Below, one piece after another: positions 1 to 64,000 of a stretch of 64,000 nucleotides of DNA. The first letter of the stretch is position 1. Each line of letters opens with the position of its first letter. Source of the stretch: Actinoplanes oblitus (GTDB lineage: Bacteria; Actinomycetota; Actinomycetes; Mycobacteriales; Micromonosporaceae); contig NZ_CP126980.1 in the NCBI RefSeq assembly GCF_030252345.1, positions 7,269,501 through 7,333,500 of the forward strand. The letters run 5' to 3'. The position numbers and the translations under genes are program-made. Under the pieces are notes generated by a model that saw nothing but the letters and a program-made list of their open reading frames with translations, searched no databases and was not told where the DNA came from.

Positions 1-2758
1 CGGTGTCCAGCTCACCGGTATCCGAGACGACGTAGCCGACCAGGCGCTTCTCGCCCGGCTGGTCCTCGCGCGCCACCACCACCGCCTCGCGCACCCCGGG
101 CTGGGCGGCCAGCGCCGCCTCCACCTCGCCCAGCTCCACCCGGAAGCCGCGGATCTTCACCTGGTCGTCGGCCCGGCCGAGGAACACCACCTCGCCGTCG
201 GCGTTCCAGCGCGCCAGGTCGCCGGTCCGGTACATGCGCTCACCGGGCCGGAACGGGCACGCCACGAACCGCTCGGCGGTCAGGTCCGGCCGGGACAGGT
301 AGCCGCGGGCCAGCCCGGTGCCGGCGATGTACAGCTCGCCGGTCACCCCCGGCGCGACCGGGCGCAGGAAGGCGTCCAGCAGGTAGATCCGGCGGTTGCG
401 CATGGGACGGCCGATCGGCAGTTCCGGACCGAGTTCCGCACCGGGCTCGATCGGCTTCCAGGTCGCGCACAGGGTGGTCTCGGTCGGCCCGTAGGTGTTG
501 CGCACCCGCAGGCCGGGCTGGGCCCGCCGCAGGTTCGCCACCGTGTGCGCGGGCACCACGTCGCCGCCGGTGCCGACCTCACGCAGGCCGGCGAAGCAGT
601 CCGGGGACGCCTCGGCCAGCGCGCGGAACGTGCCGGCGGTGAGGTGCACGGCCGTGACGCCGCGTTCGACGGCCCGCCTGATCCCGGCCGCGTCGACCAC
701 ACCGGGCTCGGCGACCAGGATGCGGCCACCGGTGGTGAGCGGCACCCACATCTCGTAGAGCGAGGGGTCGAAGACGTGCGTGGCGTGCATCAGCAGGCAG
801 TCGTCCGGGCCGATCTGCCAGCCGGGGTCGCCGGCCAGCCCGGCCACCGCGCCGTGCGGGACGGCGACACCCTTCGGTACGCCTGTCGAGCCGGAGGTGT
901 ACATGACGTACGCCAGGTCGTCGGCACCGAGCCGGAGCCCGGGCGCGGTGGCCTCGGCGCCGTCGACGGCGGCCCGGGTCGCCGGCTCGTCGAGCACGAC
1001 GGTGATCCGGTCCGCGGTCGCCGGCGGCAGCCCCTCACCGGTGGCCTCGGTGCACACCACCGCCGAGACCCCGGAGTCGGCGAAGATCAGCGCGATCCGC
1101 TCGACCGGGTAGGCGATGTCCACCGGGACGTACGCGGCACCCGCCTTCCAGATCGCCAGGAACACCACCAGCAGGTCGGCGGACCGGTCCATGGCCACCC
1201 CGACGCGGTCGCCACGGCGGACGCCACGCGCGGTGAGGTGCGCGGCCAGCCGGTTCGAGGCCTGGTCGAGTTCGGCGTAGGTGAGCTCCGCGCCGGCGGC
1301 GTCGGTGACCGCCACCCGCTCCGGTGCCGCGGCCACCCGCCGCCCGAACATCTCGACCACCGAGTCCCCGGGCACCGGGCCCGCCGTGGCGTTCCAGTCG
1401 TCCAGCACCGCCGCGCGCTCGGCGTCACCGATCAGCGTCAGCCGGCCGACCAGCACGTCCGGTTCGGCCACCAGGCGCAGCAGCACGCGGACGACCGCGT
1501 CGGCGACCGAGGCCGCGAACGCCGGGGTGAACAGGCCACGGTCGTAGTTGAGGATCACCGGCATCCGCTCGCCCGGGCCGGTGACCAGCGTGAACGGGTA
1601 GTGCGACGAGTCGCGTCCCTTCTGCACCGGAATCATGGTCAGCCCGTCGTCGGCCGAGCCGCCGAGTCCGGTGCGCGGGAAGTTCTCGTAGATGACCAGC
1701 GTGTCGAAGACCGCGCCGGGCCCGGCCACGGCCTGCACCTCCTGCAGGCCGAGATGCTGGTAGGCACCGAGCGCCGACTGCTGGCGCTGCACGTCGGCGA
1801 GCAGGTCGACGACCCGCTGCCCGCCGTCCAGCCGGACCCGTACCGGAAGGGTGTTGAGCAGCATGCCGACCATCTGCTCCACCCCGGGCAGGGCGGCGGG
1901 CCGCCCGGCGGCGGTCGCGCCGAACACCACGTCGGTACGACCGGCGAGCTGCGACAGCACGACCGCCCACGCGCCCTGCACGACGGTGTTCATCGTGAGG
2001 TTCCGACCGCGCGCCCAGCGCAGCAGGTCGTCGGTCTGCTCCGGGGTCAGCTCGGCCACCACCGTGTCGATGTCCGGCACCCGGGTCGGGTCGGCCGGGA
2101 CGACGGCGGTGGGCGTCTCCAGCCCGGCGAGCGCGTCCCGCCAGGCGGCCCGGGCCGCCTCCTTGTCCTGCCGGCCCAGCCAGGCGAGGTAGTCCCGGTA
2201 GGACACCGCGGGCGGCAGGCCGGAGGCGTCGCCGCCGGCCGCGTAGATCGCGGCCAGCTCGCGGTGCAGGATCGGCATGGACCAGCCGTCCAGCAGCACG
2301 TGGTGCAGGGTGTGCACGAGCCGGTGGCGGTCCGGGCCGAGCCGGATCAGGTGCAGCTTCATCAGCGGCGCGGCCTCGAGGGAGAGCCGCTCGGCCATCT
2401 CGTCGCCCGCCAGCCGGCTCACCTCGCCGTCGGCGATCTCGTCGGGCAGCCCGGAGAGGTCCGTCTCGCGCCACGGGATCTCCACGTCGCGCTGGATGAC
2501 CTGCACCATCTGGGCGCCGCTGACGTAGCGGAAGCAGGCCCGCAGCGCGGCGTGCCGGTCCACCAGAGCCTGCCACGACGCCCGCAGGCGTCCGGCGTTC
2601 AGCGGCCCGTCGATGCCGTAGACGGACTGCACGGTGTAGGTGTCCGGGCCGTCGCCGTCCAGGGCGGTGTGGTAAAGCATGCCCTCCTGCAGCGGCGACA
2701 GGGGCCAGACGTCCTCCACGCTGGAGCGGGGCTTTGCTCGAGTGTCGTCAACAGTCAT
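1..2758 (-). CDS. Glycopeptide NRPS module 7 (C-A..., 3' end outside window)
   Basis: Fourth NRPS gene of the assembly line; only about 919 residues are visible. A condensation domain opens the protein (WPLSPLQEG; active-site HHVLLDGW), followed by an adenylation domain with the core [21 protein letters not shown] and YRTGDLARW. The specificity pocket read against GrsA positions is D-P-Y-H-G-G-T-L-C, the signature known for 3,5-dihydroxyphenylglycine (Dpg), which is residue 7 of all vancomycin/teicoplanin-type peptides. By family precedent the missing part should hold a T domain, the P450-recruiting X domain and a thioesterase. The ATG at 2758 is preceded by AAGGAG with 7-nt spacing and lies 20 bp after the stop of the modules 4-6 gene, so the four NRPS genes form one transcript. 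Function is secure; the end is not seen. Confidence 0.93.
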
Positions 2759-2778
2759 GGTCTGCTCCTTCAGGGAGG

Positions 2779-5700
2779 TCACTTGAGTTGGTCCAGCTGT
2801 TCCGGGGAGAGGGCGACGAGCATGCCGGTGTCCCCGGCCGCTGCCGGTTCGGCCGCTTCGGCGGGTTCGGCCGGCAGTTCCTTGACGAGCGCCGCCAGCC
2901 GTTCCGGCGTCTTCTCGTCGAACACCTGCCACGGGGTGAGTTCGAGTCCCTCCCGGCGAGCCCGGGTGGACAGCTGCATCGAGGTGATCGAGTCGCCGCC
3001 GAGCTCGAAGAAGCTGTCGTTGGCGCCCACCTGGTCCAGGCCCAGCACCTCGGCGAAGAGCGCGCAGATCCGGGCTTCCATGGCGGTGCGCGGGTCCCGC
3101 CCGGAGGACATCCCGGCGAAGTCGGGAGCCCGCAGCGCCCGATGGTCCACCTTGCCGTTGGGTGTCAGGGGCATCGAGTCGAGCGGCACGAACGCCGCCG
3201 GGACCATGTGCTCCGGCAGGCGGCCGGCCGCCGCCTCGCGGAGCGCGGCGATCAGCGGGCCGGCCTCGGCGGCCGGGCCGGCCGCCGGCACCACGTAGGC
3301 GACCAGCTGCTTCTCGCCCGGGCCGTCCTGCCGGGCGACGACCACCACCTGGGCGACACCCGGCTGGCCGGCCAGCACGGCCTCGATCTCACCCGGCTCG
3401 ATCCGGTACCCGCGCACCTTGACCTGCGAGTCGGTCCGGCCGACGAAGACCAGTTCGCCGTCGGCGGTCCAGCGGGCCCGGTCGCCGGTGCGGTACATCC
3501 GGCCGCCCGAGGCGAACGGGTCGGCGACGAAGCGTTCCGCGGTCAGCCCCGGTTTGCCGAGGTAGCCCCGGGCCAGGCCGGCCCCGGTGACGTAGAGCTC
3601 GCCGGTCAGGCCCGGCGGCACCGGTTGCAGGAAGGCGTCGAGCACGTAGGCCCGCATGTTGCTGATCGGGCCACCGATCGGGACCTCGTCGCGGCCCGGC
3701 GACAGCGGGACGCTCATCGTCGCGCACACCGTCGTCTCGGTGGGGCCGTACCCGTTGATCATCCGGCGCTCGCCCGACCAGCGGTCGACGAGCGCCGGCG
3801 GGCAGGCCTCGCCGGCCACGATCAGGGTCTCCAGCGCCGGCGGCAGGTCGTCCTCGACGGCCAGCACGCTGGGCGGCACCGTGACGTGGGTGATGGCCCA
3901 CCGGCGTAGCGCGTCGCCCAGCGACACCCGCGGCGGCATGCTCTCCGGGTCGGCCAGCACGATGGTGCCACCGGACAGCAGGGCCATGCACACCTCGGAG
4001 ATGGCGGCGTCGAAACCGAGCGAGGCGAACTGCAGGATCCGCGACGCGGACGTCACGCCGAACCGCTCGATCTGCGCGCTCGCCAGGTTGCCCAGGCCGG
4101 CGTGGCTGACCAGCACGCCCTTGGGCACGCCGGTCGAGCCGGAGGTGTAGATGACGTACGCCCCGTCGCTGACCGCCACGCGCGGCAGCGTGACCTCCGG
4201 GCCGGCCGCGGGCGGGTGCTGCGGCAACAGCACCACGCCCGCGAACCCCGGCGGTACCACCGCCCGGGTCTGCGCCGTGCACACCAGCACCTCCGGCGCC
4301 GCGTCGGTGAGCATCAGGGCGATCCGCTCGGCGGGATACTCCGGATCGACAGGTACGAACACCCCGCCCGCCAGCGACACCCCGAGCAGCGCCACCACCA
4401 GTTCCACCGAGCGCCCGACCAGCACCCCGACCCGGGTCTCGCGGCGTACGCCCGAGGCCACCAGCTGCCGTGCGAGGCTCTCCGCCTCGTCCAGCAACGC
4501 GCCGTAGGACAGGCTGCGCGCCGCGTCCTGAACGGCCACCGCGTCCCGGGACCGGGCCACCTGCCGGCGGAACAGCTCCGGCAGCGGCGCCGCGGCGAGC
4601 GGGGCCTCGGTCCGGTTCCACACCCGCACCACCAGCTCGCGCTCGGCCGGTCCGAGCAGGGCGATCCGGCCCACCGGGAGCCACGGGTCGGCCACCACCT
4701 GTTCGAGGGCGTGGACGATCCCGGCCAGCATGGTCTCGGCCTCGGCCCTGTCGAACGCGTCCGGACGGTAGATGAACTCGCCGTGGACGCCGCCGTCCTC
4801 GGACGCGCGCAGCGACACCGGGTAGTGCCCGTTGTCGTTCGGGATGCCGACCGGGTGCATGGCGATCGCGTCGGGGCCCTCGGCGGCACGCGGCGGGCGC
4901 GGGTAGTTCTCGAACACCACCAGCGTGTCGAAGGCCGCGCCCGGACCGGCGTGCTGGGTGATCTCGGTGAGCCCCAGGTGCTGGTGGCCCATCATCGCGA
5001 CCTGGCGGGCCTGCAGGTCGGTCAGCATGTCCAGGAACGGCACCGCGGCGTCCAGGCGGGCCCGGACCGGCAGCGTGTTCATGAACAGGCCGACCACCGA
5101 CTCGACACCCGGGATCTCCGGCGGGCGCCCGGCCACCGCGGCGCCGAACACCACGTCGTCGCGCCCGGTGAGCCGGACCAGCAGCAGCGCCCAGATGCCC
5201 TGGAAGAGGGTGTTCATCGTGACGCCGTGGCGGCGGGTGAGCTCGGCCAGCCGCCGGCTCAGCCCGTCGTCGAGCGTCAGCCGGATCCGGTCCGGCTCGA
5301 TCGGCGTGGTCATCCGGTCCGGCGGCACCACGTGGGTGGCCTCGTCGAGCCCGGCCAGCTCCTCGCGCCACGCCTCCCGGGCGGCCTCCTTGTCCTGGCG
5401 GGCGAGCCAGGCGAGGTAGTCCCGGTACGAGGTCGCGGCCGGCAGTGACCGGCCGTCGCCACCGGATTCGTACGCCGCCATCACGTCGACCGAGAAGACC
5501 GGAAGTGACCACCCGTCGCAGGTGATGTGGTGCGACGCGAACGCCAGCCGGTACCGCCGCTCCCCGATCCGCACCAGGTGCAGCCGCAGCAGTGGCCCCC
5601 GGGTCAGGTCGAACCGGTCCTCGCGCAGCTCCGCCGCCAGCCGCTCGAACTCCGCCAGCGCCTGGTCCTCGGGCAGGTGCGACAGGTCGGTCTCCTGCCA

Positions 5701-8700
5701 CGGCAGCGTCATCCGGCGGGCGATAGCCTGCACCGTCGTACCGGATGCGAGCTGGTGGAAGCTGGCCCGCAGCGCGGCGTGCCGGTCGAGCAGGGTCTGC
5801 CAGGACGCGCGGAACCGGGCGACGTCCAGCGGCCCGTCGATGGCCAGCGTGCGCATGCCGGCGTACACGTCCGGGCCGCGCTCGTCGACGGCGTGGAACA
5901 GCAGGCCCTCCTGCAGCGGGGAGAGCGGCCAGACGTCGAGCAGATCGGGCACCGCCGCTTCGAGCTCGGCCACCTCTTGCTGCGTCAGCGTGGTGAGCGG
6001 GAAGTCCGACGGCGTGTGCCCGCCGGCGCCGGCCTGCCCGGCCAGCTCGGCCAGCGCCGCCAGCCAGGCCGTGCCGAGCGACTCCGCCTCGTCGTCGCCG
6101 AGGATCCGCCCGGCCCAGGTCAGGTTCAGGGTGAGCCGCGGCCCGTCGGCGCCGTCCAGGACGGCGGCGTCGACCTCCACGACGTGCCGCAGCGGCAGGT
6201 CGTCGCCGGCCGTGCCGCCGATCGTGCCCACCGGCTGCCAGGGCTCGGCTGCGCCGCCGGGCCGGGCGGCGAACCGGCCCAGGTAGTTGAACCCGATCCC
6301 GGCGGCCGGCAGCGCCGCCAGGACCGGCCCGGTCTCGGCGTTGAGATGCCGCAGCACGCCGTAGCCGAGGCCGCCGTCGGGCACGCTCCGGACCGTCTCC
6401 TTGACGCTCTTCAGCAGTTCCCCGGCGGTGCCGGTACGCGGCACCGCCAGCCGGAGCGGATGCACGTCGGTGAACCAGCCGACCGTCCGGGACAGGTCCA
6501 TCTCCCCGATCGGCTGGCGGCCGTGCCCCTCGACGTCGACCACGACGGCGGTGCCGCCGCGCCACCGGGCCACCGCGCCCGCCAGCGTGGCCAGCAGCAC
6601 CTCGTGCACGCCGCAGTGGAAGGCCGAGGTGACCTGCTCCACGAGCGCGGCGGCCTGCTCCCGCGGCACCGTCCAGCTCCGCCGCCCGGCGGTCGCCATG
6701 GTGTCCCGCGCGCCGTCCAGGTCGCCGAGCGACGGCGTCCCGCCGAGGATCTCGGTCCAGGTCGCCAGCTCGGCGGTGCGGGTGGCCGCCTGCTCGGTCA
6801 GTGTCCGGGCCCAGCGGCGGAACGAGACGTCCACCGGGTCGAGCGCCGGTTCCCGGCCGGCGGCCGCCGCCTGGCACGCCTCCCGCAGGTCCAGCTGCAG
6901 GATGCGCCAGGACACCGCGTCCACCACCAGGTGGTGTGCCACCAGCACGAGCCGGCCGACCCGGTCCGGGCCGGCGTCCACCCAGACCGCCCGGACCAGC
7001 ACGCCGGCCGCCGGGTCGAGCCGGGTGGCCGCCCGCGCGGCGTGGCGCTCGGCCAGGCCGTCCAGGTCGCCGGCGCCCGCCTCGACCCGCTCGACCAGCC
7101 CGGCCGCCCGCACCGCGCCACGCTCGGCCACCACCAGGCCGGGCTCGCCGGTCCCGTCGCCCACGAGCCGGCCGCGCAGCATGTCGTGGGTGTCGAGGAC
7201 CGCGTCCAGGCCGGCGGTCAGCACCTCCAGCGTCAGGTCGCCGGGCGCGCCCAGCGTCACCCACTGCGCCATGGCGCCGCTGGTCAGCGCGCCGGGATCG
7301 CTGTCGAGCAGCGCCCGCGTCACCGGCGTCCAGGCCACCTCGCCGACGCCGTCGTCCGGTCCGGCCTGGCCCGCGCCGCCCCGCCTGGCGATCGCCGCGA
7401 TGCCGGCCGGCGTCCGCTGCTCGAAGACGTCCTTCGCGCCGAAGACCACTCCCAGCCGGCGTGCCCGGGCGGCCAGCTGCATCGTCAGGATCGAGTCGCC
7501 GCCCAGCTCCAGGAAGCTGTCGTCGGCGCCGACCCGGTCCAGCCCGAGGATCTCGGCGAACAGGCCGCACAGCAGGCGCTCGGTCTCGGTGACCGGCTCC
7601 CGGCCGGTCGCCTCCGCCGCGAAGACCGGGGCGGGCAGAGCCGCCCGGTCCACCTTGCCGTTGCCGGTCAGCGGCAACGCGTCCAGCGTCAGCACCACGG
7701 CCGGGACCATGTACTCCGGCAGCACCGCACCCAGCCGCTCCCGGATCAGCCCCGGGTCGGCACCGGTCACCGCGTAACCGACCAGACGCCCGCCGACCGC
7801 CAGCACCACCGCCTCGTGCACGTCCGGCTGCGCGATCAGCGCCGCCTCGACCTCACCCGGCTCGACCCGGTAACCACGGATCTTCACCTGATCGTCGGCC
7901 CGGCCGGCGAACAGCAGCTCACCGTCGCGGGTCCAGCGCGCCAGGTCCCCGGTGCGGTACATCCGCTCACCGGCGGCGAACGGATCGGCCACGAACCGCT
8001 CCGCGGTGGCCGGCCCGGCGCCCAGGTAGCCGCGGGCCAGACCGGCACCGGCCAGGTACAGCTCGCCGGTGACGTCCGGGGCCACCGGCTGCAGGAACGC
8101 GTCCAGCACGTACGCCCGCCGCCCGGCCATCGGCCTGCCGATCGGCAGCGTCTCGCCGGTCGCGGCACCCGGCTCGATCAGGTGCCAGGTGGCGCAGAGC
8201 GTGGTCTCGGTCGGGCCGTACAGGTGCCGGACCCGGACCTCCGGGCACACCTGGCGCAGCCGGGCCACCGAGCCCGGCGGCACCGCGTCCCCGCCGGTCA
8301 GCACCTCGCGCAGGCCGCGGAAGGACTCCGGAGACTCGTCCGCCAGCACCCGGAAGGAGCCGGCGGTCAGGTGCACCGTGGTCACCCCGGCCGCTGTCGC
8401 GTCACGCAGCCGCTGCGCGTCCACCGCGCCCGGCTCGGCCACCAGCACCCGGGCCCCGTTCACCAGCGGCACCCAGATCTCCAGCAGCGACGCGTCGAAC
8501 GCGTGCGGGGCGTGCATCAGCACGCAGTCGTCGCCGGTGACCGCCCATCCCGGGTCGCCGGCCAGCGCCGCCACGCTCGCGTGCGGCACCGCGACACCCT
8601 TGGGCTCGCCGGTGGAGCCGGACGTGTACATCACGTAGGCCGTGTCCCACGCGCCGGCCTCGGCCGCCGGCACCTCGTGCCGCGCGCCCTCGGCGGGCGG

Positions 8701-11700
8701 CGCGTCCAGCAGCAGCGGCTCGATCCCGGCCGGCACCGCGTCGCGGTGCGCGGCCGGGCAGACCGCCACCGAGACGCCGGCGTCGGCGAGCATCCGGTCG
8801 ATCCGCGCCGCCGGGTGGTCGAGATTGACCGGTACGTACGCGGCGCCCGCCTTCCAGACGGCGAGGAACGCGACGAACAGGTCCACGCCACGCTCCATCA
8901 CCACCCCGACGTGGTCGCCGCGCCGCACACCGGCGCCGGCCAGCCGCGCCGCGAGCAGGTCCGATTCCCGGTCGAGGCCGGCGTACGACAGGGTCCGCCC
9001 GCCGTCGGCCACCGCCACCGCGTCCGGGGTGGTCCGCGCCTGCCGCCGGAAGGCCGCCAGCACCGACGACCCGCCGGCCGCCGTACCCGTCGCGTTCCAG
9101 CGCTCGACCACCGACTCGCGGGCCGCCTCGCTGATCACGCCCAGCCGGCCCACCGGCCGGTCCGGCTCCGCCACCAGCGCGTCGAGGACCCGGACGACCT
9201 GCCCGGCCACCTCGCCGGCGGTCGCCCGGTCGACCCGGTCCGGCCGGTAGGACACCCGGATCCGCAGGCGTCCGCCCAGGCTGACGCTCATCGTCAGCGG
9301 ATAGGTGGTGCCGGCCCGGGTGAGCACCGAGCCGATCGTGACGCCGCCGTCGCCGAGGCCGGCCGCGTCCATCGGGTAGTTCTCGACCATCACGATGGTG
9401 TCGAAGACCGCGCCCGGCCCGGCCACCTTCTGGATCGCCGGCAGCCCCAGGTACTGGTGCTCGGTCAGCGCCGACTGGCGGGCCTGCAGGTCCTCGAGGA
9501 CGTCCAGCACCGGCTGGGCGCCGTCCAGGCGTACCCGGACCGGGACGGTGTTGATGAACATCCCCACCATCCGCTCGACGTCCGGCAGCTCGGCCGGGCG
9601 CCCGGACACCACCGAGCCGAACACCACATCGGTACGCCCGGTCAGCCGGGACAGCACCAGCGCCCAGGCGCCGTGCAGGATGGTGCTCAGCGTCAGCCCG
9701 TGCCCGCGGGCGAACTCGGTGAGACGCCGGGTGGCGTCCTCGGACAGCTGCTCGCACCGCTCGTCGGGCATCGCCATCGACTTGTCCGCGTCGGCGTCCA
9801 CCACCGTCGGCTCGTCCAGCCCGGCGAGTTCGGACCGCCACGCCGACCGGGTGGCCGCCTCGTCCTGACGGCTCAGCCAGGCCAGGTAGTCCCGGTGCGA
9901 GGGCGCCGGCTCGGGCTGGGCGCCGGCGTACGCGGCCGACACCTCGCCCAGCACGATCGGGGTCGACCAGCCGTCCAGCACCAGGTGGTGCGACGTCAGC
10001 ACGAGCCGGTGCCGGTCCTCGGCGAGCCGGATCAGCATCAGCCGCAGCAACGGCGCCCGGGTGACGTCGAACCGGTCCGCCTGGTCCTCGTCGAGCAGGC
10101 GACCGGCCTCGGCGGCCGCGTCCGCCTCGGCGAGGTGCGACAGGTCCACCACCCGCCAGGGCACGTCCGCCGTACCGGCGACCACCTGCACCGTCCGGCC
10201 GGAGGCCGGCTGGTGGAAGCTCGTCCGCAGCGCGTCGTGCCGGGCGGCCACCGAGGTCCACGCCGCGTGCAGCGCGTCGGCGTCCAGCGGCCCCTCCAGG
10301 TCGAGGATCCGCTGGCTCTGGTAGACGTCGAGGCCGTCCTCGTCGAGGGCCCGCTCGAAGAGCATGCCCTCCTGCAGGGGCGACACCGGCCAGATGTCGG
10401 TCAGCCCGGGCGCCGCCGCCTCCAGTTCGTCGACGTCGTCCTGCGTCAGCTCGACCAGCGCGAAGTCGGAGGGGGTGTGCCCGCCATCCTGGCCGGCCAG
10501 CGCGGTGAGCTGGTCGAGCCAGGCCTCACCGAGCAGCTCGACCCGGGCCGGGTCGAGGTCCCGGCCGTACAGGGTGAGCCGCAGCCGCGGACCGCCCGGG
10601 GTGTCCTGGACGTCGGCGGCGGCCTCCAGCGAGTGCGCCACCACCACGTCCGGACCGGCCTCCGCGGCGCCGATCGACCCGTCGCGCTCCTGCCACGGGG
10701 TGACCCCGGCGGCGGTGCCGGAGCGGCCCAGGTAGTTGAAGCCGATCCGCGGGGTGGGCAGCGCGGCCAGGGTGGCGGCGGTGTCCGGGTTGAGGTGGCG
10801 CAGCAGCCCGTAGCCGAGCCCGTCACCGGGCACCGCCCGGAGCTGCTCCTTCACCGATTTCAGCAGGCGGGCCGGGTCGAGCCCGGCGACCTCCAGGCGG
10901 ACCGGGTGCACGCTGGTGAACCAGCCCACCGTCCGCAACAGGTCCTCGCCGTCGGCGGCGTGCCGGCCGTGACCCTCCACGTCCACCAGCACCCCGGCGT
11001 CGCCGCCGCGCCAGCGCGCCACCGCACCGGCCAGCCCGGCGAGCAGGACATCCTGGACACCGCAGTGGAAGGCGCCGGGCACCTCGCCGGCCAGGCGGTG
11101 CGCCGCGGGCCCGGACAGCGTCCAGGACCACGAGTGCGGCTGCCCGGTCCGCTCGCCGAGCGAGTCGTCCGCGCCGTCCAGCACGCCGATCCAGTGCTCC
11201 AGCTCGGCCACCGTGCTCGCGCTGGACGCCTGCTCGGTCAGTCGCCGCGCCCACTGGCGGTACGACGTGGCAGCGGGTTCCAGGGCGGGGGTGCCGCCGG
11301 CGACGAGCGCGTCGTACGCGGTACGCAGGTCCGGCAGCACGATCGACCAGGACACCGCGTCGACCACCAGGTGGTGTGCCACCAGCGCCAGCCGGCCGGG
11401 CTCGGTGTCGCCGGCGTCGATCCACACGGCTCGCACCGCGCCACCCGCCGACGGGTCCAACCGGCTCGCCGCCTCGTCGGCCGCCCGCGCGGCGGTCTCG
11501 TCGAGGTCGCCGGTGCCGGCCGGCACCCGGCTGATCAGGTCCGCCGCGGTGACGGCGCCCCGCTCGGGCACCACCAGCCGCCCGCCGGGCTCCACCCGGG
11601 CGCGCAGCATCTCGTGCGTGTCCAGCACCGCCTGCAGGGCGCCGGCCAGTGCCTCCCGGTCGAAGCCGGGCGGGGTGGCGACCACCCGCGCCTGGGCGAA

Positions 11701-14700
11701 GCCGGGGCGCGCCGCCTCCGCCCCGAGGGCACGCATCACCGGCGTCCACGGGATCTCGCCGAGACCCGCGCCGGCGGCCGGACGCGCCGGCCGGGCCGGC
11801 CCGATCTCGCGCACCTGCGCCGCCAGGCGTTCCGCGGTCCGGTGCTCGAACACCTGCCGCGGGGTCAGCCGGATCCCCTCGCGCCGGGCGCGGGCGGCCA
11901 CCTGCATCGACGAGATCGAGTCGCCGCCCAGCCGGAAGAAGTCGTCGTCGACGCCGACCCGGTCCAGGCCGAGCACGCCGCCGAAGACCGCGCACAGGAT
12001 CCGCTCGGCCTCGGTGGCCGGCTCCCGGCCGGTCGACGCCGCGCCGAAGTCCGGTTCCGGCAGGGCCTGCCGGTCGACCTTGCCGTTGACCGTCAGCGGC
12101 AGGTCGTCCAGCACGAGCACCGCGGCCGGCAGCATGAACTCGGGCATCGTCGTGGCGAGCTGCTCGCGCAACCCGGCCGGGTCCAGCTCCCGGCCGGACT
12201 CGGCGACCACGTAGCCGACCAGGTGCTCGCCCCGGACCGCCACCACGGCCTGGCCGACACCGGGCAGCCCGGCGAGGACCGCCTCGACCTCGCCCGGCTC
12301 CACCCGGTAGCCACGGATCTTGACCTGGTCGTCGGCCCGGCCGGCGAACGCCAGCGCGCCCTCGGCGGTCCAGTGGGCCAGGTCCCCGGTGCGGTACATC
12401 CGGTCGCCGGAGGCGAACGGGTCGGCGACGAACCGCTCGGCGGTCAGCGCCGCACGACCCAGGTAGCCCTGTGCCACACCGGCGCCGGCGATGTACAGCT
12501 CACCGGTCACACCCGGCGGCAGCGGCCGGAGGAAGGCGTCCAGGACGTAGACCCGGCGGCCGGCGAGCGGCCGGCCGATCGGCAGCACCGAGCCGGTCGC
12601 GGCGCCGGGCTCGAGCAGCCACCAGGTCGCGCACAGGGTCGCCTCGGTCGGGCCGTAGAGGTGCCGCACCCGGACGTCCGGGCAGGCCCGGCGGACCCGG
12701 TCCACCGCCGCCAGGGGCACCGCGTCGCCGCCGGTGAGCACCTCGCGCAGACCGGCGACCGACGCCGGTGACTCCTCGGCCAGCACCCGGAACGCGCCGG
12801 CGGTCAGGTGCGCGGTGGTGACGCCGCCGGCCACGTGACCGGCCAGGGCCTCGCCGTCCACCGCGCCCGGCCCGGCGATCAGCACCCGCGCGCCGGACAG
12901 CAGCGGCACCCAGATCTCAAACAGGGAGATGTCGAACGCGTGCGAGGCGTGCATCAGCACGGTGTCGCCCGGCCCGGTCCCCCACCCCGGCTCGCCGGCC
13001 AGCGCCGCCACGTTGCCGTGCGACACCGCGACGCCCTTCGGCGTGCCGGTCGAGCCGGAGGTGTACATCACGTAGGCGAGGTCGTCCGCGCCGACGGTGA
13101 CGGCCGGCGGCGCGCTCGCCGCCACCTCCCGCGCCGTCTGCGGGTCGTCCAGCACGATCGGGTCCAGCCCGCCGTCCAGCACCACGGCCCGGAACGCCTC
13201 GGCGCACACCGTCGCCGCCGGTTCCGCGTCCGCGAGCATGAACTTCACCCGTTGCGCCGGGTAGGCGGGGTCGATCGGCACGAACGCCGCCCCGGCCTTC
13301 CAGACCGCGAGCAACGTGGTGATCAGCTCGGCGGAGCGGTCCATCACCACTGCCACCCGGTCACCGCGCCGGACGCCGCGCCGGCCCAGGTAGCCGGCCA
13401 GCCGGTCCGCCCGGGCGGCCAGCTCCCGGTACGTCAGCTCCCGCACCCCGTCGATCACCGCCACCTCGTCGCGACGGCGGTCCACCTGGTCGCCGAGCGA
13501 CTCCAGCGGCAACCGGACCGGGGCGGGGCCGGATGCCGTACCCCAGAGCCGCACCACCTTGTCGCGCTCCGCCGCGGTGGTCACGTCGATCTCGGCCACC
13601 GTGGCCCCGCGCGCGTCCACCAGCTGCCGCAGCACCCCGGTGAGCCGCTCGACGACGGCGAGCGCGCCGGCCTCGTCGAGGAACGCGGTCAGGTAGTCGA
13701 GCTTGAGCAGCATCGCCTCGCCGGGCACGGCGACCAGCGTCAGCGGGTAGTGCGCGGCCTCCCGGCCCTGGTGCACCCGGATGCCGAAGGTGTCGGCGGC
13801 GGCCGAGCCGCCGAGCTCGCGAGGGAAGTTCTCGAAGACCAGCAGGGTGTCGAAGACGGCGCCGGGACCGGCCGCCCGCTGGACGTCGGCCAGCCCGACG
13901 AACTGGTCCGGGATCAGGGCCGACTGCCGGTCCTGCAACTGCGTCAGCATCTCCACCACCGGCTGGCCGCCGTCCAGCGGCACCCGCACCGGCACCGTGT
14001 TGAGGAAGAGGCCGACCATCCCCTCGACGCCCGGCAGGTCCGCCGGACGCGCCGAGACCGTCGCGCCGAACACCACGTCGGTACGCCCGGCCAGTCGCGC
14101 CAGCACCAGCGCCCACGCGCCCTGCACCACGGTGTTCAGGGTCAGCCCGTGCCCACGCGCCAGCTCTTCCAGCGACCGGGTGAGGTCACCCGGCAGCTCG
14201 ACCTCGACGCTCTCCGGCATGCCGGACGCCCGTCCCGGGTCGGCGGGCGCGACGAGTGTCGGCTCCTCGGCGCCGCGCAGCTGTTCCGTCCACGCCGCCA
14301 CCGCCCGCTGCTTGTCCTGCCGGCTCAGCCAGCCCAGGTACTCCCGGTACGGCGTCACCGCCGGCAGGTCCGCCGGGCCGTCGCCGGCCGCGTACAGGGC
14401 GGTCAGCTCGTCGAAGACGATGGGCAGCGACCAGCCGTCCATGACCGCGTGATGACAGGTCACCACCAGGCGGTGCCGGTCGCCGGCCAGCCGGATGAGG
14501 GTCAGCCGCAGCAGGGGCGCCGCCGTGACGTCGAACGGCGTGAGCCGGTCCTCCTCGGCCAGCTCCCGCACCGCCTGCTCGGGGTCGTCGAGGTGGGAGA
14601 GGTCGATCACCCGCCACGGCAGGTCGATCCGGCCGGCGATGACCTGCACGGTCTCGCCCGTCTTGCGCTGCCGGAAGCAGGCCCGCAGCGCGGCGTGCCG

Positions 14701-14877
14701 GTCCAGCACCGCCTCCCAGGCCGCACGCAGCCGGGCCGGGTCCACCGGCCCGTCGAGATCCAGCAGCCAGTGCCCTACGTAGACGTCCGGTCCGCCCTCG
14801 TCGTAGACGGTGTGGAAGAGCAGGCCCTCCTGCAGCGGCGACAGCGGCCAGATGTCCTCGATACGCGACGTGGTCAC
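2779..14877 (-). CDS. Glycopeptide NRPS modules 4-6 (C-A-T-E, C-A-T-E, C-A-T)
   Basis: About 4032 residues, the size and domain order of the modules 4-6 protein of known glycopeptide pathways. C domains carry [16 protein letters not shown] and HHITCDGW; the T domains carry LGGDSI with the phosphopantetheine serine; two epimerisation domains show [10 protein letters not shown]. Pockets read by eye: module 4 D-I-F-H-L-G-L-L-C (4-hydroxyphenylglycine, Hpg), module 5 D-A-L-H-L-G-L-L-C (Hpg), module 6 D-A-S-T-I-A-G-V-C (Tyr or beta-hydroxy-Tyr). The two E domains imply D-Hpg4 and D-Hpg5, and the lack of E in module 6 implies an L residue, as in the family. A GTG at 14877 preceded by AGGGGGAC is the chosen start, because the open frame upstream is the shadow of the previous gene. 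The C-terminus after T6 is a short tail rich in acidic residues, presumably a docking segment to module 7. Confidence 0.95.
7519..8004. repeat. 486-bp near-identical block, copy in module 5
   Basis: This segment of the module 5 A-domain C-terminal part and the start of its T domain matches 22691-23176 in module 1 without gaps, and I found one mismatch. The flanks diverge at once on both sides. It covers the A7-A10 motifs but not the specificity pocket. Recent gene conversion between two Hpg modules is the simplest reading. Confidence 0.85.
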
Positions 14878-14891
14878 GGTTGTCCCCCTGA

Positions 14892-17800
14892 TCAGAATTC
14901 GGATTCGAGTTCGGCGATCTCTTCCCGGTCCATCGCGACGAGGCCGAACCGCCGCACCGTCTCGCCCTGGTCGCCGGGCGCCGGGGCTGCCGGCTCGACG
15001 GCCGCCGCGAGCGCGGCCGGCGTGCGGTGCTGGAACACCTCGCGAGCGCCGATGGCCATCCCGTCGCGGCGGGCCCGTGCGGCGAGCTGCATCGACGTGA
15101 TCGAGTCCCCGCCCAGCTCGAAGAAGCTGTCGTCGGCGCCGACCCGGTCCAGGCCGAGCACCTCCGCGAAGAGGGCGCACAACGCCCGCTCGGCAGCGGT
15201 CGCCGGCTCCCGGCCGGTCGCCCGGCCGCTGAAGTCGGGTTCCGGCAGCGCACCCCGGTCGACCTTGCCGTTCGCGTTGACCGGCAGGGCGTCCAGCACC
15301 AGGATCACCGCCGGCACCAGGTATTCCGGCAGTACGGCGGCGAGCTGATCGCGCAGCCGGTCCGGATCCACCCCGGTGCCGGAGACCACGTAACCGATCA
15401 GCCGCCCGTCCCGGGCCAGCACCACGGCCTCGTCGACGCCCGGCTGCTCGGCCAGCGCCGTCTCGATCTCGCCCGGCTCCACCCGGTAGCCACGGATCTT
15501 GACCTGGTTGTCGGCCCGCCCGGCGAACGCCAGCTGCCCGTCGTCCAGCCAGTACGCCACGTCGCCGGTCCGGTACATCCGCTCGCCCGGTGTGAACGGG
15601 TCGGCGACGAACCGCTCGGCGGTCAGCTGAGGGCTGCCCAGGTAGCCACGCGCCACCCCGACACCGGCGATGTAGAGGTCGCCCGCGACGCCCGGCGGCA
15701 ACGGCCGCAGGAAGGCGTCCAGGACGTACAGCCGCCGGCCCGGCAGCGGCCGGCCGATCGGCAGCACCGTGCCCAGCCGCTCGCCGGGCTCGACAGTCAT
15801 CCAGGACGCGCACAGCGTGGTCTCGGTCGGCCCGTACGAGTGCCAGACCCGCAGCGTGGGGCAGGCCTGCCGGACCCGTTCCAGGGCGCCGAGCGGCACC
15901 ACGTCACCACCTGTCGAGACGGCGCGCAGCCCGGCGAACGACTCCGGCGCCTCCTGTGCCAGCGCCCGGAACTGCCCGGCGGTGAAGTTCACCGCGGTCA
16001 GGCCGGCGGCGACGTGCGCGGCCAGCCGTTCCGCGTCGATCACGCCCGGCCCGGCGATCATCACCCGCGCGCCGGCCAGCAGCGGCACCCACACGTCGAA
16101 CAGCGACGCGTCGAAGGTGTGCGGCGCGTGCATCAGCACCGCGTCGCCGGGTGCCATCTCCCAGCCCGGGTCGCCGGCCAGCGCCGCCACGCCGCGGTGC
16201 TCGATCGCCACGCCCTTCGGCGTCCCGGTCGAGCCGGACGTGTACATCACGTACGCCAGGTCGTGCGGCCCGATCGCCACCGGCGCCACGTCGCCGGCGA
16301 CGGCGTCCTCCACGGCGATCCGCGGGTGGTCCGCCGGCACCAGGCCCGCGCCGTCCGCCCGGCACAGCACCGCGGTGGCCAGCGAGTCGGCCAGCATGAA
16401 CGCCACCCGCTCGGCCGGATAGGCCGGATCCACCGGTACGAACGCGGCGCCCGCCTTCCACACCCCGAGCCACGCCGCGAGCACCTCGGCGGACCGCTCC
16501 AGGAGCACCGCGACCCGGTCGCCGCGGCGGACGCCCCGTTCGGTGAGCAGCCGGGCCAGGCCGCCGGACCACTCGTCGAGCTCCCGGAACGAGAACGACC
16601 GGTCGCCCTCGGTGATCGCCGGCGCGTCCGGGGCCAGCGCCACCCGCCGGCGGAACAGGTCGACCGCCGAGATCGCCGGCACCGCCTCGCCGGTCCGGTT
16701 CCACCGGGTGACGGTCAGCTCCCGTTCGGCCTCGCTGAGCACGTCCAGGCGGCCGACCGGCGTCTCCGGATTCTCGACGATCCGCTCAAGGACCCGGGTC
16801 AGTCCGTGCAGCGCCGCACCGGCGACCCGGGCGTCGAGCATCTCCGGGTGGTGCTGCGCCTCGATCTCCAGGCGCTCGCCCGGCATCACGCCGAGGGTGA
16901 TCGCGTACGGCGACGCCTGGTGGAAGTCCCGCAGCGTCAGGGTGATGCCGCGCGGGCCGGCCGGCGCCGCTCCCGGGTCGGCGTAGTTCTCGAAGACCAG
17001 GATGGTGTCGAAACCCGCCCCGCCCAGCTTCTGGATCTCCGGCAGCCCCAGGTGCTGGTGCGAGATCAGCGCGGACTGCCGCTGTTGCAGGTCGGTCAGC
17101 ATCCGCACCACCGGCTGGGCGCCGTCCAGGCGTACGCGTACCGGCACGGTGTTGATGAACAGCCCGACGCACTCCTCCACGCCGGGCAGCTCGGCCGGGC
17201 GCCCGGCGACCGTCGCGCCGAACACCACGTCGGTGCGCCGGGCCAGCCGGGCCAGCACCAGCGCCCACGCACCCTGCACCAGCGTGTTCAGCGTCAGCCC
17301 GTGCCGGCGGGCGAACCGGACCAGCGCGGCGGTGAACTCGGGCGAGTGCCGGACCACCTCGCGTACCGGCAGTTCCGGCGCCTTCCCGGCCGCCTCGGCG
17401 TTGCCCACCGTCGACCCGTCGGCGCCGGCCAGCTCGGCCCGCCAGGCCTCCCGGGCGGCCGCCTTGTCCTGCCGGTTCAGCCAGGCCAGGTGGTCGCGGT
17501 AGGAGCCGGGCCGCCGCAGTCCCGCCGCGCCGCCCGCCTCGTAGATCGCCAGGAGATCGGACTCGAGGATGGCCCGGGACCACCCGTCCATCAGCACGTG
17601 GTGGCTCGTCGTCACCAGGCAGTGCCGCTCCGGGCCGAGCCGGATCAGCAGCAGCCGCAGCAGCGGAGCCTTCGCCAGGTCGAACCGGGCGGCGCGCTCC
17701 TTCTCGGCGAGCACGCCCACCTCGGCCAGCGCGTCCTGCTCGGCCAGGTGCGAGAGGTCGCGGGTGGCCCAGGGCAGCTCGACCCGCCGCGGGATGAGCT

Positions 17801-18050
17801 GCACCGTCTCGCCGGACTTGCGCCGGTGGAAGCAGGCGCGCAGCGCCGGGTGCCGGTCGAGGACCGCCGCCCAGGCCTGCCGGAAGCGCTCCGGGTCCAG
17901 CGGCCCGTCGATGATCTGTGACTGCTGGATGAGCTGGAGGTCGGGGGCCGCCTCGTCGAACGACGCGTGGTAGAGCATCCCCTCCTGCATCGGGGAGAGC
18001 GGCCAGACCTGCTCGAGCGCCGAGCCGGGGGACGTCGTCGAAGTGTTCAC
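14892..18050 (-). CDS. Glycopeptide NRPS module 3 (C-A-T) with unusual pocket
   Basis: 1052 residues, one C-A-T module without epimerisation, matching the single-module protein for residue 3 in teicoplanin-like systems. The C domain has HHVLMDGW, the A domain [11 protein letters not shown], and the T domain FFELGGDSI. The pocket reads D-A-F-N-S-G-S-L-C: Gly301 and Leu-Cys at 330/331 fit arylglycine activators, but Asn278, Ser299 and Ser322 match neither the Dpg code of module 7 nor the Hpg codes of modules 1, 4 and 5. The substrate is therefore uncertain (Dpg expected by analogy; Hpg or another arylglycine possible). The GTG start at 18050 overlaps the stop of the modules 1-2 gene (GTGA), so translation is coupled. 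It ends 14 bp before the next NRPS gene. Confidence 0.93.
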
Positions 18051-21000
18051 GCTGCTCTGCCTCCACCATGTGCGGCTGCGATGGCCTCGAAGTTCTCGAT
18101 CTCGTCCTGATCCAGGTCGAGCAGGTCGAAGTCGGACGCGGTGTGTCCGCCCGCGGTCGGATCGTCGGCCTGGCGGGCGAGCCCGGCCAGCACGTCGGTC
18201 CAGATCCGGCCGAACCGGTCGATCTCCGCCTCGTCGCATCGATCGGCCGGCCAGCTCAGCGCGAGGGTCAGCTCCGGGCCGTCCCGGGTGTCCCGGACGA
18301 ACGCGTTGACCTCCAGCGCGTGCGGCAGTGCCATGCCGGGCTCCATCAGGCCGCCGACCGCGCCGACCGGCTGCCACGCCCGTACCTCGCCGTGCTGGTC
18401 GCCGGTGAACCGGCCCAGGTAGTTGAACCCGATGGCCGGCGACGGCAGCGCCGCCAGCACCGGTCCGGTCGTCTCGTTGAGGAAGCGCAGCAGCCCGTAG
18501 CCGAGCCCGTCACCCGGGACCGCCCGGAGCTGCTCCTTCACCGACTTGAGCAGCCGGCCCGGGTCCAGGCGGGCGACCTCCAGCCGGACCGGGTGCACGC
18601 TGGTGAACCAGCCCACCGTCCGGGACAGGTCCATCCCGTCGGCCGGATGCCGGCCGTGGCTCTCCACGTCCACCAGCACGAACTCCCGGTCGTGCCAGCG
18701 CGCCACAGCGGCCGCCAGCCCGGCCAGCAGGACGTCCTGGATCCCGCAGTGGAAGGCGGCGGGCACCGTCTCCACCAGGGCGGCCGCCCGCTCCGGCGGC
18801 AGGGTCCACGACCGCTGCCCGGCGGGCGATCCGCCGACCGGCGCGGGCCACGGTTCCGCCTCGCCGACGACGGCGGTCCAGGCGTCCAGTTCGCCGGTCC
18901 GCTCCGCGGTGTGCGCCCACTCGCCGAGCAGATCCGCCCACCGCCGGAACGAGACGTCCACCGGGTCGAGCTCCGGTTCCCGGCCCGCGGCCACCGCCTC
19001 GCACGCCGCCCGCAGGTCCGGCAGCAGGATGCGCCAGGACACCGCGTCGACGGCGAGATGGTGCGCCACCAGCACGATCCGTCCCGCCCGGCCGGCGTCC
19101 GCCGTCACCCACACCAGCCGCAGCGCCGCGCCGGTGGCCGGATCCAGCTCGGCGGCCACCCGCCGGGCGCAGCGATGCGCGATGTCGTCCAGATCGCCGT
19201 CGCCGGCCTCGACCCGCTCGACCAGGCGCGCCGCGTCCAGCGACCCGCGCTCGCCGACCACCAGCCGCCCGGCGTCCACCCGCATCCGCAGCGCGTCGTG
19301 CACGTCCACCACCGCCGCCAAGCCCGCGACCAGCACGTCGGTGGTCAGCTCCGGGGGCGCGCCGGCCACCACCCACTGCGCGAACCCGGGTCCGGTCACG
19401 CCGTCGCCGAGCAGCCGCATCACCGGCGTCCGCGCGACCTCGCCGGCCCCGTCGTCAGCACCGGTCCGGCCGGACCGCCGCGGTGCCGCCCGGGTCGCCA
19501 GCCGGGCCAGCCGTTCCGGCGTCCGCAGGTCGAAGACGTCCCGGGCGATGAACGTCAGACCGGCCCGCCGGGCCCGCGCCACCAGCTGCATCGACGTGAT
19601 GGAGTCGCCGCCCACCTCGAAGAAGCTGTCGTCCACGCCGACCCGGCGCAGGCCGAGGACCTCGGCGAAGAGGTCGCACAGGACCCGCTCGGCGTCGGTA
19701 CGCGGCTCGCCGCCGGCCGCACCGGCGGCGAAGTCCGGGTCCGGCAGCGCGGCCCGGTCGATCTTGCCGTTCGGGGTGACCGGCAGCGCCGCCAGCGGCA
19801 CCACCACCGCGGGCACCAGGTGGTGCGGCAGCCGGGAGGCGAGGTCGTCGCGTACCGCGCGCGGGTCGACGTCGGCCGGCGACACGTAGGCCAGCAGGCG
19901 GTCCGCGCGAACCGTCACCGCGGCCTGGGCGACACCCGGGTAGCCGGACAGCGCGGCCTCGATCTCGCCGGGCTCGATCCGGAAGCCACGGACCTTCACC
20001 TGGTCGTCGGCCCGCCCGGCGAACACCAGGTCGTGCCGCTCGGTCCAGTACGCCAGGTCGCCGGTCCGGTACATCCGCTCGCCGGGCACGAACGGGTCGG
20101 CGACGAACCGCTCGGCGGTCAGCCCCGCCCGGTTCAGGTAGCCGCGGGCCAGCCCGATCCCGGCCACGTACAGCTCACCGGTGATCCCCGGCGGCACCGG
20201 CCGCAGGAACGCGTCGAGCACGTAGGAGCGGCCGCCGGCGATCGGCGTACCGATCGGCACCACGTCGCGGCCCGCCACCAGCGGCGGGCTCATCGTCGCG
20301 CACACCGTGGCCTCGGTCGGCCCGTACGCGTTGATCATCCGCCGCCCGCCCGACCACCGATCCGCCAGCCCCGGCGGGCAGGCCTCCCCGGCCACCACCA
20401 CCGTCGCCAGCAGTTCCGGCAGGTCGTCGGCGGTGGCCAGCACCGACGGCGGCACCGTCACGTGGGTGACGTCCCACCGCCCGATCGCCTCGGCCAGCGA
20501 CACCTGGGGTGGCAGGTCCCGCTCGGGCGCCATCAGCAGCGTGGCCCCGGACAGCAGCGCCATCAGCGTCTCCGACACCACGGCGTCGAAGCCGAGCGCG
20601 GCGAACTGCAGGACCCGCGACGACGCGGTGACGGCGAACCTGTCGATCTGCGCGGCGGCCAGGTTGCCCAGGCCCGCGTGCGTCACCACGACGCCCTTCG
20701 GGGTCCCGGTGGAGCCCGAGGTGTAGATGACGTACGCCGCGTCGTCCGGCCGCACGCGCGGCGGCTCGCCGACCGGGCCGCTGACCGGTTCCAGCGCGTC
20801 GGCCACCACCAGCCGATCCGCGAACCGGTCCGGCACCGTCTCCCGAGTCTTGGCCACGCAGACCACCGCCACCGGATCCGCGTCGCCCAGGATCCAGGCC
20901 ACCCGCTCGGCCGGGTACGCCGGATCCACCGGCACGAACGCCCCGCCGGCCAGCGACACCCCGAGCATCCCGATCACCGACCACGCCGACCGGCCGACCA

Positions 21001-24000
21001 GCACGCCGACCCGGCTCTCCGGTCCGACGCCGCGCGCCCGCAGCCCGGCCGCCAGCGCCGCCGCCCGGGCCCACAGCTCGGCGTACGTCAGCTCGCCCTC
21101 GTCGTCGGCCACCGCGATCGCCCGCGGCCGTTCCCGCACCACCCGCTCGACCAGCGCGGGCAACGACTGCCCCACCGCCAGCGCCGCGGGCGGATCGCCG
21201 ATCGGGCCGGCGGCCAGGCCGATCCGGCCGACCAGCTCGCCGGGATCGGCGGCCAGGCCGGCGAGCACGCCGGTGAACCAGTCCAGCACCGACCCGGCGA
21301 CGGTCTCGTCGACCTGCTCGGGCCGGTAGGCGAGCTGGATCCGGCAGCGCTCCCCCGGGATGATCCCGAGGGTCAGCGGGTAGTGCGTCCCCTCGACGGT
21401 GCCCAGGTAGGTGAACTGGCCGGCGTAGTCGCGCGGGTAGCTCTCGAACACCAGCAGGGTGTCGAACGTCGCGCCCGGCCCGGCCACCTTCTGGATCTCC
21501 GGCAGCCCCAGGTGCTGGTGCGGCATCAGGGCCGCCTGCCGCCGCTGCAGCCGGGCCAGCAGGTCGGCGACCGGCTGCCCGGCGTCCAGCGTCACCCGGA
21601 CCGGCACCGTGTTCATCATCAGGCCCGGCATCGATTCGACACCCGGCAGTTCCGCGGGGCGGCAGGCGACGGTGGTGCCGAACACGACGTCGGTACGCCG
21701 GGTGAGCCGGGACAGCACCATCGCCCAGGCGGCCTGCACCACCGTGTTCAGGGTCAGTCCGCGGGCCCGGGCGACCTCGGTCAGTCCAGTGTAGAGCTCC
21801 GGCGGGAGGAACGTGACACGGTAGTCGTAGCCGGTGCCGGCCGAGGTGCGGGCGATCGGCGCCGGCTCGTCGAGGCCGGCCAGCTCGGCCCGCCACGCGG
21901 CCCGGGCCGCCTCCCGGTCCTGCCCGGCCAGCCAGGCCAGGTAGTCCCGGTACGAGGCGGCCGCACCGGCCCGCTCCGGGAGCCGGCCGCCGGCCGCGTA
22001 CGCCTCGGCGACCTCGTTCAGGATGACCGCCACCGACCAGCCGTCGGTGAGGATGTGGTGGTGGACCACCAGCAGGCGGTGCCGGCCCGCGCCGTACCCG
22101 ACCAGGACCAGCCGGAACAGCGGTGCCCGGGCGAGGTCGAAGCGCTGCCGCTGTTCCCGCTCGGCCAGCTCGGCGACGGCCCGGTCGACGTCGGCGTCCG
22201 CGGCCAGCTCCACCTCCCGCCACGGCAGCACCACCTCTCCGGTGGCGACCTGCAGCGTCCGGCCCGAGGTCAGCCGGACGAACCGCAGGCGGAGCTCGGC
22301 GTGCCGGGCGAAGACCGCCTCCCACGCGGCGCGCAACCGGGACGCGTCCAGCGGCCCGTTCAGCTCCAGGATCCACTGCGCCTGGTAGATGTCGGTGCCC
22401 TGGTCGTCGAGGGTCGACTGGAAGAGCAGGCCCTCCTGCAGCGGCGCCAGCGGCCAGATCTCCCGCGCCCCCGGCACGGCTTCCGCCAGTTCCGCCTCCT
22501 CGTCCGCGGTGAGGACGACCAGCGGGCGATCGGTGGTCTCGCCGGCCGGCACGGCGCGCGCCGCGGCCGCCAGCCCCGCCGGGGTCCGCTCCACGAAGAT
22601 CTGGGTGGGCGTCACCAGCAGGCCGGCCTTGGCCGCCCGCGCCGCCAGCCGCATCGCCGCTATCGAGTCGCCGCCCAGGTCGAGGAACCCGTCGTCGGCG
22701 CCGACCCGGTCCAGCCCGAGGATCTCGGCGAACAGGCCGCACAGCAGGCGCTCGGTCTCGGTGACCGGCTCCCGGCCGGTGGCCTCCGCCGCGAAGACCG
22801 GGGCGGGCAGAGCCGCCCGGTCCACCTTGCCGTTGCCGGTCAGCGGCAACGCGTCCAGCGTCAGCACCACGGCCGGGACCATGTACTCCGGCAGCACCGC
22901 ACCCAGCCGCTCCCGGATCAGCCCCGGGTCGGCACCGGTCACCGCGTAACCGACCAGACGCCCGCCGACCGCCAGCACCACCGCCTCGTGCACGTCCGGC
23001 TGCGCGATCAGCGCCGCCTCGACCTCACCCGGCTCGACCCGGTAACCACGGATCTTCACCTGATCGTCGGCCCGGCCGGCGAACAGCAGCTCACCGTCGC
23101 GGGTCCAGCGCGCCAGGTCCCCGGTGCGGTACATCCGCTCACCGGCGGCGAACGGATCGGCCACGAACCGCTCCGCCGTCAGGGCGGGATTGCCCAGGTA
23201 GCCGTCCGCCAGGCCGGCACCGGACAGGTACAGGTCACCCACCACGCCGGCGGCCACCGGCCGGAGCGACGCGTCGAGCACCTGAGCCCGGCGGCCGGGA
23301 AGCGGGCGGCCGATCGGCAGCACCGGGCCCAGCACGTCACCCGGTTCGAGCAGGTGCCAGGTCGCGCACAGGGTCGTCTCGGTCGGGCCGTACAGGTGCC
23401 GGACCCGGACCTCCGGGCAGACCGCCCGCACCTTCGCCACGGCGTGCACCGGCACCACGTCACCGCCGGTGAGCACCTCGCGCAGGCCGGCGAACGACTC
23501 CGGCGACTCCTCGGCCACCGCGCGGAAGCTGCCCGCGGTCAGGTGCACCCTGGTCACTCCGGCGGCGATCGCCTCCCGCACCCGCCGGGCGTCCACCGGG
23601 CCGGGTTCGGCGATCACCACGCGGGCGCCGGACACCAGCGGCACCCAGATCTCGAGCAGGGAGGCGTCGAAGGCGTACGGCGCGTGCATGAGGATCGACT
23701 CGCCCGGGGTCACCGCCCAGCCGGGGCTGGCCACCAGCTCCGCCACGCTGCGGTGCGGGACCGCGACGCCCTTCGGGGTGCCGGTCGAGCCGGAGGTGTA
23801 CATCACGTAGGCCAGGTCACCCGGGCCGGCCGTGACCGCCGAGCCGTCACCCGCCTCGGCACCGGTGACCACGAGCGTCCCGATGCCGTCCGGCACCCGG
23901 CCGCGCGTCGCGGCCGAGCACACCAGCAGCGACACCCCCGCGTCCGCCACCAGGAACGCGATCCGCCGCGCCGGATGGGCGGCGTCGATCGGCACGTAGG

Positions 24001-24253
24001 CCGCTCCCGCCTTCCACACCGCGTACAGCGTCACCAGCAGGTCCGCCGAGCGGTCCAGGAGCACCGCGACCCGGTCGCCGCGGCGCACGCCCCGGGCGGC
24101 CAGCCGGCCGGCCAGACCGTTCGCGAGGTCGTCCAGCCGCCGGAACGTCAGCACCCGATCCCCGTCGGCCACCGCCACCGCGTCCGGCGTCCGGTCCGCC
24201 TGACGGGCGAGCAGCTCGGGCACCGTCACTCTGGTCTGCGCTGCGGAAATCAT
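18047..24253 (-). CDS. Glycopeptide NRPS modules 1-2 (A-T-C-A-T-E)
   Basis: 2068 residues, the initiating NRPS. It begins directly with an A domain (no C), then T1, C2 (HHILTDGW), A2, T2 and E2 ([10 protein letters not shown]). Pocket 1 is D-A-L-H-L-G-L-L-C (Hpg) and pocket 2 is D-A-S-T-V-A-A-V-C, the code known for Tyr/beta-hydroxy-Tyr modules of glycopeptides. An Hpg starter followed by Tyr is the teicoplanin/A47934 arrangement rather than the Leu-first vancomycin one. Module 1 carries no E domain, as is common in this subgroup. The ATG at 24253 follows AAGGGGAACG. About 150 bp upstream lies a StrR-type box (24403-24431), the likely pathway switch for the whole NRPS operon. The A-T boundary of module 1 is almost identical in DNA to that of module 5 (see repeats). 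Confidence 0.95.
22691..23176. repeat. 486-bp near-identical block, copy in module 1
   Basis: Partner of 7519-8004, at a constant offset of 15172 bp. Identity starts within the T-domain region and stops abruptly inside the A domain, between the A7 and A6 motifs in reading direction. Assembly or read-mapping errors are also possible with such a repeat, but the flanks differ and reading frames stay intact in both genes. Confidence 0.85.
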
Positions 24254-24402
24254 CGTTCCCCTTCACCTACCGTCTGGTGCGCCGGCCCATTCACCACTGC
24301 CGTCCACTTCGGCGAATTGCCATTCGGCGCGCTCCGCGCAATGGCCTTTCCCGACTCTTTCTCACCTCGATGATGCTGGTGAGATCCGCTGTCCACGAGC
24401 GA

Positions 24403-24431
24403 GTCCAAGCGACCATCAAGAACAGTTGGAC
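24403..24431 (-). promoter_or_regulatory. StrR/Bbr-type activator box upstream of the NRPS operon
   Basis: GTCCAAGCG, 11 bases, CAGTTGGAC: an interrupted inverted repeat equal to GTCCAA-N17-TTGGAC. This is the consensus form described for the glycopeptide activator Bbr (StrR family). It sits about 150 bp before the NRPS start. The same motif lies before the methyltransferase, which argues against chance. The activator gene itself is not in the window. Confidence 0.8.
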
Positions 24432-24631
24432 ACCATTCAAAAATCCAGTTTTCGGTACGGCGGAAAGCCGCCGTGGCAACGGAACCAGAGAGTGCGCGGC
24501 CGCGGTCCGGCGGCTCACTCCCCCGGCCGGGGTCAGGACGCGCTGACCGGCACGTCGTCGACCACGAGGCCGGTCTCCGATCCGGATCGCGGCGGAATGC
24601 CTCGCCGCGACGAGACTCGGCGCACGGTGGT

Positions 24632-24661
24632 GACTCCGCCCGGCCGGGGCCAGACGGAGTC
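24632..24661 (-). terminator. Hairpin after the methyltransferase
   Basis: GACTCCG and CGGAGTC pair across an inner GGCC/GGCC stem, with two mismatches and a short G loop, beginning 15 bp after the methyltransferase stop. There is no T tract, as is usual for high-GC actinomycete terminators. Confidence 0.5.
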
Positions 24662-24676
24662 GCGGGAGGGGTTCTG

Positions 24677-25720
24677 CTACGGCTTGGTGCCGACGACCAG
24701 CGCGTGCTCGAAAGGCAGGTCGCCGATCGCCGTGACGTCGGTGAAGCCGGCCCGCCGCAGCCAGCCCTCGATCTCGGGCACCGGCCATGCCATCCCCCGG
24801 CCGGTGGCCAGGATGTTCAGGTAGAGCGACAGCCGGGCGGCCAGCGGGCCACCCACCTCGTCGTCGGCGGCACTGAAGCCGTACACCGAGACCTTGCCAC
24901 CCGGCGGCAGCACCTCGAACGCCTTGCTGACCAGGGTCTGCGCCTGCTCGGCCGAGACGGTGTCCAGGACGTGGCTGAACAGCACGTGGTCGGCGCCGGC
25001 CGGGAACGGGTCGGCGAGCATGTCGGCCGAGCAGAAGTTGACCCGGCCGGCGAGATCGCCGGGCAGCCCGGTCTTGGCCATGTCCATCACGTTCGGCAGG
25101 TCGAGCAGCGTGGCGGTGAGACCGTCGTGGGCGCCGAGCAGGTGGGCGCAGTTCGTGCCGGCGCCGGCCCCGACGTCCAGCAGGTGCCGGCTGTTCGCGA
25201 CGTCGAGGTGGTCCAGCAGGCCGGGCATGGTCTGCAGGGTGAACGCCGACATGGCGGAGTGGAAGATCTCGGCCAGCTCCGGGTCGTGGGCCAGGCGCTC
25301 GTACAGCGTGCCCTCGGTGCCCTCGTGCGCGCTGATGGTGCTGTTCGTGCCGGCCGTCAGCGCCGCGGTCATGTGGTAGAAGGCCGGGTAGTACAGCGTC
25401 TTCCAGCTGCGCAGGATGTGGCGCCAGCTCTCCGGGCCGGTGGCGGCCAGCAGCTGCTCGGCGACCGGGTGGTTGGCGTACTCGTCGCCGGTCTTGGTGA
25501 CCAGGCCGGACGCGGTCAGGCCGAGCAGCAGCACCCGGGTCTTGTGCGGCTCCATGGCGGTGAACCCGGCGAGCTCTGCCGCGGTTGCCGTGCCGCGGCC
25601 GGAGAGGAAGTCGAACACTCCCAGCTCGACGCCGGTCACAACCGCGTTGAACAGCGCCGGGCCGTTGACGATCAGCTGGAAACGACGATAGACGTCGTCG
25701 GACTCCCTCAAATCACTCAT
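24677..25720 (-). CDS. SAM-dependent O-methyltransferase (acetylserotonin-OMT type)
   Basis: 347 residues. The C-terminal half shows a class I SAM fold: LLDVGAGAGTN (motif I), DLPNVMDMA, a DHVLFSHVLD segment and PPGGKVSVYG. The N-terminal half is the helical dimerisation domain of plant-type small-molecule OMTs (VTGVELGVFDFL, GLVTKTGDEY). Start ATG 25720 is chosen because AAGGATCAGG precedes it; an in-frame upstream ATG at 25780 lacks such a site. A StrR-type box 90 bp upstream ties it to glycopeptide biosynthesis, so a phenolic or sugar hydroxyl of the peptide, or a precursor, is a plausible substrate. Substrate and position of methylation cannot be read from sequence. It lies between the NRPS operon and the resistance genes, all on the minus strand. 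Confidence 0.85.
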   Translation of the reverse strand: MSDLRESDDVYRRFQLIVNGPALFNAVVTGVELGVFDFLSGRGTATAAELAGFTAMEPHKTRVLLLGLTASGLVTKTGDEYANHPVAEQLLAATGPESWRHILRSWKTLYYPAFYHMTAALTAGTNSTISAHEGTEGTLYERLAHDPELAEIFHSAMSAFTLQTMPGLLDHLDVANSRHLLDVGAGAGTNCAHLLGAHDGLTATLLDLPNVMDMAKTGLPGDLAGRVNFCSADMLADPFPAGADHVLFSHVLDTVSAEQAQTLVSKAFEVLPPGGKVSVYGFSAADDEVGGPLAARLSLYLNILATGRGMAWPVPEIEGWLRRAGFTDVTAIGDLPFEHALVVGTKP

Positions 25721-25808
25721 CAACCTGATCCTTTCCTGCGCGTTCGCCTCACGACACGTGAGATCAGCGATCCTCATCATGCTGATCCGACTCGATGTCT
25801 ACGAGACG

Positions 25809-25837
25809 GTCCAAGCGAGCATTTCCGACGCTTGGAC
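25809..25837 (-). promoter_or_regulatory. StrR/Bbr-type activator box upstream of the methyltransferase
   Basis: GTCCAAGCG, 11 bases, CGCTTGGAC: a perfect 9-bp inverted repeat and the better of the two copies. It lies 88 bp before the methyltransferase start, in the gap behind vanY. Confidence 0.82.
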
Positions 25838-25875
25838 GCGGCGCGGGACGATCAGGTGACGCGCGTACCGGTCGC

Positions 25876-26490
25876 TCAGCGCATCCGCGGGTCCTCGCTG
25901 GCGTCGGCGTACATGGCCGGGCAACCGTGCTCGATCGCGGCGGCCCGCAGCTCGTGGTGCCAGGGCTCGTTGCGGTAGATCTGGCACAGCCCGTAACCGG
26001 CGCCGTGCGCCGCCAGCCAGGCCCCGCCGTCCGAGGACACCAGGTCGACCGCGTGGCCGGCCACGTGAGCCGACTTGTCCGCCGGCGCGACCCAGCGGGC
26101 GGCCTCCCGCTCCGAGCCGTACTTGACCTTCGCCTCACGCAGCAGCCGCTCCTGGTACGCCCGGGCCCGCCAGCCGCTGCTGACCTGGAAGGTCACCCCG
26201 GCCCGGGCGGCGTCCGCCGCGGCCGCCCGCAGGGCGTGGAGCAGCTCGGGGTCGAGGTTGGCCACACCGGGATACCTGTCGTCGAACACCGTCGCGCTGT
26301 CCGGGAGACCACCGTCGCCCTCGGCCACCGGGCCGCCGCGACCGTGCACCAGGTCGCCGATCGAGACCCCGGTGAAGCCTGCCGACAGGGACACCAGGAT
26401 GCCGAGGACGAGCGCGACGGCGGCGAGGCCGACGACGCCTGGTCCGGTGGTCTCGCGGGTCGTGGTGCGGGCTGTCCGGATACGACTCAT
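25876..26490 (-). CDS. vanY: VanY-type D,D-carboxypeptidase (peptidase M15B)
   Basis: 204 residues. A short cytoplasmic N-terminus is followed by one membrane segment (GVVGLAAVALVLGILVSLSA), so the enzyme faces outward as a membrane-anchored zinc peptidase. Zinc-site motifs of family M15B are present: SAHVAGHAVDL (SxHxxGxAxD) and EPWHHEL. VanY trims the terminal D-Ala from pentapeptides still ending in D-Ala-D-Ala and so removes glycopeptide targets that escape VanX. The ATG at 26490 lies 24 nt after the end of a VanR-type box (26515-26553), the same spacing as at the other boxed genes, which supports this start. It is divergent from vanRS. Confidence 0.9.
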   Translation of the reverse strand: MSRIRTARTTTRETTGPGVVGLAAVALVLGILVSLSAGFTGVSIGDLVHGRGGPVAEGDGGLPDSATVFDDRYPGVANLDPELLHALRAAAADAARAGVTFQVSSGWRARAYQERLLREAKVKYGSEREAARWVAPADKSAHVAGHAVDLVSSDGGAWLAAHGAGYGLCQIYRNEPWHHELRAAAIEHGCPAMYADASEDPRMR

Positions 26491-26514
26491 GCCGGTCAGC
26501 TCACCCAACGTGCT

Positions 26515-26553
26515 GTTGCCGGCACGTATGGGAATTCCGATAGGCGGACGATA
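26515..26553 (-). promoter_or_regulatory. VanR-type box A (vanY promoter)
   Basis: Minus-strand reading: TATCG-N6-TATCG direct repeat (11-bp phase), then CATACG and GGCAAC. The start codon of vanY is 24 nt further on. The box sits in the gap between vanY and the divergent vanR, so it may also influence vanRS. It is the most divergent in its centre (GGAATTCC in place of the A4/T4 core). Confidence 0.8.
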
Positions 26554-26577
26554 AGGGACGCCTCGTACCATCGGACC

Positions 26578-27276
26578 GTGCGCGTGTTGATTGTGGAGGA
26601 CGAGCCCTACATGGCGGAAGCCGTTCGCGACGGCCTGCGGTTGGAGGCGATCGCCGCCGACATCGCCGGCGACGGTGACACCGCGCTGGAGTTGTTGAGC
26701 GTCAACGCCTATGACATCGCCGTGCTCGACCGCGACATCCCCGGCCCGTCCGGCGACGAGGTCGCCCGGCGCATCCTCGCCTCCGGCAGCGGGATGCCGA
26801 TCCTCATGCTCACCGCCGCCGACCGGCTCGACGACAAGGCGTCCGGGTTCGAGATCGGCGCCGACGACTACCTGACCAAGCCGTTCGAGCTGCGCGAGCT
26901 GGTGCTTCGCCTGCGGGCGCTGGACCGTCGCCGCGCGCACAGCCGGCCGCCGGTGCGCGAGATCGCGGGCCTGCGCCTGGACCCGTTCCGGCGCGAGGTC
27001 TACCGCGACGGGCGGTACATTCCGCTCACCCGCAAGCAGTTCGCCGTTCTCGAGGTCCTGATCGGCGCCGAGGGCGGTGTGGTCAGCGCCGAGGAGCTGC
27101 TCGAGCGGGCCTGGGACGAGAACGCCGACCCGTTCACCAACGCGGTCCGCATCACCGTCTCGGCGCTGCGCAAACGCCTCGGCACGCCCTGGATCATCGC
27201 CACCGTGCCCGGAGTGGGATACCGCATCAGTGCCCAGCCCGAGGCGGAGGACGACGGCGGCGGCGACCGTGGCTAG
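26578..27276 (+). CDS. vanR: VanR-type response regulator (OmpR/PhoB family)
   Basis: 232 residues, the usual length. Receiver domain: VEDEP acidic pocket, phosphoacceptor Asp51 (VLDRDIP), T in LTAAD and Lys in YLTKPFELREL. The C-terminal winged helix shows PLTRKQFAVLEVL and VRITVSALRKRL. It partners with VanS encoded 8 bp into its own end. In actinomycetes VanRS turns on van genes when glycopeptide is sensed. Seven copies of a 39-bp element with 11-bp-phased direct repeats, typical of OmpR-family sites, occur before resistance genes in this window, so VanR is the natural candidate binder. Start GTG 26578 gives the standard N-terminus VRVLIVEDEP. Binding itself is inferred. Confidence 0.92.
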   Translation: MRVLIVEDEPYMAEAVRDGLRLEAIAADIAGDGDTALELLSVNAYDIAVLDRDIPGPSGDEVARRILASGSGMPILMLTAADRLDDKASGFEIGADDYLTKPFELRELVLRLRALDRRRAHSRPPVREIAGLRLDPFRREVYRDGRYIPLTRKQFAVLEVLIGAEGGVVSAEELLERAWDENADPFTNAVRITVSALRKRLGTPWIIATVPGVGYRISAQPEAEDDGGGDRG

Positions 27277-28444
27277 GGCTCCCGGCTGGAGTGTCCGCCT
27301 CAAACTCACTCTCAGCTACGCGGGGTTCCTCATGCTCGCCGGCGCGCTGCTGCTGGCCGTCGTCTGGGTCTTCCTCCTGCGCTATGTGCCCGACCAGCCC
27401 CATCCCCCGCCGCTGGACACGCTCGGCGGGACCGTCTATCGTGCCGACGATCTCATCCTGCAAGGTCCCAGCCGCCATGACCTGCTGAGCGCCTTCGCGC
27501 CGCGGGCCGCCGAGGTGATGGTGTTCCTGCTGGTGTTCGGTCTGCTGGGCGGCTGGATCCTGGCCGGCCGGATGCTCTCCCCGGTCACCCGCATCACCGA
27601 GGCCACCCGCCTGGCCGGCACCGGATCGCTGTCCCACCGCATCCGGATGCCCGGCCACAGCGACGAGTTCCGCGAGCTCGCCGACGCCTTCGACACCATG
27701 CTGGAACGGCTCGAGTCGCACGTCGCCGAGCAGCAGAGGTTCGCCGCCAACGCCTCGCACGAGTTGCGTACCCCGTTGTCGATCACGAAAACCCTGCTCG
27801 ACGTGGTCCGCAAGGATCCGAGTCACCTCACCGAGGAGTTCCTCGACCGCCTGCACGCCGTCAACTCCCGGGCGATCGCCCTCACCGAGGCGCTGCTCAT
27901 GCTCAGCCGGGCCGACCAGCGCTCCTTCGAGCCGGAGCGCGTCGACCTGTCGCTGGTCGCGGAGGAGGCCACCGAGACCCTCCTGCCCCTCGCCGAGAAG
28001 TGCGACACCACGGTGGAGACGTCCGGCGACCTCGCCCACGCGCTCGGCTCACCGGCCCTGCTGCTGCAGCTGACCACCAATCTGATGCAGAACGCGATAG
28101 TCCACAACCTGCCCAAAGCGGGGTCGGTGTGGGTGACCACCGCCCTGCACGACCGGAGCGTGGCGCTGACCGTGGAGAACACCGGTGAGGAGCTCACCCC
28201 GGAGCTGATCTCGACCCTCACCGAGCCGTTCCAGCGCGGCACCGAGCGGATCCACGCGGACCACGCCGGCGTGGGGCTCGGCCTGGCGATCGTCAAGGCC
28301 ATCGTCACCGCCCACGACGGGACCCTCACCCTGGCCCCCCGCGACGGCGGCGGTCTGCGCGTCACGGTGCGGCTGCCCGCGGCCCCGCCGCCGGAGCGCG
28401 ATGGCCGGCGCCTGCCGCCGGCGCCCCGCCGCTCGCCCGAGTGA
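27269..28444 (+). CDS. vanS: VanS-type sensor histidine kinase
   Basis: 391 residues. Two membrane segments (about 13-38 and 83-101) enclose a short extracytoplasmic loop of roughly 45 residues, followed by a HAMP region, the H box ANASHELRTPL (His164), the N box NLMQNAIVHN and the G box GVGLGLAIVKA. The small sensor loop is like that of actinomycete VanS proteins, which are proposed to bind glycopeptide directly. GTG 27269 overlaps the end of vanR by 8 bp, so the pair is translationally coupled. It autophosphorylates on His164 and passes the phosphate to Asp51 of VanR (family knowledge). Convergent with the Dyp peroxidase gene, with a 6-bp gap. Confidence 0.92.
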   Translation: MARAPGWSVRLKLTLSYAGFLMLAGALLLAVVWVFLLRYVPDQPHPPPLDTLGGTVYRADDLILQGPSRHDLLSAFAPRAAEVMVFLLVFGLLGGWILAGRMLSPVTRITEATRLAGTGSLSHRIRMPGHSDEFRELADAFDTMLERLESHVAEQQRFAANASHELRTPLSITKTLLDVVRKDPSHLTEEFLDRLHAVNSRAIALTEALLMLSRADQRSFEPERVDLSLVAEEATETLLPLAEKCDTTVETSGDLAHALGSPALLLQLTTNLMQNAIVHNLPKAGSVWVTTALHDRSVALTVENTGEELTPELISTLTEPFQRGTERIHADHAGVGLGLAIVKAIVTAHDGTLTLAPRDGGGLRVTVRLPAAPPPERDGRRLPPAPRRSPE

Positions 28445-28450
28445 GGCCTG

Positions 28451-29533
28451 TCACGCCAGCATGGCCTGCCCGGGGAAACCGGCGCCGCCGGGCAGGACGA
28501 AGTAGTAGCCACCGCCGAACGGCTTGACGAACCTCTCCAGCGCCTCGCCGGCGAGCCGGCGCTGGATGGCGGCGAAACCCTGGTCCACGTCGCGCTGGAA
28601 GCAGACGAAGATCTGGCCGGTGTCCGTCCCGGCGAGACGGTAGGCATGGCCACGGCGCAGGATCGGCCGTTCCCGGCCGGTGTCCGGATAGGCCCGCCGG
28701 ATGTGGGCGTCGAGCGGGATGACCGCGCCGCGCGGGTCGGCCGCGAACCGGGGCAGGTCGCGCTCGCCGGACTCGCCGAGAGGCGCTCCGGTGTTCTTGT
28801 GCCGCCCGATGACCCGTTCCTGGACGGCGGCCGGCTGCGCGTCCCAGGCCGGCACGGCCAGCCGGATCAGCCGCACCACCTGGTAGCTGCCACCCACGCA
28901 CCAGGCCGGCTCGTCGTCGTAGGGCTGGACCCATACGCAGCGGTCCATCAACTCGCCGTTCTCCGGGTCGGGATTCCCGGCGCCCTCCTTGAATCCCAGC
29001 GGGTTGCGCTGCCGGTGCGTGCCGGCCAGCCGCCACCGCGGCGTGAGATGCGGGAACCCGCCGGCCAGCATCGCCGCTATCGGTTCCCGGGTCTCCGCGC
29101 CGATCTGGACCAGCAGGTCGCCGTGGCACCACCGCGGATCGAGCGCGTCGTTGGGGAAGGACGGCATCCGGGTCAGCCGGCGTGGCCGCTCGATGCCGAA
29201 CCGGCCGTCGAACAGCGAGGCGCCCGCGGCGATCGTCACTGTCGCGCCGGAGACGGGTGCGCTCAACGCCCGGAGCGCCTCGGCGAGTTCCCCCGCGTCC
29301 CGGGCTGTCACGTCGAACGCCACGAACTCCGTTGCGGCGCACGAGGGCGTCACCACGCCGGCTTGGCGCCCGGGTGCGGCGGCCGCCACAGCCGGCGGGT
29401 CCGTCCTTCTCGGTCCGGCCCCCTCGATCGCCGTGCATCCGGCGAGACCGGCCAGGCTGGTGGCGGTCAGCAGCAGAGCCCGCCGGTCGACGGCCAGGTG
29501 GGTGAGGTGCCCACGGTCAGCGTCCTCGGACAA
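28451..29533 (-). CDS. Tat-exported Dyp-type peroxidase, probable lipoprotein
   Basis: 360 residues. The N-terminus has a twin-arginine run (DRRALLLTATSLAGLAGC) ending in a lipobox-like LAGC, so export folded with haem and lipid anchoring is likely. Dyp features: the loop GFKEGAGNP, VIGRHKNTGAPL, the proximal-His region DAHIRRAYP, the distal Arg segment FVCFQRDVDQGF and IQRRL. The normally invariant Asp of GxxDG is Glu here (GFKEG), a conservative but unusual change at the catalytic acid. Start TTG 29533 is chosen for GGAGAA at proper spacing and the Tat signal right after. Role unknown; a peroxidase could act on phenolic compounds or on haem/iron supply. No VanR box precedes it. Confidence 0.85.
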   Translation of the reverse strand: MSEDADRGHLTHLAVDRRALLLTATSLAGLAGCTAIEGAGPRRTDPPAVAAAAPGRQAGVVTPSCAATEFVAFDVTARDAGELAEALRALSAPVSGATVTIAAGASLFDGRFGIERPRRLTRMPSFPNDALDPRWCHGDLLVQIGAETREPIAAMLAGGFPHLTPRWRLAGTHRQRNPLGFKEGAGNPDPENGELMDRCVWVQPYDDEPAWCVGGSYQVVRLIRLAVPAWDAQPAAVQERVIGRHKNTGAPLGESGERDLPRFAADPRGAVIPLDAHIRRAYPDTGRERPILRRGHAYRLAGTDTGQIFVCFQRDVDQGFAAIQRRLAGEALERFVKPFGGGYYFVLPGGAGFPGQAMLA

Positions 29534-29590
29534 GATCGGTTCTCCTCCATCGGCTCCGGGAGCACCGGGCGGGGCCGGGTGCTCGGTACC

Positions 29591-29626
29591 GCGGGCCGGC
29601 CGCACCACCTGGTGTGGCCGGCCCGC
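29591..29626 (-). terminator. Strong hairpin after the beta-propeller gene
   Basis: GCGGGCCGGCC pairs with GGCCGGCCCGC, extended by CACCA/TGGTG around a two-base loop; about 17 pairs with one wobble, 27 bp after the stop of the beta-propeller gene and before the Dyp start. Confidence 0.65.
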
Positions 29627-29652
29627 TGACGTGGCGGGACTCGAGCCCGCTG

Positions 29653-31386
29653 TCACTTCCCCCCGAGGACGTACAGCTGGCCGTTGTTCTGCGCGTACAC
29701 CCGGCCCCGGGAGTCGAGCGACACGGGCGTGTAGGCGGACGCGATGGTCTTGGACAGGAAGACCTTCTCGCGCCGCTGCCCACGGCTGTCGATGACGTAG
29801 AAGTTGCCGTCCTGGGACAGGCCGTAGACCGCACCGTCGCGGTCGACGGCCGGCGCGCTGATGCACCACTCGAAGCCGTCCGGGTGCTGCCCCTCGTCGA
29901 CGCAGCTCACCGTGCCGTCCGGGAGCCGTTCGCAGGTCCTGGTCTCGGTCTCGGCGTGTGACCACTCCGGCTTCAGGTCGGCGTTCAGCCGGGTGATGTA
30001 CTGCGCGCCGCCGTCGTAGTGCAGGTCCTTCACGTACAGCGAGTACGTGCCGTCGTGCCGGTACACCGCCGGTGTGATGTCCCAGCCGTAGTCGTAGTTG
30101 GTCAGGTAGTGGCCGCGGCTGTCGAACTTCATCAGGTGGCCGCGCTGCACGTTGTAGAAGTTCCGCGTCCCGTAGACGACAGCACCGTCGGGCAGCACCA
30201 CCGGCGACGCCGTGCTCTCGTCCTCCACGCCGGCGGCCGGTCGCAGGTTGGTGTACGGGTCGACACCGCGGGGCGCGCCGGCGCGGCAGTCGAAGGGGCC
30301 GGTGCCGTAGGGGACGAGCACGCCGCACCCGTCGTTCAGGATGCCGCGCAGCGACGTGGCCCAGCGCAGGGTGAGGTCGGCGTTCAGGGCGACCAGGTAC
30401 CCGTAGTTGTGGCCGCCCGCGACGTTCTGCGCGCGGGTGACGGTGTACACGGCGCCGTCCGGGCCGACCGCCGGCGCGACACCGAACGCCGCACGCTGGG
30501 AGAGGCACGGCGACCGCACGGGTTTCGCCAGTGAGCCGTCCGGCTTCGGCGGCGGTGGCAGTGGCAGGTCCTCGGTGAACTCCTCGTAACAGAGGTCGGT
30601 GGGCCGCGGTGCGCCCGGGATGAGCGTGCGGTAGTCGACCGTGCTGAGCTTCCCGCCCGGGGTGGCCCGCACCAGCCAGCCGTGCACGTCGTCCAGCCCG
30701 CTCGCGGTCCGTTCGCGGCGGACCACGTTGTAGAGCAGCGTGCCGTCCGCGTCGAGGGTGAGCGCGCCCGGGGTGAACGCCGCGGGATCGACGGCGCCGC
30801 CGAACGGGTTGATCCGCCGGATCACCCGGCCGTCCTTCTTGTCCAGCTGGAACACGGTGCCGCCGGAGCCGGGCACGTAGACCGAGGTCCGGCTCATCGC
30901 GGACTGGAACAGGCTCTCCCGCCCGACGATGGCGCTGGGCTTCCAGTCCGACGTGAACGACCAGGCCGGCACCAGGCGGCCGGCCCGCCAGCGGGATGCC
31001 TGGATCGACCAGGTCTCGCGTCGCAGGTTTCCGACATCCCGCCCGCAGGGAGCCGGCCGCCCCGATCGGGGCGGATCACAACTGACGTACGAGCCGCCCT
31101 TCTTCAGGACGAACACGTTGCCCTCGCCGTCCACCAGGGGCGCGGGGAGGTGCACCGGGATGTAGCTCCCGGACTGGGACTCCCCGGCCTCCTGCTCGGC
31201 GAAGGGATCGACGACCATGTGCTCGACCAGCTGAAGGTTCCGCTGGCCCGGCGCACAGGAGTGCCCGGTGTGCGCGGCACTCTGCCCCCACTGCGTCCAG
31301 GCGCAGTCCGGCCGTATCTGGGTGGGGGTGACCGGAGAGGTCAGGGGTAACACGATGGCGGCGAGAGCCGCGAGGCGCAAGAACAT
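29653..31386 (-). CDS. Secreted PQQ-like beta-propeller protein of unknown function
   Basis: 577 residues. A Sec signal peptide (MFLRLAALAAIVLPLTSPV) is followed by repeated blade-like units: PLVDGEGNVFVLKKG, TLDADGTLLYNVV, AVGPDGAVYTVTRA, VVLPDGAVVYGTRN, AVDRDGAVYGLSQDGNFYVID and SLDSRGRVYAQNNGQLYVLGG. The pattern is that of quinoprotein-dehydrogenase-like propellers, but I see no clear PQQ-binding disulfide or tryptophan docking set and no catalytic assignment is safe. Several cysteines suggest extracellular disulfides. It precedes the Dyp gene on the same strand, with a strong hairpin between, so separate regulation is likely. A 21-bp inverted repeat (31454-31474) lies about 70 bp upstream of its ATG. 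Confidence 0.75.
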   Translation of the reverse strand: MFLRLAALAAIVLPLTSPVTPTQIRPDCAWTQWGQSAAHTGHSCAPGQRNLQLVEHMVVDPFAEQEAGESQSGSYIPVHLPAPLVDGEGNVFVLKKGGSYVSCDPPRSGRPAPCGRDVGNLRRETWSIQASRWRAGRLVPAWSFTSDWKPSAIVGRESLFQSAMSRTSVYVPGSGGTVFQLDKKDGRVIRRINPFGGAVDPAAFTPGALTLDADGTLLYNVVRRERTASGLDDVHGWLVRATPGGKLSTVDYRTLIPGAPRPTDLCYEEFTEDLPLPPPPKPDGSLAKPVRSPCLSQRAAFGVAPAVGPDGAVYTVTRAQNVAGGHNYGYLVALNADLTLRWATSLRGILNDGCGVLVPYGTGPFDCRAGAPRGVDPYTNLRPAAGVEDESTASPVVLPDGAVVYGTRNFYNVQRGHLMKFDSRGHYLTNYDYGWDITPAVYRHDGTYSLYVKDLHYDGGAQYITRLNADLKPEWSHAETETRTCERLPDGTVSCVDEGQHPDGFEWCISAPAVDRDGAVYGLSQDGNFYVIDSRGQRREKVFLSKTIASAYTPVSLDSRGRVYAQNNGQLYVLGGK

Positions 31387-31453
31387 GCAATGCCCTCCAA
31401 CGGGAACGCACTATTCGGCCATTCCCTGGGGACATTACTTTCGCACCGCCGCT

Positions 31454-31474
31454 GTCCAAACAATCACCTTGGAC
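31454..31474 (-). promoter_or_regulatory. Inverted repeat GTCCAA-N9-TTGGAC before the beta-propeller gene
   Basis: Half-sites equal those of the StrR-type boxes but with a 9- instead of 17-base spacer; one more base pairs outside (T...A). It lies 67 bp before the start codon. It could be an operator for another regulator or a non-functional relic. Confidence 0.45.
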
Positions 31475-31574
31475 AATCGGCGGCGCCCGGTACGCTCACG
31501 GCGAGAGCGCTTTCTTATCGCGTACCGAAAAATGATCTTCCGATAAAGCCGGCGGCGCGCATCCGGCGGCCGGA

Positions 31575-31600
31575 CACCGGCACCAAAGGCGATGCCGGTG
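31575..31600 (-). terminator. Hairpin after the stand-alone vanH
   Basis: CACCGGCA and TGCCGGTG pair around a 10-base loop, 7 bp after the vanH paralogue stop. It would end this single-gene transcript. Confidence 0.5.
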
Positions 31601-31606
31601 CTCCAT

Positions 31607-32611
31607 TCATCGGCCGTTCGCGAAGTTCAAACAATTGATAATGCTGTTCTCGACGGTGTCGGTCAGCGCGTGATCGGTATGAAAGGCCATGTGCGGGCTG
31701 ATGATGGCGTGCGGCATCTCCTGCAGACGCGCCACGGCGGTGCTCGCGATGGGCTTGCTCCGGCAGTCGTGGTAGAAGATGCCCTCCTCACCCTCGACGA
31801 CGTCCAGTGCCGCACCGGCCAGCCGGCCGCTCTGCAGCGCCGGGATGATGGCATCGGTGTCGATCAACGCGCCACGTCCGGTGTTGATGACGACGGCGCC
31901 GTGCTTGAGCTGCGCGATGCGCCGGCGGTCGAGCAGATGACGCGTGTCGGCGACGAGCGGGGTGTGCAGGGTGACGATGTCACTCTCGTGCAGCAGCTCG
32001 TCGAGCGGCACGTAGCGGACCGACGTCCCCCGGCGCGTGTCGTGGGCCAGGATGCGGCAGCCGAAGCCGCGCAGCCGGTCGATGACCGCCGACCCGATAC
32101 GACCGGTGCCCACCACGCCGACGGTCAGGTCGCGCAGCTCCCGGCCACGCCTGTCGGGCAACCGGTAGTCGTGGGCGTCCGCGCGACGGAGCATGGACTT
32201 CATGTGCCGCACCGCCATGAGCATCAGCATCAGCGTGTAGTCGGCGACGCTGTCCGACGAGTAGGAGACGTTGCCCACGGAGATGCCGACGCTGCGCGCG
32301 TACGCCACGTCGATGTGGTTGAAGCCGATGCTGCGGGTGGAGATGTAGCGCACCCCGACCCGGCTGAGCGCGAGCAGCGTCCGGTCGGTGACCTGGGTCT
32401 TGTGGCTGACGCTGATGCAGCGCGTCCCGGTGGCCAGTTCCGCGTTGGCCTCGGAGACCGCCGCCTCGGTGATCGTCGGCAGCACGCCGAAGCGCGGCGC
32501 CAGCGCACGGAACAGGACAGCCTCGTCCTCGCCGCAGCCGTAGATCGTGATTTCCGACGGCAGCGACGTGACCTGAGAATCGACGGTTCGCCCCGGCTCG
32601 CTGTAACCCAT
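31607..32611 (-). CDS. vanH: Second, stand-alone VanH-type D-lactate dehydrogenase
   Basis: 334 residues. 2-hydroxyacid dehydrogenase of the D-isomer family reducing pyruvate to D-lactate with NAD(P)H: Rossmann GVVGTGRIGSAVID, STRSIGFNHID, catalytic Arg region VINTGRGALIDTDA, Glu in ALDVVEGEEG and His in IISPHMAFHTDH. It is clearly homologous to VanH of the vanHAX operon in this window but well diverged, so the duplication is not very recent. Start ATG 32611 is chosen because it lies 23 nt after a VanR-type box, as at the other genes, and aligns with the paralogue (MGYSE versus MTYSE); a GTG six bases upstream is possible. It has no adjacent ligase, so it would add D-lactate to the common pool. 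Confidence 0.9.
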   Translation of the reverse strand: MGYSEPGRTVDSQVTSLPSEITIYGCGEDEAVLFRALAPRFGVLPTITEAAVSEANAELATGTRCISVSHKTQVTDRTLLALSRVGVRYISTRSIGFNHIDVAYARSVGISVGNVSYSSDSVADYTLMLMLMAVRHMKSMLRRADAHDYRLPDRRGRELRDLTVGVVGTGRIGSAVIDRLRGFGCRILAHDTRRGTSVRYVPLDELLHESDIVTLHTPLVADTRHLLDRRRIAQLKHGAVVINTGRGALIDTDAIIPALQSGRLAGAALDVVEGEEGIFYHDCRSKPIASTAVARLQEMPHAIISPHMAFHTDHALTDTVENSIINCLNFANGR

Positions 32612-32634
32612 CCGCACAGTGAAGAGAGGCCGGT

Positions 32635-32673
32635 GTTGCCAGCACGTATGCGATTTTCAATATGCCGGCGATA
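32635..32673 (-). promoter_or_regulatory. VanR-type box B (stand-alone vanH promoter)
   Basis: Minus-strand reading begins TATCGCCGGCATATTG, continues through AAAATCG and CATACG, and ends GCTGGCAAC. It fills the 80-bp gap between the murF stop and the vanH start and leaves 23 nt to the start codon. The following 5' leader contains CTTCACTG, related to the CTTGACTG found at other copies. Confidence 0.85.
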
Positions 32674-32693
32674 TGTTTCCGGCGGCGTTCCCG

Positions 32694-34034
32694 TCACACC
32701 AGCGCGGCGGCGACCTGGTCGAGTCGCGCCCCGCGGGAGGCTTTGACGAGCACCACGTCGCCGGCGGCGAGGTGGTCGCGCAGCCAGCCGATGGCGGCGT
32801 CGTTGTCGGCCAGCGCCACGGCTCGCTCCCCCGCTCCGGCGGCGAGCGGGCGCACGGCCTCGCCGACGGCGATCACCATGTCGGCCCGGGCGGCGGCGTA
32901 CTCGCCCACGGCACGATGCTCGGCCTCGCTGGCCTGGCCGAGCTCGAGCATCTCGCCGAGCACGGCGATGCGGCGGCCGCCCTGCACGGCGAGCAGCGCG
33001 TCGAGGGCGGCGCGGGTCGAGTCCGGGCTGGCGTTGTAGGAGTCGTTGAGCAGCGTCACGCCGCCGGTGAGGTCGTGCCGCTCCATCCGCCACTTGGAGA
33101 GCGAGGCGGTGGCCAGCGCCGCCGCGGACGCGTCCGGCGTCACGCCGGTGGCCAGCGCCGCGGCAGTCGCCGCGGCCGCGTTGATCGCCTGGTGCGCCCC
33201 GACGAAGGGCAGCGTGAACGAGGCGGAGCCGGCGCCGGTGTGCAACGTGAAGGACGGGCGGCCGAGCCGGTCCAGGGTGAGGTCACGGATCTGGACGTCC
33301 GCGTCGCCGTAGCCGAAGGTCACCACCGGCCCGTCGGTCAGCGAACGCATCGCCGCCACCCGCCGATCATCGGCGTTGAGAACGGCTGTCCCGCCGGGCA
33401 CCAGCCCCTGCACCAGCTCGCCCTTGGCCTTCGCGATCGCCTCCCGGGAACCGAACTCACCGAGGTGCGCCTTGCCCACGCTGGTGACGACGGCGACGTC
33501 GAGCGGGTACCGCGAGGTGAGCTTGGCGATGTCGTCGACGTGCCGGGCACCCATCTCGATGACCAGGAACCGGGTGTCCCGTCCGGCGCGCAGGATGGTC
33601 AGCGGCACCCCGAGCTCGTTGTTGCGGTTGGCGATCGTGGCGATCGTCGGCGCGCTGCTCGCCAGCACGGCTCCCAACTGGTCCTTGGTGCTGGTCTTGC
33701 CCTGCGAGCCGGTCACCCCGATCACTGTCAGCCCGTCCCGCAGGCGGCCGAGGACATGCTGGGCGAGCGCCTGCACGGCGGCCTGCGCGTCCGGCACCAC
33801 CACGGTGGGCAGCTCGGTGGGCCGGGAACCGAGCACCGCGACGGCACCCGCCCGACCGGCCTGACCGGCGAAGTCATGACCGTCGACGCGCTCACCGTCG
33901 AACGCGACGAACAGGCCGCCCGGCTGGGCCTCCCGCCCGTCCAGCACCGCCGGAGCGGTCACCGTCACCGCGGGATCCCCCACCACGGTCCCAGCGACCA
34001 CCGTGGCGATCTCCTCGAGACTGAGCGGGATCAT
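32694..34034 (-). CDS. murF: MurF-type ligase paralogue 1
   Basis: 446 residues, normal MurF length. MurF joins UDP-MurNAc-tripeptide to D-Ala-D-Ala; resistance-linked paralogues are thought to prefer D-Ala-D-Lac. Seen: ATP loop [13 protein letters not shown] (about 106-118), the substrate loop [19 protein letters not shown], the central LNADD and the C-terminal [18 protein letters not shown]. Its first 90 codons are nearly identical in DNA to the other murF here, with diverged stretches further on, suggesting gene conversion. The ATG at 34034 overlaps the stop of a 13-residue leader ORF (ATGA), so translation is probably coupled. A VanR-type box stands before that leader. A housekeeping murF is expected elsewhere (dcw cluster). 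Confidence 0.92.
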
Positions 34035-34072
34035 GCCTGATCACCGCCGGAAACTGCATCGTGGAAGTTCAT
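34031..34072 (-). CDS. 13-residue leader ORF coupled to murF paralogue 1
   Basis: ATG at 34072, 24 nt after VanR-type box C, encodes [13 protein letters not shown] and stops with TGA overlapping the murF ATG by ATGA. The equivalent ORF before the second murF is [13 protein letters not shown]: same length, same position relative to the box and to murF, and 7 of 13 residues identical (MNFH, V, GG, final A are the constant parts). That conservation and geometry support real translation. Possible roles are translational coupling or attenuation of murF, or a peptide with its own function. It may also be the relic of a gene 5' end after a promoter-cassette fusion. No database identity is claimed. 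Confidence 0.65.
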
Positions 34073-34096
34073 GCTTTCCAGTCAAGGTCGGCTCGT

Positions 34097-34135
34097 GTTG
34101 CCGGTGCGTATGCGATTTTCGATACGCCGGCGATA
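34097..34135 (-). promoter_or_regulatory. VanR-type box C (leader-murF 1 promoter)
   Basis: Minus-strand reading TATCGCCGGCGTATCG, AAAATCG, CATACG, then CACCGGCAAC. Direct repeat TATCG-N6-TATCG is perfect. The leader ATG is 24 nt downstream, with CCTTGACTGG between. Confidence 0.87.
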
Positions 34136-34150
34136 CAGGCTGTGACCACA

Positions 34151-34197
34151 CGCTCGCGCACGGCCCGGCCGTCGAGCGGCCGGGCCGTGCGTGAGCG
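34151..34197 (-). terminator. Strong hairpin after the oxygenase gene
   Basis: A perfect 14-bp stem GCACGGCCCGGCCG / CGGCCGGGCCGTGC around loop TCGAG, extended by CGCTC/GAGCG, directly after the oxygenase stop at 34203 and before box C. Confidence 0.8.
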
Positions 34198-34202
34198 GGG
34201 TG

Positions 34203-35075
34203 TTACGGCTTCAGCGGCGGGTAGTCCGGGTCGAGCAGGCCGTTCTCCTTGAGCAGCCCGTGCAGCGGGACCTGGTCCGGGTAGTGGCCCCAGGCGTGGT
34301 CACCGTCGCCGTCCGCGAGACCGAGCAGCTGCCGCTGCACCGGGGTGAGGCCGGGCAGGTCCGCCGACATCGCCTCGCGGCTGCGCACCCAGCGGTACGT
34401 GTACCCGAAGAAGACGCCCTTGCGGGTGATCTCCGAGTAGTTGTTCGAGCGGGCGTGCCAGATACGCCTGTCGAAGAAGACCGCGTCACCGGGGTTGGCG
34501 GTCACCTCGATCGCGCCGTCGGGGTTGGGCCACTCGACGTCCCGGCGCGGCGGGCCGGCGATCCAGTTGGTGAGGTGGCTGCCCGGCACGACCTGGAAGT
34601 TGCCCCGCCCGGTTTCCGAGACGTCGGACAGCCAGTACGCGAGCTTCACCGACAGCCGCGGCCGCGGGTCCGTCTCGATCTCGCGGTTCTGCCGGCCGCC
34701 GTCCTGGTGCCACTCGAACCGGAAGGGCTTCTTCTCGGTCAGCGGCGGGTGCACGTCGAGGTGCGAGTGGTACATGTGCACGTTCCAGCCGAGCATCGAC
34801 CAGACCAGGCCGAACACCTTCGGATGGTCGAGCAGCGGCGCGAGTTCGTGGCAGCTCTCGACAGCGTTGAGCTTGTGCAGCGACCGGTCGGCGGCGAGCT
34901 TGCCGGCGGCGGCGTGCTCCTCGTAGACCCGGTCGACGGCGGCCGCGTAGTGGGCGACCTCGTCGTCGGAGAGCACGCCGGGCACGACGAGGAAACCGTC
35001 CCGCTCGAACGCGGCGCGCTGCTCGTCGGTCATTGCGGTGCCCGGATCGAGCCGGGTCGGGATGGGGGTGGTCAC
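34203..35075 (-). CDS. Phytanoyl-CoA dioxygenase-family Fe(II)/2-oxoglutarate oxygenase
   Basis: 290 residues. Double-stranded beta-helix oxygenase with a visible iron triad: HQDGG (HxD) and the distal His in RIWHARSN, followed by the Arg/Thr-rich 2-oxoglutarate region (SEITRKGVFFGYTYRW). The N-terminus AFERDGFLVVPGVLSDDEV is typical of PhyH proteins. It would hydroxylate an unknown small substrate. Start GTG 35075 follows GGAAGGA. The only promoter-like signal upstream is VanR-type box D, about 310 bp away, with a leader ORF and a decayed murF fragment between. This suggests that the gene is part of the vancomycin-type regulon. Candidates for its substrate are a cell-wall precursor, an amino acid of the peptide, or a lipid; none can be chosen from sequence. 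Confidence 0.82.
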   Translation of the reverse strand: MTTPIPTRLDPGTAMTDEQRAAFERDGFLVVPGVLSDDEVAHYAAAVDRVYEEHAAAGKLAADRSLHKLNAVESCHELAPLLDHPKVFGLVWSMLGWNVHMYHSHLDVHPPLTEKKPFRFEWHQDGGRQNREIETDPRPRLSVKLAYWLSDVSETGRGNFQVVPGSHLTNWIAGPPRRDVEWPNPDGAIEVTANPGDAVFFDRRIWHARSNNYSEITRKGVFFGYTYRWVRSREAMSADLPGLTPVQRQLLGLADGDGDHAWGHYPDQVPLHGLLKENGLLDPDYPPLKP

Positions 35076-35114
35076 GAAGGGTCCTTCCTCCCGTGAACAG
35101 ATTCCTGCTGCACG

Positions 35115-35242
35115 TGCGAACAACCCGCCCGGCTCGGCGCGCCGGCCGACGGGCACGATCGAGCGGTCGCCGGTACGGCGCCCGTTTCCTCGACCGTCCC
35201 GCCGGGGACCGCGGCGATCGCGCCGAGGCCGAGCGGGATCAT
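35115..35242 (-). pseudogene. Decayed murF 5' fragment
   Basis: Begins with ATG encoding MIPLGLGAIAAVPGGTV, alignable to [17 protein letters not shown] of murF 1. Homology then continues after a frame change as RAEPGGLF (versus REAQPGGLF of murF) and stops around 35115. The DNA alignment to murF 1 is continuous over about 125 bp, with small indels. The next gene, the oxygenase, starts 40 bp later. No ATP loop or later MurF part remains. This is the third murF-like locus behind a VanR-type box in the window. Confidence 0.7.
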
Positions 35243-35358
35243 GCCCAGGCGGAGCTGGCGCCGGCGATCCGCAGCGACAGCCACCCGGCCGCATCGACGG
35301 CGGGCGGCGGCCCGCTGGTGGGAAGGCGATGCACGGCGGCTGCTCGGCCATAGGTCAC
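35239..35358 (-). CDS. 39-codon leader ORF behind box D, possible vanH remnant
   Basis: A GTG at 35358, exactly 24 nt after box D, opens a 39-codon frame beginning VTYGRAAAVHR and ending AWA, whose TGA overlaps the ATG of the murF remnant (ATGA). Position and overlap copy the arrangement of the MNFH leaders before the two murF genes, but the peptide is different. Its first residues resemble the VanH N-terminus (MTYSE...). It may be translated, or it may be a relic left when cassettes recombined. Confidence 0.4.
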   Translation of the reverse strand: MTYGRAAAVHRLPTSGPPPAVDAAGWLSLRIAGASSAWA

Positions 35359-35382
35359 GCCGTGCAGTAAAGGCCACCCGAT

Positions 35383-35421
35383 GTTGCGGCCACGTATGCG
35401 CTTTTCGATACGCCGACCATA
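35383..35421 (-). promoter_or_regulatory. VanR-type box D (remnant and oxygenase promoter)
   Basis: Minus-strand reading TATGGTCGGCGTATCG, AAAAGCG, CATACG, then TGGCCGCAAC: one change in the first TATCG and one in the GGCAAC end, still ungapped with the others. CTTTACTG follows in the leader. It lies between the beta-lactamase-like gene stop (35457) and the remnant region. Confidence 0.78.
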
Positions 35422-35456
35422 TGTGACCCGTCGGTAACTCCGGTGCCCCGGCCGGG

Positions 35457-36719
35457 TCAGCCGCCCGCCCCGGCCATCGGGGCGGCCCCGGTGACCGCCT
35501 GCGTCTCCCGCGCGATGATGTCCTGCAGCGGCACGCCCTCGGCGTTGCTGAGGATGACACCGGTCCAGCCGGTCTGGGGATAGACGCTCCAGTTGGCGCC
35601 CACCCCCGGGTTGCCACCGGACCGCTGGTACACCCACTGGCCGTCGACGATGTCCATGACGATGCCGTACGCCCCGAAGGTCACCGGGCCCAGTGGTGTC
35701 CGGGCCGCGAGGAGGACGTCGGTCCACGGCCGGTTCAACAGCTTGCCGCCGGTCAGCGCACCCGCGAACCGGGCCAGATCGCGCGCCGAGGCGAAGCCGC
35801 CGTCACCCGGCGCGTCGATGAAGACCCGGCCCGGGTTGACGCCGAGCGCGTACGGGCTCGGGCTGCCCTGGTCGAGATGGCGTACCGCGTCCACCGTCGC
35901 GCCGCCGGTCACCGTCATGTACGGGTGCGCGAGCCGCGGGTCGGTGAGCCACTGCGCCGTGGTGTAGAACCCGGCACCGGTCATCCCGCAGCGGCGGAAG
36001 ATGTTCTCCTCGACGTGGTCCCAGTACGTCTTGCCGGTCACCGCCTGCACGATCAGCGCGGGAAGCAGGGCGTCGGGCTCCGCGTGCACGGTGGACGGCG
36101 CGCCCGGGATCCCCCGCAACCTCGCCTGCCGGGCGCGGCGCTCGTAGTAGTCGTGCACCTCCCGCCGGCTGCGGAAGACCCGGTCGCGGTCCTGGGCGCC
36201 GAGGTACAGGCCGGAGGTCCCGGTGAGCAGGTGGTGGATGGTCACCCGCTCGGCGACGTCCTTGGGGAAGCCGGTCAGGTGCCGGCCCACCGGGTCCGTC
36301 AGGTGCAGCCGGCCCTGCTGCGCCAGTTGCAGCACGGCCACCGCGCTGAACGGCTTGCCCGCCGAGCTGAGGTTGAACGCGGTGGCCTCGCTGTTCGGGA
36401 TCTCGCGCTCCCGGTCGGCCAGGCCGTAAGCACGGGAGAGCACCGTGCGGCCCCGGTGTGCGAGCAGCACCACGCCGGAGAACTTGCCCTGGGCGGCCAG
36501 CCCCGCCAGGTACCTGTCGTACGCCCCGCCGGGCAGGGTGGCCGGCGGGATCCGGTCCGGATCCGGCGAGGCGCCCGGCGCCCGCGCGACCCGTTCCCGG
36601 GTACCGGCGAACGAGGTGCCGGCCAGCGAGACACCGGCCGAGGCCACCCCGGCCGCGGCCAGTCCACCCCAGCGGAGCAGTCGCCTCCTGTCGACGCCAC
36701 GCACCGAGTTCGAGTCCAT
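35457..36719 (-). CDS. Tat-exported serine beta-lactamase/DD-peptidase-fold protein
   Basis: 420 residues. Twin-arginine signal (DRRRLLRWGGLAAAGVASAGVSLA), so export in folded form is likely. The body follows the class C beta-lactamase/D-Ala carboxypeptidase fold: first motif SSAGKPF (SxxK) and the landmarks DPVGRHL, TIHHLLTGTSGL and VTGKTYWDHVEENIFRRCGM. The usual second motif YxN is replaced (HAE in VHAEPDAL), and the third-motif region reads RSGGNPGVG, with Arg where family members have His or Lys. Hydrolysis by the standard mechanism is therefore doubtful; binding or altered chemistry is possible. Start ATG 36719 has GAGAGGA before it and the Tat motif soon after. No VanR-type box precedes it; it is divergent from vanHAX. 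Confidence 0.8.
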   Translation of the reverse strand: MDSNSVRGVDRRRLLRWGGLAAAGVASAGVSLAGTSFAGTRERVARAPGASPDPDRIPPATLPGGAYDRYLAGLAAQGKFSGVVLLAHRGRTVLSRAYGLADREREIPNSEATAFNLSSAGKPFSAVAVLQLAQQGRLHLTDPVGRHLTGFPKDVAERVTIHHLLTGTSGLYLGAQDRDRVFRSRREVHDYYERRARQARLRGIPGAPSTVHAEPDALLPALIVQAVTGKTYWDHVEENIFRRCGMTGAGFYTTAQWLTDPRLAHPYMTVTGGATVDAVRHLDQGSPSPYALGVNPGRVFIDAPGDGGFASARDLARFAGALTGGKLLNRPWTDVLLAARTPLGPVTFGAYGIVMDIVDGQWVYQRSGGNPGVGANWSVYPQTGWTGVILSNAEGVPLQDIIARETQAVTGAAPMAGAGG

Positions 36720-36953
36720 GATGGGGTCCTCTCCCGTAGACGGATGTCGGCGCGGGACGGTCACGCGCCGTGATTCGTGCTTCCGGTGCGCTAACGATCA
36801 AGCGACATGCGCGACGTCGATCGGTCACCCGGGTGGGGGTGACGGTGTCCGGCGGGACCGGGATGCGGGAGCCGTGAGAAGGGCGCGGCCGAGGGCGCCG
36901 ATCACGGTCGGCAGGCGTACCGCTACGCGGCCGGATATTACTGGCCGGTAATA

Positions 36954-36992
36954 TATCGCCCGCGTATCGAAAACCACATACGCGCTGGCAAC
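36954..36992 (+). promoter_or_regulatory. VanR-type box E (vanHAX promoter)
   Basis: Plus-strand reading TATCGCCCGCGTATCG, AAAACCA, CATACG, then CGCTGGCAAC; direct repeat perfect. The region just upstream is AT-rich (GGTAATATATCG). CCTTGACTG and the vanH ATG at 37017 follow, giving the common 24-nt spacing. The rest of the 36720-36953 gap shows no clear gene or box. Confidence 0.88.
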
Positions 36993-37016
36993 ACCCCATT
37001 GCCTTGACTGATGGGT

Positions 37017-38060
37017 ATGACCTACAGCGAGCTAGCGACAGCACCAGCACGAGCCGGCGGCCAGTCGCTGAGGTCCCGCACTCCCGCCACCGTCCCGGCG
37101 ACCGGGATCACCATCTATGGATGCGGGCCGGACGAGGCCGATCTGTTCCGGGCGCTGGCCCCGCGCCTCGGCGTGCTGCCGACGCTCGTCGACGAGCCCG
37201 TGTCCGAGGCCAACAGCCACCTCGCCGTCGGTAACCGATGCGTCAGCGTCAGCCACAAGACCCCGATCACCAACGACACGCTCCTCGCGCTCAGCCGAGC
37301 CGGCGTGGAGTACGTGTCGACGCGCAGCATCGGTTACAACCACATCGACGTGGCATACGCGGCCGGCCTCGGCATCACCGTGGGCAACGTCGCCTATTCA
37401 CCGGACAGCGTCGCCGACTACACCCTGATGCTGATCCTGATGGCGATCCGGAACGCCAAATCCATGATCCGCCGCACCGACGCCCACGACTACCGGCTGC
37501 ACGAGACGCGTGGCAGGGAGTTGCGCGACCTGACCGTCGGCGTGATCGGGACGGGGCGCATCGGCGTGGCGGTCATCGACCGGCTGCGCGGCTTCGGGTG
37601 CCGGATCCTGGCCAACGACAACCGGCCGAAGACCTCGGTGGAGTACGTACCGGTCGACACGTTGCTGCGGCAGAGCGACATCGTCACGCTGCACACCCCG
37701 CTCACCCCGGCCACCCATCATCTGCTGGACCGCCGGCGGTTCGCGCTGATGAAACCCGGGGCGTACGTCGTCAACACCGGCCGCGGCCCGCTCCTCGACA
37801 CCGAGGCCCTCGTCGACGCCCTGACCAGCGGCCGGCTGGGCGGTGCCGCGCTGGACGTGGTCGAGGGCGAGGAAGGCGTCTTCTACGCCGACCGCCGGGA
37901 CACGCCCATCGCGAGCTCCCCGCTCCTGGCGTTGCAGGAGATGGCGAACGTGCTGGTCAGCCCGCACACCGCCTACTTCACCGACCACGCCCTGAGCGAC
38001 ACCGTGGAGAACTCCCTCGTCAACTGCCTGACCTTCGAGAGTAGGAATCAGCGTGGATAA
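37017..38060 (+). CDS. vanH: VanH, D-lactate dehydrogenase of vanHAX
   Basis: 347 residues. NAD-dependent D-2-hydroxyacid dehydrogenase making D-lactate from pyruvate for VanA. Seen: GVIGTGRIGVAVID (Rossmann), STRSIGYNHID, VVNTGRGPLLDTEA with the catalytic Arg, ALDVVEGEEG with Glu and LVSPHTAYFTDH with His. An ATG at 37011 is also possible. The ATG at 37017 is preferred because it keeps the 24-nt distance to the box and aligns with the second vanH. First gene of the classic vanHAX trio; vanA starts 8 bp inside its 3' end. Confidence 0.96.
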   Translation: MTYSELATAPARAGGQSLRSRTPATVPATGITIYGCGPDEADLFRALAPRLGVLPTLVDEPVSEANSHLAVGNRCVSVSHKTPITNDTLLALSRAGVEYVSTRSIGYNHIDVAYAAGLGITVGNVAYSPDSVADYTLMLILMAIRNAKSMIRRTDAHDYRLHETRGRELRDLTVGVIGTGRIGVAVIDRLRGFGCRILANDNRPKTSVEYVPVDTLLRQSDIVTLHTPLTPATHHLLDRRRFALMKPGAYVVNTGRGPLLDTEALVDALTSGRLGGAALDVVEGEEGVFYADRRDTPIASSPLLALQEMANVLVSPHTAYFTDHALSDTVENSLVNCLTFESRNQRG

Positions 38061-39093
38061 GCTGAAAGTCGGAATCATCTTCGGGGGCGTCTCCGAGGAG
38101 CACCCCGTCTCCATCAAGTCGGCGGTGGAGGTCGCCAAGGCCCTCGACACCGACAAGTACGAGCCGTTCTACATCGGCATCACCCGTGACGGCGCGTGGA
38201 AGCTCTGCGACGCCCCCGGCCCGGACTGGGAGGACGGCAACACCCGTCCGGCAGTGCTGTCCCCGGACCGTGGCGTGCACGGGCTGCTGGTCCTGGAGCC
38301 GGGACGATACGAGACGATCAGCCTGGACCTGGTCCTGCCCGTGCTGCACGGCAAGCTCGGCGAGGACGGTGCGATGCAGGGCCTGCTGGAGCTCTCCGGC
38401 ATCCCCTACGTCGGCTGCGACATCCAGAGCTCCGCGGTGTGCATGGACAAGTCCCTGACCTACGCCGTGGTCGGCAACGCCGGCATCGCGACACCCCAGT
38501 TCTGGGTCGTCTCGGCGGACGAGCTGCCCGATCCCGAGCAGCTCACCTATCCGGTCTTCGTGAAGCCGGCCCGCTCCGGCTCGTCCTTCGGCGTCACCAA
38601 GGTGAACGGCCCGGACGAGCTGCCGAGCGCCGTCGAGGAGGCCCGGCAGTACGACTCGAAGATCCTGATCGAGGCGGCCGTGATCGGCAGCGAGATCGGC
38701 TGCTCGATCCTCGGCAACGACGAGGACCTGATCGCCGGCGAGGTGGACCGGGTCGCCCTCTCCCACGGCTTCTTCCGGATCCACCAGGAGAGCTCGCCGG
38801 AGACCGGCTCGGAGAACTCCTCGTTCATCGTTCCCGCCGACATCCCGGCGGAGTCGCGCTCGCTCGTGCAGGAGACGGCCAAGGCCATCTACCGCGTCCT
38901 CGGATGCCGGGGTCTGGCCCGGGTCGACATGTTCCTCAAGGAGGACGGCAGCGTCGTCCTGAACGAGGTCAACACCCTGCCCGGGCTCACCTCCTACAGC
39001 CGCTACCCGCGGATGATGGCGGCCGCCGGGCTGCCGCTCAGCGAGGTGATCGACCGGATGATCTCGCTCGCGCTGACCGGGAAACTCCGATGA
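38053..39093 (+). CDS. vanA: VanA-type D-Ala-D-Lac ligase
   Basis: 346 residues. ATP-grasp ligase. Motifs: GGVSEEHPVSIKSA (Glu/Ser N-terminal loop), VLHGKLGEDGAMQG, KPARSGSSFGVTKV, RVDMFLKEDG and LNEVNTLPGLT (Mg-binding Glu-x-Asn). The omega-loop region FRIHQESSPETGSENSSF carries His where D-Ala-D-Ala ligases have Lys-Tyr, the feature that makes VanA/VanB-class enzymes prefer D-lactate. The product lowers glycopeptide affinity of the cell wall. GTG 38053 overlaps vanH; its TGA overlaps the vanX ATG. Confidence 0.97.
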   Translation: MDKLKVGIIFGGVSEEHPVSIKSAVEVAKALDTDKYEPFYIGITRDGAWKLCDAPGPDWEDGNTRPAVLSPDRGVHGLLVLEPGRYETISLDLVLPVLHGKLGEDGAMQGLLELSGIPYVGCDIQSSAVCMDKSLTYAVVGNAGIATPQFWVVSADELPDPEQLTYPVFVKPARSGSSFGVTKVNGPDELPSAVEEARQYDSKILIEAAVIGSEIGCSILGNDEDLIAGEVDRVALSHGFFRIHQESSPETGSENSSFIVPADIPAESRSLVQETAKAIYRVLGCRGLARVDMFLKEDGSVVLNEVNTLPGLTSYSRYPRMMAAAGLPLSEVIDRMISLALTGKLR

Positions 39094-39746
39094 GCACAGC
39101 TTCGATGAACAAGGACTTCGTCTTCGTCGATGACGTCGTACCCGGCATCCGGTGGGACGCCAAGTACGCGACCTGGGACAACTTCACCGGCAAGCCCGTG
39201 GACGGCTACCACGCCAACCGGATCGTCGGCACCACGGCGCTGTGCGCGGCGCTGGCCCGGGCGCAGGAGGCGGCCGAGGCTCGCGGCTTCGGCCTGCTGC
39301 TCTGGGACGGGTATCGTCCGCAGCGCGCCGTGGACTGCTTCCTGCGCTGGTCGCAGCAGCCCGAGGACGGCCGGACGAAACTGCGGCACTATCCGAACAT
39401 CGAGCGGGCACAGATGTTCGACCTGGGATATGTCGCCGCCAAGTCGGGTCACAGCCGCGGCAGCACCGTCGACCTGACGCTCTATCACCTGGCCACCGGT
39501 GAGCTCGCGCCGATGGGCGGTGACCACGACCTGATGGACCCCGTCTCCCATCACGGTGCCGCCGGGATCACGCCGACCGAGACGGCGAACCGCCAGCACC
39601 TCTGCTCCATCATGGAGGAATCCGGTTTCGTCCGCTACGACTGCGAGTGGTGGCACTACACGCTGCGGGACGAGCCGTACCCGGACACCTATTTCGATTT
39701 TCCGATCACCGAGGTGAGCCGGATGAAGCAGTTGGCGGGGCGTTGA
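39090..39746 (+). CDS. vanX: VanX D-Ala-D-Ala dipeptidase
   Basis: 218 residues (a second ATG at 39105 would give 213). Zinc dipeptidase of peptidase family M15D; it destroys D-Ala-D-Ala made by the host ligase so that D-Ala-D-Lac is used. Zinc and catalytic motifs: SGHSRGSTVDLT (SxHxRGxxxD), Glu-His in CEWWHY, and the Arg in LWDGYRPQRAV. ATGA overlap with vanA. A terminator-like hairpin follows at 39780. Confidence 0.97.
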   Translation: MSTASMNKDFVFVDDVVPGIRWDAKYATWDNFTGKPVDGYHANRIVGTTALCAALARAQEAAEARGFGLLLWDGYRPQRAVDCFLRWSQQPEDGRTKLRHYPNIERAQMFDLGYVAAKSGHSRGSTVDLTLYHLATGELAPMGGDHDLMDPVSHHGAAGITPTETANRQHLCSIMEESGFVRYDCEWWHYTLRDEPYPDTYFDFPITEVSRMKQLAGR

Positions 39747-39779
39747 CGCGTCCGCGCGGTGCGTGATCGGTGAAGACGA

Positions 39780-39809
39780 GGCTCCGTCGGCCACCCGGCC
39801 GGCGGAGCC
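39780..39809 (+). terminator. Hairpin after vanHAX
   Basis: GGCTCCG and CGGAGCC enclose an inner GGCC/GGCC stem, 33 bp after the vanX stop. It separates vanHAX from the Ddl-like gene. Confidence 0.6.
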
Positions 39810-39890
39810 CATCAGCGCGCGTACCTCTGGCACACGTTCCTTTCGCACGTTCTTCTCAACAACGGGCGCCTGATCCCTTGGAGTGCACTG

Positions 39891-40865
39891 ATGTCGGAGC
39901 TTGGTCGCGTTCTCGTGCTGGCCGGCGGGCTCTCCCCCGAGCGCGACGTGTCGCTGCGGTCCGGGCGGCGGGTGCTCGAGGCGCTGCGCGGCCTCGACGT
40001 GGACGTGGAGTTCGGCGATCTCGGCACCGAGTTGATGGCCTCCCTGATCGCCGACCCACCGTCGGTGGTACTGCCCGTCCTGTACGGCAACCCCGGTGAG
40101 GACGGCACCGTCCGTGAGGTGCTGGAACTGGTCGGCGTGCCCTATGTCGGCGCGTCGGTGGAGGCCTGCCGGCTCGCCTTCGACAAGCCCCTGGCGAAGG
40201 CGCTGCTCGTCAAGGCCGGCCTCGGCACGCCGGCATCCGTGACGCTGCCCCGGGAGGCCTTTCACGACCTGGGCGCCGCCCCGCTGATGTCACTGATCCT
40301 CAAGCGGCTCGGCCTGCCCCTGTTCGTCAAGCCCCGCGCCGGCGGATCCGCCTTCGGCGTCACGCAGGTCCGGGACGCCGACCAGCTGCCCGCGGCGCTG
40401 ATGGCCTGCTTCGCCTACCACGACACCGCACTCATCGAGCGGGCCGTGGTCGGTGTCGAGGTCGCCGTCGGCGTGGTCGACCTGGGCGAGGGGCCGGTGG
40501 CGATGCCGGCGGTCGAGATCGTCCCGCGGCGCGGCATCTACGATTACGCCGCCCATTACTCGGCGGGAGCGACCCAGTTCTTCTGCCCGGCCCGCCTGAG
40601 TGAGCGGGCGGAGCAGGCGGTCGCGCGGGCCGCGCTGACCGCCCACCGGGCGCTGGGCCTGCGGGACCTGTCGCGGACCGATCTCATCGTCGACCAGGAC
40701 GACCAGGTGTACGTGCTGGAGACGGCAGTGGCGCCCGGGCTCACCGACACCTCCACCTTCGCGATGGGCCTGGCCGCCAAGGGTTACGCGTTCGACCGGG
40801 TCTGGCTGCAACTCGCCAGGCTCGCCGAGGCCCGGGGCAGTTCACCGGCGGCCCGCCACTCGTAA
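39891..40865 (+). CDS. Divergent Ddl-like ATP-grasp protein
   Basis: 324 residues, homologous along its length to D-Ala-D-Ala ligases: GGLSPERDVSLRSG loop, GEDGTVREVLELVGVPYVGAS, FDKPLAKALL, IYDYAAHYSAGATQFFCPA and SRTDLIVDQDDQVYVLE. Several signature residues differ from active Ddl. The GSS loop reads GSA, the Lys before the omega-loop Tyr is His (AAHY instead of AKY), the Mg-binding Glu-x-Asn reads ETA, and HGxxGEDG reads YGNPGEDG. It may have changed specificity or have lost activity. It has its own start (TTGGAG upstream) and no VanR-type box. Its last 82 bp overlap, in convergent orientation, the hypothetical gene 40784-41431. Confidence 0.85.
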   Translation: MSELGRVLVLAGGLSPERDVSLRSGRRVLEALRGLDVDVEFGDLGTELMASLIADPPSVVLPVLYGNPGEDGTVREVLELVGVPYVGASVEACRLAFDKPLAKALLVKAGLGTPASVTLPREAFHDLGAAPLMSLILKRLGLPLFVKPRAGGSAFGVTQVRDADQLPAALMACFAYHDTALIERAVVGVEVAVGVVDLGEGPVAMPAVEIVPRRGIYDYAAHYSAGATQFFCPARLSERAEQAVARAALTAHRALGLRDLSRTDLIVDQDDQVYVLETAVAPGLTDTSTFAMGLAAKGYAFDRVWLQLARLAEARGSSPAARHS

Positions 40866-41431
40866 GGCACCGCGTCGACCAGCAGCGGCGCCACGTGCGC
40901 GGGCATCAGCCCGGCGATCGTGCTGCGCGCCGCTGCCGCCCGCCCGTCGAGATCGGTCAGCACCGACTCCATCAGGTCACGGACCCACGGGAAGTCGGCC
41001 GACCTGATGAGGCGGACCACCTCGTCGTCGCTCGCGTCGGCGAAGGCGGTCTCCATGATGGCGAAGGCCCGGCGCGACGTCCGGCTCGCGGCCGCCCAGC
41101 GGAGCAGGTCGACCAGGGGGATCGCGGGTGCCGCCGGTCCACCCGCGTCGAGGACGTCGGCGAGCACGACATCGTTGATGTACAGGATCGGCGTGAGATC
41201 CTCCAGCAGGGTCGCCTCGTCATCGGCGAGGCACTGCAGGACGGCGAGCTCCTCCAGGACCTCGCGCATCCCCCTGCGGGGGCCGGTCAAATGCAACCGG
41301 AATCGTCCGCGGCCGACATTTACCGGGACGATCATATTCACCGTCTCCACGGGCGACACGTCCGAGTCACGGGCAGAAATCACGGCGTTCTCCAGCCATG
41401 TTCCGAAGATGTGGTTTTCATTCAGCCGCAC
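40784..41431 (-). CDS. Hypothetical protein following murF 2
   Basis: 215 residues, not recognised. Soluble, no signal peptide or membrane segment, mostly helical in composition (REVLEELAVLQCLADDEATLLEDL, RDLMESVLTDLDGRAAAAR). It starts with GTG 41431, 53 bp after the second murF stop on the same strand, and would be co-transcribed with it under VanR-type box G. The last 82 bp run into the 3' end of the Ddl-like gene, so either this frame is really shorter in use or the two genes truly overlap tail to tail. Reality of the gene is likely because the frame stays open with coding bias through the non-overlapping part. Confidence 0.6.
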   Translation of the reverse strand: MRLNENHIFGTWLENAVISARDSDVSPVETVNMIVPVNVGRGRFRLHLTGPRRGMREVLEELAVLQCLADDEATLLEDLTPILYINDVVLADVLDAGGPAAPAIPLVDLLRWAAASRTSRRAFAIMETAFADASDDEVVRLIRSADFPWVRDLMESVLTDLDGRAAAARSTIAGLMPAHVAPLLVDAVPYEWRAAGELPRASASLASCSQTRSNA

Positions 41432-41484
41432 CCGGGCCGCTTTCTATCGACATCCAGAAATGTACGCGGCGGGGGTCCACGGCG

Positions 41485-42987
41485 CTATGCCGTCCACTGT
41501 CCGAGCGCGTCGGCGACCTCGTCGAGACGTGCCATCCGGGACGCCTTGACCAGCACCACGTCACCGGCGGCGAGGTGGTCGCGCAGCCAGCCGATGGCCG
41601 CGTCGTTGTCGGCCAGTGCTACGGCCCGCTCCCCCGCCCCGTCGGCGATCGGAGCGGCCGCCTCGCCGACCACGACGACCAGGTCGGCGGCGAGCGCGGC
41701 GTACTCCCCGATCGCGCGGTGCTCGGCCTTGCTGTCGTCGCCGAGCTCACGCATCTCGCCGAGCACGGCGATGCGCCGGCCGCCCGCGATGGCCGCCAGC
41801 GCGTCGAGAGCGGCGCGGGTCGAGTCGGGGTTGGCGTTGTAGGAGTCGTTGATCAGCGTGGCACCGCCGCTGAGGTCGCGCAGCTCCATGCGCCACTTCG
41901 ACAGCTCGGCGGTGGCCAGCGCCGCGGCCGCCGCCTCGATCGCGACACCTGCCGAAAGCCCGGCCGCGACGGCGGTCGCGGCGTTGATCGCCTGATGCGC
42001 GCCGATGAACGGCAGCGCAACCGAAACGGAGCCGCGCCCGGCCGGCAGCAGGTCCGGCGCAGCGTCGCCGCTGCCGCCGGTCGGCCCGTCCGGCGCGACC
42101 TCGCCGCCATCGGTCCGCGGCGCATCCGGCGCGGCGTCGCTCCGGCGACCGGCCTGCGGCTCATCCGGCGCGACCTCGCGGCTGCCGCGGACCCGCAGCG
42201 TGAAGGACGGGCGGCCGAGCCGGTCCAGGGTCAGACTGCGGATCTGGACGTCCGCGTCGCCGTAGCCGAAGGTCACCACCGGCCCGTCGGTCAGCGAACG
42301 CATCGCCGCCACCCGCGGATCATCGGCGTTGAGAACGGCTGTCCCGCCGGGCACCAGCCCCTGCACCAGCTCGCCCTTGGCCTTCGCGATCGCGTCCCGG
42401 GAACCGAACTCGCCGAGATGCGCCACGCCGACGTTGAGCACGACGGCGATGTCGAGCGCCACCAGATCGGTCAGCTTGGCGATGTCGCCGATGTGCCGGG
42501 CGCCCATCTCGAGAACGAGGAACCGGGTCTCCGGAGTGACCCGCAGCATGGTGATCGGCACCCCGAGCTCGTTGTTCAGCGAGCCGACCGTGGCGACGGC
42601 CGGCCCCGCCATGGCGAGCACCGCCGCCAGCATGTCCTTGGTGCTGGTCTTGCCCTGCGACCCGGTCACCCCGACCACTGTCAGCCCGTCCCGCAGGCGG
42701 CCGACGACAAATGCCGCCAGCGTCTGCAGCGCCGCCCGCGCGTCCGGCACCACCACGGTGGGCAGCTCGGTGGGCCGGGAACCGAGCACCGCGACGGCAC
42801 CCGCCCGACCGGCCTGACCGGCGAAGCCATGACCGTCGACGCGCTCACCGTCGAACGCGACGAACAGGCCGCCCGGCTGGGCCTCCCGCCCGTCCAGCAC
42901 CGCCGGAGCGGTCACCGTCACCGCGGGATCCCCCACCACGGTCCCAGCGACCACCTCGGCGATCTCCGCCAAGCTGAGCGGAATCAT
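41485..42987 (-). CDS. murF: MurF-type ligase paralogue 2 with repeat insertion
   Basis: 500 residues, about 50 longer than usual. Same motifs as paralogue 1: [13 protein letters not shown] (106-118), [24 protein letters not shown] and [18 protein letters not shown]. The extra length is a block at about residues 267-318 made of four units of 12-13 residues ([10 protein letters not shown].., DAAPDAPRT.., EVAPDGPTG.., [10 protein letters not shown]..), low in complexity and placed in a loop of the central domain. The protein is otherwise closely similar to paralogue 1, especially in the first 85 residues. The ATG overlaps the stop of a 13-residue leader ORF; VanR-type box G lies before it. Likely role: ligation of D-Ala-D-Lac onto the UDP-MurNAc-tripeptide. 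Confidence 0.92.
42034..42189 (-). repeat. Tandem repeat insertion inside murF 2
   Basis: Four in-frame 36-39-bp units, each containing a GCGxCxTCG-like core on the plus strand and encoding (E/D)(V/A)APD plus a Gly/Arg-rich spacer. Paralogue 1 has only a short linker here, so this is an expansion specific to one copy. Confidence 0.7.
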
Positions 42988-43025
42988 GCTTCACCACCGG
43001 CGTCGACTGATTCGTGGAAGTTCAT
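42984..43025 (-). CDS. 13-residue leader ORF coupled to murF paralogue 2
   Basis: ATG at 43025, 24 nt after box G, encodes [16 protein letters not shown] overlaps the murF ATG (ATGA). It is the twin of the ORF at 34031-34072. Middle codons differ between the twins while MNFH, V, GG and the final Ala stay. The DNA around the start (ATGAACTTCCACGA) is identical. Confidence 0.65.
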
Positions 43026-43049
43026 GCCGCCCAGTCAAGGCCACCCGGT

Positions 43050-43088
43050 GTTGCCAGCATGTATGCGGTTTTCGATACGCCAACGATA
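43050..43088 (-). promoter_or_regulatory. VanR-type box G (leader-murF 2 promoter)
   Basis: Minus-strand reading TATCGTTGGCGTATCG, AAAACCG, CATACA, then TGCTGGCAAC; direct repeat perfect. CCTTGACTGG follows before the leader ATG. Confidence 0.87.
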
Positions 43089-43165
43089 GGTTACGGCGAG
43101 TAGTCCGCCTGGTACCGCTCCGGTGCCTTCGCGCAGCGAATTCCTCGGCGATCGCACCGGCAGGC

Positions 43166-43245
43166 CTCGCCCTCAGCGGCCTCGCCCTCAGCGGCCTCGT
43201 TTCAGCGGCCTCGTTTCAGCAGCCTCGCCCTCAGCGGCCTCGCCG
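43166..43245. repeat. Short tandem repeat array, 14-15-bp units
   Basis: Five and a half units: CCTCGCCCTCAGCGG twice, CCTCGTTTCAGCGG, CCTCGTTTCAGCAG, CCTCGCCCTCAGCGG, then CCTCGCC. Lies in the 298-bp gap between box G and the VanZ-like gene, which otherwise holds GC-rich duplicated words (GAGCCCCGGGGC / CAGCCCCGGGGC), a GGTGCGG/CCGCACC hairpin and the terminator below. No gene seen in the gap. Confidence 0.8.
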
Positions 43246-43329
43246 AGGTCGCGTTGAGCCCCGGGGCCGATGCACGGGGGGACATCAGCCCCGGGGCGTC
43301 CATGAGGTGCGGAAGGCCGCACCGTGAAG

Positions 43330-43352
43330 CGGCGCCCGATGATCGGGCGCCG
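43330..43352 (-). terminator. Hairpin after the VanZ-like gene
   Basis: CGGCGCCCGAT, one base, ATCGGGCGCCG: a perfect 11-bp palindrome 34 bp after the VanZ-like stop. Confidence 0.6.
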
Positions 43353-43386
43353 ACGGCGGATCGGGCGGCGAACGCCCCGCTGAGAG

Positions 43387-44073
43387 CTACTCGACAGCCA
43401 CCGAGGCACGGTGCCGCTGATCCGACCGCGTCTCCGCCGCGGTCCGCCACCAGCGGCGCGACAAGAGCCCGGCGAGCGCCGCACCGGCCGCGTTCACCAG
43501 CACGTCGTCGATCGACGAGACCCGGTCCAGCTGGAACACGTACTGCGCGGTCTCCACCAGGATCGAGCAGACCGCCCCGAGCGCCAGGATCCGTGGCAAC
43601 GACGCCAGCACCGCGAAGCGCATCGGCGCGAAGAACCCCAGCGCCGCGAAGATCAGCAGGTTGCCCCCGATCCCGATCGGCCCCATCGTGGCCAGGTCGC
43701 GCAGCGGCACCAGGCTCAGCCGGCCGGGGACGACACCGGCCCCGGGCCCCGGCATCAGGGTCAGCCACACCATGGGGACCGTCCCGTAGACCATGCCCAC
43801 CTCGGCCAGCGACGAGCGCCACGCCGACACCGCACCGGCAGCGCGCCGCCAGGTCGCCAGCGCCCATGCCAGCAGAACGGCGAACGGCAGCCCCACCAGC
43901 ATCATCAGCACCACACCGTTCTCGGTGTCGTAGCAACCGTGCCAGTGCCCGCCCAAACACCGCGGAGCGGACATCAGGAGCGGCCGCCGTACGGCGTACA
44001 CCGCGCTCATCAGCCCGAGTAGTGCCAGGCCGGCGAACACGACGCTCCGAGTACGGCGCGTGCTGTGGTTCAT
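43387..44073 (-). CDS. vanZ: VanZ-like membrane protein
   Basis: 228 residues with about five membrane segments (VVFAGLALLGLMSAVYAV, VVLMMLVGLPFAVLLAWAL, VGMVYGTVPMVWLTL, NLLIFAALGFFAPMRF, ALAGLL). The core NLLIFAALGFFAP...VETAQYVFQLDRVSSIDDVLVNAAGAALG-type pattern (here ..AAGAALAG) is that of VanZ-family proteins, which raise teicoplanin/lipoglycopeptide tolerance by an unclear mechanism. Start ATG 44073 lies 23 nt after VanR-type box F. Alternative upstream starts would run through the box and are rejected. It closes the resistance island. Confidence 0.85.
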   Translation of the reverse strand: MNHSTRRTRSVVFAGLALLGLMSAVYAVRRPLLMSAPRCLGGHWHGCYDTENGVVLMMLVGLPFAVLLAWALATWRRAAGAVSAWRSSLAEVGMVYGTVPMVWLTLMPGPGAGVVPGRLSLVPLRDLATMGPIGIGGNLLIFAALGFFAPMRFAVLASLPRILALGAVCSILVETAQYVFQLDRVSSIDDVLVNAAGAALAGLLSRRWWRTAAETRSDQRHRASVAVE

Positions 44074-44096
44074 GCCTCTATTAGAGATGGCGCGCC

Positions 44097-44135
44097 GTAG
44101 CGGCGGCGTATGAACTTTTGAATACGCCCGCGATA
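44097..44135 (-). promoter_or_regulatory. VanR-type box F (vanZ promoter)
   Basis: Minus-strand reading TATCGCGGGCGTATTC, AAAAGTT, CATACG, then CCGCCGCTAC. Second half-repeat and the terminal GGCAAC are degenerate; the ungapped fit and the 23-nt spacing to ATG still hold. Confidence 0.7.
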
Positions 44136-44227
44136 TACGGCTCACAGCGGTTCCCGGGCACTCCCGGGGAGCCGTTACGCTTCTTCTCGTGGATCACCAT
44201 CCACTCCGGCAAGCAACAGGAGGACCT

Positions 44228-44725
44228 GTGTCGCAAGCGCCCGTCTACGACATCCGGATCGCCGACCTGCACGGTAAGCCCCTGGATCTGGAACAGTTCC
44301 GCGGCACCGTCACCCTGGTCGTCAACGTCGCTTCCCGGTGCGGCCTGACCCCGCAGTACGCGGCGCTGGAGCAGCTGCACGAGCGCTACGCGGACCGGGG
44401 TTTCAGCGTGCTGGGCGTACCGTGCAACCAGTTCGGCGGTCAGGAACCGGGCACCTCCGACGAGATCGCCGAGTTCTGCAGCGCCACGTACGGCGTGACG
44501 TTCCCGATGACCGAGAAGGTCGCCGTCAACGGGGCCGACCGGCACCCGCTCTACGTGACGCTCACCGACCACCCCGACGCCGACGGCCACACCGGCGACA
44601 TCCGCTGGAACTTCGAGAAGTTCCTGGTCGGCCCGGACGGCACGGTCCGCGCCCGCTTCGCCCCGCAGACCGCGCCGGACGCCCCCGAGGTGATCACCGC
44701 AATCGAGTCGGCCCTGCCGTCCTGA
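44228..44725 (+). CDS. Glutathione peroxidase-family thiol peroxidase
   Basis: 165 residues. Thioredoxin-fold peroxidase with Cys in place of selenocysteine: NVASRCGLTPQY, CNQFGGQEPG and WNFEKFLV give the Cys-Gln-Trp-Asn set. Actinomycetes lack glutathione, so thioredoxin is the likely reductant. Start GTG 44228 has AGGAGG before it; the open frame upstream has no such site. Convergent with the cyd operon. Marks the return to ordinary chromosome. Confidence 0.92.
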   Translation: MSQAPVYDIRIADLHGKPLDLEQFRGTVTLVVNVASRCGLTPQYAALEQLHERYADRGFSVLGVPCNQFGGQEPGTSDEIAEFCSATYGVTFPMTEKVAVNGADRHPLYVTLTDHPDADGHTGDIRWNFEKFLVGPDGTVRARFAPQTAPDAPEVITAIESALPS

Positions 44726-44798
44726 TCACCCGGCCCGGCCGGATTCCCACCCGGCGCGCCACCGCCGCCCGGCCGGCCCGGCTCGGGAGCCCTCCGGG

Positions 44799-46475
44799 TC
44801 AGCCACCGGCGCCTCGCCCGGCTGCCACCGCGGCCGGGCGCTGACCCAGGTCGAGCACCTCGTCGACGCGGGGGCCGAGGTCGGTGCGGTGGGTGATGAG
44901 GAGCACCGTGCGATGACCGGCGGCGGCCAGCAGGTCGTCGAGCAGCGTGGCCGCGGTGTCGTCGTCGAGGTGCTCGGTGGGTTCGTCGAGGATGAGGACC
45001 GGGAAGTCGGCGAGCAACGCCCGGGCCAGGGCGAGCCGGCGGCGCTGGCCGCCGGACAGGTCGCGGCCGTGCTCGCCGACGAGCGTCGCCAGGCCGTCGG
45101 GCAGACCGGTGACCCAGTCGAGAAGGCGGACCTGGGCCAGCACGTCGCGCAGTTGTTCGTCGGTGGCGCCCTGGCGGCCGATGCGCAGGTTCGCCGCGAT
45201 GGTGGTGTCGAACAGGTGGGCGTCATCGGGCAGGTAGCCGACGATCTGCCGGAGCCGCTCCGGAGCGATCCGGCGCAGGTCGATGCCGTCGAGGGTGACC
45301 CGGCCGGTGGTCGGGTCGAGGAAGCGGACCAGCAGCGCCGCGACGGTGCTTTTCCCGCAGCCGCTCGGGCCGACCAGCGCCACCCGCGCGCCGGGCCGCA
45401 GCTCCAGGTCGACGTCGTGCAGCACGGCGCGGCCGGGAGTCCAGCCGGCGGTGACCGCCTCCAGACGTACGGTGTGCGGGCCGTCCGGCAGGTCCACGGG
45501 CGCGTCGGGCGCGGTGATCCGCACCGGTGTGGCGAGCACGTCGGCCAGCCGGCGCAGCGAGGCACGAGCCGCCGCGAAGTGCTGCGCCGCGGCGGGCAGG
45601 CCGGCGGCGGTCTCGAACACCGCGAGCGGGGTGAGCACGACCAGGGCGAGCAGTTCACCGGGGAGAGCGCCGGCGCGGACCGCTACCGCTCCGGCGGCCA
45701 GACCCACGAGCAGGCAGATGCCGGTGACCAGGGCGGTCACGGCCGCGGCCAGGCCGGCCATCGCGCTGGAGCGCTGTTCGGCCTGGCCCAGCCGCACGCC
45801 GGTGTCGGCGAGCCGGGTGAGGCGGGCGCCGCTCGCACCGTACGCGAGCAGGTCGGGCAGACCCTCCACCAGCTCGGTGGTGCCGATGGCGAGCTCGGCG
45901 CGCAGCGGTGCGAGCCGTCCGTCGGCGCGGCCCGCGGCGCGGGCCCGCACCGCCGGGACGACCGCGCCGACCAGCAGCAGCCCGCCGGCGAGCGCGAGTG
46001 CGGCGGGCTTCGAGTACGCGCCGACCAGCACCACCGACCCGGCTCCGACCAGAGTCGCGACGGCGTAGGGCAGCACGACCCGGGTCAGCATGTCCAGCAC
46101 CGCGTCGACATCGGCGGCCAGGCGGTGGGCGAGGTCGGCACGGCGGTAGCCGGCGAGCCCGGCCGGGGCGAGGTCGGCGAGCCGGGTGAAGACCCGTACC
46201 CGCAGCCGGCCGAGGACCCGCAGCGCGGCGTCGTGGCCGGTCAGCCGCTCGACGTAGCGCAGGACGCCGCGGCTGAGGCCGAACGCCCGCACCGCCACGA
46301 TGGCGACCATCAGGTGCAGGACCGGCGGATGCAGGGCGGCGCGCGAGATGAGCCAGGCGGAGACCGCCATGAGCCCCACCGCGGCACCGGCCGCCCCGGC
46401 ACCGGCGAGGACGGCCGGCAGCAGTCCGGCGGTGGCGGGACCGGCAGCGGCCAACAGCGGGCGAAGCCGGCTCAC
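44799..46475 (-). CDS. cydC: CydC, ABC exporter half for cytochrome bd assembly
   Basis: 558 residues. Six-helix ABC membrane domain, then nucleotide-binding domain: Walker A GPSGCGKST, signature LSGGQRRRLALARALL, Walker B VLILDEPTEHLD, H-loop THR. Pairs with CydD as the heterodimer needed for cytochrome bd assembly. GTG start overlaps the cydD stop by GTGA. Last gene of cydA-B-D-C. Confidence 0.94.
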   Translation of the reverse strand: MSRLRPLLAAAGPATAGLLPAVLAGAGAAGAAVGLMAVSAWLISRAALHPPVLHLMVAIVAVRAFGLSRGVLRYVERLTGHDAALRVLGRLRVRVFTRLADLAPAGLAGYRRADLAHRLAADVDAVLDMLTRVVLPYAVATLVGAGSVVLVGAYSKPAALALAGGLLLVGAVVPAVRARAAGRADGRLAPLRAELAIGTTELVEGLPDLLAYGASGARLTRLADTGVRLGQAEQRSSAMAGLAAAVTALVTGICLLVGLAAGAVAVRAGALPGELLALVVLTPLAVFETAAGLPAAAQHFAAARASLRRLADVLATPVRITAPDAPVDLPDGPHTVRLEAVTAGWTPGRAVLHDVDLELRPGARVALVGPSGCGKSTVAALLVRFLDPTTGRVTLDGIDLRRIAPERLRQIVGYLPDDAHLFDTTIAANLRIGRQGATDEQLRDVLAQVRLLDWVTGLPDGLATLVGEHGRDLSGGQRRRLALARALLADFPVLILDEPTEHLDDDTAATLLDDLLAAAGHRTVLLITHRTDLGPRVDEVLDLGQRPAAVAAGRGAGG

Positions 46476-48127
46476 GAGACACTCACCAGCACCGGCTGCG
46501 CCGTGAGGTCGATGACCCGGTCGGCCAGCGCGATCAACTCCGGGCGGTGGGCGGCGAGGATCACCGTACGGCCGTGGGCCAGGTGCCGGATCGCGGCCAT
46601 CACGTCGTCCGCCGTGGCGGTGTCGAGGTTGGCGGTGGGCTCGTCGAGCAGCACGACAGGCGCGTCGCGCAGGAAGGCCCGGGCCAGCGCGACCCGCTGC
46701 CGTTGCCCGGCGGACAGCCCGGCACCGTCGTCGCCCAGCACGGTGTCGTAGCCGTCGGGCAGGGCCGCGGCGAACGAGTCCACACCGGCGGATCGCGCCG
46801 CGGCGACCACATCGCGGCCGGGCGGGAGCGGAGGCGTCGCCGCGGTGCCATGGCCGAGGGCGATGTTCTCACGGATCGTGCCGGCGAACAGGTACGGTCG
46901 CTGCGGCATCCAGGCGACGCCGGTCCGCCACGCCGCCGGGTCGACAGTGGTCAGATCGACGCCGCCGACCGTGACCCGGCCGTGGTGCGGCGTGACGAAA
47001 CCGAGCAGCACGTCGAGGGCCGTCGACTTGCCGCAGCCGCTCGGCCCGGTCAGGGCGACGATCTCGCCCGGCTCGACGGTGGCGGTGAGCCGCAACGCGA
47101 CCCGTCCGCGGTACCGCACCACCACGTCGTCGAAGACGATCGTGCCGCGCGGCACCGGGCCGGTACCGGCCGCGGGCAGCGGGGTTTCGAGGATGGCGAA
47201 GGCGTCCTCCGCGGCCGCCAGCCCCTCGGCGCTGGCGTGGTAGTGAGCGCCCACCTGCCGCAACGGCAGATAGGCCTCCGGCGCCAGGATCAACACGAGC
47301 AGCGCCGTCGACAGGTCGAGATGGCCGGACACCAGGCGGAGCCCGACACCGACCGCCACCAGCGCCACCGACAGGGTGGCCAGCAGTTCCAGCACGAGCG
47401 AGGACAGGAACGCCACCCGCAGCGTCCGCATGGTGAGCCGGCGTTGCTCGGCACTGACCCGGCGGATGTTGGCGGCCTGCGCGCCGGCCCGGCCGAAGAT
47501 CTTCAGCGTGGTCAGGCCGGCGACCACGTCGAGGAAGTGGTGCGACAGACGGGTGAGCAGGCGGAACTGGCGCCGGTTGGCGGCCTCGGTGTGCAGGCCG
47601 ACCAGGGCCATGAAGACCGGGATGAGGGGCAGGGTCAGCACGATGGTCACGGTGGCGGTGAGGTCGGCCGGCAGCATCCGGGCCAGGACCACGGCGGGCA
47701 CGAGGACCGCCAGGACGAGCTGAGGGAGATAGCGCGCAAAGTAGGCGTCCAGCGCGTCGAGCCCCCGGGTGATCAACGTGGTGGCCGCCCCGGTGTCCGG
47801 TCCCCGGCCGGGGCCGAGGGCCGCGAGGTGGGCCAGCAGCCGCCCGCGCAACTCGCGCTTCACCGCGGCCGACGAGCGGGCCGCGGTCGCCTCCTGCGCC
47901 CAGGCGACGGCGGCTCGGAGGGCGACCACGGCGGCGAGCGCGACGAGTGTGGGAGTCAGGGCGCGTACGTCGGCGCCGTCCAGGAACACGGCGGTGATGC
48001 CGTGGGCCAGCAGGGTTGCCTGGCCCACGATCAGGACGGCCAGCAGCACGCCGAGCGCCACCGTGGCGGCGAGGTAGGTGCGGGTGCCGCGGGCGTACCG
48101 CAGCAGCCGCGGGTCGAGCGGCTTCAC
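46472..48127 (-). CDS. cydD: CydD, ABC exporter half for cytochrome bd assembly
   Basis: 551 residues. Membrane domain with about six helices and NBD: Walker A GPSGCGKST, signature LSAGQRQRVALARAFL, Walker B VVLLDEPTANLD, H-loop AHRPE. GTG 48127 overlaps the cydB stop (GTGA), showing coupling. Together with CydC it moves reductant or haem-related cargo across the membrane (family knowledge). Confidence 0.94.
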   Translation of the reverse strand: MKPLDPRLLRYARGTRTYLAATVALGVLLAVLIVGQATLLAHGITAVFLDGADVRALTPTLVALAAVVALRAAVAWAQEATAARSSAAVKRELRGRLLAHLAALGPGRGPDTGAATTLITRGLDALDAYFARYLPQLVLAVLVPAVVLARMLPADLTATVTIVLTLPLIPVFMALVGLHTEAANRRQFRLLTRLSHHFLDVVAGLTTLKIFGRAGAQAANIRRVSAEQRRLTMRTLRVAFLSSLVLELLATLSVALVAVGVGLRLVSGHLDLSTALLVLILAPEAYLPLRQVGAHYHASAEGLAAAEDAFAILETPLPAAGTGPVPRGTIVFDDVVVRYRGRVALRLTATVEPGEIVALTGPSGCGKSTALDVLLGFVTPHHGRVTVGGVDLTTVDPAAWRTGVAWMPQRPYLFAGTIRENIALGHGTAATPPLPPGRDVVAAARSAGVDSFAAALPDGYDTVLGDDGAGLSAGQRQRVALARAFLRDAPVVLLDEPTANLDTATADDVMAAIRHLAHGRTVILAAHRPELIALADRVIDLTAQPVLVSVS

Positions 48128-49119
48128 GCCGGGATCCGTTCGACGGTCAGCCGCTTGCGGAACACCCAGTAGGTCCAGCCCTGGTAGGCCAGCACGAGCG
48201 GGGTGAACGCGACAGCGACCCAGGTCATCACCTTGAGCGTGTACGGGGTGGACGCGGCGTTGTGGACGGTCAGGCTGTTGGCCGCCGCGACGCTGGACGG
48301 CATCACGTCCGGGAACAGCGTCACGAACAAGCCGGCCACCGCGAGCACCAGCGTCGCCCCGGTGGCCAGGAACGCCCAGCCTTCGCGCCGCGACCGGGTG
48401 GCGAAGGCGGCACCGGCCAGGGCGGCCGCGGCGGCCCCGAAGATCAGCCAACCGGTGACGTCGTGATGCGTGCGCGCGGTCCAGGCCAGGAAGCCGCCGG
48501 CCACCAGGATCGCCGGCGGGGCGAGCCGCTCGGCCAGCCGACCGGCGCGCTCACGCATCTCGCCGCCGGTCTTGAGGGCCAGGAAGACCGCGCCGTGCAG
48601 GACGAACAACGTCAGCGTGGTCAGCCCGCCGAGCAACGCGTACGGGTTGAGCAGCTCGAAGAAGCCGCCGACGTACTCGTGATCCGCGTCCAGGCGTACG
48701 CCGCGCACGATGTTGCCGAAGGCGACGCCCCAGAGGATCGCCGGTACCAGGCTGCCGCCGATGATGCAGGCGTCCCAGCGGCGCCGCCACGTGTCGTCGT
48801 CGCGCTTGCCGCGATACTCGAACGCGACGCCGCGCAGGATCAACGCGACCAGGATGATCAGCAGGGGCAGGTAGAAGCCGGAGAACAGGGTCGCGTACCA
48901 CTCGGGGAAGGCGGCGAACGTGGCACCGCCGGCGACCAGCAGCCACACCTCGTTGCCGTCCCAGACCGGGCCGATCGTATTGATCAGCAGACGGCGTTCC
49001 CGGTTGTCGCGGGCCAGCACCGGCAGCAGGATGCCGACGCCGAAGTCGAATCCCTCGAGCAGGAAGTAGCCCGCCCAGAGGACGGCGATCAGGGCGAACC
49101 AGACGGTGGTGAGTTCCAT
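48124..49119 (-). CDS. cydB: Cytochrome bd oxidase subunit II
   Basis: 331 residues, about eight helices. N-terminal signature WAGYFLLEGFDFGVGILLP and WDGNEVWLL are typical of CydB. Forms the quinol oxidase with CydA in the cytoplasmic membrane. Start ATG 49119, 14 bp after cydA. Confidence 0.96.
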   Translation of the reverse strand: MELTTVWFALIAVLWAGYFLLEGFDFGVGILLPVLARDNRERRLLINTIGPVWDGNEVWLLVAGGATFAAFPEWYATLFSGFYLPLLIILVALILRGVAFEYRGKRDDDTWRRRWDACIIGGSLVPAILWGVAFGNIVRGVRLDADHEYVGGFFELLNPYALLGGLTTLTLFVLHGAVFLALKTGGEMRERAGRLAERLAPPAILVAGGFLAWTARTHHDVTGWLIFGAAAAALAGAAFATRSRREGWAFLATGATLVLAVAGLFVTLFPDVMPSSVAAANSLTVHNAASTPYTLKVMTWVAVAFTPLVLAYQGWTYWVFRKRLTVERIPA

Positions 49120-49133
49120 GTCGGTGTTCCCGT

Positions 49134-50528
49134 TCAGTAGGCGAAGGCCAGCGGGCGGTCGTCAGGCTCGTTGTCCGCCTCGGGCGGGATCTCCGGCGCC
49201 CCGGCGCGGGCGTAGCGGACGAACAGCCCGACCTCGACAACGGCGAGTACGCCGTAGAGCAGGGTCAGCACGATGAGCGAGGTGGCCACCGAGCCGGCGC
49301 CGACCGACGGCGACACGCTCCGCGCGGTCGTGAAGACGCCGAACACCGTCCACGGCTGGCGGCCCATCTCGGTGAAGATCCAGCCGAACGAGTTCGCCGC
49401 CAGCGGCATGCCGATCGAGGCGATCGCGGCGATCCACCACCAGCGACTCGACGGGGTACGCCCCCGGCGGGTGAACCAGAGCGCCGCCGCGGCGACCAGC
49501 ACGGCGAGTCCACCGAACCCGATCATCAGGCGGAACGACCAGTAGGTGGCCGGCACGTACGGCTTGTAGTCGCCGGGACCGTACTTCTCGGCGTACGCGG
49601 TCTGCAGGTCGTTGATCCCCTCGACCTCGCCGCCGGGGTTGCCGGTGGCCATGAAGGAGAGCAGTGACGGGACGCGCACGCTCGCCAGTTCCTCGTCGCC
49701 GTCGAGCGATCCGATGGTGAAGATCGAGAAGCTCGCCGGCTTCGACGTCTCGTACAGCGCCTCGGCCGCGGCCATCTTCATCGGCTGCTGCTCGGTCATG
49801 ACCCGCGCTTGCAGGTCGCCGGTGATCAGCACGCCGACGCCGGCGATCAGCACCACCCAGGCGCCGAGCTTCAGGCTGGGCCGGAACACGTCCACCTGGT
49901 TACCGCGCTTGAGGTGCCAGGCGCTGACCGCGAGCAGCACCGCACCGCCGGTCAGGAAGCAGGCGGTGATCGTGTGCGGGAAGGTGACCAGCGTCGTCGA
50001 GTTCGTCAGCACCGCGCCGATGCTGTGCAGCTCCGCGCGGCCGGTCGCCGGGTTCACCTCGTACCCGACGGGGTGTTGCATCCAGGAGTTGGCGGCGAGG
50101 ATGAAGTACGCCGACAGCAGCGTCCCGGCCGACGCCAGCCAGATCGTCGCGAGGTGCAGCCTCTTCGGCAGCCTGTCCCAGCCGAAGATCCACAGGCCGA
50201 GGAACGTCGACTCGAGGAAGAAGGCGAGCAGTCCCTCGATCGCGAGCGGCGCGCCGAAGACGTCGCCCACGAAGCGCGAGTAGTCGCTCCAGTTCATGCC
50301 GAACTGGAACTCCTGCACGATGCCGGTGACCACGCCCATCGCGAAGTTGATCAGGAAGAGCTTGCCCCAGAACTTGGTGGCCCGCAGGTAGTGCTCCTTG
50401 CCGGTACGCACCCAGGCGGTCTGCAGGCCGGCCACCAGAGCCGACATCCCGATCGTGATCGGCACGAACAGGAAGTGGTAGACGGTGATGATGCCGAACT
50501 GCCATCGAGCCAGGTCGAGCGCGTCCAC
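49134..50528 (-). CDS. cydA: Cytochrome bd oxidase subunit I
   Basis: 464 residues, the short-Q-loop form of actinobacteria. Quinol oxidase subunit carrying haems b558, b595 and d: RWQFGIITVYHFLFVPITIG (haem His), GRAELHSIG, the Q-loop entry with GDEEL and GRQPWTVFG near the end. Start GTG 50528 has AAAGGA before it; an upstream ATG at 50570 is in frame but less well placed. First gene of cydABDC, a high-affinity low-oxygen respiratory branch. Confidence 0.95.
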   Translation of the reverse strand: MDALDLARWQFGIITVYHFLFVPITIGMSALVAGLQTAWVRTGKEHYLRATKFWGKLFLINFAMGVVTGIVQEFQFGMNWSDYSRFVGDVFGAPLAIEGLLAFFLESTFLGLWIFGWDRLPKRLHLATIWLASAGTLLSAYFILAANSWMQHPVGYEVNPATGRAELHSIGAVLTNSTTLVTFPHTITACFLTGGAVLLAVSAWHLKRGNQVDVFRPSLKLGAWVVLIAGVGVLITGDLQARVMTEQQPMKMAAAEALYETSKPASFSIFTIGSLDGDEELASVRVPSLLSFMATGNPGGEVEGINDLQTAYAEKYGPGDYKPYVPATYWSFRLMIGFGGLAVLVAAAALWFTRRGRTPSSRWWWIAAIASIGMPLAANSFGWIFTEMGRQPWTVFGVFTTARSVSPSVGAGSVATSLIVLTLLYGVLAVVEVGLFVRYARAGAPEIPPEADNEPDDRPLAFAY

Positions 50529-50750
50529 AACGGGGTCCTTTCCACGAATGCCCCGAGTCTTGGCGATCACGCCGCGGGCAGATCAGGGCCGAAGGTCCCG
50601 TCCGGTCCCGACCTTGGTTACGACGCGCGACCGTGATCCGCTCGTGGTGCCGGGCCGGGCCGGGCGGCCCGCCCGGAGGTGCCGTTCCGCCCTGCTGGCC
50701 GGCATGGACCGTGGTGACGATGAGAGGAGATGACCAAGACAGGAGCAGCC

Positions 50751-51623
50751 ATGAACGAGCGTCCGATCGTCGTCGGCGTCGACAGCGTCGACACCAGCAC
50801 GCCGGCAGTCAGGTGGGCGGCCCGTGAGGCGGTGGCCCGTGAGGCGCCGCTGCGCATCGTGCACGTTCTGGACTGGGACGGGAACACCAGCCGGTACGAC
50901 TTCGACGGCTCGCTGTTCACCACGGCACGCCGGCTCGCCGAAGCCGTTCCGGCCGCCGCCGCCGACCTCGCCCGCGAGGCGGCACCGGGGGTCCGGGTCA
51001 GGACCGAGGTGCTGATCGGGCATCCGGCCGCCCAGTTCCTCGACACCGGTGACGCCGAACTCCTGGTGGTCGGTCACCGGGGACGCGGCGGATTCGCCGG
51101 ACTGTTGCTCGGCTCGGTCAGTCAGCGGCTCGCCACCCACGCCTCCGGCCCGGTGGTCGTCGTCCGCGGCCGTCCCGATGTCGCCGACGGACCGGTCGTC
51201 GCCGGCGTGGACGACTCCCCCGCGGCGGACCTGGTGATGGACGCCGCGTTCGACGCGGCCGCCAGGCACGACAGCCATCTCGTCGTCATCCGCAGCCGCC
51301 CGATACCGGCCATGGCCTACCTCGCCGGCGTCCCGGTCACCGAGCTGACCACGCCGGAAGAGGACGCCGCGGAGCACGACCGGCTACTGGCCCAGCTGGC
51401 GCCGTGGCAGGAGAAGTACCCCGATGTGCCGGTGAAGGCGCTGCTGTCGCACGACAGCGCCGCCTCCGCGCTGATCGGCGTGTCCTCTCGCGCCCGGCTC
51501 GTCATCGTCGGCAACCACGGGCACGGCGTCCTCGCCGGCACTCTGCTCGGCTCCACCGGCCTGCAACTGCTGCACCACGCCGACTGCCCCGTGCAGATCG
51601 TCCGTCCGCTCCGGCAGCGGTGA
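50751..51623 (+). CDS. Universal stress protein, two tandem Usp domains
   Basis: 290 residues. Two Usp domains, each with the ATP-loop form G-2x-G-9x-G-S: GHRGRGGFAGLLLGSVS and GNHGHGVLAGTLLGSTG. Start ATG 50751 follows AGGAG at 5 nt; an ATG at 50730 gives 7 more residues. Divergent from cydABDC, as is common for dormancy/hypoxia genes in actinobacteria. Confidence 0.92.
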   Translation: MNERPIVVGVDSVDTSTPAVRWAAREAVAREAPLRIVHVLDWDGNTSRYDFDGSLFTTARRLAEAVPAAAADLAREAAPGVRVRTEVLIGHPAAQFLDTGDAELLVVGHRGRGGFAGLLLGSVSQRLATHASGPVVVVRGRPDVADGPVVAGVDDSPAADLVMDAAFDAAARHDSHLVVIRSRPIPAMAYLAGVPVTELTTPEEDAAEHDRLLAQLAPWQEKYPDVPVKALLSHDSAASALIGVSSRARLVIVGNHGHGVLAGTLLGSTGLQLLHHADCPVQIVRPLRQR

Positions 51624-51721
51624 TAGCGGCACGACGAGCCGGTCAGCCAGATCGGCGGACCTGCCCTGCGCAACCGCCCGCCACGGCTTCCCCACCACCG
51701 TGCCGGCCGTATATTTGCGTC

Positions 51722-52471
51722 ATGGCAACCCAGCCCGGCAGGTTGACTCTTCCTCCCCGTCGCCGTCCGGAACGACTGGGTGCGGTGGTGACCAACGAGC
51801 TCGTCGACCTCATCGTCACCGGCGAGATTCCCGAAGGCGGCCTGTTACCCCCGGAGGGACCGCTCAGCGAACACTTCGGCGTCAGCCGCACGGTGATCCG
51901 CGAGTCGGTGAAACGCCTCGAGGAGAAGGGGCTGGTCGTCGTGGCCCAGGGCCGCGGCACGCAGGTGACCCGGTCCGGGTCGTGGAACATGCTGGATCCC
52001 ACCATTCTCTCCGCGCTGATCGACAACGACGACTCGCTGGGCATCCTCGACGAGCTCACTATCGTCCGGGGCAACCTCGAGTCGGCCATGGCCGGCGCGG
52101 TGGCCGCGCGTCACACGCCGGAGGAGCTGGCGCGCATCGAGCACGTGCTGGACGCCATGCGGGAGATGCGCCAGGAGAGTGACGCCTTCCGGCAGGAGGA
52201 CGTCGTCTTCCACTTCACGGTCATGGAGATCTCGCGTAACCGGCTGGCGGAGAACATCACGAAACGCCTGTACCGCCGGGCCCTGGAGAGCAACAAATAC
52301 CAGGGTCTCGGTTACGAGGGAGCCTTCACGTCGACCCTCGAGGAGCACGGCCGGGTGGTCGAGGCCATCGCGAGACACGACGTGGCGGGTGCGGAACGGG
52401 CGATGCGTGACCACATCGTCAACTCGTGGCAGCGGCGCCGCCCGGCCGCGCCGCCGGAGAGCGCCGCGTGA
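51722..52471 (+). CDS. FadR-family GntR transcription regulator
   Basis: 249 residues. N-terminal winged helix (GGLLPPEGPLSEHFGVSRTVIRESVKRLEEKGLVVVAQGRGTQV) and a C-terminal FCD ligand domain (ELTIVRGNLESAMAGAVAARH, FHFTVMEISRN, EHGRVVEAIARHDVAGAERAMRDHI). FCD regulators of this type usually control sugar-acid catabolism. It ends 1 bp before the stop of the convergent enolase-superfamily gene, so it probably regulates that operon. Confidence 0.9.
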   Translation: MATQPGRLTLPPRRRPERLGAVVTNELVDLIVTGEIPEGGLLPPEGPLSEHFGVSRTVIRESVKRLEEKGLVVVAQGRGTQVTRSGSWNMLDPTILSALIDNDDSLGILDELTIVRGNLESAMAGAVAARHTPEELARIEHVLDAMREMRQESDAFRQEDVVFHFTVMEISRNRLAENITKRLYRRALESNKYQGLGYEGAFTSTLEEHGRVVEAIARHDVAGAERAMRDHIVNSWQRRRPAAPPESAA

Positions 52472-52472
52472 C

Positions 52473-53618
52473 TCACCACGGCGGATCCGGGACCAACCGC
52501 AGGCCGGCCCGTTCCGGCCGGACGTGCGGCCCGGTGACCCCGGCGGCCGGGCCGGCGGTCCGTACGCTGTCGATCCGCTCCTCGTCCACCCGGATGCCGA
52601 TCCCCGGCTGGTCTCCGAGGACGATCCCGCCGTCCATGATCTCCTGATCGATCCGCAGCCCGATCGGTGAGCCGAGGTGCTGGACCTCGAAGGAGAGGTG
52701 GTTGGGCACCGCGGCGGCGGCGTGGGCGACCGGGTTGGCGTGGTACGACACCGGGCTCACCGGCAGGTCGTGGCTGTGCGCGACGGCGGCCACCCGGAGG
52801 AAGTGGGTGATGCCCCAGACGTTGCCGACCTGGACGACGTCGACGGCGTCGGCGGCCAGCAGCGGCCGGTACTGCTCCAGGCCGGTGAGGTTCTCGCCGG
52901 TGGCCACGGCGGCACGGATGTGCTGCCGTACCGAGGCGAGACCGGCCGCGTCCCATCGGCGCACCGGTTCCTCGACCCAGGCGAGGTCGATGGTCCGCTC
53001 CAGCTCGCACACGAACCGCACCGCCTGCGTACGGTGCCACGACTCGTTGACGTCGACCATGAGCGCCGGATGCCTCGAGTTACGGCTCAGCACGTCGCGG
53101 ACCGCCAGCAGGCGGCGCAGGTCGTGCGTGACGTCGAGGCCGCCCTTGAGCTTGGCCGAGCTGAATCCGCGATCGGCGTACTCGCGGTAGAGCTCGACGA
53201 GCGCGTCGTCGTCGAGCGCGATGTCGAGGCCGGAGGCGTAGCCCGGCACGAACCGGTCCAGCGCCCCCAGGGTCCGCCAGAGCGGCTCGCCCGCCGCCTT
53301 CGCCTTGAGATCCCAGAGCGCCATGTCGACGGCGCCGATCGTCCCGAACGCCGCGCCCGCGTGCCCGGTCTTGAACACCCAGCTCAGCATGCGGTCGTAG
53401 AGCGCTGTGACAGCCCGGGGGTCCTCGCCCTCGACGGCGCCGAACACCCGGTCGATGTCGCCGTGCGGGCCGACCCCGACGCCTTCCAGGCCGTTGTCGG
53501 TCTCGAGGATCAGCACGTGGACGTCGGTACGCGGCCCGGGCATGACGCCGTTGGCGTCGCCGGTCAGCCGGCCCCAGTCGTGCGTCGTCGACAGGCTGCG
53601 ATAGCCGGTGACTTTCAT
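52473..53618 (-). CDS. Mandelate racemase/enolase-superfamily sugar-acid enzyme
   Basis: 381 residues. Enolase superfamily: N-terminal cap, then the barrel with KxK (SAKLKGG), metal ligands in VDVNES, VEEPV and GENLTG, and a His in SPVSYHANP. The KxK plus Asp/His arrangement points to the mandelate racemase subgroup, which includes acid-sugar dehydratases (gluconate, galactonate, galactarate). Substrate not readable. Last gene of the transporter operon, 28 bp after the permease. Confidence 0.88.
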   Translation of the reverse strand: MKVTGYRSLSTTHDWGRLTGDANGVMPGPRTDVHVLILETDNGLEGVGVGPHGDIDRVFGAVEGEDPRAVTALYDRMLSWVFKTGHAGAAFGTIGAVDMALWDLKAKAAGEPLWRTLGALDRFVPGYASGLDIALDDDALVELYREYADRGFSSAKLKGGLDVTHDLRRLLAVRDVLSRNSRHPALMVDVNESWHRTQAVRFVCELERTIDLAWVEEPVRRWDAAGLASVRQHIRAAVATGENLTGLEQYRPLLAADAVDVVQVGNVWGITHFLRVAAVAHSHDLPVSPVSYHANPVAHAAAAVPNHLSFEVQHLGSPIGLRIDQEIMDGGIVLGDQPGIGIRVDEERIDSVRTAGPAAGVTGPHVRPERAGLRLVPDPPW

Positions 53619-53646
53619 GGTGGCTCCCGGTCGGCAGAGGTGCGGC

Positions 53647-54558
53647 TCATTCCTTGGTCCCGCCGGCTGTCATGCCCGCGACCAGGAAGCGTTGTGACAC
53701 CAGGAAGACGACGAGCACCGGTAGCACCGAGACCACGGTCGCCAGGGCGAGCGCCGGCAGCTGCACCGACTGCGAGCCGGCCGAGCTGGGGTTGAACGCG
53801 GGGGTCGAGGCCAGCAGCGAGGTCAGTCCGACCTGCATCGGATATCCGTCGCTGGACGGCAGCATGACGAAGGGCAGGAAGAAGTTGTTCCAGTTCTGGA
53901 CGAAGCTGAAGAAGGCGACCAGCGCGACGATCGGCGTGGCCAGCGGCAGGGCGATCCGGGTGAAGACCTGGATCTCCCGGCACCCGTCGATCCGGGCGGC
54001 GGCGAGCAGGTCACGCGGCATGCTCGTGGAGAAGTAGAGGTAGGTCAGGTACACGCCGAACGGGAAGAACGACATCGGCAGGATCACCGAGAGCGGGCTG
54101 CCGATCAGGCCCACCGCGTTGAGCTCCAGGAAGATCGGCAGGACCAGGGCGGTGTTCGGGATCAGCATGACGATCAGGGTCAGCACCAGCAGGAGCCGCC
54201 GTGCCCGGAACGGGGTCAGGGCCAGCGCGTAACCCGCCGGAATGCTCGCCACCAGCGTGACGACCAGCGCGCCGAGGGCGTACATCGCCGAATGGGACAT
54301 CCAGGTGACGACCGCGCCGTCCTGGAATCCGAACAGCTGCTCCGCGTTGGCCGAGAGGTCGCCGGCGCCGCCGGGCGTGAACGGGTTGCCGGTGCTCAAG
54401 CCCCGTGCGGATTTCGTGGTGGCCAGCAGCAGCCAGACGATGGGCACGGCGAAGAACACCACGAACACCGCCAGCACGACCGCGACCATCGCCCGGCCGC
54501 TCCATCCGCTGACGCCGGACAGGCGTCCCGCCGGCGAGCGGGTGTGCTGCGCCGCCAT
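53647..54558 (-). CDS. Sugar ABC transporter permease, MalG type
   Basis: 303 residues, about six helices; EAA-loop equivalent AARIDGCREIQVFTRIALPLATP. Carbohydrate-uptake (CUT1) permease paired with the gene before it. The ATPase is missing from the operon, as usual where a shared MsiK-type ATPase serves many CUT1 systems. Confidence 0.92.
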   Translation of the reverse strand: MAAQHTRSPAGRLSGVSGWSGRAMVAVVLAVFVVFFAVPIVWLLLATTKSARGLSTGNPFTPGGAGDLSANAEQLFGFQDGAVVTWMSHSAMYALGALVVTLVASIPAGYALALTPFRARRLLLVLTLIVMLIPNTALVLPIFLELNAVGLIGSPLSVILPMSFFPFGVYLTYLYFSTSMPRDLLAAARIDGCREIQVFTRIALPLATPIVALVAFFSFVQNWNNFFLPFVMLPSSDGYPMQVGLTSLLASTPAFNPSSAGSQSVQLPALALATVVSVLPVLVVFLVSQRFLVAGMTAGGTKE

Positions 54559-54562
54559 CGGC

Positions 54563-55483
54563 TCACCCCTTCTCGAACAGGCCGCCGCGCGTCACGAAGA
54601 CGGCCGACAGCGCGAGGGCCACGACGAGCAGCAGCAGCGAGATCGCCGCGGCCCCGTTGAAGTCGTTCTGCTGGAACGCGTACTGGTAGGCGAGCTGGTT
54701 GAGCGAGTAGTCGTTCGGCACGACGGCGTTGCTGGCCTGGGCGAGCAGCTGCGGCTCGACGAAGAGCTGCGTGCCGGCGGCGAGCGACATGACGCACATG
54801 TACGAGATCCATCTACGGAGCATCGGTAGCTGGATGCGCCAGGCGATCTGCACGACGCTCGCGCCGTCCACCCGGGCCGCCTCGATCACTTCGGCGCCGA
54901 TGTTGTTCAGGGCGCCGTACATGATCACGATCCAGCCGCCGGCGCCGGTCCAGAAGGCGATCACCGCGAACACGACCGGCAGGTTTCCCGGCACCACGAC
55001 CTGCACGAAGCTGTCGAAGCCGAGCAGGCGGAGCAGGGGCCGCACCGGGCTGGCCGTCGGGTCGAGGACGAACAGCCACAGCAGCACGCTCGAGGCACCC
55101 GCCAGCGCGCCCGGCAGGTAGAAGACCAACCGGAGGGCGCCGCCGAGCCAGCGGATCCTGATGGCGTGCACGACGATCGCCAGGGCGGTCACCAGCACCA
55201 CCAGCGCGACCAGCCAGACGAGCAGGTACAGCGCCACGTGCGAGACCGCGGGCCAGAAGCGGAAGTCGCCGGCGACCCTGGTGAAGTTCGCCAGCCCCGC
55301 GAAGCGGCCCGTGTCGTCGGTGAACCCGAGGTACCCGGCGTAGAGCACCGGCAGCAGCCCGAAGACCAGCATCAGCAGCGCGTAGACGGCGACGAAACCA
55401 TAGCCCATCACGTTGGCACGGCGGCCGGCCGGCCGGGCGGTCGCCACGGCCACCGGCACCGCCGTCTCGTCGACGACCGTCAT
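54563..55483 (-). CDS. Sugar ABC transporter permease, MalF type
   Basis: 306 residues, about six helices; EAA loop VIEAARVDGASVVQIAWRIQLPMLRR. ATG 55483 overlaps the stop of the binding-protein gene (ATGA); the longer open frame upstream is a shadow. Only 4 bp separate it from the next permease. Confidence 0.92.
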   Translation of the reverse strand: MTVVDETAVPVAVATARPAGRRANVMGYGFVAVYALLMLVFGLLPVLYAGYLGFTDDTGRFAGLANFTRVAGDFRFWPAVSHVALYLLVWLVALVVLVTALAIVVHAIRIRWLGGALRLVFYLPGALAGASSVLLWLFVLDPTASPVRPLLRLLGFDSFVQVVVPGNLPVVFAVIAFWTGAGGWIVIMYGALNNIGAEVIEAARVDGASVVQIAWRIQLPMLRRWISYMCVMSLAAGTQLFVEPQLLAQASNAVVPNDYSLNQLAYQYAFQQNDFNGAAAISLLLLVVALALSAVFVTRGGLFEKG

Positions 55484-56853
55484 GTGACGGTGTACCCGTC
55501 GACCCGCGCCTGGTTCTTGATCGCCGTCTGCCAGGCCGGGAGAAGGTCGACCAGGCTCTTGCCGCCGGCGATCGCCGGTGTCATGGTCTTGGCCCAGATC
55601 GCCTCCTGGCTGAAGATTCCCGAACCCCAGCCGCTCCAGATCGACGCGCCGGCCGTCACGACGGGCTGCAGGTCGGTGGCGTAGTAGCCGCTCGACTCCT
55701 GCTTGGTCACCCACTTCTGGGCGGCCGGGCCGTACGCGGGATAGCCGGGAGCGACTGCCACCTGATAGTCGTCCGCCGTGGTGGCGAACTCGACGAACGC
55801 CTCGGCGGCCTTGAGGTTCTTGGAGTGGCTGCTGACGAACCAGGTTCCGCCGCCGACGTTGCCGGTCACCGCGTCCTCACCCGGCCAGGCCGGCGGCGGG
55901 GCCACCCCGAGCTGCCCGGCCGGGACCTTGAGCGACTGCGGATTGTTGAAGATGGCGCCGGCGTACCAGGCCGGGCCGGGCATCATCAGCACCTTGCCGG
56001 AGTACCTGGTCACGAACTCCGGTGCGAAGACGCTGACGTTCGGCGTCGTGCCGTTCCTGATCAGTACGTCGAGCATCGCGGCGGCGCGCCGGCACTGCGG
56101 GGTGCCGGTGTTCACCGTGACGGCCTTGGGTCCGGTGATGTCGTTCGCCTGGCACTTGCTGCTCCAGAAGTAGACCTCCGGGGTCCACGCGTCGCCCACC
56201 GTGCCGACGATGTACCCGGGATGTTCCCGGGCGACCCGCTCCCCCAGGGCCTGGTACTCCTGCCAGGTGGCCGGCACCCGGTAACCGAACTGGTCGAACA
56301 GCGACTTGTTGAACCACAGGACCGCCTGGGCGAGGTCGTTGCGCAGGCAGTAGACCTTCCCGTCGACGGTGCACGGGTTCAGCGCGCCCGCGGTGAACTT
56401 GCCGAGCGTGTCCTGCGGGACGAGACCGCTGTTCAGCACCGCGGCGTACGCCTGCTTGCCGTTGCCCCGCTGGGCGGCCCAGGCCGCGTCGTTGTTCTGG
56501 GTGGAGAACACCACGTCGGGCCAGCCGCTCCCGGTGCGATCGAAGAGCTGGATCTTGGTACGGAAGGAGTTGGAGCCGTTCGCCGATCCGTCGTAGGTCA
56601 CCACCTGGACCGCGACCTCGGGATGGGCCTTCTTGAACGCGTCGGCGGCCTTCGTCCGATCGGCGTCCACCCACACCGTGATCGCGGCCTTGTCGTCCTG
56701 GGCGGCCTGGGGAAATCCGTAGGAGCCGGTGGTGGCGCCGGTGTCGCCGCCGCCGCATCCGGCCAGGGCGAGGGTGAGGATCCCGGCACCGCCGAGGGCG
56801 GCCAGCAGGTGCCGGAGGCCGCGGACGCGATCCCGCGCCTTGCCGCCCGTCAC
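55480..56853 (-). CDS. Sugar-binding lipoprotein of the ABC transporter
   Basis: 457 residues. Lipoprotein signal with lipobox LALAGC after a hydrophobic stretch; the mature part is an extracellular solute-binding protein of family 1 (ITVWVDADRTKAADAFKKAHPEV, WPDVVFST, VPATWQEYQALGERV, AAEAFVEFATT). It captures an oligosaccharide, presumably released by the lectin-bearing enzymes encoded upstream. GTG 56853 overlaps the stop of the beta-helix gene. Confidence 0.93.
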   Translation of the reverse strand: MTGGKARDRVRGLRHLLAALGGAGILTLALAGCGGGDTGATTGSYGFPQAAQDDKAAITVWVDADRTKAADAFKKAHPEVAVQVVTYDGSANGSNSFRTKIQLFDRTGSGWPDVVFSTQNNDAAWAAQRGNGKQAYAAVLNSGLVPQDTLGKFTAGALNPCTVDGKVYCLRNDLAQAVLWFNKSLFDQFGYRVPATWQEYQALGERVAREHPGYIVGTVGDAWTPEVYFWSSKCQANDITGPKAVTVNTGTPQCRRAAAMLDVLIRNGTTPNVSVFAPEFVTRYSGKVLMMPGPAWYAGAIFNNPQSLKVPAGQLGVAPPPAWPGEDAVTGNVGGGTWFVSSHSKNLKAAEAFVEFATTADDYQVAVAPGYPAYGPAAQKWVTKQESSGYYATDLQPVVTAGASIWSGWGSGIFSQEAIWAKTMTPAIAGGKSLVDLLPAWQTAIKNQARVDGYTVT

Positions 56854-59234
56854 CGCAGGGTCCACTGCTGGTTCGTACCGCCGTGGCAGGTCCAGAGGTT
56901 GAGCTTGGCGCCGTTGGCGGTGCTGGCGCCGGTGACGTCCAGGCACAGCCCGGACTGCTGGCCGGTGACGGTGCCGTTGCTGTTCACGTTCCACTGCTGG
57001 TTGGGCTGGCCGTTGCAGTCCCAGATGATGACCGCGGTGCCGTTGCTGGTGCCCTGGCCGTTGGCGTCCAGGCACTTGGTCCCGCCGTACGTGGTCAGCT
57101 GCCGGCCCGAGGTGTAGGTCCAGGTCTGGTTCGTGGCGCCGGTGCAGTCCCAGAGCTGCGTCGCGGTGCCGTTGGCGGTGGCGCCGCCGGCCACGTCCAC
57201 GCAGCGGCCGGACTGCACCCCGACGATCTGCTTGCCCGGCGGGCTGCTGCCACCCTGCGGCCCGGCCGACGCCATCACGGCCTGGGCGCCGGACGGCCAG
57301 TTCCCGTTGGTGACCGTGACGTTGTTGTTCACGACGTTGCCGCGATCGCCGTTGGTCACGTTGGTGGCGCTGCTGCTCGCCCAGTTGCCGGTGACGGTGA
57401 AGTTGCCCATGTTCTCCCCGCCCCAGTAGTTGGCCGTCGCCCAGGTGCCGATCGCGGAGAACACGTTGCCGGTGGCCGTGTAGTACTTGGAGCCCTCGTC
57501 GAAGTAGAGCCCGAACCAGCCGTTCGTCCGCAGGCAGTAGTTGCCGTTGATCAGGGCGCCCGGGTTCCACGACAGCGTGTAGATGCATCCGCCGTCGGTC
57601 GTCTGCTGCATCACGTCGTGGATGTAGTTGCCGATGACCCGGTTGTTGGCGGCGGTGGTGGCGGTGGTGTACCGCGGCTGGTAGTTGTACAGGCCCCGGT
57701 TGGCGTACTGGGTGCTGCCGCCGGGCTCGTTGGCACCCCAGCCGAAGCCGACCGACATGCCGGAGTACGGCATGTTGTAGACCTCGTTGTGCGACAGCGT
57801 GGCGGTGCTGACGTACGTGGTCAGGACCGACACGTTGCCCCGGTGCTCCAGGCCGAGGTCGTGGATGCGGTTGTTGCTGATCGTGATGTTCCGGTTGACC
57901 ATCCGGGAGTCGCCGGGGTGGTGGGCGTCGGCGCGCACCCCGCCGACCACGATGCCGCCGGCCGTGCTCCGGGCGATCTCCGATCCGGTGACGGTGATGT
58001 CGCCGGCGCCCAGGCCGACCCCGCTGGCGTGGGCGTTGGCGTCGTTGCCGATGCCGATGGCCATCTGCCCGAGGTTGACGAACTGGGCACCGCTGAAGGT
58101 GATGTGGTGTGCCGCGGAGACCTGGACCGCGGCGGGCATCTGGCTCCAGTTCGGGCGGGTGGCCTCGAACTGCGTACAGCCCTCCTGGCAGGCGGTCAGC
58201 GCCGGCCAGTTCCAGTTGCCGGTGACGTACGCGCCGGTCTGCTGGTCCGCGTAACCCTGGTTGCTGCTGGGTCCCAGCCAGCTCGTGCCGGTGAAGGTGA
58301 TCCCGGTGAACGTCACGTCGTGCGCCGGCGCGTCGTAGGTCCCGCCCACGTCCACCAGGGACTGCAGGACCGGCAGCTCCACATCGGCGGTGCTCATGTT
58401 CTGACCGGCCGCCGGGATGTAGTAGAGCGCGCCGGTCCCCCGGTTGAGATACCACTCGCCGGGCGCGTCCAGGAACTCGTACGCGTTGCTGAGGTAGAGC
58501 GGGCCGGCTCGGTGCGGGCTGGTGAACGTGTCGTACCCGAAGGTGTTGTTGTTCCAGCCCGGCTGCTGCATGGTGATGAAGTTGCCGCTGATGCTCTGCA
58601 CCGACACGTAGCGGTCGGTGAACGAGCCGATGCTCTCCATCTGGATCCGGCCCTGGTCGGCCAGATTGTTCAGGTAGTTCAGCGCGCTGTTGCCGAATCG
58701 CAGGCCGCTGCTGGTGGCGGTGAAGTCGGACCGGTTCACCGCGGTGCGCGCCCGGGTCGCGACGGCGCCGTTGACGTAGAGCTGCCGGGTGTCGGTCCCG
58801 GCCCCGACGTCGGCCCGCCAGATGTTGCGCCCCGCGTCGGCCTGGGTCCAGCCGGTGACCGCCCGCGCGCCGCTGATCGCCGGATGAGCCGACGGCGCGG
58901 CCTGCCACACCACCGTGTGGCCGTTGGAGCCGGAGTCCTCGGCGGTCAGTCGCAGCGGCGCGGGCAGGCGGTACGTGCCGTCGGCCAGCTGCACCACGAT
59001 GTCGTCGGACATCGCGTCGTTCAGCGATCGGACGGCGGCCTGCGCGCCGGCCAGGGAGCACGGCTGGGCGCTGGAGCAGCTCGTGCCGGTGCCGGTGGGC
59101 GAGGCGTAGACGGTCGTCGGGGCGGCCAGGGCGGGCGCCGCCGCGGACACGGCTCCGAGGGCCGCGGCCAGCCCCGCCGCGGCGGTCAGGGCCAGCAGCC
59201 GCCTTCGCGATGTGGACACTTCGGGTCTTGACAC
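56850..59234 (-). CDS. Secreted right-handed beta-helix protein with ricin-B lectin domain
   Basis: 794 residues. Tat/Sec-like signal (STSRRRLLALTAAAGLAAALGAVSAAAPALA). Residues from about 40 to 640 form a parallel beta-helix of the pectate lyase/glycosidase kind (repeated HDVTFTGITFTG, HHITFSGAQFVN, ITVTGSEIARS, NITISNNRIHDLG, NRVIGNYIHDV units). The C-terminal 130 residues are a three-lobed ricin-type lectin (SGRCVDVAGG, QLWDC, KCLDANGQGT, IIWDCNGQPNQQWNV). Start GTG 59234 has GGAGAGG before it. Catalytic family not assigned. First polysaccharide-cutting step before uptake is a reasonable role. Confidence 0.85.
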   Translation of the reverse strand: MSRPEVSTSRRRLLALTAAAGLAAALGAVSAAAPALAAPTTVYASPTGTGTSCSSAQPCSLAGAQAAVRSLNDAMSDDIVVQLADGTYRLPAPLRLTAEDSGSNGHTVVWQAAPSAHPAISGARAVTGWTQADAGRNIWRADVGAGTDTRQLYVNGAVATRARTAVNRSDFTATSSGLRFGNSALNYLNNLADQGRIQMESIGSFTDRYVSVQSISGNFITMQQPGWNNNTFGYDTFTSPHRAGPLYLSNAYEFLDAPGEWYLNRGTGALYYIPAAGQNMSTADVELPVLQSLVDVGGTYDAPAHDVTFTGITFTGTSWLGPSSNQGYADQQTGAYVTGNWNWPALTACQEGCTQFEATRPNWSQMPAAVQVSAAHHITFSGAQFVNLGQMAIGIGNDANAHASGVGLGAGDITVTGSEIARSTAGGIVVGGVRADAHHPGDSRMVNRNITISNNRIHDLGLEHRGNVSVLTTYVSTATLSHNEVYNMPYSGMSVGFGWGANEPGGSTQYANRGLYNYQPRYTTATTAANNRVIGNYIHDVMQQTTDGGCIYTLSWNPGALINGNYCLRTNGWFGLYFDEGSKYYTATGNVFSAIGTWATANYWGGENMGNFTVTGNWASSSATNVTNGDRGNVVNNNVTVTNGNWPSGAQAVMASAGPQGGSSPPGKQIVGVQSGRCVDVAGGATANGTATQLWDCTGATNQTWTYTSGRQLTTYGGTKCLDANGQGTSNGTAVIIWDCNGQPNQQWNVNSNGTVTGQQSGLCLDVTGASTANGAKLNLWTCHGGTNQQWTLR

Positions 59235-59272
59235 GTGCCTCTCCTCAACGTGGGGATGGGGATCGCCGGCGC

Positions 59273-60616
59273 TCAGCCGCGCGGGCTCCACCGCTGGTTG
59301 GCGCCGCCGTTGCAGGCCCACAGGATCAGCCGGGTGCCGTTCGCGGTGCCGGCACCGTTGGCGTCCAGGCACAGTCCGGACTGCTGGCCGGTGACGGTGC
59401 CGTTCGCGTTGACGTTCCACTGCTGGTTCGCCTGGCCGTTGCAGTCCCAGATGATCACCGCGGTGCCGTTGGCGGTGCCCTGGCCGTTCGCGTCGAGGCA
59501 CTTGGTGCCGTACACCTGCAGCTGCCGTCCGGAGGTGTAGGTCCAGCGCTGGCCGGCCGCGCCCGAGCAGTCCCAGAGCTGGACCTGGGTGCCGTTGGCG
59601 GTCGAGGAGTTCGGCACGTCGGCGCACCGGCCGGACTGCTCGCCCACCAGCTGCTGGGCGCCGCCGGGCGGAGGCGAGCTGGGCGGGGTGCTGCTGCCGA
59701 ACTGGGTGAAGAAGTTCCAGACGACGCCGGAGGTCCAGGTCTGCCAGCCGTCACAGGTGCAGCCGTCGCGCGGGCCGGGATCGTGGCCGGCGCCGTCGAA
59801 GGCCGCCCAGACCACCGGGTAACCGGCGCGGCATCCGGAGTACCCGGTGACGATGTGGGTGAGGCTGCCGTAGGCGGGCTCCGGCGGGTTCTGCGGGGTG
59901 CAGCCGTTGGCGCGGACGAAGGTGTCGCGCAGGGCCCGGCCGCTGGCGATGGGCAGCACGTTGTCCCGGATGCCGTGCAGTCCGATGTAGGCCACCGGCT
60001 GGGTGCCGCCGCCGCAGCCGCTGAGGTTGCCGCCGGAGTAGACGGCGACGGCACGGAAGACGGTGGGCCGGGCGCAGGCCAGCGCGTAGCTCATGGCGCC
60101 GCCGTAGCTGAAGCCCGAGGAGAAGATCTGTGCGGTGTCGACGCACAGACCGGCCTCGAGCTGGCGGAGCATGTCGTCGACGAAGGTGATGTCCTGACCG
60201 CCGGAGTTGGCCCAGCCGTTGTTGATGCCCTGCGGTGCCACGAAGATGGTTCCGTTGCCGGCGGCGTCGGCGAGCCGTCGCAGCCCGTAGTACGACCAGT
60301 TGTAGCCGTCGGTCCCACCGGAGTCGACGTCGCCGGCGGTGCCGCCGTTCCAGTGGAAGCCGAAGACCAGCCGGTACGCGTGGTTGTTGTCGTAGCCGGC
60401 CGGCACCCGCAGGATGTAGCCGCGGTTCCGACCGCTGCTGGTGATCGTGTGGCTGCCGCTGGCCAGCGTGGGAGCCCTGCCGCAGCCGGCGGTCGGCGCC
60501 GCGGCCCCGGTGTTCGCCGCCCCGGCGAACGCGCCGCTCGGTAAGGTGCCGGCGAGGGCGAGGACTATCGCCGCGCTGATCGCGGTAGCCACGATGGCGA
60601 GTCTTTTCCGCACCAT
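59273..60616 (-). CDS. Secreted CE1-like esterase with ricin-B lectin domain
   Basis: 447 residues. Signal peptide (RLAIVATAISAAIVLALAG), then an alpha/beta hydrolase of the feruloyl/acetylxylan esterase or PHB-depolymerase family: YILRVPAGYDNNHAYRLVFGFHWNGG, nucleophile GFSYGGAMS, and His near AAFDGAGHDPG. A proline-serine linker leads to a ricin lectin of about 125 residues. Start ATG 60616 follows AAGGAG. First gene of the minus-strand polysaccharide operon. Confidence 0.88.
   Translation of the reverse strand: MVRKRLAIVATAISAAIVLALAGTLPSGAFAGAANTGAAAPTAGCGRAPTLASGSHTITSSGRNRGYILRVPAGYDNNHAYRLVFGFHWNGGTAGDVDSGGTDGYNWSYYGLRRLADAAGNGTIFVAPQGINNGWANSGGQDITFVDDMLRQLEAGLCVDTAQIFSSGFSYGGAMSYALACARPTVFRAVAVYSGGNLSGCGGGTQPVAYIGLHGIRDNVLPIASGRALRDTFVRANGCTPQNPPEPAYGSLTHIVTGYSGCRAGYPVVWAAFDGAGHDPGPRDGCTCDGWQTWTSGVVWNFFTQFGSSTPPSSPPPGGAQQLVGEQSGRCADVPNSSTANGTQVQLWDCSGAAGQRWTYTSGRQLQVYGTKCLDANGQGTANGTAVIIWDCNGQANQQWNVNANGTVTGQQSGLCLDANGAGTANGTRLILWACNGGANQRWSPRG

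Positions 60617-64000
<3,384 letters not shown>

Follow-up and report, generated by a model that had tools for sequence, protein, structure and literature searches.

The window, that is, the whole stretch of DNA analysed (64,000 nt of Actinoplanes oblitus; assembly GCF_030252345.1, contig NZ_CP126980.1, positions 7,269,501-7,333,500, forward strand), carries a van locus in which seven copies of a 39-bp element, hereafter called boxes, precede van and murF genes (Table 1). The locus adjoins NRPS, halogenase, P450 and glycosyltransferase genes, a glycopeptide-type set that looks like a glycopeptide biosynthesis cluster, and the boxed genes probably protect the cell wall of this bacterium against a glycopeptide antibiotic. 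The Rfam scan of the window gave 0 matches.

The gene names proposed in the initial annotation (vanY, vanH, murF, oxygenase, vanHAX and vanZ) agree with the NCBIfam and Pfam models, and vanHAX of the D-Ala-D-Lac type is present, with VanA over the NCBIfam cut-off and VanX matching its Pfam family. The vanRS pair also lies among the boxed genes, as had been claimed, with the domains expected of an OmpR-type VanR and of a VanS kinase. The exact start of vanS is uncertain (candidates at 27230, 27269 and 27332), and its top NCBIfam model, VanS-O, reaches 459 bits, under the cut-off of 720. The lone vanH shares 72% identity with its counterpart in vanHAX; murF A and murF B are 73% identical, the former carrying a 50-residue insertion. 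The murF remnant announced ahead of the oxygenase is readable and is preceded by a 39-codon ORF opening at the fixed start described below, while the homology of the oxygenase ORF to its relatives starts near residue 72 (about 35138).

Table 1. Boxes, genes and neighbouring elements of the van locus (positions within the window; for each box, the 5' end, the matrix score, the box position of the start codon and the -10 are given).
Feature	Position	Strand	Details
vanY, D,D-carboxypeptidase	25876..26490	-	204 aa; PF02557
Box before vanY, other edge toward vanR	26515..26553	-	5' end 26553; score 53.1; start 64; TGAGCT
vanR, OmpR-type response regulator	26578..27276	+	232 aa; GTG start; PF00072 and PF00486
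vanS, sensor kinase	27269..28444	+	HAMP, HisKA, HATPase_c
Second, lone vanH	31607..32611	-	334 aa; NCBIfam VanH models, under specific cut-offs
Box before lone vanH	32635..32673	-	5' end 32673; score 62.1; start 63; TTCACT
murF B	32694..34034	-	446 aa; TIGR01143, 401 bits (cut-off 288.6)
13-codon mini-ORF	34031..34072	-	opens at fixed start; overlaps murF B by 4 bases
Box before murF B	34097..34135	-	5' end 34135; score 59.7; start 64; TTGACT
PhyH-type Fe(II)/2-oxoglutarate oxygenase ORF	34203..35351	-	PF05721
murF remnant	35072..35242	-	N-terminal residues only; readable in reading frames
Box before murF remnant and PhyH oxygenase	35383..35421	-	5' end 35421; score 57.2; GTG at 64; TTTACT
Palindrome ATTACTGGCCGGTAAT	36937..36952		directly 5' of vanHAX box; no strand
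Box before vanHAX	36954..36992	+	5' end 36954; score 58.1; ATG at 64 (37017); TTGACT
vanH of vanHAX	37017..38060	+	347 aa; start shifted from 37011 to fixed position
vanA, D-Ala-D-Lac ligase	38053..39093	+	NF000206, 627 bits (cut-off 550)
vanX, D,D-dipeptidase	39087..39746	+	PF01427
murF A	41485..42987	-	500 aa; Mur ligase domains
13-codon mini-ORF	42984..43025	-	opens at fixed start; overlaps murF A by 4 bases
Box before murF A	43050..43088	-	5' end 43088; score 60.3; start 64; TTGACT
vanZ	43387..44073	-	228 aa; PF04892
Box before vanZ, weakest of the seven	44097..44135	-	5' end 44135; score 47.5; start 63; TCTAAT

The seven boxes are found where the initial annotation had placed them and align over 39 bp without gaps, six on the minus and one on the plus strand. 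They score 47.5-62.1 with the weight matrix built from them, against 16.1 for the best other position of the window and 13.8 for the top score in 60 first-order Markov versions of it, and each box still reaches 34.1-56.4 when the matrix is built without it. Within the 39 bp, the mean pairwise identity amounts to 0.78; it is 0.29-0.34 upstream and, 3' of the box, 0.50 in the next 24 bp and then 0.32 (20 pairs, murF pair excluded). A genome-wide pattern search confines the full pattern to the van locus: with at most three mismatches, it occurs at six places of the 9.8-Mb genome, every one in this locus (reversed control, 0), and the seventh box (44135) has four mismatches by hand count. With at most two mismatches, the shorter core TATCG-N6-TATCGAAAA is found genome-wide at 15 places, seven in this locus and eight elsewhere (control, 2); the core alone is therefore not specific.

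As to the make-up of the box, the motif TATCG-N6-TATCG of the initial annotation is exact in four boxes and inexact in the other three, and hand counts of the later blocks give AAAA at positions 17-20 in six of seven, CATACG in six and GGCAAC in five. The 11-bp phase holds exactly for the TATCG pair; over the whole profile, the correlation at this phase is 0.17, below the 95% limit of column shuffles (0.26). An OmpR-type, 11-bp direct-repeat reading of the box is plausible, but the profile as a whole does not bear it out. The self-correlation of the profile at a shift of 18 is 0.33. The box had rightly been called nearly palindrome-free: its dyad correlation of 0.32 is not significant against column shuffles (p = 0.62), and a palindromic operator was therefore rejected. 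A separate palindromic element abuts many vanH boxes, including ATTACTGGCCGGTAAT at the vanHAX box here.

The conserved unit extends past the 39 bp initially defined. After the box and a spacer of 11 bp come a weak -10, in most cases TTGACT, and then a start codon, which is at the fixed box position in all seven boxes of the window. In a non-redundant set of 236 boxes (153 and 95 boxes merged, 12 duplicates dropped), the start codon is at box position 62-64 in 225, and 138 of these fixed-start boxes have TTGACT at positions 51-56; the 11 boxes without a start codon at 60-64 count against the model. The place for a -35 falls within the box. Since the start codon is fixed 6-7 bases 3' of the -10, leaderless mRNA is predicted, and the boxed genes probably have leaderless transcripts, with transcription and translation starts both set by the unit. 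In Streptomyces coelicolor, the vanH, vanK and vanR mRNAs are reported as leaderless (PMC4282423). Two other observations in this species are counted against the module: leaderless transcripts are, overall, under-represented among the genes whose expression rose with each of the three glycopeptides tested (PMC7947799), and a vanH fragment that, judging by its primer, stops within the box and so lacks the native -10 was still induced about 20-fold (PMC9779433).

The box before vanY lies between divergent genes, the GTG start of vanR being 24 bp off its edge. For 42 of the 47 loci compared, the box edge is 24-27 bp away from a divergent vanR start. In the 394-genome survey, 42 vanR-box pairs were chosen by eye. 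TANNNT precedes 77 of 80 vanR genes divergent from a box, a count in which vanR was recognised through a short motif and which misses at least one (L104). One box can serve genes to both sides, a point the initial annotation had missed.

The same 39 bp, with identical spacing, are present in many genera, and the box precedes van genes widely. In the best 80 of 322 vanA loci found, the matrix of the window detects boxes (score above 25) in 68, while Markov versions reach 13.2 and the reversed matrix 14.0. At most three mismatches being allowed, the pattern marks 61 of 394 class genomes (reversed control, 0 in every row listed); in raw genome counts, kinship ignored, box and VanR occur together in 58, the box alone in 3, VanR alone in 13 and neither in 320. 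The boxed genomes have a close VanR in 58 of 61 cases, yet vanA in 20 of 61, and, among genomes without vanA, the box is found in 39 of 51 with VanR versus 2 of 321 without it. The 13 of 71 VanR genomes without a box at this threshold count against the association. That the box is a mark of vanHAX instead of VanR is disfavoured, as it accompanies VanR where vanA is absent. VanR, named as regulator in the initial annotation, is thus supported as the probable reader of the box by this co-occurrence without vanA and by the fixed distance to divergent vanR.

Because the box accompanies VanR without vanA, lies at a fixed distance from vanR and precedes van genes widely, we consider with strong confidence that the 39-bp element is the VanR operator and that every copy forms the upstream half of a full expression module. 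VanS would sense the glycopeptide and phosphorylate VanR, as is known for relatives, and phosphorylated VanR would bind the box over the -35 place and recruit RNA polymerase to the weak -10, usually TTGACT, 11 bp downstream. Transcription would begin at the start codon or right next to it, 6-7 bases beyond the -10, and the mRNA would therefore be leaderless. A box with vanR on its other side would also drive vanR through a TANNNT-type -10, hence autoregulation. The seven modules would place vanHAX, the second vanH, vanY, vanZ, the two murF genes and the PhyH oxygenase, whose role in this system is putative, under one switch. In S. coelicolor, vanRSJKHAX are reported as induced by glycopeptides (PMC7947799).

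It is possible, if on balance unlikely, that the box is indeed the VanR site and that the modules are constitutively on here, VanS acting without inducer as reported for the teicoplanin producer. In A. teichomyceticus, Tei3 has been described as a non-inducible phosphorylase (PMC9779433), and this locus likewise adjoins a glycopeptide-type cluster, whereas the weak -10s are compatible with either state. Much less probable is a reading of the box by another factor travelling with van loci, be it a further regulator or a specialised sigma factor, VanR being a mere neighbour. The -10 is unusual and VanR binding to the box is itself inferred; moreover, the palindromic element beside many vanH boxes means that one or more additional factors may be active there. 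An ECF sigma factor promoter is presumably unlikely here, judging from the ECF consensus. Against another factor, the box accompanies VanR without vanA and abuts vanR at a fixed distance, and the S. coelicolor promoters of the corresponding units are reported to be VanRS-dependent. Hardly credible is that the boxes go back to recent copying of a single promoter region through recombination, their likeness being little guide to function: it is true that the two murF genes and the remnant arose by duplication, with the murF pair alike downstream (0.77-0.82), and unrelated genes share first codons, but the likeness ends at the box edges, the identical 39 bp and spacing recur across many genera, and within-genome homogenisation of cassettes was looked for and not seen (within-locus likeness 0.534, shuffled mean 0.521, maximum 0.564).

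Unrelated boxed genes begin with similar codons; in other cases, these codons belong to a mini-ORF that overlaps the gene behind it. With the VanR operator as its upstream half, the module could belong to a portable cassette (the box, its weak -10, a leaderless start and some seven leader codons) by which VanR regulons grow, genes joining it in frame or behind a mini-ORF; the leader would work as nucleic acid, for leaderless translation start and coupling, rather than as protein. We propose this tentatively, as a nearly even call. If it is true, the cassette of a broken murF now fronts the PhyH oxygenase, which would therefore be a candidate self-protection or tailoring part. The leader codons are ATG-NCC-TAC-AGC-GAA-CCA-GCA. 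In terms of this cassette, the leader is in frame in vanH, vanK and some vanY and murF, and is a mini-ORF with 4-base overlap before murF, some vanK, serine hydrolase and ABC genes, the classes resting on BLAST clustering with Pfam on representatives only (17 of 236 boxes in single or unassigned classes).

The proposed module resembles PhoB/OmpR-type class II activation in that the operator takes the place of a -35, stopping 11 bp short of the -10, and that two TATCG lie 11 bp apart; unlike it, whole-profile 11-bp periodicity is not significant here and one box can serve both sides. Leaderless genes with downstream enhancers and small leaderless ORFs (PMC9031893) likewise have their start codon where the 5' end is predicted, first codons rich in CA and mini-ORFs before the gene; unlike these, a single unit with one putative operator recurs here across unrelated genes.

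The S. coelicolor VanRS genes (vanRS, vanJ, vanK and vanHAX) comprise, as here, a VanR/VanS pair and vanHAX. In its close relative S. tendae (L043), boxes precede vanJ, vanK and vanH with the same spacing, three boxes against the seven here; compared with this type, vanY, vanZ, a second vanH, two murF genes and the PhyH oxygenase are boxed in A. oblitus, and no vanJ or vanK. The S. toyocaensis locus (L066) also has three boxes. The teicoplanin, A47934, UK-68,597, balhimycin and vancomycin clusters are described as having NRPS, halogenase, P450 and glycosyltransferase genes next to vanHAX and vanRS, as here (PMC7325946); PMC7852140 gives the vancomycin and norvancomycin clusters as being without vanRS. 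In A. balhimycina, the reported influence of VlnR is limited to vanY (PMC7325946).

Three Amycolatopsis vanH promoters with decayed boxes have a TANNNT -10, which accompanies none of the 219 well-scoring boxes; the Fisher value of 5.6e-7 concerns three promoters picked after inspection, two of them sharing one change. A fairer count, among fixed-start boxes, gives TANNNT in 2 of 6 scoring below 38 versus 0 of 219 high-scoring ones; the other four keep a non-canonical -10, which counts against the model. In a further decayed case (L035), the box is under the score limit, hence outside the 2 of 6. The box of the A. orientalis locus (L044) is decayed. A decayed box with a canonical -10 in Amycolatopsis suggests a route to VanR-independent vanHAX in a producer.

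The VanRS regulon itself is of a known kind; the operator definition, the portable leader and the boxed PhyH oxygenase may be new. No published actinobacterial VanR operator was recognised in the open-licence papers searched, and the motif may be in print elsewhere. A precise candidate operator for actinobacterial VanR would make glycopeptide-response regulons readable from sequence, and it points to members seldom listed, such as the PhyH oxygenase, serine hydrolases, ABC transporters and extra murF genes. Finally, the fixed geometry and common first codons offer a testable case of a promoter and a translation start moving together.

The seven ungapped copies of a 39-bp element that the initial annotation had described are indeed present, within 26515-44135. 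A matrix built from these seven boxes, named by their 5' end in gene direction, scores its own sites at 47.5-62.1, versus 16.1 for the next-best position of the window, and the top score in Markov versions of the window (n = 60) is 13.8. Downstream of the boxes lie vanY, a lone vanH, murF B, a murF remnant plus a PhyH oxygenase gene, vanHAX, murF A and vanZ (murF A and murF B being the two murF genes of the window), vanR and vanS being divergent from vanY. A search of the whole genome (9,807,870 bp) for the full pattern, at most 3 mismatches being allowed, gives 6 places, all inside the van locus, and none for the reversed pattern; the seventh box, at 44135, has 4 mismatches (counted by hand) and falls outside this search. 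A shorter core pattern alone gives 8 additional places outside the van locus. With 6 boxes at this threshold, the host genome ranks highest among the matches listed for 394 genomes sampled from its class and 354 family genomes, the next having 4.

Pairwise identity of the sites is 0.78 within the 39 bp versus 0.29-0.34 directly upstream (20 pairs, the murF pair excluded). The murF A and murF B promoters are similar downstream because the genes are duplicates, and their upstream identity is merely 0.15-0.28. The box is thus conserved in its own right.

When the matrix was applied to the best 80 of 322 vanA loci, boxes (score >25) were found in 68, the controls reaching at most 13.2 (Markov versions) and 14.0 (reversed matrix). 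Of the 12 loci without a box above this score, nine have non-actinobacterial titles, whereas L033, L035 and L082 are actinobacterial. In the class sample, the pattern is present in 61 genomes and VanR (E <= 1e-110) in 71: both occur in 58, the box alone in 3, VanR alone in 13 and neither in 320. In two of the box-alone genomes, a VanR with 67-72% identity is encoded close to the box; the third genome is fragmented. vanA is present in 22 of the 394 genomes, 20 of these being among the 61 with a box. In the 372 vanA-free genomes, the box occurs in 39/51 with VanR versus 2/321 without (p = 1e-39, and 1e-52 for all 394, both values ignoring kinship). Furthermore, a VanR of at least 75% identity is encoded in 47 loci, and in 42 of them the opposite-strand vanR start lies 24-27 bp from the box edge; of the other five, one has its box at 145 bp and four have no box. 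The box therefore goes with VanR, and the earlier proposal that VanR is the binding protein is most likely right, the box being most likely its operator. The four boxes of one genome (G354) each stand at a different location, which shows that VanR regulons are in some cases scattered. In the Actinoplanes rectilineatus locus (L083), a tandem pair of boxes (8819 and 8906, + strand) stands before a single vanH, and two vanR genes are found (11658-13138).

The geometry downstream of the box was assessed on 236 non-redundant boxes, pooled from the window, the 80 vanA loci and a further 70 genome stretches. Numbered from the box 5' end, the start codon lies at position 63 in 169, 64 in 53 and 62 in 3, with none in 11 (five positions tried). 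At positions 51-56, a -10 reading TTGACT is found in 138 of the 225 boxes with this fixed start, and in 3/7 window boxes. Because the -10 ends only 6-7 bases before the start codon, no space is left for an untranslated leader; the S. coelicolor vanH, vanK and vanR mRNAs are documented as leaderless (PMC4282423). By this geometry, the start of the window vanHAX likely moves from 37011 to 37017. S. coelicolor fragments have been reported to be induced, about 20-fold for vanH and about 40-fold for vanJ (PMC9779433). That vanH fragment would end inside the box, judging by its primer as placed via relatives (16/19 bases in the S. tendae locus, 18/19 in L025), and the proposed module does not account for its induction in the absence of the native -10 unless the vector supplies one.

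On the other side, 108 of the 236 boxes have an ATG or GTG 22-27 bp past the edge, opening an ORF of at least 30 residues. Eighty of these ORFs were identified as vanR, and 77 of the 80 have a TANNNT -10; chance probably accounts for some of the remaining 28. In two loci (L131 and L052), a single box lies between vanH and murF at roughly the usual distance to each. One box thus appears able to serve genes on both sides, despite a profile without dyad symmetry. Before vanK in two loci (L067 6197 and L080 6249), the opposite ORF resembles the VanS N-terminus, not vanR.

The leader, i.e. the first ~7 codons or a mini-ORF opening at the fixed start, is similar across unrelated genes: vanK, for instance, has ATG-TCC-TAC-AGC-GAA-CCA, while vanH and several murF leaders have ATG-ACC-TAC-AGC-GAA. 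When different genes from different loci are compared, agreement is 0.476 over bases 4-24 versus 0.358 over bases 25-45, and the wobble base is A (vanH excluded) in 33% of codons 2-8 versus 9% of codons 11-20. Leaderless mRNA is reported to be translated more strongly when CA repeats follow the start codon (PMC9031893). Complete short ORFs open at the fixed start in 29 cases, and 15 of them have a 4-base overlap with the following ORF, including those of both window murF genes. We read the leader as a cassette that would bring its own translation start, although it is loose in vanY and was not seen at the fixed starts of vanJ and vanZ among the 236 boxes, which counts against this reading. The leaders could also be alike by common descent.

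Many vanH boxes are preceded by a short palindrome resembling TTACYGGYCGGTAA. At a match of at least 11/14, it is found at 29/84 vanH and 5/11 murF promoters, and before none of 58 vanY, 28 vanK, 15 vanZ and 13 vanJ promoters. It occupies the 18-19-bp gap of 7/8 divergent box pairs; most of these pairs are murF/vanH, and the murF matches therefore largely coincide with the vanH ones. A second regulator may act at this palindrome. Its two arms show mixed covariation, and similar sequences also occur elsewhere in the host genome and in the control.

Decayed boxes precede vanH in Amycolatopsis regifaucium (L035), A. orientalis (L044) and A. vastitatis (L060), with TACACT, TACACT and TATACT as -10s, whereas none of 219 fixed-start boxes scoring at least 38 has a TANNNT -10. 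This looks like a loss of the VanR dependence of vanHAX in Amycolatopsis, but the link is only suggestive, since the change is common to L035 and L044 and the four remaining boxes below 38 retain TTGACT-like -10s. It fits the vancomycin and norvancomycin clusters reported without vanRS (PMC7852140), and A. balhimycina, in which vanY reportedly depends on VlnR and vanHAX does not (PMC7325946).

Features in and around the van locus of the window
Feature	Position	Strand	Remarks
NRPS genes, left of van genes	within 2779-24253	-	2068, 1161, 4344, 1923 aa
Dyp-type peroxidase, glutathione peroxidase-like gene, two ABC transporter genes, cytochrome bd subunits	28649-29620; 44189-50570	- (28649-29620)	unboxed neighbours
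Palindrome before PhyH			upstream of 35421 box; 11/14 match
Serine hydrolase, beta-lactamase family	35457-36764	-	boxless here; five relatives (59-67% identity) elsewhere boxed
Palindrome abutting vanHAX box	36937-36952		13/14 match
D-Ala-D-Ala ligase-like gene	39891-40865	+	after vanHAX; without box
215-aa ORF	40784-41431	-	behind murF A; no Pfam match; no relative in 80 loci

The neighbourhood is probably a glycopeptide cluster. A domain scan of the first two of the four NRPS genes gives two modules for the 2068-aa product and one for the 1161-aa product, and the flank (L102-L103) holds a halogenase, three glycosyltransferases, deoxysugar genes and two P450s (counted among ten proteins scanned). 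The NRPS gene sizes are similar to the teicoplanin order.

A relative of the PhyH oxygenase (82%) is found in one of the 80 loci, that of A. rectilineatus, and is boxed too (score 30.2). Among the 120 of 1734 protein matches listed, the five closest, at 85-89%, include those of Phytohabitans flavus, A. rectilineatus and Actinoplanes sp. ATCC 53533, the last described as the UK-68,597 producer (PMC7325946). Relatives at about 61-67% are widespread in the genus, matches at E <= 1e-60 occurring in 57/67 genomes, own genome counted. A van-locus version thus seems to have split off from a common one.

VanRS control of vanHAX is established in S. coelicolor, and the VanR targets of A. balhimycina are stated as still to be identified (PMC7148328). 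Among the open-licence papers covered, no actinobacterial VanR operator was recognised, the papers likely to show one lying outside that scope. The regulon is of a known kind; its operator, the fixed geometry, the two-sided use and the unusual members merit specialist attention.
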